Origin: Paracoccaceae bacterium | Lineage (GTDB): Bacteria; Pseudomonadota; Alphaproteobacteria; Rhodobacterales; Rhodobacteraceae | Length of the DNA stretch: 38,578 nucleotides | Reading direction: 5' to 3' | Assembly: GCA_007695345.1 (NCBI GenBank) | Contig: REDZ01000022.1 | Span: 1-38,578 of the forward strand | Shown here: in pieces, positions 1-38,578 of the stretch | How positions within the stretch are numbered: position 1 is the stretch's first letter | Layout: the number at the start of each line of letters is the position of its first letter | Program-made: the position numbers and the translations under genes | Notes under the pieces: model-generated | The model's input: only the letters and a program-made list of their open reading frames with translations | What the model was told of the DNA's origin: nothing | Databases searched by the model: none

Positions 1-211
1 GGTCGAAATAATCCTCCAGCGCGCCCTTGCCGCGCGAGGTGACAAAGATGAATTCCGTGATCCCGGCGGCGCGCGCCTCGTCAATCGCGTATTGCACCAG
101 CGGGCGGTCCACCAGGGTCATGATTTCCTTGGGGACGGATTTCGTGGCGGGCAGAAAGCGGGTGCCCATGCCTGCAACGGGAAAAACGGCCTTTGTAACC
201 TTGCGCTTCAT
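1..211 (-). CDS. galU: UTP--glucose-1-phosphate uridylyltransferase, N-terminal part
   Basis: The first 70 codons of a gene that runs off the left edge of the window. GalU makes UDP-glucose from UTP and glucose-1-phosphate for cell-surface polysaccharides. The start [20 protein letters not shown] holds the nucleotide-binding G-x-G-T-R-F signature of sugar nucleotidyltransferases, followed by a PATK-x-x-PKEI block typical of GalU/GalF. The ATG at 209-211 is the natural start because the conserved core begins a few residues later. It lies 138 bp downstream of cysQ on the same strand and could share its transcript. The active-site remainder is outside the window, so completeness cannot be judged. 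Confidence 0.93.
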
Positions 212-349
212 GACGTGCTCCGATCCTCTGCATTGTCCGCTCTATCGACACTGTCTTAATGACAGGTGAAAACAGGCAGCTTCACGGCCCGAACCGTTTC
301 AGAAGATGGCCATTTCATGATTTCCTGGCCGCAGCGTCGCGCGCCAAGG

Positions 350-1141
350 CTATCCAGCTACCAGCGCGACATCCGGGTGGCGTGCGATGAAGAACGGATT
401 GGCATAGCCGGGTTTGCCATAGCGCAGCGGGGCATGCGTGTCGAAATCCAGCACTTCGCCCCCGGCCGCAGCCAGTACGGCATGGCCTGCCGCCGTGTCC
501 CATTCCATCGTCCGGCCCAGTCGCGGATACAGATCGGCCTCGCCCGCCGCGAGCAGGCAGAATTTCAGTGACGAGCCCGCGCTGCGCATGTCGGCCACAG
601 TGTAGCGCCCGATATAGGCATCAGTCGCGGCATCGCGATGCGATTTCGAGGCCACGACGATCAGCGCTCCCGCATCCGGACTGCGCATCCGCAGCGGCAC
701 TGTTGCACCTGTTGCATCAGGGTCAAACGGCGCCTTCTCCTCGACCGCGCCGCCCTCGGCCAGTGTCTGAAACATCCGCCCCTTCGCCGGGGCATACACG
801 ACGCCCTGCACCGGGACCCCGTCTTCGACCAGCGCGATATTGACGGTGAAATCCCCGCGCCGCTTGATGAATTCCTTGGTCCCGTCAAGCGGATCGACAA
901 TGAAGAACCGGCGCGCCTGCAGATCATGGCTGGCGGCCTGTTCTTCGGTCACCAGGGCGATCTCGGGAAAGGCCGCGCGCAACCCGGCCGAGATGATGCG
1001 GTCTGCTGCCTCATCCGCCTCTGTGACGGGGCTTGCATCCGATTTCGCGCGCACATCCATATCCGGGCGCGCATAGATCTCCATGATTGCCGCGCCTGCC
1101 TCGATCGCCAGTCGCCGCATGGTGTCCTGCAGTGTCGCCAT
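350..1141 (-). CDS. cysQ: 3'(2'),5'-bisphosphate nucleotidase CysQ
   Basis: A 263-residue inositol-monophosphatase-fold enzyme that removes a phosphate from 3'-phosphoadenosine 5'-phosphate, the by-product of sulfate assimilation. Metal-binding signatures are visible: EE at 66-67, DPLDGTKEF at 83-91, and a C-terminal WDTAAGHAVLAAAGG block. The lysine-glutamate-phenylalanine after DGT is characteristic of CysQ rather than of SuhB. The open frame extends upstream to 1174, but the ATG at 1139-1141 was chosen because a GAGGGGG Shine-Dalgarno sits just before it. The gene is divergent from the KpsM-like permease, with 117 bp between the two starts. Confidence 0.92.
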   Translation of the reverse strand: MATLQDTMRRLAIEAGAAIMEIYARPDMDVRAKSDASPVTEADEAADRIISAGLRAAFPEIALVTEEQAASHDLQARRFFIVDPLDGTKEFIKRRGDFTVNIALVEDGVPVQGVVYAPAKGRMFQTLAEGGAVEEKAPFDPDATGATVPLRMRSPDAGALIVVASKSHRDAATDAYIGRYTVADMRSAGSSLKFCLLAAGEADLYPRLGRTMEWDTAAGHAVLAAAGGEVLDFDTHAPLRYGKPGYANPFFIARHPDVALVAG

Positions 1142-1258
1142 GTCACCCCCTCGCGCGCATCGGGCCGGATTCATTGCGCCTTTAGCATTTTCGCCCTATT
1201 CTGACGCGGCTATACCATCTGCGCCCGCGCGACAAGCCACACAGGCGAAAGGCCCCGA

Positions 1259-2080
1259 ATGCTGTCCCCGATCCGCCCCCGTTCGATCTGGATACAGGCG
1301 CTTACCACGCTGGAACTGATCTTTCATCAGGCCGTGCGCAACATTCGCAAGACCCATGGCAATGCGCTGATCGGGCTGATGCTGAACATCGCGCAGACCA
1401 TCATGCTTGTGGCCGTGTTCATGCTGATCTTCGTCTTTGCGGGGATGCGGGCCGCCGCGATCCGGGGCGACACGCTGATCTACCTGATGAGCGGGGTGTT
1501 CCTGTTCATGGCCCATGTCAAGGTCATCAGCACAGTGGCCGGGGCCGAGGGGCCGACCTCTTCGATGATGAAACACCAGCCCATGAACACGATTGTCGCC
1601 ATCGGTGGCGCGGCGCTGGGCGAATTGTATATCCAGGTGCTGACCGTCTTCGTGATCCTGTTCTTCTACCATGTGCTCTGGACCCCGGTCGAGATTTATC
1701 AGCCGGTCGCGGCCTTTTCGATGCTGCTTGCCGTGTGGTTCTCGGGGCTGGCCATCGGGGTGGTGCTTTATGCAATCAAGCCATGGGCGCCGGGGATCAG
1801 CCGCTTGCTGACGCTGCTGATCACGCGCCTGAACATGGTCGCGTCGGGCAAGTTCTTCCTCGCCAATTCGCTGCCAGACGCATATCTGCACTATTTCATG
1901 TGGAACCCGCTGTTTCAGGCCATCGATCAGGCGCGCGGGTTTGCCTTCATCAACTACAACCCGATGCATACCTGGGCGCTGTATCCGGTCGTTTTCGGGC
2001 TGGTGGCTCTGCTGCTGGGGATGCTGGGCGAGTTCATGACACGGCGCATGGTGTCGCTCAGTTGGTCCGCCAGACAGTGA
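1259..2080 (+). CDS. KpsM-like ABC-2 polysaccharide export permease (orphan)
   Basis: A 273-residue membrane protein with about six hydrophobic segments and the layout of ABC-2 type permeases that export capsular or O-antigen polysaccharide. Features seen are an amphipathic N-terminal helix, a long TM1-TM2 pair (residues about 35-90), and the C-terminal region around NSLPDAYLHYFMWNPLFQAI, which resembles the conserved N-P-hydrophobic motif of KpsM/Wzm proteins. Known family members need a KpsT/Wzt ATPase, but none is encoded nearby: cysQ is divergent and pyrF convergent. It therefore either works with an ATPase from another locus or has a specialised role. The nearby galU fits a polysaccharide theme, but that link is inference. 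Confidence 0.82.
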   Translation: MLSPIRPRSIWIQALTTLELIFHQAVRNIRKTHGNALIGLMLNIAQTIMLVAVFMLIFVFAGMRAAAIRGDTLIYLMSGVFLFMAHVKVISTVAGAEGPTSSMMKHQPMNTIVAIGGAALGELYIQVLTVFVILFFYHVLWTPVEIYQPVAAFSMLLAVWFSGLAIGVVLYAIKPWAPGISRLLTLLITRLNMVASGKFFLANSLPDAYLHYFMWNPLFQAIDQARGFAFINYNPMHTWALYPVVFGLVALLLGMLGEFMTRRMVSLSWSARQ

Positions 2081-2119
2081 CGGTGTCCTGCCCGGTCCGG
2101 GGACGGCAGATGCGGGCGT

Positions 2120-2821
2120 TCAGACCTGTGCGATCTCGGACAGGACCGCCTGCGCGGCAGCACGCGGGTCGGACGCCTGCCAGATGGGGCGACCGATGAC
2201 AATATGGTCCGCCCCGTCCGCCAGTGCCGCCGCAGGTGTGGCGATGCGCTTCTGATCGCCCGGCGCCGCGCCCGCGGGGCGCACACCCGGTGTCACGATC
2301 AGCTTGCCTGCCGCCAGCGGCATGGCGCGAATAGCTTGCGCCTCCTGCGGGCTGGCGATCACGCCATCGGCCCCGGCCTCGAACGCGCGTGCGGCCCGCT
2401 CCAGCGTGATCTCGGCCAGATCGCCCGCGCGGATCATTCCGTCATCCAGATCACTGCGATCCAGCGATGTCAGCACCGTCACGGCGAGGATCTTCAGGTT
2501 CGACCCCGCCGCCCCTTCGCGCGCGGCACGCACCACATGCGGATCGCCCTGCACTGTCAGGAAATCCAGATCATACCCCGCGATCCCGCGCACGGCCGCC
2601 TCGACAGTGGCGCCGATGTCGAAAAATTTCATGTCCAGAAAGATGCGCTTGCCATGTTCCTGCTTCAGTTCATTGGCCAGCGCCAGCCCGCCACCCGTCA
2701 ACATCCCCAGACCGATCTTGTAGAAAGACACGTCCGGCCCAAGCGCGCGCGCCAGTTCCAGCCCGGCCAGCGCATTGGGCACATCAAGTGCCACGATCAG
2801 ACGGTCATCACAAGCAGACAT
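2120..2821 (-). CDS. pyrF: Orotidine 5'-phosphate decarboxylase
   Basis: A 233-residue TIM-barrel enzyme that converts OMP to UMP in the last step of pyrimidine synthesis. The catalytic D-x-K-x-x-D array is clear as DMKFFD at 63-68, with IVALDVP at 9-15 and YKIG at 34-37. The C-terminal phosphate-binding segments VTPGVRP and IVIGRPIW are also present. The frame is open to 2836, but the ATG at 2819-2821 starts at the usual point for the family and has GGAG nine bases upstream. The gene is convergent with the KpsM-like permease and follows the caspase-like gene on the same strand, separated by a large hairpin. Confidence 0.95.
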   Translation of the reverse strand: MSACDDRLIVALDVPNALAGLELARALGPDVSFYKIGLGMLTGGGLALANELKQEHGKRIFLDMKFFDIGATVEAAVRGIAGYDLDFLTVQGDPHVVRAAREGAAGSNLKILAVTVLTSLDRSDLDDGMIRAGDLAEITLERAARAFEAGADGVIASPQEAQAIRAMPLAAGKLIVTPGVRPAGAAPGDQKRIATPAAALADGADHIVIGRPIWQASDPRAAAQAVLSEIAQV

Positions 2822-2853
2822 GCAGGCAGGCTCCATAAGTCAAGGTATCACAA

Positions 2854-2924
2854 GGCCCGTCCGCCTGCCTTTGCCCGGCGCGCGGGTGGGTGGGTGGGGC
2901 GTGACGGGCAAAGGCAGGCGGACG
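2854..2924. repeat. Perfect 24-bp inverted repeat with G-tract loop (copy A)
   Basis: Arms 2854-2877 and 2901-2924 are exact reverse complements over 24 bp, and the loop is 23 nt. The loop and right arm carry GGGTGGGTGGGG followed by a fourth GGG at 2902-2904 on the plus strand, a possible G-quadruplex. It lies between the stop of the caspase-like gene and pyrF, both minus strand, so it could end the upstream transcript, although no long U-tract follows. Confidence 0.9.
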
Positions 2925-2942
2925 GGCCGGGAAGAGATCGGC

Positions 2943-4568
2943 TCAATTGAAGAACTCGCGGAACAGGTTGCTGACCAGCATCGTGAGCAGGGTCTGATCG
3001 ATATAGCCCGTCGGGCGCAGGTCAAAGCGCTCCTGCGCGCCGCGGATCGCGACGCGGGTCTGCGCATCGAACACACCATCGACCTGGCCGGGATCAAGCC
3101 CCAGCCGCGCCAGCCGCTGCTCGATCAAGAGCCGCGTGGGCTGGCTGAGCCCCAGTGCGGCCTCGGCAGCGCGGGCGCGCTCGACATCCGGGTCAACCGG
3201 AACCGGCAAGGGGTCGGGCGCAGGTTCCGGCTCGGGCCTCGGGCGCCGTTCTTCCAGGCGCGCGCGGGCCAGTTCGGCAAACTCGCCCTCGGGCCAGTCG
3301 CTCAGATAGCGCTCATAGGCTGCGACCGTATCGACCCGCCGCGCCAGCCGCCACGCATCCAGGTCGCGGTCGCGCGCGGCCTCGCGCGCTTCTGCATCGA
3401 TCCGGTCCAGCCGTTCGCGCGCAAGCCCTGCAAAGATGCCATCGGGATAGCGGTCCAGATAGCTGCGCAGTCCCGGAGCATCGCCCTCGGCCCCTGTCAT
3501 GGCCCAGAACTCGCGATCCGCGCGTTCTTCGCGCTCGCGCGCGGCGCGCTCCTCGGCCTCGACCTCGGCAGCGCGGTCCGCGGCCTGTGCGGCCAGTGCG
3601 AAAATCTGATCTCGGGTCAGATAGCGTGTCGGATCGCGGCCCGTTGCCTCTTGCCAGTCAGCGATCGAACCGCGCGTGCCGGGGCCGAAGATCCCGTCGA
3701 TACCGCGCGTATCATAGCCCAGAACGGACAGGTCGCGCTGGATCGCGCGGCGCTCGTCATCCGTCAGGAAAAGCTCGGCCTCGATCCGGTCGGGCGCGGT
3801 GCGAATCCGCTCCAGCGCCGCTTGCGCTTCCTCGGTGTGGGCTCCTTCGGGATAGGCCTCCAGATACTCCAGATAGGCCGCTTCGCTGTCGGTTTCGCGC
3901 GCGACCGCAAAGGCACGCTGATCGGCGCGCGCAAGCGGCGCGAAATCCTCGGGCAGAAAGGCCGTATCAAGTGCGGGCATCCCTTCGACGCTCAGGCTGG
4001 AATGCTGCTCCAGCACCTGCGACAGCGCGGTTCCGGGCTGCATCAGCGTCTCCAGCCCGCGCGCGATCTCAGCAGGCGGTCCCTTGACCACCCCGACCCC
4101 ATCGGGCAGCGCCCAGTCCTGTGGCAGGCCCGCGCGCATCCCCAACCCGAATTCACGCGCCGCCACCCGCTCCCCCAGCCAGACCAGTGCCGGGCCCTCT
4201 GCCTCGGACGCGATGGCAAAGACCGTGTCCAGCCGCAGTCCCTGCCCATCAGCGAGTGCGAGCGTGGGGCGGTCGCCCTCTGGTCCCAGCAGCCAGCCTG
4301 CATGGGGGGCGTGCGCGAAACTGCCCGACAGCACGACGATCACGCGGTCAGGCGTTTCGGCGCGGATCTCGGAATGGGCGCTGGCCAGATGGGCGCGCAT
4401 TTCATCGACCCCGGGATTGACGCCATGGATCACGTCAAAGCCCAGGTTGTCGAGCGTCGCCGCCGTCTGTTCCGACGCCGCGTCATCACCCAGGACCAGT
4501 GCGACCCCTGCGGCCTGCACCTGCGCTGCCCCCAGAAGGCACATCGCCACTACGACAACCGCGCGCAT
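2943..4568 (-). CDS. Secreted caspase-like (degenerate) protein with two peptidoglycan-binding domains
   Basis: A 541-residue exported protein. Residues 1-20 form a signal peptide ending in AQA-type sequence. Residues 21-130 look like a caspase/C14 fold (GVALVLGDDA at the first strand, LGFDVIHGVN at the second), but the expected Y-S-G-H-G catalytic-histidine segment reads LSGSFAH (80-86), so the histidine is missing. Two peptidoglycan_binding_1 domains follow, at about 269-305 (GYDTRGIDGIFGPGTRGSI) and 479-530 at the C terminus. Three copies of a short tetratricopeptide-like repeat (Y-L-x-x-YP-x-G-x-x-x-x-x-A-x-x-x-L) occur at about 232-255, 369-391 and 418-441. The start at 4568 was chosen over an upstream extension because GGAGG precedes it and the signal peptide begins there. 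It is probably periplasmic; its function is unknown. Confidence 0.8.
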   Translation of the reverse strand: MRAVVVVAMCLLGAAQVQAAGVALVLGDDAASEQTAATLDNLGFDVIHGVNPGVDEMRAHLASAHSEIRAETPDRVIVVLSGSFAHAPHAGWLLGPEGDRPTLALADGQGLRLDTVFAIASEAEGPALVWLGERVAAREFGLGMRAGLPQDWALPDGVGVVKGPPAEIARGLETLMQPGTALSQVLEQHSSLSVEGMPALDTAFLPEDFAPLARADQRAFAVARETDSEAAYLEYLEAYPEGAHTEEAQAALERIRTAPDRIEAELFLTDDERRAIQRDLSVLGYDTRGIDGIFGPGTRGSIADWQEATGRDPTRYLTRDQIFALAAQAADRAAEVEAEERAAREREERADREFWAMTGAEGDAPGLRSYLDRYPDGIFAGLARERLDRIDAEAREAARDRDLDAWRLARRVDTVAAYERYLSDWPEGEFAELARARLEERRPRPEPEPAPDPLPVPVDPDVERARAAEAALGLSQPTRLLIEQRLARLGLDPGQVDGVFDAQTRVAIRGAQERFDLRPTGYIDQTLLTMLVSNLFREFFN

Positions 4569-4791
4569 CTTCCCGCCCTCCGTGCCTGATCTGTCCCCTC
4601 GGGTCAGGCCAAGACTAGTCAGGCGCGGCGCTGCGCACAATCCCTGAATATGCCGGCGTTGTTTGTTCCGGCCGCGAATGCGCCAGCCCCTCAAGTCGGA
4701 CGGGGCCGCGGCACGCGCTGCAATGATTCCTGTTTACACTGGCCAAGGTTTTCGCGACGATGCGCCTTCCGGCGAGGACGACAGGAGCACG

Positions 4792-5253
4792 ATGCGCAAA
4801 TTTCTGGTCATTCTTGATGACAGCCGCGAATGTCTGAACGCCATGCGCTTTGCCGCGCTGCGCGCGGCGCATACGGGCGGGCAGGTGCAGATCCTGTCGA
4901 TCATCGCACCCGAGGAGTTTGCAGGCTGGATCGGGGTCGCCGATGTCATGCGGGCCGAGGCGCGCGAGCGGATCGAGGCGCATTTCGAGGTCTTTGCCAA
5001 ATGGATGCGCGACCGGCAGGGGATCGATCCGGAACTCGTGATCCGCGAAGGTGAACCGGTCGAACAGATACTGGCCCAGATCGCCGATGATCCCGAGATC
5101 GGCATTCTGGTGCTGGGCGCAGGCACCGAAGGCACAAGCCCCGGCCCGCTGGTCACGCAATTGTCGCGCAATTCCGGCAGCCTGCCCATCCCCATCACCA
5201 TCGTGCCCGGGGAATTGCCCCGCGACCGGCTGGAAGCGATCTCGAAAGGGTAG
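4792..5253 (+). CDS. Universal stress protein (UspA family)
   Basis: A 153-residue single-domain protein. The N terminus MRKFLVILDDSRECLNAMRF matches the first beta-strand and following aspartate of Usp domains. The C-terminal half has the second nucleotide-binding stretch, VLGAGTEGTSPGPL, and ends in the usual ITIVPG strand. Such proteins bind ATP or act in stress survival; the ligand cannot be told here. The ATG at 4792 is preceded by AGGAG; upstream codons in the same frame lack family similarity and were excluded. The gene is divergent from the caspase-like gene (223 bp between starts) and convergent with the thiolase. Confidence 0.85.
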   Translation: MRKFLVILDDSRECLNAMRFAALRAAHTGGQVQILSIIAPEEFAGWIGVADVMRAEARERIEAHFEVFAKWMRDRQGIDPELVIREGEPVEQILAQIADDPEIGILVLGAGTEGTSPGPLVTQLSRNSGSLPIPITIVPGELPRDRLEAISKG

Positions 5254-5295
5254 CGCTGCGCGTCACCTGTCGTCGGGCGCGGACGCATAGGGAAA

Positions 5296-5349
5296 AAGCG
5301 CCCGCTCGGGGACCCCTCCCACCCGCCCGTGCCCCGCTCGCGGGCGCTT
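5296..5349. repeat. Intergenic hairpin repeat with G-tract loop, shared-core class (copy B)
   Basis: Arms 5296-5305 and 5340-5349 pair over 10 bp. The minus strand of 5313-5328 reads GGGCGGGTGGGAGGGG: four G-tracts with one-base spacers. The stem core and loop are nearly identical to copies C (14502-14582) and G (27595-27646). A second small hairpin (GCCCCC/GGGGGC) follows at about 5350-5364. It lies between the 3' ends of the convergent usp and thiolase genes. Confidence 0.88.
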
Positions 5350-5396
5350 GCCCCCTGCGGGGGCCGGGGCAACCGGGCAGGGCCTGTGCGGCGCGT

Positions 5397-6572
5397 TCAG
5401 ATCCGTTCAAGCGACAGCGCGATCCCTTGTCCGCCCCCGATGCACATGGTCACCAGCGCGCGTTTTCCGCCGGTCCGGGCAAGTTCATAGAGCGCCTTGA
5501 TCGCGATGATCGCCCCCGTCGCGCCGACAGGGTGGCCCAGTGCGATGGCCCCGCCATTGGGGTTGACCCGCGCCGGATCAAGCCCCAGCGCCGCGCTGAC
5601 CGCGAGCGCCTGCGCGGCAAAGGCCTCATTCGATTCGATCACGTCGAAATCACCCGCGCTCAGCCCTGTGCGCGCCATCAACGCCTCGACCGCCGGGACC
5701 GGGCCGATCCCCATCACCTCGGGGCGCACCCCCGCATGGGCATAGCCGGTGATCCGCGCCAGCGGGCGCAGCCCGGCGCGTTCCGCGGCCTCGGCGCGTG
5801 CCAGCACCAGCGCCCCCGCCCCGTCATTCAGGCCGCTGGCATTGCCTGCCGTCACACTCCCGCCCTTCTGAAAGGCCGGGCGCAGGCCGGACAGGGCCTC
5901 GAACGTCGTGAGCTTGGGATGTTCATCGACCTCGAACACGATCTCGCCCTTGCGAGTGCGGACCGGCACGGGCACGATCTGATCGACAAAGCGCCCCTCC
6001 TCGATCGCGCGCGCGGCGCGGGTCTGGCTTTCGACGGCAAAGGCATCCTGCATCTCGCGGCTGACGCCATGCTCGCGCGCGACATTCTCCGCTGTCACGC
6101 CCATATGGCCCGTGCCGAAGGGACAGGTCAGCGCGCCCAGCATCATGTCAACCACGCCGGTATCACCCATCTTCTGCCCGAACCGCGCGGCAGGCAGCGC
6201 ATAGGGCGCGCGGCTCATGCTCTCGGCGCCGCCCACAAGCGCGAAATCGGCATCCCCCAGGGCCAGCGCCTGCATGCCCGAGACGATGGCCTGCACGCCC
6301 GACCCGCAGAGCCGGTTGACATTCATCGCCGGCACACTGTCGGGCACCCCGGCCCCCATGGCCGCACGGCGCGAGAGATACATGTCCGCAGGTTCCGTCG
6401 CGATGACAGTGCCGAAGACAGCGGTGCCGATCTGATCGGGGGCGATCCCGGCGCGGGCCATCGCCTCGGCCGCAGCGATGCGTGCAAGCTCGATGGGCGG
6501 CATCTGCGCCAGCGCGCCGCCGAAACTGCCGATGGCGGTGCGCGCCCCGCCGAGAATAACAATATCCTCCAT
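5397..6572 (-). CDS. Acetyl-CoA C-acetyltransferase (thiolase)
   Basis: A 391-residue thiolase that condenses two acetyl-CoA or cleaves 3-ketoacyl-CoA. All catalytic parts are visible: nucleophilic Cys89 in NRLCGSG, NEAFAAQ at 315-321, His347 in GGAIALGHPVG, and Cys377 in CIGGGQG. Length and the absence of an extra C-terminal loop fit the biosynthetic PhaA/AtoB/BktB group rather than the longer FadA form. The start ATG at 6570-6572 follows GGAGGGGG. No phaB or fadB is adjacent, so whether it serves polyhydroxybutyrate synthesis or degradation cannot be decided from context. Confidence 0.93.
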   Translation of the reverse strand: MEDIVILGGARTAIGSFGGALAQMPPIELARIAAAEAMARAGIAPDQIGTAVFGTVIATEPADMYLSRRAAMGAGVPDSVPAMNVNRLCGSGVQAIVSGMQALALGDADFALVGGAESMSRAPYALPAARFGQKMGDTGVVDMMLGALTCPFGTGHMGVTAENVAREHGVSREMQDAFAVESQTRAARAIEEGRFVDQIVPVPVRTRKGEIVFEVDEHPKLTTFEALSGLRPAFQKGGSVTAGNASGLNDGAGALVLARAEAAERAGLRPLARITGYAHAGVRPEVMGIGPVPAVEALMARTGLSAGDFDVIESNEAFAAQALAVSAALGLDPARVNPNGGAIALGHPVGATGAIIAIKALYELARTGGKRALVTMCIGGGQGIALSLERI

Positions 6573-6706
6573 GATAGCCCCCTCCGAATCTGCTGTGGAT
6601 CGCAGTCTATGATGGATGGGCGAGGCGATCCAGCACGACGCGGCGTTCCGGTGGGCATGTCAGGCAGGTAGAGGGTTAGCGGGTCCGAGCCCTGAGCGGA
6701 CTGTCG

Positions 6707-7276
6707 TTAAATCTGATCGCTCTCCAACATGACTCGCACCTTCGGCCAGCGGGTCCGCCAATTCTTGCCCGCAACGCGCGAATGAAACGCCGCAATCTTA
6801 TGCGGTGCAGCGGAAGTGGGCCGCAGGATCAGCCTCTCAAGGTCGGAAAGGCCAAACGGCGCGATGAAGATACATTCGCTGCCCGAACGCATGGCCGCTA
6901 CAGCTGTCGCTGTTTCAGGCCAGAAGCGCATGGCGTCTTCTACAGACACATAAGGCGCGTCCTTATTGCGAATATGCATTCTGGCCTGGTTTTTGACCGA
7001 CCACTTAAGGTCTGGGGCGCTGTCGCGGAGGGTCGCTTCGATTTCGGCGTCATATGCTGCATCAGTGATGGACTGGTCGAAGAACAGGACATCTATGTCT
7101 TCTTGGCGGCAATCACGGGCGCCTTCGTGGCAATGATCCCAGACAAGGTTGCGCACAAAACCAGCACCAATGCACCCTTGCGGCAGGCTGAGAGCTTCCA
7201 CCAGTCCCATGGCGTGCCAGCGCAACGGATCATGCATCAACAGGTCAGAGACCGGGTATCTATCCGAGGCTGACAT
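6707..7276 (-). CDS. Nucleotidyltransferase family protein (COG3575/NTP_transf_6-like)
   Basis: A 189-residue protein resembling the uncharacterised nucleotidyltransferase family PF06042. Seen motifs: a central D-I-D-V-x-F-F-D (the two-aspartate metal site of the polymerase-beta fold), WSVKNQARMHIRN, a segment like SVEDAMRFWPETATAV, and near the C terminus IAPFGLSDLERLILRPT. Substrate is unknown for the family. Its third codon positions are less GC-rich than those of its neighbours (for example runs such as acataaggcgcg and ttattgcgaatatgc), suggesting later acquisition. It sits on the same strand as rnr, about 78 bp downstream of it. Confidence 0.75.
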   Translation of the reverse strand: MSASDRYPVSDLLMHDPLRWHAMGLVEALSLPQGCIGAGFVRNLVWDHCHEGARDCRQEDIDVLFFDQSITDAAYDAEIEATLRDSAPDLKWSVKNQARMHIRNKDAPYVSVEDAMRFWPETATAVAAMRSGSECIFIAPFGLSDLERLILRPTSAAPHKIAAFHSRVAGKNWRTRWPKVRVMLESDQI

Positions 7277-7354
7277 CTGCAGATCGTGGCGTAGGCGCCG
7301 CTGTTGTTCAATGGCAGGTCCGTCCGCATCGCTGAACCTCGCTCCAAGCGCCCC

Positions 7355-9589
7355 CTACCCGCGTTTGCGCTTGAGTTTCTTGCGTCCCTTGGTGCTGGCA
7401 ATCCGCGCCCGCCCTGCCGCACGACGCGGGCCGCCCTTGCGGCGCGTGCCACTGCCGCGGCGGGGGGCTTCGCCCTCGACCTCCAGCAATTCCAGCGCGA
7501 TGCCGCCCGTGACCGGCTCTGCCTCGGCCAGTTTCACGCGCACCCGCTGGCCCAGACCGATGCGAAAGCCCGTGCGCTCGCCCACCAGAAGCTGCGCGTC
7601 GGGGTCGTGACGGAAATATTCATCCCCGATGGCGCGGATCGGGACCAGTCCATCGGCACCCGTCTCATCGAGTTTCACAAACACACCAAAGCGCGCCACC
7701 CCGGACACCCGGCCTGCGAACTCGGCGCCCACGCGATCGGCCAGATAGGCCGCCAAGTAGCGGTCTGCCGTGTCACGCTCGGCCGCCATGGAGCGGCGCT
7801 CGGCCTCGGATATCGCCTTGGCGGTTTCTTCCAGATGCTCGATATCCCAGGCGCTCAGACCGTCCGCGCCCCAGCGATGCGCCGATGTCAGCGCGCGATG
7901 AACGATCAGATCGGCATAGCGCCGGATGGGCGAGGTGAAATGTGCGTATTCGCGCAAGGAAAGCCCGAAATGGCCGAAATTCTGCGGCGCATAATAGGCC
8001 TGCGTCATCGACCGCAAGGTGGCCATGTTGATCAGCTCGTCAAATTCGGTCCCTTCGGCCTGCGCGAGCAACTGGTTGAAATGCCGTGTCTGCAGCACCT
8101 GCCCCTTGGCCAGATTGAAGCCCGATTCGCGCGCCAGTTCACGCAGTGCGTCCAGTTTTTCGGGGCTGGGTTCCTCATGCACACGATAGAGCAGCGCCGA
8201 CCCCTTTTCGCGCAATGTCTCGGCGGCGGCGACATTGGCCAGCACCATGCATTCCTCGACCAGCTTATGCGCGTCAAAGCGCTCCTTGAACGCGACCGAG
8301 GTCACGCGCCCCTCATCCGAGAGCACGATCTGGCGCTCTGGCAGGTCCAGATCCAGCGGCTGCCGACGGTTGCGCGCGGATTTCAGCGCCCGATAGACCG
8401 CAAACAGCGCGGCGATCCCGGATGCCAGCGGCTCGGTCAGATCGTCAAACTGCCCCTCATCAGCGGCCTGCGCCTGTTCATAGGTCAGCGAGGCGCGCGA
8501 GCGGATCACCGCGCGGTGGAAATCATGCGCGCGCTTGGTGCCATCCGCGCTGATGATCATGCGCAGCGCGATGCAGGGGCGATCCACGCCCTCATGCAGC
8601 GAACACAGATCGCCCGACAGGATATCGGGCAGCATGGGCACCACGCGGTCGGGGAAATAGGTGGAATTGCCGCGACGCCGCGCCTCTCGGTCGAGTTCCG
8701 AGCCAGAGGTGACATAGGCCGCGACATCGGCAATCGCGACCCACAGGATATGGCCGCCGGGGTTTTCGGGGTCCGGGTCTGGGGCCGCGAACAGCGCATC
8801 GTCGTGATCACGCGCGTCCCAGGGGTCAATCGTGGCAAAGGCCAGATCGCGCAGGTCGCGCCGCCCCTCGACAGGCAAGGACGTGGCGCGATCCGCCTCG
8901 GCCAGCACCTCATCGGGGAATTCGTCGCGGATGCCATGTTCATGAATCGCGATCAGTGATACTGCCTTAGGGGCCGTGGGATCGCCCAGCCGTTCGACCA
9001 CATTGGCGCGCGCGGGGCCAAAGCGGCCCTTGGCGACGGGTTCGGCATGGACCAGTTCACCATCCTGCGCGCCGCCCGTGTCGCTGACCTGCCAGAACCG
9101 GTCCGCGCCCTTCTCAATGGGCACGATCCGCCCGCCCTGCGCCTCGCGCCGGAAAATGCCCAGGATACGGCGCGGGCCAGAGCCCAGCTTGCGGATGATC
9201 TGGCCCAGATAGTCCTGATCGGGGCCGCGCGCCGGGGTCAGTTTCGCCAGCACGCGGTCACCTTCGCCCAGTGCCGGATCGCCCGCGCGTGGCGGCAGGT
9301 AGATGCGCGGGGGCGCGCCATCACCGCGCCATTCGACGGGCCGGGCAAAGATGTCGCCCTCGGCATCCGGTTCCAGCACATCCAGCACTGTCACGGGCGG
9401 CAATGTGCCGGGCGCGCGGGCGCGGCGCCGGGTATAGCTGCCCTCGGCCTCCAGCTCGCGCAGCATGGCCTTGAGATCCAGCTTCGCACCCCCCTTGATC
9501 CCGAAGGCGCGCGCGATATCCCGGCGCGTGGCATGGGGGTTCTCGGCCAGCCAGTCGCGCAGCGCCTGCATCGAGGGCAAGGGGGTCAT
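7355..9589 (-). CDS. rnr: Ribonuclease R
   Basis: A 744-residue RNase II-family 3'-5' exoribonuclease that degrades structured RNA. An N-terminal winged-helix-like segment (1-60) is followed by a cold-shock domain. The RNB catalytic domain has the metal-binding aspartates D255, D258, D261, D263 and D264 in DPWDARDHDD, and later YADLIVHRAL. An S1 domain is seen near residues 640-720 (FAGRVSGVARFGVFVKL). The last 30 residues are a lysine/arginine-rich tail, common in RNase R and thought to help unwind RNA. In many alphaproteobacteria topA is the upstream neighbour; here a divergent aminotransferase lies upstream instead. Confidence 0.95.
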   Translation of the reverse strand: MTPLPSMQALRDWLAENPHATRRDIARAFGIKGGAKLDLKAMLRELEAEGSYTRRRARAPGTLPPVTVLDVLEPDAEGDIFARPVEWRGDGAPPRIYLPPRAGDPALGEGDRVLAKLTPARGPDQDYLGQIIRKLGSGPRRILGIFRREAQGGRIVPIEKGADRFWQVSDTGGAQDGELVHAEPVAKGRFGPARANVVERLGDPTAPKAVSLIAIHEHGIRDEFPDEVLAEADRATSLPVEGRRDLRDLAFATIDPWDARDHDDALFAAPDPDPENPGGHILWVAIADVAAYVTSGSELDREARRRGNSTYFPDRVVPMLPDILSGDLCSLHEGVDRPCIALRMIISADGTKRAHDFHRAVIRSRASLTYEQAQAADEGQFDDLTEPLASGIAALFAVYRALKSARNRRQPLDLDLPERQIVLSDEGRVTSVAFKERFDAHKLVEECMVLANVAAAETLREKGSALLYRVHEEPSPEKLDALRELARESGFNLAKGQVLQTRHFNQLLAQAEGTEFDELINMATLRSMTQAYYAPQNFGHFGLSLREYAHFTSPIRRYADLIVHRALTSAHRWGADGLSAWDIEHLEETAKAISEAERRSMAAERDTADRYLAAYLADRVGAEFAGRVSGVARFGVFVKLDETGADGLVPIRAIGDEYFRHDPDAQLLVGERTGFRIGLGQRVRVKLAEAEPVTGGIALELLEVEGEAPRRGSGTRRKGGPRRAAGRARIASTKGRKKLKRKRG

Positions 9590-9593
9590 GAGC

Positions 9594-9610
9594 GGCCCCG
9601 CAACGGGGCC
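9594..9610 (-). promoter_or_regulatory. Hairpin covering the rnr ribosome-binding region
   Basis: GGCCCCG and CGGGGCC (9594-9600 and 9604-9610) pair over 7 GC bases with a 3-nt loop. On the rnr transcript the stem ends four bases before the ATG and includes the only G-rich stretch that could bind the ribosome. Stem formation would hide it, so it may limit translation or act as a structural switch. That function is inferred. Confidence 0.5.
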
Positions 9611-9849
9611 AGGGAGAAAGATATGGTCATGCCGCGCCCTCTAGCACGCGCGCTCTGTGGCGTCACGCGGCATTCGCGCTTGGGGAAACGCCGTGCAGCC
9701 CGGCGGCACCGGGATGTCCAGACAGGGCGTGGTGCAAATACCGATGGCGGCGGCGTCGGGACGCGACAGGTATTGCCGGGATCACCATTGCATTCGCCGG
9801 GTAAACCGGCACAGTTGCCGCGAAACGGCCTGCCAGACCGGAGCACCCC

Positions 9850-11019
9850 ATGCCCCTCAACCCCGCCCTAGTCGCCACGCCCGCCCCCCCGGTGATGGAG
9901 GCACGGCGCTGGCTGGAGGGCGTCACCTTCCCGCCCGAGCACCCGCTTCTCAACCTCAGTCAGGCCGCCCCCGTCGCCCCGCCGCCGCCGCCCTTGCAGG
10001 AGGCGATGATCGCCGCCATGGCCGATCCGGCGACCCATCTCTACGGCCCCGTTCTGGGCCTGCCGGAGTTGCGCGCCGCGCTGGCCGCGCGGATGCGCGC
10101 GATCTATGGCGGCAGCATAACGCCCGCGCAACTCGCCATCACCTCGGGCTGCAATCAGGCGTTCTGCGCAGCCATCGCCGCGCTGGCCGGGCCGGGTGAC
10201 GCGGTGATCGTGCCGACCCCGTGGTATTTCAACCACGCGATGTGGCTGGACATGCAGGGGATCACGTCCACCGCTCTGCCCTGCGGCGATGACATGTTGC
10301 CCGATCCCGACCAAGCCGCACGCCTGATCACGCCACGCACGCGCGCCATCGTGCTGGTCACGCCCAACAATCCCACCGGCACCGAATACCCTGCCACGCT
10401 GATCGCCGCATTCCGTGATCTGGCGCGCGCGCGGGGCCTGGCACTTGTCGTGGACGAGACCTATCGCGATTTCCTGTCCCATGACGGCCCGCCGCATGAT
10501 CTGTTCACGGACCCGGACTGGGATGACACGCTGATCCACCTCTACAGCTTTTCCAAATCCTACCGCCTGACCGGCCACCGCGTCGGCGCATTGGCCACCA
10601 GCCCCGCACGACTGGCCGAGATCGAGAAATTCCTCGATACGGTTACAATCTGCCCCACGACTCTGGGCCAGCGCGCCGCGCTCTGGGGGTTGGAGCATCT
10701 GGGCGACTGGCTGGCGGGCGAGCGCGCGGAAATCCTGCGCCGCGCGCAGGTGCTGCGGGATGCGCTGGCCACCCTGCCCGACTGGGACCTGCGCGGTTGC
10801 GGCGCCTATTTCGCCTATATCCGCCACCCCTTTGCCATGCCCTCTGACCATCTGGCGCGCGATCTGGTGCGCGCGGCAGGCGTGCTGCTGCTGCCCGGCA
10901 CCATGTTCGCACCCCCGACCGACCGGGAGGCCCCGCGCCATCTGCGCGTGGCCTTTGCCAATGCCGACCCCGCCGGGATCGCGGCCCTTGCCGAGCGCTT
11001 GCGCGGGTTTGATCGCTGA
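9850..11019 (+). CDS. Class I/II pyridoxal-phosphate aminotransferase
   Basis: A 389-residue fold-type I aminotransferase. The cofactor residues are present: YGPVLGLPELR (65-75), NNPTG at 173-177, D202 and Y205 in VVDETYRDF, Schiff-base lysine K236 in SFSKSYRLTGHRVG, and the C-terminal arginine in HLRVAFAN. The donor and acceptor cannot be told from sequence. A GGAG six bases before the ATG supports the start. The region from 9611 to 9849 between it and rnr holds no convincing gene. The next gene downstream, ppiD-like, starts 64 bp later on the same strand. Confidence 0.9.
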   Translation: MPLNPALVATPAPPVMEARRWLEGVTFPPEHPLLNLSQAAPVAPPPPPLQEAMIAAMADPATHLYGPVLGLPELRAALAARMRAIYGGSITPAQLAITSGCNQAFCAAIAALAGPGDAVIVPTPWYFNHAMWLDMQGITSTALPCGDDMLPDPDQAARLITPRTRAIVLVTPNNPTGTEYPATLIAAFRDLARARGLALVVDETYRDFLSHDGPPHDLFTDPDWDDTLIHLYSFSKSYRLTGHRVGALATSPARLAEIEKFLDTVTICPTTLGQRAALWGLEHLGDWLAGERAEILRRAQVLRDALATLPDWDLRGCGAYFAYIRHPFAMPSDHLARDLVRAAGVLLLPGTMFAPPTDREAPRHLRVAFANADPAGIAALAERLRGFDR

Positions 11020-11082
11020 GCGCTTGCCCCTCTGGCCTGCATTGCATAGAGATTGGCGCAACGCGACAGCAAAGGTGCCCGC

Positions 11083-12927
11083 ATGTCCAAGAAGCCTGCC
11101 ACACAGAAATGGTCCGCCAAGAATATCGCCGCTGCCTTCCTGATGGCGCTTCTGGGCCTCAGCCTGCTGGGCTTCGGGGTCGAGGGGTTCGGCTCTCGCA
11201 CGACGAATGTGGGCAGTGTCGGCGACCGCGACATCACGGCGGATGAATATGCCCGCGCCATGCAGAACGAACTGCGCGCGCTGCAGGGGCAGCTCGGGCA
11301 GAACATCACGATGGAGCAGGCGCGGATGTTCGGGCTGGACCAGCAGGTGCTGGAACGTCTGGTCACCAGTGCCGTCCTGGAGAATGAGGCCGCGCGCCTT
11401 GGCATTTCGGCGGGCGATGACACGGTGCGCGACGAAATCCTGCAGATCAGCGCCTTTCAGGGGCTCGATGGCGGCTTTGACCGCGAAGCCTATCGCTTCG
11501 CGCTGCAGAATGCCGGGATGACCGAGCGCGCGTTCGAGGATTCGATTCGCGATGACGTGGCGCGCAGCATCCTGCAACTGTCGGTGATCGGCGGCGCCAC
11601 CGCGCCCGAGGCGCTGGTCACCCCGCTTGTGGAATTCCAGGCGCAGACGCGCGATCTGAGCGTGACGACACTGACCAGCGATGACCTGCCCGAACCTGTC
11701 GGCCTGCCCGAGGACGCCGAATTGCAGGCCTTCTATGAGGAAGAAATCGCCCGCTACACTCGCCCCGAGGGCAAGCGCATCCAGTATGCCTGGATCACGC
11801 CAGAGATGATGCTGGACACGATCGAGGTTGATGAACAGATCCTGCGCGACGCCTATGAGGCGCGGGCCGCGGAATTCCGGCAGCCCGAACGGCGGCTGGT
11901 CGAACGGCTGGTCTATCCCGATGTGGCAACGGCCCAGGATGCCTTTGACCGCTGGGACGCGGGCGAGGCGAGTTTCGAGGATCTGGTCGCCGAGCGCGGG
12001 CTGGATCTGGACGATACCGATATGGGCGATGTCACCGAAGACCGGCTTGGCGCGGCGGGCGAAGTGGTCTTTGCCATGTCCGATCCGGGCGTGACCGGGC
12101 CTGTTCAGACCTCTCTGGGGCCTGCGCTATTCCGGATGAATGCGGTTCTGTCAGCGCAGGAAATCAGCTTTGAGGACGCGCGCGACCAACTTCGCGATGA
12201 ACAGCTTGCCGACATGGCGCGGCGCGCGCTGGTCGATGATATCGACCTGTTCGACGATCTGCTGGCGGGCGGCGCGACCGTGCGTGAACTGGCCGATGAA
12301 ACCGATATGCAATTCGGCGAGATCGACTGGCGCCCTGATACGCGCGACGGGATCGCCGCCTATGAGTCATTCCGCGACGCTGCCCGCGCACTCGAACAGG
12401 GTGATTTTGCCGAGCTGAACGAATTCGAGGATGGTGGCCTGTTTGCGCTCGAATATATCGAATCGCTGCCCGAAGCCCCCCGCCCGCTGGATGATATCCG
12501 CGATGAGGTGATCGCCGACTGGCAGGACGCGCAGGTCCGCGCCGCGCTGTCGGATCTGGCAGAGCAGTTGCAAGGCGGCGGGGACGCAACAGGGATCCGC
12601 GCGACGGCTGTGCGGTTCGAAGGGATCACCCGCAACGATACCTTGCCCGACCTGCCAGGCGATGTACTCTCAACCGCGTTTGACATGGATATGGGCGAGT
12701 CCAGGGTGGTCGAGGATGGCGCGCGCGTGCACTTGGTCGAACTGCATGACATCGCCAGCCCCGACCCGATGCGCGAGGATGTGGCCAGCCTGCGCGAGCA
12801 GTTGGACCAACAGATCGCACAGGGCATCGCCGAGGATCTGTTCAGCTATTTCGCCGCGATCCTGCGCGATCAGACCCCGATCCGGCTGGACCAGCAGGTG
12901 ATCGGGGCCGTGCAGGAGAATTTCTGA
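11083..12927 (+). CDS. PpiD/SurA-type periplasmic peptidyl-prolyl isomerase
   Basis: A 614-residue membrane-anchored folding factor. Residues about 20-44 form one transmembrane helix (IAAAFLMALLGLSLLGFGVEGF), preceded by a short basic cytoplasmic tail. The N-terminal SurA_N-like chaperone region includes the repeated VGDRDITADEYARAM and FQGLDGGFDREAYRFAL stretches seen in PpiD proteins. A parvulin-like domain covers about 265-365 (RRLVERLVYPDVATAQDAF). The frame is open from 11053, but the ATG at 11083 follows AAGGTG and gives the usual short tail. It ends 4 nt before trpE, so the two are probably cotranscribed. Confidence 0.88.
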   Translation: MSKKPATQKWSAKNIAAAFLMALLGLSLLGFGVEGFGSRTTNVGSVGDRDITADEYARAMQNELRALQGQLGQNITMEQARMFGLDQQVLERLVTSAVLENEAARLGISAGDDTVRDEILQISAFQGLDGGFDREAYRFALQNAGMTERAFEDSIRDDVARSILQLSVIGGATAPEALVTPLVEFQAQTRDLSVTTLTSDDLPEPVGLPEDAELQAFYEEEIARYTRPEGKRIQYAWITPEMMLDTIEVDEQILRDAYEARAAEFRQPERRLVERLVYPDVATAQDAFDRWDAGEASFEDLVAERGLDLDDTDMGDVTEDRLGAAGEVVFAMSDPGVTGPVQTSLGPALFRMNAVLSAQEISFEDARDQLRDEQLADMARRALVDDIDLFDDLLAGGATVRELADETDMQFGEIDWRPDTRDGIAAYESFRDAARALEQGDFAELNEFEDGGLFALEYIESLPEAPRPLDDIRDEVIADWQDAQVRAALSDLAEQLQGGGDATGIRATAVRFEGITRNDTLPDLPGDVLSTAFDMDMGESRVVEDGARVHLVELHDIASPDPMREDVASLREQLDQQIAQGIAEDLFSYFAAILRDQTPIRLDQQVIGAVQENF

Positions 12928-12931
12928 GTCC

Positions 12932-14458
12932 ATGGCCCAGCTTACCCCCGATTTCGCAACATTCGAGGCAGGCTGGGCGCGCGGCGAGAACCAGCTTGTC
13001 CACGCCCGTCTTGCCGCTGATCTGGACACGCCTGTGTCGCTCTACCTCAAGCTGGCCGGGGGCGCGCGCGACAGCTTCATCCTCGAATCGGTGACGGGCG
13101 GAGAAGTTCGCGGGCGCTATTCGATCATCGGCCTGAAGCCCGATCTGATCTGGGATTGCCATGGCAGCCAGAGCCGGATCAACCGCGCGGCCCGTTTTGA
13201 TCCCGACGGGTGGCAGGTGCTGGAGGGCGCGCCGCTCGACACGCTGCGCGCCCTGCTGGCAGAAAGCCGGATCGAGATGCCCGAGGGCCTGCCTGCGGCG
13301 GCTGCGGGGCTGTTCGGTTATCTGGGCTATGACATGATCCGCCAGGTCGAGCATCTGCCGAATGTAAACCCCGACCCGATCGGCGTGCCCGATGCGATGA
13401 TGCTGCGCCCGTCGGTGGTGGCCGTGCTGGACGGGGTGAAGGGCGAGGTGATCGTGGTGGCACCGGCCTGGGCGGCATCGGGACTGAACGCCCGCGCCGC
13501 CTATGCGCAGGCCGCCGAGCGGGTCATGGACGCAGTGCGCGATCTCGAACGCAGCCTGGCGCAGGCCCCGCGCGAATTGCGCAGCGATGCCGCGCCGATA
13601 GGCGCGCCGGACTCGAATTTCGCCAAGCCAGAGTATCTGGCAGCGGTCGAGCGGGCAAAGGAGTATATTCGCGCAGGCGATATCTTTCAGGTCGTGCCCT
13701 CGCAACGCTGGGCGCAGCGCTTTGCCCTGCCGCCCTTCGCGCTCTATCGTTCGCTGCGGCGCACGAACCCCTCGCCCTTCATGTTCTACTTCGATTTCGC
13801 CGCACAAGGCGGGCCGTTTCAGGTGGTCGGCGCAAGCCCCGAGATCCTTGTGCGGCTGCGTGAAGGCGAGGTCACGATCCGCCCCATCGCGGGCACCCGC
13901 CCGCGCGGCGCCACGCCCGAGGAAGATCGCGCGCATGAAACCGATCTGCTGGCCGACGAGAAGGAACTGGCCGAGCATCTGATGCTTCTGGACCTGGGGC
14001 GCAACGATGTGGGGCGCGTGGCAAAGATCGGCACTGTGCGCCCGACCGAGGAATTCATCATCGAGCGCTACAGCCATGTCATGCATATCGTCTCGAACGT
14101 CGTGGGCGAGTTGGCCGAGGGCGAGGACGCGCTGTCAGCCCTGCTGGCAGGTCTGCCAGCGGGCACCGTTTCGGGCGCGCCCAAGGTCCGCGCGATGGAG
14201 ATCATCGATGAGCTGGAGCCCGAAAAGCGCGGTGTCTATGGCGGCGGGGCGGGTTACTTTGCCGCCAATGGCGAGATGGACATGTGCATCTGCCTGCGCA
14301 CTGCCGTGCTGAAGGATGAAACCCTTTACATTCAGGCAGGGGGCGGCGTGGTCTATGACAGCGACCCCGAGGCCGAGTATCTGGAAACGGTCAACAAGTC
14401 GCGCGCCCTGCGCCGGGCCGCAGAGGATGCGGGCCGCTTTGCGGGCGGGAATGGCTGA
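12932..14458 (+). CDS. trpE: Anthranilate synthase component I
   Basis: A 508-residue chorismate-binding enzyme that makes anthranilate with the glutamine amidotransferase TrpG, the first committed step to tryptophan. Signature stretches: LFGYLGYDMIR in the N-terminal domain; RPIAGTRPRG, LDLGRNDVGR, KVRAMEIIDELEP and YGGGAGYF in the chorismate-binding domain; and IQAGGGVVYDSD near the end. The N-terminal tryptophan-binding segment LESVTGGE and LES-type motifs are present, consistent with feedback control. It follows ppiD by 4 nt. No trpG, trpD or trpC lies downstream in this window, so the partners must be elsewhere. Confidence 0.95.
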   Translation: MAQLTPDFATFEAGWARGENQLVHARLAADLDTPVSLYLKLAGGARDSFILESVTGGEVRGRYSIIGLKPDLIWDCHGSQSRINRAARFDPDGWQVLEGAPLDTLRALLAESRIEMPEGLPAAAAGLFGYLGYDMIRQVEHLPNVNPDPIGVPDAMMLRPSVVAVLDGVKGEVIVVAPAWAASGLNARAAYAQAAERVMDAVRDLERSLAQAPRELRSDAAPIGAPDSNFAKPEYLAAVERAKEYIRAGDIFQVVPSQRWAQRFALPPFALYRSLRRTNPSPFMFYFDFAAQGGPFQVVGASPEILVRLREGEVTIRPIAGTRPRGATPEEDRAHETDLLADEKELAEHLMLLDLGRNDVGRVAKIGTVRPTEEFIIERYSHVMHIVSNVVGELAEGEDALSALLAGLPAGTVSGAPKVRAMEIIDELEPEKRGVYGGGAGYFAANGEMDMCICLRTAVLKDETLYIQAGGGVVYDSDPEAEYLETVNKSRALRRAAEDAGRFAGGNG

Positions 14459-14501
14459 CGCTGCAACCCGCCGGGGTTGCCTGTGCAGTATGTGGCGCGC
14501 C

Positions 14502-14582
14502 GCCGAAGGGGAAAAAGCGCCCGCTCGGGGCCCCACCCACCCGCCCATGGCCCGCTCGCGGGCGCTTGCTGCCGCCTTCGGC
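14502..14582. repeat. Intergenic hairpin repeat with G-tract loop, shared-core class (copy C)
   Basis: The inner arms 14515-14524 and 14558-14567 match those of copies B and G. An outer pair, GCCGAAGG (14502-14509) and CCTTCGGC (14575-14582), extends the structure. The minus strand of 14531-14546 reads GGGCGGGTGGGTGGGG. It lies 3' of trpE and may end or weaken that transcript before the protease gene. Confidence 0.88.
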
Positions 14583-14668
14583 AGCGCGCGTGCCATTATG
14601 CAGGACCCGGACACCCTGCCGCATCTGCCGGCATTGCCGAACATGCCCCCGGACCCCATATCTGACCC

Positions 14669-15361
14669 ATGCTGAAGCTCACACCCATCCTGCTGCTGAT
14701 CGGCTACGGTCTGGTGATGTTCTGGTTCTCTTCCTGGCGGACGCGCAAGGAACTGGACCAGCGCTCCTCACCGCTGGCCGATGCACGGCTGAAAACGCTG
14801 ACGGACCGCTTTGCCGATGCCATCGGCGTGCAGAAGGTGCTGGTGCATATCTACGAGATCGAGCCGGTGAACGGGCTGGCTGCACCCGATGGGCGCATCT
14901 TCATCACACGCGGGTTCTATAACAAGTACCGTCAGGGCGAGGTGTCTGCCGAGGAAATGTCGACAGTGATCGCGCATGAGCTGGGGCATGTCGCGCTGGG
15001 CCATACGCGCAAGCGGATGATCGATTTCTCCGGTACAAACGCGATCCGGATGGCGCTGGCCACAATCTTCAACCGGTTCCTGCCGGGGCTGGGCGTTATC
15101 GTTGCGAATTTCATCACCACCCTGCTGATGGCACGACTGTCGCGAGATGACGAATACGAGGCCGATGCCTATGCCTCGGCCCTTCTTGTCAAAGCCGGGA
15201 TCGGCACCGAGCCGCAGAAATCGCTGTTTCGCAAACTCGACCGGCTGGTGGGCATGGGCGGGGGTGCACCCGCCTGGATGATGAGCCACCCGAAAACCGA
15301 AGACCGCATCCGCGCGATCGAGGAGAATGAAGCGCGCTGGCAAATCTCGCCTGGACCTTGA
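14669..15361 (+). CDS. M48 family membrane metalloprotease
   Basis: A 230-residue zinc protease. An N-terminal membrane anchor (about 4-22) is followed by the metzincin-like HELGH motif at 103-107, with the third ligand expected at E162 in [11 protein letters not shown] second hydrophobic segment lies at about 125-155. The C-terminal region [11 protein letters not shown] is the SHP-x-x-x-x-R-I signature of M48 enzymes. It is shorter than HtpX. No strong Shine-Dalgarno precedes the ATG at 14669. Substrates are unknown; the family acts in membrane or envelope protein quality control. Confidence 0.88.
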
Positions 15362-15375
15362 GCATCTGCACCCCG

Positions 15376-15449
15376 CCCGCCCTCACCCCGCGCGGGCGGG
15401 GTGCAAGGGTGGGTGGGCGGGCACACCGGCCGCGCGGGGTGTGGGCGGG
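15376..15449. repeat. 20-bp inverted repeat with G-tract loop (copy D)
   Basis: Arms 15376-15395 and 15430-15449 pair with a single mismatch. A competing stem, 15368-15380 with 15392-15404, is 13 bp and perfect. The loop holds GGGTGGGTGGGCGGG at 15407-15421 on the plus strand. It sits between the convergent M48 protease and edd genes. A smaller hairpin (GCCCCC/GGGGGC, 15478-15494) follows, closer to edd. Confidence 0.87.
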
Positions 15450-15530
15450 CATGGCCGCAGACGGGGGTGCGCCCCTCGCCCCCATCGAGGGGGCTCGGGC
15501 CGCGTCGGGACGTTGCCCTCCGGCCAAACC

Positions 15531-17336
15531 TCAGACGGCGACCCCGGCCCCTTGCGTCGAATCGCCCACATTGGCGCGGAAGGCCGCGAACAGCTCGCGC
15601 CCGATCCCGAAACCATTGGCGCCCAGATCAACCTCGACCGGTGCGCGCGCCTCGAATCCTTCGGCCAGAACCTCCAGCCGCCCGGCCACGGCATCCACGC
15701 GCACAAGATCGCCGTCGCGCAGCCGCGCAAGCGGCCCAGCCTTGGCAGCCTCTGGGGCGACATGGATCGCGGCGGGCACCTTGCCGCTCGCCCCCGACAT
15801 CCGACCGTCGGTCACAAGCGCCACCTTGTGCCCACGCTCCTGCAGGATGCCCAGCAAGGGGGTGAGCGAGTGCAGCTCGGGCATCCCGTTCGCTGCAGGG
15901 CCCTGGAACCGCACCACGACGACGACATCGCCCGTGAACTCGCCTGCGCGGAATGCCTCTTTCACGCTGGCCTGATCGTGGAAGATGCGCGCGGGCGCCT
16001 CGATCACATGGCGCGCGGGGTCCACGGCAGAGACCTTGATCACGCCCTGCCCCAGATTGCCGCTGAGTTGCTTCAGCCCGCCCGCTTTCTGGAACGCTTC
16101 GCGCGCCGGGCGCAGGATCTTGGTGTTCTGGCTTGCGCCTGCGCCATCTTCCCAGACCAGCGTGCCATCCTTCAGCCGAGGCTCCTGCGCGTAGCGCGCC
16201 AGACCGTCCCCCGCGACCGTGCTGACATCATCATGCAGCAGCCCCTCGCCCAGCAATTCCCCGATCATGAACCCGAGGCCCCCTGCGGCATGGAAATGGT
16301 TCACATCGGCCAGGCCATTGGGATACACCTTGGCCATCAGCGGTACCACGTCCGAGATCTCGGCAAAGTCCTCAAGCGCCAGTTCGATCCCTGCGGCGCG
16401 CGCCATGGCGGGCAGATGCAGCACCAGATTGGTCGAACCGCCCGTGGCCATCAGCCCCACGATCCCGTTCACGAAGGCACGTTCATCCAGCACCTGACCT
16501 GCCGGGCGATAGTCATTTCCCTGCGCCGTGATGGCCAGCGCGCGTTCGGTCGCGGCCACGGTCAGGGCCTCGCGCAGCGGCGTTCCGGGATTGACAAAAG
16601 CCGCGCCGGGCAGGTGCAACCCCATGAACTCCATCAGCATCTGGTTCGTGTTGGCGGTGCCGTAGAAGGTGCAGGTGCCGGGGCCGTGATAGCTGGCCAT
16701 CTCGGCCTCCATCAGCTTGTCGCGCCCGATCTGCCCTTCGGCGAATTGCTGGCGCACCCTGGCCTTTTCATCATTGGGCAGCCCGCTGGTCATCGGCCCT
16801 GCAGGTATAAAGACCGAAGGCACATGGCCAAAGGTCGCCGCCGCGATCACCAGCCCCGGCACGATCTTGTCACACACCCCCAGCCACACGGCTGCATCAA
16901 AGCAGTTATGCGACATCGCCACCCCGGCCGACAGCGCAATCACATCGCGCGAAAAGAGCGACAGTTCCATACCAGGCTGGCCCTGGGTCACCCCGTCGCA
17001 CATGGCGGGCACCCCGCCTGCAACCTGCGCGGTGCCGCCCGCTGCGCGGGCGGCCTGGCGGATGATCTCGGGGTAATGCTCGAACGGCTGATGCGCTGAC
17101 AGCATGTCGTTATAGGCCGTCACGATCCCCAGATTGGGCGCGCGCCCACCGGCCAGCGTGTCCTTGTCCGCACCCATTGCGGCATAGGCATGGGCCTGAT
17201 TGCCGCATGAGAGATGCGCGCGCACTGGCCCTGCATCGGCTGCGGCCTGCATCCGCTCCAGATAGGCAGAACGGCGCGGGGCCGAACGGGCGCGGATACG
17301 ATCGGTGACGGATTCGATAACGGGGTGCAGGGGCAT
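15531..17336 (-). CDS. edd: Phosphogluconate dehydratase (Entner-Doudoroff)
   Basis: A 601-residue IlvD/Edd family dehydratase that converts 6-phosphogluconate to KDPG, using an iron-sulfur cluster. It is identified as Edd by length and by stretches such as [53 protein letters not shown] and [20 protein letters not shown] paralogue, IlvD, lies at 34.5-36.2 kb and differs in these stretches. The start at 17336 follows AGGAGAG. No eda, zwf or pgl gene is adjacent, although these often group with edd. Its promoter region carries a clear palindromic operator. Confidence 0.95.
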
Positions 17337-17372
17337 CTGGCTCTCCTGTGCCTGAACGGAAGGTCTGATCCC

Positions 17373-17401
17373 GATATAACCAGTTAGCGCTAACAGTTCA
17401 A
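17373..17401 (-). promoter_or_regulatory. edd promoter with palindromic operator between -35 and -10
   Basis: On the minus strand TTGAAC (17396-17401) and TATATC (17373-17378) are separated by 17 bp, which fits a sigma-70 promoter. The spacer contains the perfect 12-bp palindrome GTTAGCGCTAAC (17383-17394). Palindromes with a central CG and this form are typical LacI-family operators. Binding there would block RNA polymerase, so edd is probably repressed in the absence of a sugar-acid signal. The regulator gene is not in the window. Confidence 0.7.
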
Positions 17402-18321
17402 TGCGGCAAAGCCGGGCATGCAGGACTGCCGCATCTGGCCGGTGGCAGGTTTGGAAACTATAAACGCATCGAGGGCACTTGCGTTCGCTGTGGAAGAGGA
17501 GGGTCCGGCCTTGCGCTTCGCAGATATTTGAGCGGCGCTCTGCTCAGGTTGACGGATTTTCGGAAGCGGTCTGCGCGTCCAAGCCTATACAGCGAGCGAA
17601 TGCGTCCGGACGCAGGTGCGTATTTGCGGTCGTCAGCACACTGCTGTGCAGCAAGTGGCGATATTGCACAAGGTTACCCCGCGTTCAGGCCCGCTTTCGG
17701 ATCAGCGGCCGGCGGGCGCGACCAGTTGCGCTGTCCGGTCCCCGGCATCGCCACCATGCGCCGGCCAAGCAAACCTCGATCTGGCCAAGGCAGCATGCAC
17801 CCGCCCCACAATCGATGCCGCCCTGATGCAAGGGCAAGCGCCTCGCGCCCCGATCATTGGTCTGGCGCCTCTCATATGCCCCCCTTTCCCGTCGCGCCCG
17901 CAGCAGATGAAAAAAGTCCCAAAGGTATCGGCGACGGGTAACGCGTCTGAGGCTTGGTGTCACCGGGCCAGGTGTTCTCGACGCCAGAGATTTCTCGCGA
18001 TCATGGCCTCGTTACACTGCGGCATCTGTGCGACCAGCCTAGCCGCAGAGCCAGGGTAAAGCTTTGAAGGTCAGAGGATCCAGCAGGGAACCGCGCAGCC
18101 CGGTTGCGCGGGCCGAGCCCGCCGCAAACATGTGTCAGGCGCAACGCGAACAGGTTGCCCGCTCTGGAAACATCCGTATGGACGCCGAGCCACCCCTGGG
18201 ACATCGCCTCGCTGCCCCAGCCATGCCCCCAGCACATGGCGGGACTGCGCATTTGTCGGTCACATTCACGGCGACAAACCCCTATGTACTGCCTCGTAGA
18301 GAACACAGGAGCTTGACGGAA
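17402..18321. other. Gene-poor stretch of about 0.9 kb
   Basis: No convincing gene is seen on either strand. The open frames present are short, arginine- and cysteine-rich and lack recognisable motifs, as expected of shadows in high-GC DNA. One hairpin (TTGCG-CGGGC pairing with GCCCG-c-CGCAA, 18104-18127) is the only obvious structure. The stretch may be decayed coding sequence or hold an RNA that cannot be recognised by eye. Confidence 0.5.
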
Positions 18322-18477
18322 ATGCCCCCCTCGAACCTACCCCATTCGCTGGATATGACCGCGCTGGAGCTTGAAGCCCGCCGCATGCGCGCCGAATGGA
18401 TTGCCGATGGCCTGAAAACGCTGATAGCCCGCCTGAGCGCGCTGATCCCCCATGGCGGGGCGTCTGCCCGCGGCTGA
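18322..18477 (+). CDS. Small hypothetical protein (51 residues)
   Basis: A short open frame starting MPPSNLPHSLDM, with a predicted amphipathic helix TALELEARRMRAEWIADGL. Short alphaproteobacterial proteins with an E-A-R-R-x-R-A core are known, and this one resembles them, but no family is assigned with certainty. GGAG lies 11 bases before the ATG. It is separated from the next gene by 81 bp. It was chosen over the longer upstream extension in the same frame, which has no such composition. Confidence 0.5.
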   Translation: MPPSNLPHSLDMTALELEARRMRAEWIADGLKTLIARLSALIPHGGASARG

Positions 18478-18558
18478 TCCGGCGTCACGGATGGCGGGGG
18501 GTTTCCAAAGCGCCCCCCCTCGCATATGGCATCGCAAAGCCCCGAGCAGGACGCTGTG

Positions 18559-19752
18559 ATGCCCGATCTTCCCATTCTTCGACTGAAACCAAAGGCCGAA
18601 GCGCGTGCCATACGGCATGGCTTTCCATGGGTCTTTGCCAATGAATGCGTGCTGGACCGGCGCACCCGCGCATTGCCTGCGGGCGGTTTCGCGCAGTTGC
18701 AGGACGGGATGCAGCGCCCGCTGGGCATTGTGACCGTGAATCCGGCCTCGAAAATCGTGGGCCGGATGATGGACCGCGACCCACAGGCGCAGATAGATGG
18801 CGCATGGATCGCGGCGCGGCTGCGCCGCGCGCTTGCCATGCGCGAACAGCTTTACACCACCCCCCATTACCGCCTGATCCATGCCGAAGCAGACGGCCTG
18901 CCGGGCGTTGTGATCGACCGGTTCGGAGAGGCGGCCGTCATCCAGCCCAATGCGGCCTGGGCCGAGCGGCAGTTCGACCTGCTGGCAGCGGTGCTTGCCG
19001 ATGTCACCGGGGTCCAGGTGATCGTCAAGAATGGCACGGGGCGCGCCCGCGCGCTGGAAGGGCTGGCCGAGGAAACTGCGCTGCATGCGGGCGCTCTGGA
19101 CGGCCCGGTTCAGGTGCCGATGAATGGCGCCACCTATCTGGCCGATCTGAAAGGCGGGCAGAAAACCGGGCTGTTCTATGACCAGCGCGACAATCACGCC
19201 TTTGCCGCAAGACTGGCAGCAGGGGCGCGCGTGCTGGATGTGTTTGCCCATGTCGGCGGGTTCGCACTGGCGGCCCTTGCGGGTGGAGCGGAATCGGCAC
19301 TGGCCGTGGACAGTTCGCAGCCCGCGCTTGCGCTGGCCGAGCAGGGCGCGGCCGCAAGCGGGGTCGCAGAGCGCTTTGCCACGCGGCAGGGCGATGCCTT
19401 TGCCACGCTGGAGGCTTTGGCGCAGGAGGGCGCGCGCTTTGATCTGGTGATCTGCGACCCGCCCGCCTTTGCACCCAACAAGGACGCGCTGACCGCGGGG
19501 CTGCGTGCGTATGAACGCGTGGCGCGCCTGGCTGCACCGCTGGTCGCCGACGGGGGCTATCTGGGTCTGTGTTCATGCTCGCATGCGGTAGATCTGGGGG
19601 CATTCCGCGCCGCAAGCGCGCGCGGCATCGGGCGCGGGGGGCGGCGCGGGCAGATCATCCATACAGGATTTGCCGGGCCGGACCATCCGCAATTGCCGCA
19701 ACTGGCCGAAAGCGGCTATCTCAAATCCGTATTCTTCCGCCTGACCGCATGA
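18559..19752 (+). CDS. RlmI-like class I rRNA methyltransferase (PUA plus SAM domain)
   Basis: A 397-residue RlmI-type protein. The first 70 or so residues form a PUA-like RNA-binding domain (RLKPKAEARAIRHGFPWVFANE is its start). A middle segment, AEADGLPGVVIDRFGEAAV, is typical of the YccW/RlmI family, followed by LADLKGGQKTGLFYDQRDN. The SAM-binding loop VLDVFAHVGGFALAAL and catalytic-type CDPPAF motif complete the fold. RlmI methylates a cytosine of 23S rRNA; the exact target of this protein is not known. The ATG at 18559 follows AGGA and starts the conserved domain. Its TGA overlaps the start of the PIN gene. Confidence 0.88.
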   Translation: MPDLPILRLKPKAEARAIRHGFPWVFANECVLDRRTRALPAGGFAQLQDGMQRPLGIVTVNPASKIVGRMMDRDPQAQIDGAWIAARLRRALAMREQLYTTPHYRLIHAEADGLPGVVIDRFGEAAVIQPNAAWAERQFDLLAAVLADVTGVQVIVKNGTGRARALEGLAEETALHAGALDGPVQVPMNGATYLADLKGGQKTGLFYDQRDNHAFAARLAAGARVLDVFAHVGGFALAALAGGAESALAVDSSQPALALAEQGAAASGVAERFATRQGDAFATLEALAQEGARFDLVICDPPAFAPNKDALTAGLRAYERVARLAAPLVADGGYLGLCSCSHAVDLGAFRAASARGIGRGGRRGQIIHTGFAGPDHPQLPQLAESGYLKSVFFRLTA

Positions 19753-20288
19753 AGGTCGTCCTCGACGCCTGTGTGCTGTTCCCGACGGTGCTGCGCGAGA
19801 TCCTGCTGGGCGTTGCGGCGCGCGGGGGCTACACGCCGCTCTGGTCGGCACGTCTATTGGCGGAATGGCAACGCGCCGCAGCGCGGCTGGGGCCTGAGGG
19901 TGAGGCGGTTGCAGCGGCAGAGATCGCCAGCCTGCGCGCGCAATGGCCACAGGCCGAGATTGACGCCGACCCGGCGACAGAGGCGCGGCTCTGGCTGCCC
20001 GACCCCGCGGATGCGCATGTGCTGGCCAGTGCGATCAGCGCGGGCGCTGCACATATCGTGACACTGAACCTGCGCGATTTTCCGGTTCGGTTGCTGACGC
20101 CGGAGGGGGTGGTTGCCGAAGCCCCCGATGCGTTTCTGATGGCTCTGTGGCTGGATCAGCCGGAGATTGTGGACGCAGCCGTGAAGGCTACACAGGCGCG
20201 CACCGAAGCGGCCTCGGGCAGAGAGCAGCCCTTGCGGCCGCTGTTGAAACGGGCAAAACTGCCGCGTCTGGGCAAGGCGCTGGGCTAA
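19749..20288 (+). CDS. PIN-domain protein (RSP_2648-like)
   Basis: A 179-residue protein that begins MKVVLDACVLFPTVLREILL, the first strand and aspartate of a PIN ribonuclease fold. Candidate acidic metal ligands are D6, E39, D89 (DPADAHVLASA) and D110 (TLNLRDF). It resembles the RSP_2648-family PIN proteins of Rhodobacteraceae. The start overlaps the stop of the methyltransferase gene (ATGA), so the two are translationally coupled. No antitoxin gene is adjacent, unlike VapBC pairs, so a toxin role is unlikely; an RNA-processing role next to an rRNA methyltransferase is possible but inferred. Confidence 0.82.
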   Translation: MKVVLDACVLFPTVLREILLGVAARGGYTPLWSARLLAEWQRAAARLGPEGEAVAAAEIASLRAQWPQAEIDADPATEARLWLPDPADAHVLASAISAGAAHIVTLNLRDFPVRLLTPEGVVAEAPDAFLMALWLDQPEIVDAAVKATQARTEAASGREQPLRPLLKRAKLPRLGKALG

Positions 20289-20290
20289 GG

Positions 20291-20360
20291 CGGGGTGGGT
20301 TGCCACCCACCCTACGCCGCCCGATCCGGTGTCCCGTAGGGTGGGTGAAACCCACCCCGG
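20291..20360. repeat. Palindromic intergenic repeat (GTAGGGTGGGT type)
   Basis: Two arms, 20291-20316 and 20335-20360, pair over 10 and 12 bp, with a small internal mismatch, around an 18-nt loop. Each arm is itself largely palindromic (GTGGGT/ACCCAC). This sequence type is widespread in Proteobacteria as a REP-like element. It sits between the PIN gene and the transposase remnant and could also end the PIN transcript. Confidence 0.8.
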
Positions 20361-20373
20361 ATGGCTGACAAAC

Positions 20374-20626
20374 ACGTCTCTTCAGGAGCGAATCAACAAG
20401 GAAATCAAGCGGCGCACCAACGTCGTGAGGATATTCCCCGACCGCGACGCCGTCATCCGCCTGGTCGGCGCGCTCATGCCGGAGCAAAACGATGAAGGGG
20501 CGTTCCGGGGCATTCGCCGCGCCACTGGCGCGACGACCCCCTACACCCCACCGCTACATGCAGGTGGAAAAACCGGCCACCATGTGCCACGAAGAGAGTG
20601 AGACGGCGATGATCGCCGCTCAGTGA
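20374..20626 (+). pseudogene. IS256-family transposase, C-terminal remnant
   Basis: The stretch LQERINKEIKRRTNVVRIFP followed by DRDAVIRLVGALMPEQNDE is the hallmark end of IS256-type (Mutator) transposases. After about 20500 the frame breaks: a RYMQVE-type end, also typical of the family, continues in the +1 frame to a TGA at 20624-20626. The N-terminal and catalytic parts are absent, so it is a dead fragment. Downstream bases to about 20695 may be part of the old element, but no inverted end was identified. Confidence 0.82.
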
Positions 20627-20958
20627 ACGAGCAACACCAGCCAGCAAGAAGCAGGTGGACGCCAGTTCTTACACCTCGTCCCGGGACACTATCCCTGATC
20701 CGCGGCAAGTGCTTTTGCGGCATGCTCTGGTGGCCGATGAATGTGCAACAATTCCCCGTCGGGTTCGAGGCCGGGAATGCCGCGCTGAAGGCGCTTGCGG
20801 AAGGTACAGACGAAGCGCCAGCGGCCATTTCGGCCAGCGGCACCATCGGGCGGGAACCCGCCCTTCATCGGTTCTGCGAGAATGCCTATGCGCAAACTGC
20901 ACACATTCTACAGATCATCCAGGCGGTTTGTCCGCAGTCCGACCGGACAGGCGCGGCA
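20627..20958. other. Non-coding stretch after the transposase remnant
   Basis: Open frames here are short and unrecognised. The first 70 bp may be the 3' flank of the IS256-family element. A G/C palindrome at about 20849-20863 (GGGCGGGAACCCGCCC) is seen. No gene is called. Confidence 0.45.
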
Positions 20959-22614
20959 TCACAACCCCTGCTCGGCATACCAGGCGCGCAGGGCCGACAG
21001 GCTGTCCTCATCCCAGCCGGGCGGATCGGTCAGCCTGTACCAGCCATCCAGGTAACCGGCGGCAGAATAGACATGTCCCATACCGATCGGGGTATGAAAG
21101 GCCGCGAACAAATCGGCCAGAAGCTGGAAAAAGGTCACGACCGGCACCCAGCGGAACTCCGGCGTAACCTCGGGGGCGCGGGGCGACAGCCATTGCGGGC
21201 GGCGATAGAAGCTTTCGGGCTCGAAAAAGGTAATCGCGTCCGAAGGGTATTGCAGATAATGGATACGCAGCGGCCCCCATGACGCGTCACCATGATCGGG
21301 CACGCCATCCTGCGTGGCAAAGCGCACCAGCCCACCCGATCCCAGCACCGGGCGCCAGGCGGGGCTGTCCGGGTTGCGCCGCGCAGTGAATTCCTGCCAG
21401 AGCGGGTTGGTAAAGGTCGGCCCGACCCAGAATGCCCCGTCATAAGGCGCATCGAGCAGGTCCCAGAGATCAGCGGAACTCTCGGAGTAAAGTGAGCCGA
21501 GGCTCAGGCCATAGAGATAGAGCCTGGGGCGGCTGTCCGCAGGCAGGCCCCGCCAATGGTCATGGACGGCGCGAAACACCGCTTGCGCACTTTCCTCGCC
21601 ATAGTCGGGATCGACCAGCAGGGTCAGCCAGCTTGGCAGGTAGGAATACTGCACCGAGACAGAGGCCACATTGCCCCGCCACAGATATTCCAGCGTGGAC
21701 AGGCTGGCGCGATGTATCCAGCCCGTGCCGGTGGGCGTGCCGATGACCAGCACCTCGCGCGAAAAGGCGTCGCTGCGGATCAGTTCATTCAGCGCAAGAG
21801 CTGCGCGTTCCTCTGGCGTATCGGCCGAATTCAGCCCCACATAGACCCGCGCGGGCGTCATGGCGGGTCGCGCCGCATCGCTGCCCGCCAGCGCCTCGAT
21901 CTGCGCAAGGTCGGGAAAGGCGCTGACGCGCGCGCGCCCGGCCGCGCCCATGCTGTCCCAATCGACAAGCGACGCCGCGCTGCCCGACATGACAGGCGCA
22001 GAGGGGGGCGATTGTTCGGGCACCATGAAGGTATCGACCTGCCGCGCGGCGCTGTCGAGCGTGTTCAGGAGCGCCGCGCCCAGCAGGCCGTTGCCGACCG
22101 ACCAGAACAGGCTGGCCGTCAGCACCAGCGCGCCCAGAAGCGCGACGCGCGTGGGCAGAAACCGCGCCAGCCGGTTGGCGGCGGAAATCACGATCAGCCG
22201 CGCCAGCCGCCCCAGCGCAATGACCGGCACGATGATACCCAGGGCAACCGCCGCGATGATGACGGGCCGCGCAGTTTCGACCGGCTCGATCCCGGCGGCG
22301 CTGTTGACGGCATTCTGCCATTCGGTTGCGCGGGCCAGGCCAAAGCCCATGATGACCAGCGCCACCCCGGACGCCCCCCAGACCAGCCAGCCCGGGCGCG
22401 ACACGGGCAGGCCCAGCCAATGCCAGACCCCGGCAATGGCCGTGCAAATCGCATAGACGGCCAGAAAGGCGCTGCCCGCCAGCGCGCCCTGCAGCGCGCC
22501 TGTGCGCGGGATCAGCGAGGGCGTCAGCGCCGAGGTAAAGGCCAGCGCCGCCGCGATCAGCGCAAGCGGGGCCAGCGGCGCCAGAAAGGGGCGATGGTCA
22601 AAGGCGCGTTGCAT
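20959..22614 (-). CDS. Membrane alpha/beta hydrolase (Abhydrolase_9 type)
   Basis: A 551-residue protein (from the ATG at 22614). The first 190 or so residues hold about five hydrophobic segments, beginning with LAPLALIAAALAFTSALTPSLIPR, typical of the Abhydrolase_9 N-terminal domain. The C-terminal half is an alpha/beta hydrolase with nucleophile serine in YGLSLGS, preceded by TGTGWIHRASLSTLEYLW and QYSYLPSWLTLLVDP, both family marks. An upstream TTG at 22650 would add 12 residues; neither start has a strong Shine-Dalgarno. It is likely an inner-membrane hydrolase whose substrate is unknown. Confidence 0.82.
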   Translation of the reverse strand: MQRAFDHRPFLAPLAPLALIAAALAFTSALTPSLIPRTGALQGALAGSAFLAVYAICTAIAGVWHWLGLPVSRPGWLVWGASGVALVIMGFGLARATEWQNAVNSAAGIEPVETARPVIIAAVALGIIVPVIALGRLARLIVISAANRLARFLPTRVALLGALVLTASLFWSVGNGLLGAALLNTLDSAARQVDTFMVPEQSPPSAPVMSGSAASLVDWDSMGAAGRARVSAFPDLAQIEALAGSDAARPAMTPARVYVGLNSADTPEERAALALNELIRSDAFSREVLVIGTPTGTGWIHRASLSTLEYLWRGNVASVSVQYSYLPSWLTLLVDPDYGEESAQAVFRAVHDHWRGLPADSRPRLYLYGLSLGSLYSESSADLWDLLDAPYDGAFWVGPTFTNPLWQEFTARRNPDSPAWRPVLGSGGLVRFATQDGVPDHGDASWGPLRIHYLQYPSDAITFFEPESFYRRPQWLSPRAPEVTPEFRWVPVVTFFQLLADLFAAFHTPIGMGHVYSAAGYLDGWYRLTDPPGWDEDSLSALRAWYAEQGL

Positions 22615-22759
22615 CCCGTCGCGGTAGACCAGAAACCGCCGCTGAATCAACCGCGTTTCATATGTGTCGCCGGGGCTGGCCGCGATCCGCCTGACCCTGT
22701 GCCCATCGCGCGCGCGATTCGTGTTTTGTCGTGTTCTGGCAGGCTCTGTTCTGGCAAGC

Positions 22760-23752
22760 TCAGCCTTTCACATCGACGACAACGCGGCCCTGAACCTGGC
22801 CCTTCAGGATATCCGTCCCCAGTTCCGGCAGATCGGCCAGTGTCGCCGGGCGGATCATCGCGTCGAGCTTGTCCATCGGCAGATCACGCGCGATCCGGCC
22901 CCAGGCCCGCTGGCGGTTGTCGAAGGGTTGCATGACCGAATCGATCCCCAGCAGATTGACGCCCCGCAGCAGAAAGGGCACCACGGTCGCGGGCAGCGAC
23001 GCGCCGCCCGCCAGCCCCACAGCCGCGACCGAGCCGCCATATTTCATCTGCCCCAGCACGCGCGCAAGCATCGCGCCGCCCACGGCATCGACGCAGCCTG
23101 CCCAGGTCTCGGATTCCAGCGGGCGCTTGACCGTCTCGGCCAGATCGGCGCGCGGCACGATCTGGGTCGCGCCCAGGGATTTCAGATAATCCTCGGTCTC
23201 GGGACGGCCCGTGACGGCGGCCACCTCATGGCCCAGCGCAGCCAGCAGCGCCACGGCGACCGAACCGACACCACCCGCAGCGCCCGTCACCAGTACCGGC
23301 CCCGCGCCGGGGCGCAGCCCGTGATCTTCCAGCGCCATGATGGCCAGCATCGCAGTAAAGCCTGCCGTGCCAACGGCCATTGCCTGACGTGTGCTCAGCC
23401 CCTCGGGCAGCGGCACCAGCCAGTCGCCCTTGACGCGCGCCTTCTCGGCATAGCCGCCCCAATGCGCCTCGCCCACGCGCCAGCCGGTCAGCACCACCTT
23501 GTCGCCGGGTTTGTAACGCGCGTCATCCGACGCCGCGACCGTGCCTGCAAAATCGATGCCCGGCACATGCGGGTACTTCCGCACCAGCCCGCCGCCGGGG
23601 CCGATGCACAGCCCGTCCTTGTAATTCAAGGTCGAGTATTCGACCGCCACCGTGACATCGCCCTCGGGCAGTTGATCCTCGGTGATCTGCGTGACAGCGG
23701 CATGGGTCTTGCCTTGGTCATCCTTGGTGACCAGCAGCGCATTGAAGCTCAT
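22760..23752 (-). CDS. acuI: Acryloyl-CoA reductase-type quinone oxidoreductase
   Basis: A 330-residue medium-chain dehydrogenase of the YhdH/AcuI group. Visible motifs: YSTLNYKDGLCIGPGGG near the start, HVPGIDFAGTV, the NADPH-binding GAAGGVGSVAVALL, and the C-terminal VQGRVVVDVKG. AcuI reduces acryloyl-CoA to propionyl-CoA and protects cells from DMSP-derived acrylate. The start was set at the second of two adjacent ATGs because AGGAGG (23758-23763) lies five bases before it. No DMSP lyase or dmdA gene is in the window. Confidence 0.88.
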   Translation of the reverse strand: MSFNALLVTKDDQGKTHAAVTQITEDQLPEGDVTVAVEYSTLNYKDGLCIGPGGGLVRKYPHVPGIDFAGTVAASDDARYKPGDKVVLTGWRVGEAHWGGYAEKARVKGDWLVPLPEGLSTRQAMAVGTAGFTAMLAIMALEDHGLRPGAGPVLVTGAAGGVGSVAVALLAALGHEVAAVTGRPETEDYLKSLGATQIVPRADLAETVKRPLESETWAGCVDAVGGAMLARVLGQMKYGGSVAAVGLAGGASLPATVVPFLLRGVNLLGIDSVMQPFDNRQRAWGRIARDLPMDKLDAMIRPATLADLPELGTDILKGQVQGRVVVDVKG

Positions 23753-23820
23753 CATATCCTCCTGTTCCGGGCCCATGGGGTTTGATGCACAGGGTTACAG
23801 ACCGACCCGCGCCGTTGCAA

Positions 23821-24453
23821 TCACGCAATGAGCAGGCGCACCAGACCCGTCAATACAACCGCCTGCACCGCGATCAGCCCCAACGCCGCCACGCCCAGCA
23901 GCGAACGCGACAGGTCCGCCATCCGCGAGAGGACCGCCAGTTGCACCGGCAGCGCGCAGATCAGCACCGCATAGAGATAGACGCCCGACAGGTTCACGAA
24001 CCCCGCCGATTGCAGCAAGGTCGGCCAAAGCACCCGCAGCGCCTGCTCCGGATCGCCGCCGAAAGAGCCGAAGGCCAGCGCCGAGACCGGGTAGATCACG
24101 ACATGCAGCCCCACAAAGCCGCTGATCCGCAGGGTCATATCCAGTGCCAGTGCTGCGCCCGCGCGCAGCGCCCAGCGCTGCATCTGCGCGCGCATCAACA
24201 CCCCGATCGCCGTCACGATCACCACAACCGGCAATCCGTTGCTGAGGATCTGGCGCAGAAAGGCCCCGCCCGCGCCGGGGCTGTGGCGCAGATGCGCCCA
24301 AAGCGCGGGTTCCCGCGTGATATAGACCACCAGCACCGGCACCAACCCCGCCAGCGCCAGAAAGACCACGTTGCGCGCCAGCACGCCCACCGGCAGTGTC
24401 TCCGCGAAGTGCCGGTCCAGCCAGTCGTCCAGTGTTGCTTTTCCGTCGCGCAT
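23821..24453 (-). CDS. Uncharacterised multi-pass membrane protein
   Basis: A 210-residue protein with about five or six hydrophobic helices, for example VVFLALAGLVPVLVVYI, GLPVVVIVTAIGVLM and LLGVAALGLIAVQAVVLTGL. The charged N terminus is cytoplasmic-like. No family is recognised. An AAGGGGA Shine-Dalgarno precedes the ATG at 24453. It is divergent from copA (141 bp between starts). A role in metal handling would only be guilt by association. Confidence 0.65.
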   Translation of the reverse strand: MRDGKATLDDWLDRHFAETLPVGVLARNVVFLALAGLVPVLVVYITREPALWAHLRHSPGAGGAFLRQILSNGLPVVVIVTAIGVLMRAQMQRWALRAGAALALDMTLRISGFVGLHVVIYPVSALAFGSFGGDPEQALRVLWPTLLQSAGFVNLSGVYLYAVLICALPVQLAVLSRMADLSRSLLGVAALGLIAVQAVVLTGLVRLLIA

Positions 24454-24530
24454 GCGTCCCCTTACCCGCCAGACAAAGCCCCCGGTCCCGCCACGTCAAG
24501 CCCACCCGTTGCGAATTGTGAACGTGCCCC

Positions 24531-24561
24531 TTGACCTTCCCATGGTTGGAAGCCTTATTTC
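24531..24561 (+). promoter_or_regulatory. CueR-type promoter and operator of copA-cueR
   Basis: TTGACC (24531-24536) and TATTTC (24556-24561) are separated by 19 bp, the overlong spacer that MerR-family activators correct by bending DNA. The dyad CTTCC (24536-24540) and GGAAG (24548-24552) lies within the spacer and matches known CueR boxes (CTTCC-N7-GGAAG). Copper-bound CueR should activate here. Confidence 0.85.
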
Positions 24562-24594
24562 CATGTGCGACACTGCAGTTGCAAAGGCATGACC

Positions 24595-27063
24595 ATGAAC
24601 GCCCCGATGATTCCGCCCCGGACCCATAGCCTGTCAATCACCGGCATGACCTGCGCGTCCTGCGTGGGCCGTGTCGAACGCAGGTTGCAAAGCGTCGAGG
24701 GGGTGATTTCGGCGCAAGTCAATCTTGCCGCCGAACGCGCCGACATTCAGGCGGCGGAGCATGTCACCCGCGACGCGCTTGTCCATGCGGTCGAGGCGGC
24801 AGGCTATGACGTGCCCGCCTCCGAGATCGAACTGAGTATCGAAGGGATGCATTGCGCATCCTGCGTGGGCCGGGTCGAACGCGCGCTGGCGGGCGTGCCC
24901 GGCGTGGCACAGGCGCAGGTCAACCTTGCCACCGAACGGGCGCGCGTCACTGGCCATCCCGACCCCGCAGCCCTGATTGCCGCAATCGAGTCCACGGGTT
25001 TTGCCGCGCAGGAACGCCGGGCGGAACGCACCGACACCCTGTCCGAACGCCGCGAGGCCGAGGCGGCCGCGTTGCAACGCGATGTCTTTATCGCAGCCGC
25101 GCTGACCTTGCCGGTGTTCGTGCTGGAAATGGGCGCGCACATGATCCCGGCGCTGCATCATCTGATCATGCACAGCATCGGCACACAGGCCAACTGGCTG
25201 ATCCAGTTCGCACTGACCACGCTGGTTCTGGCCCTGCCGGGGCGGCAGTTCTACCTGCAGGGATTTCCGGCGCTGGCACGCGGTGCGCCAGACATGAACA
25301 GTCTTGTGGCCGTGGGCACCTCGGCAGCCTGGCTGTATTCGATTGTGGCGACCTTTGCGCCCGGTCTGCTGCCCGAGGGCACTGTCAATGTGTATTACGA
25401 GGCCGCCGCCGTGATCGTCACGCTGATCCTTGTGGGCCGCTGGCTGGAGGCGCGCGCCAAGGGCCGCACCTCGCAGGCGATTCAGCGGCTGATCGGGTTG
25501 CAGCCCCGCACCGCCCGCGTGCTGCGCGAAGGCGTGCTGGTCGATCTGCCGGTCGCGGATGTGGTGCAAGGCGATGTGCTGGCCCTGCGCCCCGGCGAGC
25601 GTGTGCCGGTTGATGGCACCGTGACCGAGGGCGACAGCTATATCGACGAATCCATGATCACCGGAGAGCCGGTGCCCGTGGCCAAGGGTCCCGGCGCGCA
25701 GGTCACGGGCGGCACGATCAACCAGACCGGTGCGCTGCGCTTTCGCGCCACCGCGGTCGGCGGCGATACGATGCTGGCGCAGATCATCCGCATGGTCGAG
25801 GCCGCGCAGGGCGCCAAGCTGCCCATTCAGGCGCTGGTGGACCGGGTGACGCTGTGGTTCGTGCCTGCAGTGATCGCTGTGGCGCTCGTCAGCTTCACCG
25901 TCTGGCTGGCCTTTGGCCCGGCCCCTGCCCTGACCTTTGCGCTGGTCAATGCCGTGGCGGTCCTGATCATCGCATGTCCCTGCGCGATGGGACTGGCCAC
26001 GCCGACCTCGATCATGGTGGGCACGGGGCGCGGGGCCGAAATGGGCGTGCTGTTTCGCAAGGGCGAGGCGCTGCAACGCCTGCGCGACGCGCAGGTGGTG
26101 GCCTTTGACAAGACCGGCACGCTGACCGAGGGGCAGCCGCGCCTGACCGATCTGGACCTGTGTGACGGCTTCGAGCGTGACGCGGTGCTCGCCCGGATCG
26201 CGGCGGTCGAGGCGCAATCCGAACACCCCATCGCCCGCGCGATCGTCGCGGCCGCCGAGGGGCTGGACCTGCCGCCCGTCACAGGTTTCGCGGGGCAGAC
26301 CGGATATGGCGTTACCGCCGATGTGGCAGGCACGCGGGTCGAGATCGGGGCAGACCGCTACATGGCCCGGCTGGGCCATGACGTGAGCGTCTTTGCCGAA
26401 ACGGCCGCGCGCCTGGCGGAGGAGGGGAAATCCCCCCTCTATGCCGCCATCGGCGGCAAGCTGGCCGCGATCATCGCCGTGGCCGATCCGATCAAGGACA
26501 GCGCCCCCGATGCCATCCGCGCGCTGCAGGCGCAGGGGCTGCGTGTTGCGATGATCACGGGCGACAATGCCCGTACGGCCCATGCCATCGCGCGCAAGCT
26601 GGGCATAGATGATGTGGTGGCCGAGGTTCTGCCCGATGGCAAGGTTGACGCCCTGCGCAGCCTGCGCGCGCAGGGCACGCTGGCCTTTGTGGGCGACGGG
26701 ATCAATGACGCGCCCGCACTGGCCGAGGCCGATGTGGGCATCGCCATCGGCACCGGCACCGATATCGCGATCGAGGCGGCGGATGTCGTGTTGATCTCGG
26801 GCGCGCTGTCGGGCGTGCCGAATGCGATTGCGCTGTCGAAAGCGACGTTGCGCAATATCCGGCAGAACCTGTTCTGGGCCTTTGCCTACAACACGGCGCT
26901 GATCCCGGTCGCGGCGGGGGTGCTGTACCCCGCCTTTGGCCTGCTGCTGTCACCGGTCTTTGCGGCAGGCGCCATGGCGCTGTCATCGGTGTTTGTGCTG
27001 GGCAATGCGCTGCGCCTGCGCGGCTGGCGGCCACCCCTGGCGACAGAAAGGAGTACGGCATGA
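24595..27063 (+). CDS. copA: Copper-exporting P1B-type ATPase
   Basis: An 822-residue ATPase that pumps Cu(I) out of the cytoplasm. Two N-terminal metal-binding domains carry GMTCASC (C20, C23) and GMHCASC. The membrane metal site CPC is in [13 protein letters not shown], the phosphorylated aspartate in [10 protein letters not shown], with SEHPIARAI (HP locus), and [10 protein letters not shown] near the hinge. The ATG at 24595 has AAAGG seven bases upstream, better spaced than the ATGs at 24589 or 24565. The stop overlaps the cueR start (ATGA), so the two genes are coupled and the sensor is under the same CueR promoter. Confidence 0.96.
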
Positions 27064-27467
27064 ATATCGGAGAGGCGGCCAAAGCCTCGGGCGTGTCGGC
27101 CAAGATGATCCGCTATTATGAAGAAATCGGGCTGATCCCGCCTGCTGCGCGCAGCGGTGCGGGCTACCGGCAATATTCGGATCAGGATGTGCATATGCTG
27201 CGCTTCATCCGACGCGCCCGCGATCTGGGCTTCGCGGTCGAGGGGATTCGCGAGTTGCTGGGCCTCTGGCGGGACCAGTCGCGCCACAGCGCCGATGTGA
27301 AACAGCTTGCGATGGCGCATGTCACTGATCTGCGCCGCAAGATCGCCGAGCTGGAGGATATGGCCGCGACGCTGGAAACGCTTGCGCGCGCCTGCCACGG
27401 CAATGACCGCCCCGATTGCCCGATCCTGTCCGAGTTGGAGGCGCCCGCAGACATGCCGGCAGACTGA
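27060..27467 (+). CDS. cueR: MerR-family copper regulator CueR
   Basis: A 135-residue regulator. The N-terminal MerR helix-turn-helix ([20 protein letters not shown]) is followed by a dimerisation helix. The Cu(I)-binding loop C112-HGNDRPD-C120 and Ser77, the residue that marks monovalent-ion sensors of this group, are present. It activates copA. Because it is downstream of copA in the same operon, its own level should rise with copper. The gene is followed by a hairpin with a T-tract. Confidence 0.95.
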
Positions 27468-27528
27468 GCGCCCGCAGCGCCATGACCCGCGCCCGCGAGT
27501 GGCCATGTTGCCGTGAGCGGGCGCTTTT
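27467..27528 (+). terminator. Hairpin with T-tract after copA-cueR
   Basis: AGCGCCCGC (27467-27475) pairs with GCGGGCGCT (27517-27525), followed by TTTT at 27525-27528. The loop is long (41 nt), so its strength is uncertain, but it fits intrinsic termination. A further perfect 11-bp hairpin lies at 27537-27577. Confidence 0.6.
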
Positions 27529-27594
27529 GCCTTCGGGCGCAACGCCCGGCACGCGGTGCATTGTCGGGGCGTTGCGCATTCCCGCAGCGCAGAC

Positions 27595-27646
27595 AGCGCC
27601 CGCTCGGGGGCCCCTCCCGCCCGCCCATGCCCCGCTCGCGGGCGCT
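27595..27646. repeat. Intergenic hairpin repeat with G-tract loop, shared-core class (copy G)
   Basis: Arms 27595-27603 and 27638-27646 match copies B and C. The minus strand of 27611-27626 reads GGGCGGGCGGGAGGGG. Outer partly complementary bases (GCGCATTCCCGC and GCGGGATGCGC) flank it. It lies between convergent cueR and lctP. Confidence 0.87.
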
Positions 27647-27683
27647 GCAATGCGCGAGATGCGCATTGGCGGGATGCGCGGCC

Positions 27684-29123
27684 TCAGACCAGCAGCAACA
27701 GGATCAGCCCGCAAAGTGCAGCATAGCCCAGCACCGGGACCAATGTGCGCCGCAGCACAGCCCCCTCCTGCCCCGACAGCCCGACGGTCGCCGTGCCCGC
27801 GATGATGTTATGCGGCGCAATCGCGTTGCCGATCGCGGCCCCCACCCCCTGCGCCGCCGCCATCAGCACCAGCGGCAGATCCAGCGCGCGGGCCGTCGCG
27901 GCCTGAAACTCGGTGAACAGGATATTGGACGCCGTGGCAGATCCGCTGACGAATGTGCCCAACGCCCCCACCGCAGGCGCAAGCAGGGGCCAGAGCGCAC
28001 CGGCCGCCGCCGCGCCCGCTGCCGCCTGCTCGATCAGCCCGCCCTGCACCATCAGCCGCGCCAGCATCAGCATGACCAGCAGCGCAAGCGCCACGGGTGC
28101 AAGCCTGCGTATCGCCGCCGCCACCGCAGGTCCCAGCACAGCCGCGCGCCCTGTCAGCAGGCTGGAGGCCACGAGCCCCAGCACCAGCAATGTGCCGGGG
28201 TGATAAAGCGGCGCAATTCCGCCCGAAAACGCGCCCCAGTCCCAGCCCCACCACAGGCCCGACAGCCATGCCTGCACCGGCGCGACCAACCGTGTCAGCA
28301 ACACCAGACACAGGATCAACAGATAGGGCATCAGATCGGCCAGGTGCCACCCTTGCTGCGGCCCCTTGCGCCGCACCACCAGCGCAAACAGCGCCCCACC
28401 GATCAGCGCACCGCCCAGGCTGGGCAGCTCCGGCCCCGCAAGCCAGGCCAGCGCCAGCGCGGGCAGCGCGAAACACGCCGCCGCCAACAGCGCCAACCCG
28501 ACCTGCCTGCGCGACAGCGGCCCGTCGCTGGCCAACCGCATCACGGCCAGCGCGAGGAAAGACAGCGGCACCAGATGCAGCGCCATGGTCCAGCCCGCCA
28601 GGTCACGCGCCGCCACATCCAGCATCCCGATCTGCGCCAGCGCGGGTGTGCCCACCGCGCCGAAGGACACGCCCCCTGCATGGCCCAGAAGCGCCAGCGC
28701 AACAGCCCGCACAGGCGCAAAGCCCAAACCCACCAGCAAGGGCGCGGCCAGCGCGACCGGGGTGCCGAAACCTGCCGCCCCTTCCATGAACAACCCGAAA
28801 AACCACGCGATCAGCAGGGCCTGCACGGCGCGATCATCGCTGATCTGTGCCAGCGCCGCGCGCAGCCGGTCCAGCGCGCCCACGCGCGATTGCAGCTCAT
28901 AGATCGCCAGCGCGGGCAGGATGATCCACAGGATCGTGGCCGTGCTGCTGGCCGCTTCCAGCGCGACACCCGCCAGCAAGCGCCCTTCCAGCCCCGCGCC
29001 GCCCCAGACGACCGCAAGCGCGACCGCCAGCCCCGCGGCACCGGCCAGCGCCGCGCGCCAGTGCAGCACGGCCATGGCCAGCAGCACCACCAGAAGCGGC
29101 AGGCTTGCAAGCGCAGCCTGCAT
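27684..29123 (-). CDS. L-lactate permease family transporter
   Basis: A 479-residue LctP-type permease with about 12 hydrophobic helices. Family marks are FFGLFMEGAAGFGTPVALAAPLL, ALLGHAGGVSFGAVGTP, and near the end GSATASNILF and GNAIAPHNIIAGTATVGL. It is somewhat shorter than E. coli LldP. The ATG at 29123 lies one base after the stop of the D-lactate dehydrogenase gene (TAG-G-ATG), so the two form an operon for making and moving lactate; direction of transport is unknown. Confidence 0.9.
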   Translation of the reverse strand: MQAALASLPLLVVLLAMAVLHWRAALAGAAGLAVALAVVWGGAGLEGRLLAGVALEAASSTATILWIILPALAIYELQSRVGALDRLRAALAQISDDRAVQALLIAWFFGLFMEGAAGFGTPVALAAPLLVGLGFAPVRAVALALLGHAGGVSFGAVGTPALAQIGMLDVAARDLAGWTMALHLVPLSFLALAVMRLASDGPLSRRQVGLALLAAACFALPALALAWLAGPELPSLGGALIGGALFALVVRRKGPQQGWHLADLMPYLLILCLVLLTRLVAPVQAWLSGLWWGWDWGAFSGGIAPLYHPGTLLVLGLVASSLLTGRAAVLGPAVAAAIRRLAPVALALLVMLMLARLMVQGGLIEQAAAGAAAAGALWPLLAPAVGALGTFVSGSATASNILFTEFQAATARALDLPLVLMAAAQGVGAAIGNAIAPHNIIAGTATVGLSGQEGAVLRRTLVPVLGYAALCGLILLLLV

Positions 29124-29124
29124 C

Positions 29125-30123
29125 CTAGCCGGGCGCGCGGACAGGGTGCAGCGGCGTGCCATCCTGCCCGAAACGGGTGATATTGGCGATGGTCGTCTCG
29201 GCAATCGCGCGCAGCGCCTCGCGCGTGAAAAAGCCCTGATGGCCGGTCACCAGCACATTGGGAAAGGTCAGCAGCCGGGCAAAGACATCATCGGGGATAT
29301 AGCTTTGCGACAGATCCTCGAAGAACAGATCGCCCTCTTCTTCATAGACATCCAGCCCCAGCGCCCCGATCTGCCCCGATTTCAACCCGCGTATGACCGC
29401 GCGCGTATCGACCACTGCCCCGCGCGAGGTATTGACCAGCATCACCCCGGGCTTCATCTGCGCGATGGCAGCATCGTCGATCAGATGATGCGTCTCGGGC
29501 GTCAGCGGGCATTGCAGGGTGATGATATCGGCCCGGCCCAGCAATTCGTCCAGGTCCACATAGCGCAGGCCCAGCGCCTCCAGTTCGGGGTCGGGCGCGG
29601 GGTCGCTTGCCAGAACCTCGCAGCCAAAGCCCAGCAGGATCCGTGCCAGAACCGCCCCGATCAGCCCGGTGCCGACAATGCCCGCGACCTTGCCATGCAT
29701 GTCAAAGCCCATCAGCCCGTCCAGCGCGAAATTCCCCTCGCGCACACGATTGAAGGCCCGGTGCGTCTTGCGGTTCAGTGCCAGGATCAGCGCGACCGTG
29801 TGTTCGGCGACAGCATGGGGCGAGTAGGCGGGCACGCGGGCCACGGCAATCCCGGCAGCCGCCGCTGCGCGCAGATCGACATGGTTGAACCCGGCCGAGC
29901 GCAGCGCGATCAGGCGCACGCCCATCTGCTCCAGCACCGCGATCACGCTTGCGCCCAGATCGTCATTGACGAAGGCGCAGACCACATCGGCCCCCTGCGC
30001 AAGCCGCGCCGTATCGGTATTCAGCCGCGCCTCGTGAAACTGCAGCTCCAGCGTGGCGCCCTGTGCAGCCTCGCGCAGGAACACCATGTCATGCGGTTTG
30101 GCACTGAAGATATCGACACGCAT
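29125..30123 (-). CDS. D-lactate dehydrogenase (fermentative type)
   Basis: A 332-residue D-2-hydroxyacid dehydrogenase that reduces pyruvate to D-lactate with NADH. The Rossmann motif VGTGLIG is at 150-156. The catalytic R234, E263 and H295 triad is clear, with [10 protein letters not shown] (75-84) and GHQGFF after the histidine, as in LdhA. It is on the same strand as the downstream lctP (1-bp gap) and 60 bp from the upstream hydrolase gene. Fermentative-type enzymes in this family act under low oxygen, but control here is not visible. Confidence 0.92.
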
Positions 30124-30183
30124 CGCAACCCTCTGTTCATCATCCCCGCCCGCACGATAGGTCCTGTCGCACCGGGCAGCAAG

Positions 30184-31404
30184 TCAGGGCTGATCCGGCG
30201 CATCCGGGGTGCTGAAACTGCGGGCAATGGCGCGAAAGGCGGCGATTGTCTCATGGTCGTTATCGTCAAATGCCGGGTCCGAGCTGGTTTTCACGATCAC
30301 CACCTCGCGCGCGGGGTCGACATAGACATATTGCCCCCAGACGCCGATCGCCGTGAAATCGCCCTGCGGATCCTCGGGGATCCACCATTTGTAGCCATAG
30401 CCGAAGGTCCAGTCGCTGGCCGGGTTCTCGCCCGGTTGCAGATGCGCAGCCTCTGGCGTGACCGACGCCCGCACCCAGTCTGCGGGCACAATCTGCCGCC
30501 CCTCGCGCGCGCCGCCCTCCAGATACAGCCGTCCGAAACGGGCGTAGTCGCGCAGCGTGGCGTTCAGGCAGCACAGCGCGATCTCGCGGCCCGTACGATC
30601 CGTGCTCCATGTCGCATCGGCCTCTGCCCCCATGGGCGCCCAGAGGCGCGTGGCCAGATAGTCTGCGACGCGTTCGCCTGTCGCGGCCTCCAGCAGCAGG
30701 CCCAGCGCCATCGTGTCGGAACTGGCGTAAGCGTTGAACGCGCCCGGCGCGCGGATGCTGTGCAGCGCGGCGATGCTGTCCTCGATGGGGGTGCCAAGGG
30801 CCATGGCGCGGAAGAACAGCATGTTGATATCCGAGCGCGGGTTGTCGTAATCCTCGTCAAACGCGATGCCCGAGGACATGGTCAGCGCATCCTCGATGGG
30901 CACATCCGCATAGCCCGAGTCTGCCAGGGCGGGCACATACTCACCAATCGGGTCGCGGAGCGATGCGATATGGCCTTCGTCCATGGCAATGCCGATCAGC
31001 ACTGACAGCACCGATTTCGCGACTGACCAGGAGGTGAAGAGCGCGGTGTCATCTGCGCCCTGGCGGTATTCCTCATGCGTGATCGCGCCCCGATGCACGA
31101 CCAGCAGCCCTGTTGTTTCGGTCCGGTCCAGAAAGGCCGCCAGATCCTGCGTAGTGCCGCCGAAATCATAGCTGTCGGGTAAGGGCTGCGGGGCGCGGTC
31201 GAACGCCCAGACATCCGCGCCGCGCGGGACCGCGCGCGCCGGGAATACCGCATCCATATTGCGGAAATTCTCGGCGCGGGTGGCGTCGGAAAACAGGGTG
31301 ATACCCGCCCAGTAGGGGCTTTGACGCAGCCAGAGGAACCCGGCCAGCCCCAGGATGATCAGCCCGGCCATGGCCCAGCCGAGGAAGCGGAACAGACGTG
31401 TCAT
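30184..31404 (-). CDS. Beta-lactamase-fold serine hydrolase, membrane-anchored
   Basis: A 406-residue class C beta-lactamase-like hydrolase. A transmembrane or signal helix covers about 4-26. The active-site serine and lysine lie in SWSVAKS (S127, K130) and a YAS motif follows in FNAYASSD. It resembles the 6-aminohexanoate-dimer hydrolase-like branch more than penicillin-binding enzymes. The ATG at 31404 follows GGAG by nine bases. It lies 20 bp after the DUF2306-like gene on the same strand and is probably cotranscribed with it. Confidence 0.85.
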   Translation of the reverse strand: MTRLFRFLGWAMAGLIILGLAGFLWLRQSPYWAGITLFSDATRAENFRNMDAVFPARAVPRGADVWAFDRAPQPLPDSYDFGGTTQDLAAFLDRTETTGLLVVHRGAITHEEYRQGADDTALFTSWSVAKSVLSVLIGIAMDEGHIASLRDPIGEYVPALADSGYADVPIEDALTMSSGIAFDEDYDNPRSDINMLFFRAMALGTPIEDSIAALHSIRAPGAFNAYASSDTMALGLLLEAATGERVADYLATRLWAPMGAEADATWSTDRTGREIALCCLNATLRDYARFGRLYLEGGAREGRQIVPADWVRASVTPEAAHLQPGENPASDWTFGYGYKWWIPEDPQGDFTAIGVWGQYVYVDPAREVVIVKTSSDPAFDDNDHETIAAFRAIARSFSTPDAPDQP

Positions 31405-31424
31405 GATGCAAATCTCCGGTCGGG

Positions 31425-32057
31425 TCAGTGGGTTTGGGCGGGCCGCAGGATGCGCGCGTTCCACCAGAATATGACAGGGGTGATCAGCGCGGTCGGCCCG
31501 AGCCAGATCACCAGTTGCGGCAGGAAGGTCACATTGACGGCGAGGGTCGCGGTGACCGTGGCGATGCTGCCCGCCAACATCCGCGTCAGATGACGCGCGA
31601 TGCGCGGCTTGCCGGTGACGGGACCCGTCGCCCAGTCGCGCCAGTCTGACAGCGCGAGCGTCAGCCCGATGGCGCCAAACACCATGAGCGTGATCGGCTG
31701 TGCCCCGCCGTCCTGCAGCCCCGTCGCGCCAAGCACCAGCATCACCACCCCGGTCAACGCCATCACGCCGCCGGCCAGATGATCGCCCCAGCGCGGGCGG
31801 CCATCGCGCAGCACGCCCGCGCGCCAGCCGGTAAAGACCAGATAAAAGCTGAAAACGGCGATCACCAGCAGGAACAGACTGGGCCGGATATAGACCAGCG
31901 GAAAGGTCGTCAGCGTGACCACCAGCATGGCAAGCACATAGCCCTGCCCGGCCCGGCGATGCGCAAGGCCGCCCTTGGTCGTGCCCAGCGCCAGCCCGGC
32001 GTTGGCAAGGGCCGCGAACCCCGCCAGAATATGCAACATCAGGATTGCGTCGATCAT
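31425..32057 (-). CDS. DUF2306-like multi-pass membrane protein
   Basis: A 210-residue protein with about six hydrophobic helices. The first helix, MLHILAGFAALANAGLAL, is followed by AHRRAGQGYVLAML, a histidine-containing stretch resembling DUF2306 proteins. Similar proteins may bind haem or act as redox partners, but that is not established. GGAG lies eight bases before the ATG at 32057. It is divergent from the LytTR gene (119 bp between starts), a typical arrangement for a target of that regulator. Confidence 0.7.
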   Translation of the reverse strand: MIDAILMLHILAGFAALANAGLALGTTKGGLAHRRAGQGYVLAMLVVTLTTFPLVYIRPSLFLLVIAVFSFYLVFTGWRAGVLRDGRPRWGDHLAGGVMALTGVVMLVLGATGLQDGGAQPITLMVFGAIGLTLALSDWRDWATGPVTGKPRIARHLTRMLAGSIATVTATLAVNVTFLPQLVIWLGPTALITPVIFWWNARILRPAQTH

Positions 32058-32145
32058 GGTCCAGTCTCCGGTTTGTGTCGGCCCGGACCGGATGGGGCAC
32101 GGGGAGCGGGCCGCGCAACACAGGCTGCGCAAAGGCATGGAGAAT

Positions 32146-32189
32146 TGCGTGAATGACATGCTAATCTGCACTCGCGATGCGTGAACGAC
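32146..32189 (+). repeat. 12-bp direct repeat at the LytTR gene start
   Basis: TGCGTGAATGAC (32146-32157) and TGCGTGAACGAC (32178-32189) differ at one base and start 32 bp apart, about three helical turns. LytTR proteins bind direct repeats, so this may be a self-control site. The second copy overlaps the start codon, and chance is possible. Confidence 0.35.
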
Positions 32190-32935
32190 TGACCTTATGG
32201 GGCAAATGGCTGGCAGGTCCGGTGACCGTGGCGCTGGTGCTGGGGCTGATCGGTCCGTTCGGCACCTATGCACTGCTGCCGCTTGGGCCTCGGCTGGGTT
32301 ACTGGCTGGCCGTGGTCGCCCTGAATTGGGTGCTGTGCGATATCGCCGTGCGCGCGGTCGAGCGCGCCATGCCCGACGGGGTCGCACTGCGCCGCATGGC
32401 CGTGCCCCTGGCGGGGGCGTTTGCGGCCTCGGTCCCGGCGACGGGGGTCGTGGCGCTGGCGAACGGCCTCTCGGGGATCGGCTGGCCCGACGCGGTGCTG
32501 ACCCTCTACGGGCAGGTCCTGCTGCTTCTGGCCGCGATCACCCTGCCCGTCTATACGCTGGTCGATCTGCAGGAGACACTGCGCAACGCAGCACCATCAG
32601 AACCCGAGGCCATGCCCCGGAACGGGCTGGCCCTGTTTCAGGCGCGTCTGCCACGCCCGCTGGACGGGCAGTTGCTGTGTCTGGAGATGCAGGACCATTA
32701 TCTGAAAGTGCATACCAGCGCGGGCAGCGAGATGATCCTGTGCCGGATGGAAGATGCCGCGCGCGAACTGGGCCCGCTGGGCCAGCGCGTGCACCGGTCA
32801 TGGTGGGTGGCCGATGCCGCCCGCGACCGGGTCGAGCGCGCAGGCCAGCGGCTGACGATCCGGCTGTGCAATGGCGCGCAGGTTCCCGTGGGTCGGACCT
32901 ATCGCCCCGCGCTCAAGGCGGCAGGCTGGATCTGA
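32177..32935 (+). CDS. Membrane-anchored LytTR transcriptional regulator
   Basis: A 252-residue protein. The N-terminal 145 or so residues hold four hydrophobic helices, and the C-terminal 100 a LytTR DNA-binding domain (LCLEMQDHYLKVHTSAGSEM, QRVHRSWWVA and a final PVGRTYRPALKAAGWI). There is no response-regulator receiver domain, so the signal is likely sensed by the membrane part or an outside partner. Its divergent position suggests control of the adjacent membrane protein and hydrolase genes. This is inferred. Confidence 0.82.
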   Translation: MRERLTLWGKWLAGPVTVALVLGLIGPFGTYALLPLGPRLGYWLAVVALNWVLCDIAVRAVERAMPDGVALRRMAVPLAGAFAASVPATGVVALANGLSGIGWPDAVLTLYGQVLLLLAAITLPVYTLVDLQETLRNAAPSEPEAMPRNGLALFQARLPRPLDGQLLCLEMQDHYLKVHTSAGSEMILCRMEDAARELGPLGQRVHRSWWVADAARDRVERAGQRLTIRLCNGAQVPVGRTYRPALKAAGWI

Positions 32936-32995
32936 GCGCAGCGAGTCACTGGCCTGCGGGTGTTTCCGCGTGCCGGAAGCCAGCCCCACGCGCAG

Positions 32996-33007
32996 ATCTT
33001 GCAAGAT
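32996..33007. other. Perfect 12-bp palindrome
   Basis: ATCTTGCAAGAT lies in the 273-bp spacer between the LytTR gene and the site-2 protease gene. No other structure was seen there. It may be an operator, but there is no further support. Confidence 0.3.
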
Positions 33008-33208
33008 GAAACAGGGGCGTAGGGATATCTGCGCGCGATTAGCCAGGGCGGGGCGCGGATGGGTGATCCCCCGTCGCGCAGTTGTCCGGCCTGATAACCG
33101 CGCAGCAGACGCCACGTCATTGCTGCCAGGCGCGTCACGCTGCCCTCTTGAACGCGGGCTGAGCCATGCCCACTGATAAGGAACGGAGCGAATGCAGGGG
33201 ATGTCACG

Positions 33209-34303
33209 ATGGAATGGTCAGGCTGGTCGCTGAAACTGGGTCGCGTGGCCGGGATCGATCTTTACATGCACGCGACCTTTCCGCTGCTGTTCGTCTGGGT
33301 CGGGTTCATCTACTGGGCACAGACCGGCACCGCCGAGGGCGTGCTGTTCGGCCTGAGCTTCATTGCAGTGCTGTTCCTGTGCGTCGTGCTGCATGAATAC
33401 GGCCATGCCCTGACTGCGCGGCATTATGGGATCGGGACGCGCTACATCACGCTTCTGCCCATCGGCGGGCTTGCCGCGCTGGAGCGGATGCCCAAGGACC
33501 CAAGGCAGGAAATCATCGTCGCCATGATGGGCCCTGCGGTCAATGTGGTGATCGCGCTGGGCCTGTTCCTTGTTCTGTCTTTGATCGGCGGCTGGGCCCC
33601 GATGGAGATGGACACCCCCCTGATGATGCCCGCGAATTTCCTGCAAAGCGTGCTGTTTGCCAATATCTTTCTGGCCGTGTTCAACATGATCCCGGCCTTT
33701 CCCATGGATGGCGGGCGCGTGCTGCGGGCGGCACTCAGCTTCCGCATGGGCCGCGCACCGGCGACGCAGCTTGCCGCCCGCGTGGGCCAGAGTGTCGCGA
33801 TTGTCTTTGGCCTGATCGGGCTCTTTGGCAATCCGCTGCTGATCCTGATTGCAGTGTTCATCTGGATCGGCGCGGCGGCAGAGGCCGGCGCTTCGGATAT
33901 CGAGGCGCGGCTGCAACGCAAACCCGTCGCCCGCGCCATGATCACCGATTTCCAGACCCTGCCCCCGGACGCGCCGCTGGCGCGCGCCGTGGACATGACC
34001 ATCGCGGGCAAGCAGAAGGATTTTCCGGTGCTCTCGGGCGGGCGACTGGTGGGTGTGGCACATCAGACCGCGATCCTGCGCGGGTTGCGCGATCACGGGC
34101 TGGCGGGGCGCGTGGGCGATATCATGGCCGTGCCGGTGACGGCAGATGCCACGGCAGAACTGTCGGAACTGATGATGGATCTGCAGCGCGAGGAAGAGGC
34201 GCGGCTGGTTTGCGTTCTGGAACGTGGCGCGCTGGTCGGCGTGATCGATATGGAAAATATCTCGGAATTCCTGCGCATTCAGGCGGCCCTGCGCGAGGGT
34301 TGA
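33209..34303 (+). CDS. Site-2 protease (M50 family) with CBS domain
   Basis: A 364-residue integral-membrane zinc protease. HEYGH at 62-66 gives two zinc ligands, and the third, D167, is in NMIPAFPMDGGR. About six transmembrane helices lie in the first 220 residues. The C-terminal region, about 235-360, contains two CBS-like repeats (VARAMITDFQTLPPD, VGDIMAVPV). Proteins of this type cleave anti-sigma factors or similar membrane proteins; the target is unknown. AGGGGA precedes the ATG. Confidence 0.88.
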   Translation: MEWSGWSLKLGRVAGIDLYMHATFPLLFVWVGFIYWAQTGTAEGVLFGLSFIAVLFLCVVLHEYGHALTARHYGIGTRYITLLPIGGLAALERMPKDPRQEIIVAMMGPAVNVVIALGLFLVLSLIGGWAPMEMDTPLMMPANFLQSVLFANIFLAVFNMIPAFPMDGGRVLRAALSFRMGRAPATQLAARVGQSVAIVFGLIGLFGNPLLILIAVFIWIGAAAEAGASDIEARLQRKPVARAMITDFQTLPPDAPLARAVDMTIAGKQKDFPVLSGGRLVGVAHQTAILRGLRDHGLAGRVGDIMAVPVTADATAELSELMMDLQREEEARLVCVLERGALVGVIDMENISEFLRIQAALREG

Positions 34304-34312
34304 CACCGGGCC

Positions 34313-34337
34313 AGGCGCAGGGCGTAGCCCTGCGCCT
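34313..34337. terminator. Perfect 11-bp hairpin after the site-2 protease gene
   Basis: AGGCGCAGGGC and GCCCTGCGCCT (34313-34323, 34327-34337) pair exactly around a 3-nt loop. No T-tract follows. A close relative lies at 34448-34466, next to the ilvD stop, suggesting a shared repeat in this convergent spacer. Confidence 0.65.
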
Positions 34338-34447
34338 CCGAAAGCGGTGCTCTCATGATACCTGCCTCACCGTCTGCGCCCGGATCTATTGCGCCGCTGC
34401 CAGGGCAACCCGCCCGGCGCGGCGCATTCTCTCAGGGCCGGGTCACA

Positions 34448-34466
34448 CGCAGGGCGCAGCCCTGCG
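34448..34466. terminator. 8-bp hairpin near the ilvD stop
   Basis: CGCAGGGC and GCCCTGCG pair around GCA. It shares the GCAGGGC core with the hairpin at 34313-34337. It is 11 bp from the stop of ilvD, whose transcript it could end. Confidence 0.55.
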
Positions 34467-34477
34467 CCACCGGATCC

Positions 34478-36211
34478 TCACAGATCCATATAGACATGCT
34501 CTTCATCGCGCGCGCCCGGATGGGTGACGGCCCCCAGCCGGGTCGATCCCACCTGCTGGGCGTATTTCCACAGCGCACCCGAGGCATAAATCGTCTTGCG
34601 CGGGCCTGACCAGGCTTCCTTGCGCCGGGCCAGTTCCTCATCCGGCAGGTCAACGCTCAGGCTGCCGCTCAGCGCGTTGATGGTGATGACATCGCCATCG
34701 CGCAACAGCGCGATCGGGCCGCCATGCGCGGCCTCGGGGCCGACATGGCCCACGCAGAACCCGCGCGTCGCCCCCGAAAAGCGACCATCCGTGATCAGCG
34801 CCACCTTCTTGCCGCGCCCCTGCCCGCTGATGGCGGCAGTGGTGGCCAGCATCTCGCGCATGCCGGGGCCGCCTGCGGGGCCCTCATTGCGGATGACGAT
34901 TACCTCGCCATCATTGTATTCGCGCGCCTTGACGGCGGCAAAAGCCTCTTCCTCGGATTCGAACACGCGTGCAGGCCCGGAGAAGACCTGTTCCTCCTCG
35001 CTCATGCCCGCGACCTTCACGATGGCGCCTTCGGGGGCCAGATTGCCCTTCAGCCCGACAACGCCCCCGGTTTGCGTGATGGGCGCAGTGACCGGATGGA
35101 TCACGCGGCCATCGGCCTCGCGCTCCACGCGGTCAAGCTCTTCGCCGATGCTGCGGCCCGTGACGGTCATGCAATCCTCATGGACCAGCCCGGCGCGGCG
35201 CAACTCGTTCATCACCACGGGCACCCCGCCGGATTCATACAGATCCTTGGCGACATATTTCCCGCCCGGTTTCAGGTCCACGAAATAAGGTGTGTCACGG
35301 AAAATGTCGCAGACATCCATCAGGTCGAAATCGATCCCGGCCTCATGCGCGATGGCGGGCAGGTGCAGCCCGGCATTGGTGGACCCGCCCGTGCAGGCCA
35401 CGACACGCGCGGCATTCTCCAGCGATTTGCGGGTGACGATATCACGGGCGCGGATGTTGCGCTCGATCAGTTGCATGACCGCCACGCCAGACGCTTCACA
35501 ATACTGATCGCGCGATTCGTAGGGTGCAGGCGCGCCGCTGGAATTGGGCAGCGCCAGACCGATGGCCTCGGACACGCAGGCCATCGTGTTGGCAGTGAAC
35601 TGCCCGCCACAGGCCCCGGCCGAAGGGCAGGCCACACGCTCCAGGATCGCCAATTGCGCATCAGAGTAATTGCCCGCCTGATGCTGGCCCACAGCCTCGA
35701 ACACATCCTGCACGGTCACGTCGCGGCCATCCAGTCGCCCCGGCAGGATCGAACCGCCATAGATGAACACCGAAGGCGTGTTCAGCCGCACCATGGCCAT
35801 CATCATCCCCGGCAGCGACTTGTCACACCCCGCCAACCCCACCAGCGCGTCATAGCAATGCCCGCGCATGGTCAGTTCGACCGTATCGGCAATCGCCTCG
35901 CGCGAGGCGAGGCTGGAGCGCATCCCCTCATGCCCCATGGCGATCCCGTCCGTAACCGTGATGGTGGTGAATTCGCGCGGCGTGCCCTGCCCCATCTTGA
36001 CGCCATGCTTGACCGCCTGCGCCTGCCGGTTCAGCGCGATGTTACAGGGCGCGGCCTCGTTCCAGCAGGTGGCGACACCGACCCAGGGCTGGTGAATTTC
36101 TTCCTCGGAAATCCCCATCGCATAGAAATAAGATCGATGCGGCGCCCGCGCCGGGCCTTCGGTCACATGGCGTGACGGCAGGCGGGACTTGTCGAAACGG
36201 TTCTGGCTCAT
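34478..36211 (-). CDS. ilvD: Dihydroxy-acid dehydratase
   Basis: A 577-residue iron-sulfur dehydratase of branched-chain amino-acid synthesis. Signatures: [63 protein letters not shown] and [17 protein letters not shown]. These distinguish it from the Edd paralogue at 15.5-17.3 kb. The frame is open to 36400, but the ATG at 36209-36211 follows GGAGG and starts at the family's usual point, [20 protein letters not shown]. The spacer upstream holds a large inverted repeat but no leader peptide was recognised. Confidence 0.95.
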
Positions 36212-36317
36212 GGGGGTCCTCCCGATACTGAATTCCCCAACGGGATACCTGCGCCGCCCCCTCGGGGCAAGCGGCAAACCGGCCCTTCCGCCCTCTGCGC
36301 GCGCCCCCGCATCTGCC

Positions 36318-36424
36318 CCCGGCGGCCCGGCGCGCGCGCGGATGTGGCAAGCAAACGCCCGGAACGGGCGTGCAGCGAGGGTTGGGTGGGCGGGCCACAT
36401 CTGCGCGCGCGCCGGGCCGCCGGG
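36318..36424. repeat. 31-bp inverted repeat with G-tract loop (copy H)
   Basis: Arms 36318-36348 and 36394-36424 pair at 30 of 31 positions. The loop contains a 7-bp hairpin (ACGCCCG/CGGGCGT) and the plus-strand run GGGTTGGGTGGGCGGG (36379-36394). It lies between the ABC ATPase stop and the ilvD start, both on the minus strand, so it could end the ABC operon transcript. Confidence 0.9.
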
Positions 36425-36430
36425 CCAATG

Positions 36431-38071
36431 TCAGCGATCCGCGCTTTCGGGCAGTGCCTTTTCCCTGCGCTCCTGCAAGCGGCGGGTCAGCCAGTCCGGG
36501 TCCATCTCGGGAACCGAGGACAGCAGCAGATCGGTATAGGGTGCATGCGGCGGGGTGAAGATCTCTTCCTTCCGGCCCTGCTCGACCACCCGGCCCTTCT
36601 GCATCACCACCACATCATCGGCAATCGCCCGGACGGTCGCCAGATCATGGGTGATGAACATATAGGCCAGATCGAACTCGCTTTGCAGCTTGTCCAGGAG
36701 CCGCAGGATCCCCTCGGCCACGATCTGATCCAGCGCCGATGTCACCTCATCACAGATGATGAAGCGCGGCTCGGCGGCGAGTGCCCGCGCGATCCCGATG
36801 CGCTGTTTCTGCCCGCCCGACAATTCCGACGGCAGGCGGTCGATATAGTCATCGGGTTCCAGTTCGATCAGATGCAGCAATTCGCGGATGCGTTCGGTCA
36901 ACGCGCGCCCGCGCAGGCCCAGATACATCTGCGCCGGACGCCCGATCAGCTTGCGCAGGCTCAGCTTGGGGTTCAGCGCGGTATCGGCCATCTGATAGAT
37001 CATCTGGGCATGGCGCAACTGATCGCGCGTACGTGCCCGGTAGCCTGGCGGCAGCGCCGCGCCCTCGAACACCACCTCGCCGCGTTGCGGTGGCAGCAGC
37101 CCCGTGATGACCCGCGCCGCAGTCGATTTGCCCGAGCCGGACTCGCCCACAACCGCGACCGTGCGGCGCGGGAAAATGTCGAAACTGACATCCTGCAGCA
37201 CTTTGACCTTGCCATAGGCGGCGGTCACCTTGCGCACGGAGACAACGGGCTGCCCTTGCGGCGCGGGCTGCGCCTCGCGCTGGAACCCGCGCACGGCCCA
37301 GAGCGATTTGGTGTAATCCTGTTGCGGTGCCGCCAGCATGGTAGCGGTGTCCGCCTCTTCGACCTCATCGCCTTTCAGCAGGATCTTGATGCGGTCGGCC
37401 ATCTGCGCGACCACAGCCAGATCATGGGTGATATAGATCGCGGCAGTGCCGAATTGCTCCACAATGTCCCGGATCGCGGCCAGAACCTCGATCTGGGTGG
37501 TCACATCCAGCGCCGTCGTCGGCTCGTCAAAGATAATCAGGTCGGGACGGCAGGCCATGGCCATGGCCGTCATCGCGCGTTGCAACTGCCCGCCGGATAC
37601 CTGATGCGGATAGCGAAACCCGATCGTGTCGGGATCGGGAAGCTGCATCTTGCGATACAGGTCCACCGCGTCGCGCTCGGCCTCGGACCGGCCCATGACG
37701 CCGTGGCGCACCGGGCCTTCGCAATACTGTTCCATCAGCTTGTGGGCGGGGTTGAAACTCGCCGCCGCCGATTGCGCGACATAGGCGATACGCTTGCCAT
37801 GCAGACGGCGCAGTGTCTCGCGGCTGACCTTGCGCAGATCCATCCCGTCGAATTCGATGGTCCCGCCCGAAATGCGGCAGCCATCGCGCGCAAAGCCCAT
37901 CGCCGCCAGCCCGATGGTGGATTTTCCCGCCCCGGATTCGCCGATCAGGCCCAGCACCTCGCCCTTGTTCAGCGTCAGATCGACGCCATTCACGATGGGC
38001 AGCCAGTCATCACCGGATTTGCCCTCGATCCGCAGATCGCGCATCTGCAGCAGGAGGTCTTTCTCGCTCAT
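36431..38071 (-). CDS. Peptide/oligopeptide ABC transporter, fused double ATPase
   Basis: A 546-residue protein with two full ABC domains, like a DppD-DppF or OppD-OppF fusion. The first has Walker A GESGAGKST and signature VSGGQLQRAM, the second GESGSGKST and LSGGQKQRIG. Both have FDEPTTALD or CDEVTSALD Walker B regions. It powers uptake of peptides or related solutes with the permeases encoded upstream, whose last gene stops 4 nt before this start. The substrate cannot be told. Confidence 0.93.
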   Translation of the reverse strand: MSEKDLLLQMRDLRIEGKSGDDWLPIVNGVDLTLNKGEVLGLIGESGAGKSTIGLAAMGFARDGCRISGGTIEFDGMDLRKVSRETLRRLHGKRIAYVAQSAAASFNPAHKLMEQYCEGPVRHGVMGRSEAERDAVDLYRKMQLPDPDTIGFRYPHQVSGGQLQRAMTAMAMACRPDLIIFDEPTTALDVTTQIEVLAAIRDIVEQFGTAAIYITHDLAVVAQMADRIKILLKGDEVEEADTATMLAAPQQDYTKSLWAVRGFQREAQPAPQGQPVVSVRKVTAAYGKVKVLQDVSFDIFPRRTVAVVGESGSGKSTAARVITGLLPPQRGEVVFEGAALPPGYRARTRDQLRHAQMIYQMADTALNPKLSLRKLIGRPAQMYLGLRGRALTERIRELLHLIELEPDDYIDRLPSELSGGQKQRIGIARALAAEPRFIICDEVTSALDQIVAEGILRLLDKLQSEFDLAYMFITHDLATVRAIADDVVVMQKGRVVEQGRKEEIFTPPHAPYTDLLLSSVPEMDPDWLTRRLQERREKALPESADR

Positions 38072-38075
38072 TGCC

Positions 38076-38578
38076 TCACTCCTTCAGCCCGCTGGCGCGG
38101 TAGAGCTGCCAGTCAACGACGAAATTCACGGCCACAGTCAGAAGCGCGATGGCGCCCGCGGGCAGCAGCGGCGTGATGTCCCCGAAGGTGATCAGCGTGG
38201 CATTCTCGCGCACCATGGACCCCCAGTCGGCCGTGGGCGGCTGGATGCCCAGCCCCAGAAACGACAGCGCCGAGATCGACAGGAACACGAAACAGAATCG
38301 CAGTCCGAATTCGGCGACCAGCGGCGCGGTGACATTGGGCAGGATCTCCCGCGTGATCAGATACCCCAACCCTTCGCCGCGCAGGCGCGCGGCCTCGATG
38401 TAATCCATCACGACGACCCCTTCTGCGACAGCGCGCGACAGGCGGAAGACGCGGGTGGAATCGATCACCGCGATCACGACGATCAGCGTCAGGATCGAGG
38501 TGCCGAAGATCGTCAGCAGCAGAAGCGCAAAGATCAGCGACGGTATCGCCATCAGCACATCCACCAGCCGCGAAAGGC
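38076..38578 (-). CDS. Peptide ABC transporter permease, DppC-type (partial)
   Basis: The C-terminal 160 or so residues of a BPD_transp_1 permease; its start is outside the right edge. The DppC-family EAA loop is seen (YIEAARLRGEGLGYLITREILPN), followed by FLSISALSFLGLGIQPPTADWGSM and the usual last helix ending RASGLKE. An in-frame GTG at 38564 is not a real start, because the frame stays open to the edge with family-like sequence. Confidence 0.88.
   Translation of the reverse strand, partial: LSRLVDVLMAIPSLIFALLLLTIFGTSILTLIVVIAVIDSTRVFRLSRAVAEGVVVMDYIEAARLRGEGLGYLITREILPNVTAPLVAEFGLRFCFVFLSISALSFLGLGIQPPTADWGSMVRENATLITFGDITPLLPAGAIALLTVAVNFVVDWQLYRASGLKE

What the first reader, a model, noticed from the sequence alone, without database searches (positions are those of the whole stretch)
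2854..36424. Six intergenic inverted repeats whose loops carry four-tract G motifs
Spacers at 2854-2924, 5296-5349, 14502-14582, 15376-15449, 27595-27646 and 36318-36424 each hold a long stem with a loop reading GGG-N1/2-GGG-N-GGG-N-GGG on one strand (copy A has a longer last spacer). Stems in A, D and H are unrelated to each other, while the G-tract loop recurs. Compensating arms around a constant G-rich apex suggest selection for structure: a hairpin that presents a G-quadruplex on one strand. All six lie at gene 3' ends. The density (six in 38 kb) suggests a genome-wide element. This is the best candidate here for an undescribed system; its function is inferred, perhaps transcription ending, mRNA 3'-end protection or chromosome structure.
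Basis: partly seen in the sequence, partly recalled or inferred. Interest (0 to 1): 0.72.

Follow-up and report, generated by a model that had tools for sequence, protein, structure and literature searches.

The report
G-quadruplex-capped hairpins at gene ends
In one family of bacteria, many genes end in a DNA hairpin whose stem can have almost any sequence but whose tip keeps a four-G-tract motif on one preferred strand, which points to a DNA structure, not found described in the papers searched, that marks the end of a gene.

Summary
The window's genome has 75 GGG-N(1-2)-GGG-N-GGG-N-GGG matches; of 70 merged sites 65 have hairpin arms or the class 2 stem. The motif is far above chance (5 against 0.03), though the arms of sites B, C and E fold no better than shuffles. 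There are three architectures: simple hairpin with free arms, hairpin with a semi-conserved stem, and three-way junction. The layout recurs across Rhodobacteraceae genera (0 to 160 matches per genome); none of 380 genomes of other alphaproteobacterial families exceeds 5 (stricter pattern). G-tracts are kept while arms change with compensation or are replaced at the same gene end.

The G-rich strand is the template strand of the gene that ends there (tandem pairs 76:15). Inner hairpins carry DNA-type GNA triloops on the G strand (17 of 21; none on the other).

Best reading: a quadruplex-capped DNA hairpin on the template strand acts as a one-way transcription boundary. Structure and polarity are shown; function is inferred. 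Rivals: an mRNA 3' hairpin with a C-rich loop, or arms made by template switching. Ten literature searches found no description.

The parts
2854..2928 (+). Site A, class 1 (simple hairpin): 30-nt arms, 93% paired, loop GGGTGGGTGGGTGGGG on +. Follows the 3' end of gene 2943-4568 (-), upstream of pyrF 2120-2821 (-)
   Evidence: z -8.3
5296..5349 (-). Site B, class 2 (semi-conserved stem AAGCGCCCGC-GA-...G4...-GA-GCGGGCGCTT). Convergent spacer between 4678-5253 (+) and the thiolase gene 5397-6572 (-)
   Evidence: fold z -0.9
14502..14582 (-). Site C, class 2. Follows trpE 12932-14458 (+), upstream of the M48 peptidase gene 14669-15361 (+)
   Evidence: fold z -1.7
15375..15450 (+). Site D, class 1: 30-nt arms, 90% paired, loop GGGTGGGTGGGCGGG on +. 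Convergent spacer between 14669-15361 (+) and edd 15531-17336 (-)
   Evidence: z -6.0
27595..27646 (-). Site E, class 2. Convergent spacer between the MerR-type regulator gene 27060-27467 (+) and the lactate permease-type gene 27684-29123 (-)
   Evidence: fold z -0.9
36318..36424 (+). Site H, class 3 (three-way): outer arms 31 nt at 97%, inner hairpin ACGCCCG-GAA-CGGGCGT, tract GGGTTGGGTGGGCGGG abutting the outer 3' arm. Follows the ABC transporter ATPase gene 36431-38071 (-)
   Evidence: z -8.1

Best explanation
The elements are DNA structural boundary elements at gene 3' ends. The G-rich strand, which is the template strand of the gene that ends there, can fold into a long hairpin or three-way junction whose cap is a four-tract G-quadruplex (by the recalled rule for G3 tracts with 1-2 nt loops, a three-tetrad parallel one). 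Shown by sequence: the layout, tract conservation, arm compensation, gene-end position, strand polarity, and DNA-type GNA triloops on the G strand. Inferred: that the quadruplex forms in cells; that RNA polymerase reading past the stop codon meets or exposes the folded template strand and stalls, so that the element stops read-through and, at convergent pairs, collisions; that the stem's job is to nucleate and hold the fold, which is why any complementary arms will do.
For: Arms: 65 of 70 merged sites of the own genome have arms of score 12 or more or the class 2 stem. Permuted left/right flanks reach score 12 in 1.7% of cases against 42 of 67 real sites. Inverted repeats with arms of at least 22 nt in 643 kb: 20 of 23 have a G4 loop; two of the other three are a three-way and a degenerate copy (stretches were chosen around sites). 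Tracts: of 41 elements of sister genome G001 (of its 70), 30 have an intact same-orientation counterpart in G000 and one an inverted one, against 13 expected at 91% identity. Arms: 6 WC-to-WC double changes. At one gene end in 4 genera stems differ but pair; 3 keep four tracts (pairing partly by eye). Polarity: tandem -G- 76 vs +G+ 15 without G001; other genera alone 36:4. Strand that folds: 21 of 24 inner hairpins are triloops, 17 of these GNA in G-sense, 0 in C-sense; other spacer hairpins 27 of 99 triloops, 10 of 27 GNA or its complement. d(GNA) triloops are reported as very stable in DNA (passages of PMC5815330; of PMC11101458).
Against: In E. coli a (G3T)8 tract formed quadruplex on transcription and was about 350-fold more mutable when the G strand was the NON-template strand, and supercoiling alone did not form it (passages of PMC7023247). 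Template placement may thus be the quiet orientation. Stem wobble pairs do not favour the G strand once 10 nt near the loop are left out (class 1: G.T 26, A.C 25; class 2: 21, 28). In the sister comparison 21 pairs lost Watson-Crick pairing on one side (10 to G.T, 5 to A.C, 6 to other mismatches) and 9 gained it by one change. U-tract terminators are as common with elements (5 of 65) as without (21 of 274). They are rarer than in relatives at convergent ends (8 of 108 vs 37 of 196), but relatives' loci of 65% GC or more are similar (9% of all ends). Many genomes of the family lack the motif (140 of 394). Genome G015, with amplified copies, is not polarised (6:4). The GNA rule fails in genome G096 (0 of 2). 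In G096 permuted flanks also reach score 12 in 10% of cases, because many copies share a stem.
Confidence: 0.42

Rival explanations
1. RNA element: the mRNA ends in a long hairpin with a C-rich loop (CCCNCCCNCCCNCCC) that is bound by a protein or protects the 3' end after Rho-type termination. The G strand matters only because it encodes that loop.
For: The polarity fits equally well: the gene's mRNA carries the C-rich loop. The hairpin starts close to the stop codon (median distance from the G-tract to the gene end 37 nt in G000). At the amidohydrolase/agmatinase junction the 3' arm covers the likely Shine-Dalgarno site of the next gene (by eye).
Against: GNA triloops and, by eye, tandem GA mismatches of class 2 are on the G-sense strand. 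The loop is four tracts of three with 1-2 nt spacers, the quadruplex rule. No clear U-tract follows the class 1 stem in C-sense (T at 24 of 68, then 12 of 68).
Confidence: 0.27
2. Mutational by-product: a G-quadruplex stalls replication, and template switching writes and repairs perfect inverted arms around it. The arms have no function; the tracts persist for another reason.
For: Two of 25 orthologous elements have the loop on the other strand with arms kept or rewritten (L035, L072), as template switching would do. Three of six more distant pairs have wholly different stems. Template switching can create and maintain hairpins (abstract of PMC8794818). Sites lie near contig ends more often than expected (6 of 75 within 100 bp, 1.06 expected) and poly-G runs replace some loops, as if polymerases stall there.
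Against: Tract conservation (31 of 41 vs 13 expected), polarity 76:15 and the repeated three-way layout with GNA loops are not predicted by mutation alone. Class 2 stems stay similar between genera.
Confidence: 0.18
3. Mobile repeat of the REP/RAYT or MITE kind that spreads in spacers.
For: Class 2 has a semi-conserved stem in 28 of 70 own sites; G015 carries amplified copies of one stem (by eye).
Against: No Y1 transposase (PF01797) in 9 of 10 element-rich genomes tested; G001 has one over the cut-off. Classes 1 and 3 have unrelated arms. 24 of 25 orthologous places are still occupied, in a set enriched for occupied ones.
Confidence: 0.06
4. Binding site for a nucleoid or chromosome-organising protein, unrelated to transcription.
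For: Genome-wide scatter; patchy copy number across genera.
Against: Position at gene 3' ends with strand polarity relative to the gene.
Confidence: 0.07

Closest known systems
Intrinsic (Rho-independent) transcription terminators
   Same: Long GC-rich inverted repeat just after the stop codon, arms free to vary
   Different: No clear U-tract after the class 1 stem; 15-16 nt G-tract loop; constant loop with free stem; polarity set by the template strand
Repetitive extragenic palindromes (REP/BIME) with RAYT transposases
   Same: Intergenic palindromes, many copies, 3' ends
   Different: Arms unrelated between copies in classes 1 and 3; no Y1 transposase in 9 of 10 element-rich genomes tested
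GGGNATC quadruplex repeats of Xanthomonas and Nostoc (PMC4692102; abstract and passages read)
   Same: G-tract repeats with four units preferred, in spacers, near stop codons, CD evidence of quadruplex; some occur as inverted pairs that could form stem-loops
   Different: 7-nt period (0 matches here); the inverted arms are the repeats themselves, not free arms around a G-tract loop; close to the stop codon they lie on the sense strand, the opposite polarity
Intrastrand triplex motif TM-ECO (PMC4666352; abstract and two sections read)
   Same: G/C-rich folded single strand, many bacterial copies
   Different: Pattern CCCTCNCCC-loop-GGGNGAGGG-loop-GGGNGAGGG; 0 exact matches in 643 kb or in 191 element contexts
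Quadruplex-duplex hybrids (recalled, no call)
   Same: Quadruplex stacked directly on a hairpin stem
   Different: Recalled as designed or isolated cases, not as a genome-wide bacterial element

Membership tests
Intrinsic terminator | Inverted repeat downstream of a stop codon | tested here: met
Intrinsic terminator | U-tract directly after the stem | tested here: not met
   Class 1, C-sense: T at 24 of 68 first and 12 of 68 second bases. Class 2 has a short T run on the G-sense side (31 and 23 of 49) but not in C-sense
Intrinsic terminator | Ends transcripts | not testable with these tools
   no RNA data
REP/RAYT | Conserved palindrome sequence between copies | tested here: inconclusive
   met for class 2, not met for classes 1 and 3
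REP/RAYT | RAYT (Y1) transposase in the genome | tested here: not met
   0 matches in G000; of ten element-rich genomes tested only G001 has one over the cut-off
TM-ECO triplex motif | CCCTCNCCC, then GGGNGAGGG twice | tested here: not met
   pattern; 0 exact matches in 643 kb and in 191 element contexts (no mismatch allowed)
GGGNATC quadruplex repeats | 7-nt period of GGGNATC | tested here: not met
   three units in a row: 0 in 643 kb and in 191 contexts
Rfam RNA families | Match at gathering score | tested here: not met
   window 0 matches; regions of sites C, D and H only sub-threshold matches
G-quadruplex | Four G3 tracts with 1-2 nt loops | tested here: met
G-quadruplex | Folds in vitro or in cells | not testable with these tools
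   needs CD/NMR; (G3T)4 folding during transcription of the G-sense is reported in PMC7023247 (passages)

The most novel reading that the evidence does not exclude
Rhodobacteraceae use a DNA-level gene-end signal: a G-quadruplex held on the template strand by a sequence-free hairpin or three-way junction that stops RNA polymerase from one direction, i.e. a terminator read as DNA shape and not as an RNA hairpin plus U-tract.
Probability: 0.35. Interest if true: 0.88.

Novelty: categorically new. Interest (0 to 1): 0.74.

Why it matters
Selection for a folded DNA shape is hard to show in genomes. Here it shows three ways: arms covary while the tip is fixed, one strand is chosen relative to the gene, and loop types fit DNA. 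If the mechanism holds, it gives natural, testable cases of a G-quadruplex with a defined genetic role in bacteria, and a kind of gene boundary that terminator predictors built on U-tracts would miss. It also warns that such sites may break or corrupt short-read assemblies (contig ends, poly-G loops). The novelty rating concerns the structural element and rests on the families tested here and on ten searches of an open-licence library; its role may be an old one, ending transcripts.

Tried and rejected
Chance or base composition: rejected. A single mobile repeat: rejected for classes 1 and 3, partly true for class 2 and G015. RNA G-quadruplex terminator of the gene read in G-sense: rejected, because tandem pairs would then be mostly +G+ and they are 15 of 91. 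Stem wobble asymmetry as a strand test: no signal in the stem body (26 vs 25 in class 1), only next to the loop (17 vs 1 within 6 nt) and in class 3 (9 vs 0), so it gets little weight. Mutual exclusion with U-tract terminators: not seen. Lower U-terminator use than relatives: seen at convergent ends but confounded by GC. Protein structure prediction was not used.

Limits of the counts. My first count of kept tracts (24 of 25 in either orientation) was biased, because G001 stretches were fetched around G001 sites; the fairer count is 31 of 41 G001 sites against the complete site list of G000. In the other direction 24 of 29 G001 sites had an intact same-orientation G000 counterpart; of the five others two were inverted, one poly-G and two altered. 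The 70 merged sites come from 75 by joining overlapping matches and identical cores. Polarity counts leave out 26 sites without two known neighbours or inside a called gene; an earlier pool held one G001 site by mistake (L095), removed, which changed +G- from 68 to 67 and nothing else. The 20 sites from other genera were picked by hand from the list, mostly leaving out GGGC-only places, so 17 of 20 with arms is not a random sample. Class labels are my own regular expressions and differ slightly. Gene calls are my own codon model, not an annotation. Genomes with 10 or more sites and sites near contig ends were counted by eye.
Full report
What is there. All six sites of the finding exist. The motif GGGHGGGHGGGHGGG occurs five times in the window against 0.03 expected by dinucleotide shuffles; the sixth has one 2-nt spacer. 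The three longest inverted repeats of the window are sites A, D and H, which fold far better than shuffles as DNA (z -8.3, -6.0, -8.1). Sites B, C and E do not (z -0.9, -1.7, -0.9).

The whole genome. The window is one contig of a 3.26 Mb draft with 231 contigs. It has 75 motif matches; a looser pattern counts more because of poly-G runs. Its TrpE is 92% identical to that of Natronohydrobacter thiooxidans. After merging overlapping matches and identical cores, 70 sites were examined: 65 have paired arms of score 12 or more or the class 2 stem. Of the five others, two are cut off at contig ends, one is in a coding region, one looks like a class 2 variant and one stands beside another hairpin. 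Arm scores of real flanks (42 of 67 at 12 or more) are matched by 1.7% of permuted flank pairs. In 643 kb, chosen around sites, 23 inverted repeats have arms of at least 22 nt: twenty enclose the motif, one is a three-way copy, one a degenerate copy and one a different palindrome.

Three architectures. Class 1 is a simple hairpin with unrelated arms and the tract abutting or nearly abutting the stem. Class 2 has a semi-conserved stem, AAGCGCCC...GGGCGCTT, often with a tandem GA/GA internal loop on the G strand and a small variable hairpin before it. Class 3 is a three-way layout: outer stem, short linker, inner hairpin, short linker, tract, outer stem. Constrained folding gave the three-way topology for 26 elements outside G001, in several genera, with stems of unrelated sequence (four of them, L036, L251, L255 and L314, are doubtful by eye).

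Distribution. Of 35 genomes of the same genus 34 have at least one match and 16 have ten or more; G015 has 160. Of 392 genomes from other genera of the family, 25 have ten or more (129 in G096), counted by eye; 140 of the 394 searched have none. Among 380 genomes of other alphaproteobacterial families none exceeds 5, with a slightly stricter pattern. Sites of other genera show the same arms: 18 of 25 at score 12 or more in a sample of nine match-rich genomes, and 25 of 28 in G096, where permuted flanks also reach it in 10%. Of 27 further sites in the same genus 17 reach score 12, and 21 do so or have the class 2 stem. Hand-picked sites of other genera, mostly low-copy: 17 of 20. Of the 80 titled loci fetched round trpE only one, in N. 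thiooxidans, holds the motif.

Evolution. Flanks of G000 and its sister G001 are about 91% identical. Of 41 G001 elements (of 70 in that genome), 30 have an intact same-orientation counterpart in G000 and one more is inverted; about 13 would be expected to stay intact without constraint. The other ten may reflect loss, change or gaps in a 91%-complete draft. In 22 aligned pairs, 554 base pairs show 7 double changes, 6 of them Watson-Crick to Watson-Crick, where independence predicts 0.95 double changes; one-sided changes broke or weakened 21 pairs and restored 9. Of six more distant pairs (72-82% flank identity) three keep the tract with wholly different stems: L039/L092, L007/L097 and L037/L119. 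At the end of an amidohydrolase gene followed by an agmatinase gene, four genera have stems that differ but pair; three keep four tracts and the fourth has lost two of them. Twenty other loci at the agmatinase start show no such motif; several of these have another neighbour upstream. Two of 25 orthologous elements have the tract on the other strand, and one element is lost.

Polarity. By my gene calls the gene on the 3' side of the G strand reads into the element. Pooling everything but G001, pairs with both neighbours known are -G- 76, +G- 67, +G+ 15, -G+ 7. Tandem pairs alone give 76:15, p about 5e-11; other genera alone give 36:4. G015, with amplified copies, is not polarised (6:4). So the G strand is the template strand of the gene that ends there, and its mRNA carries a C-rich loop. 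This speaks against a simple RNA-quadruplex terminator of that gene.

Which strand folds. Inner hairpins of three-way elements have triloops in 21 of 24 cases; 17 are GNA in G-sense and none is GNA in C-sense. By group: 9 of 9 in G000, 7 of 9 in the genus, 1 of 1 in the family sample, 0 of 2 in G096. Other spacer hairpins of this genome have triloops in 27 of 99, and 10 of 27 are GNA or its complement. Seven inner hairpins share the loop G(GAA)C, so the 17 are not fully independent. d(GNA) triloops are reported as very stable in DNA (passages of PMC5815330, and PMC11101458). This favours the G strand folding as DNA. Stem wobble pairs give no clear strand signal.

Mechanism. The best-supported reading is a template-strand quadruplex-capped hairpin that acts as a one-way transcription boundary. 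Not shown: folding in cells, and any effect on RNA polymerase. Against it, in E. coli a (G3T)8 tract formed quadruplex and was about 350-fold more mutable when the G strand was the non-template strand (passages of PMC7023247), so the observed orientation may be the one that avoids trouble during transcription. The chief rivals are an mRNA 3' hairpin whose C-rich loop is the signal, and arms written by template switching at a stalled fork (abstract of PMC8794818). The loop inversions support the latter as a way arms arise, and it is compatible with selection keeping the structure.

Signs of polymerase stalling. Six of 75 matches lie within 100 bp of a contig end (1.06 expected; positions, counted by hand). 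Some hairpins in the draft carry 11-22 G in place of the tract; one of these has an ordinary tract in G001. This is consistent with sequencing failure at the fold but does not prove it.

Literature. Ten searches of the held open-licence library listed no paper that describes such an element. Nearest are the GGGNATC repeats (abstract and passages of PMC4692102), the TM-ECO triplex (abstract and two sections of PMC4666352) and inverted-repeat surveys (passages of PMC13155455, and PMC6060812). Most subscription papers, and preprints, were not searchable.

Noticed in passing
window 20293-20358; L064 7970-8035: A different palindrome, GTAGGGTGGGTG...CACCCACCCTAC-like, in two spacers; it resembles a REP-type sequence (recalled) and is not the element of the finding.
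   Followed up: no
L002, L004, L012, L026 (G000 contigs C5, C7, C30, C31): Poly-G runs of 11-22 inside hairpin arms where the tract is expected; at one place (C31) sister genome G001 has an ordinary tract. Possible short-read artefact at folded DNA.
   Followed up: partly
L335-L354 (genome G015): Several copies of one stem, AAAGCGCCCTCGGGGCGTGC-G4-GCACGGCCCGAGGGCGCTTT, at gene ends in either orientation, as if a repeat spread from this element.
   Followed up: partly
L355, L324, L356, L358 upstream of the agmatinase start: The 3' arm of the element covers the likely Shine-Dalgarno sequence of the next gene, so read-through mRNA could also be blocked in translation (by eye).
   Followed up: no
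L035 and L072 (G000) versus L281 and L212 (G001): The G-tract loop is on opposite strands in two sister genomes at the same gene end, with arms kept or rewritten.
   Followed up: partly
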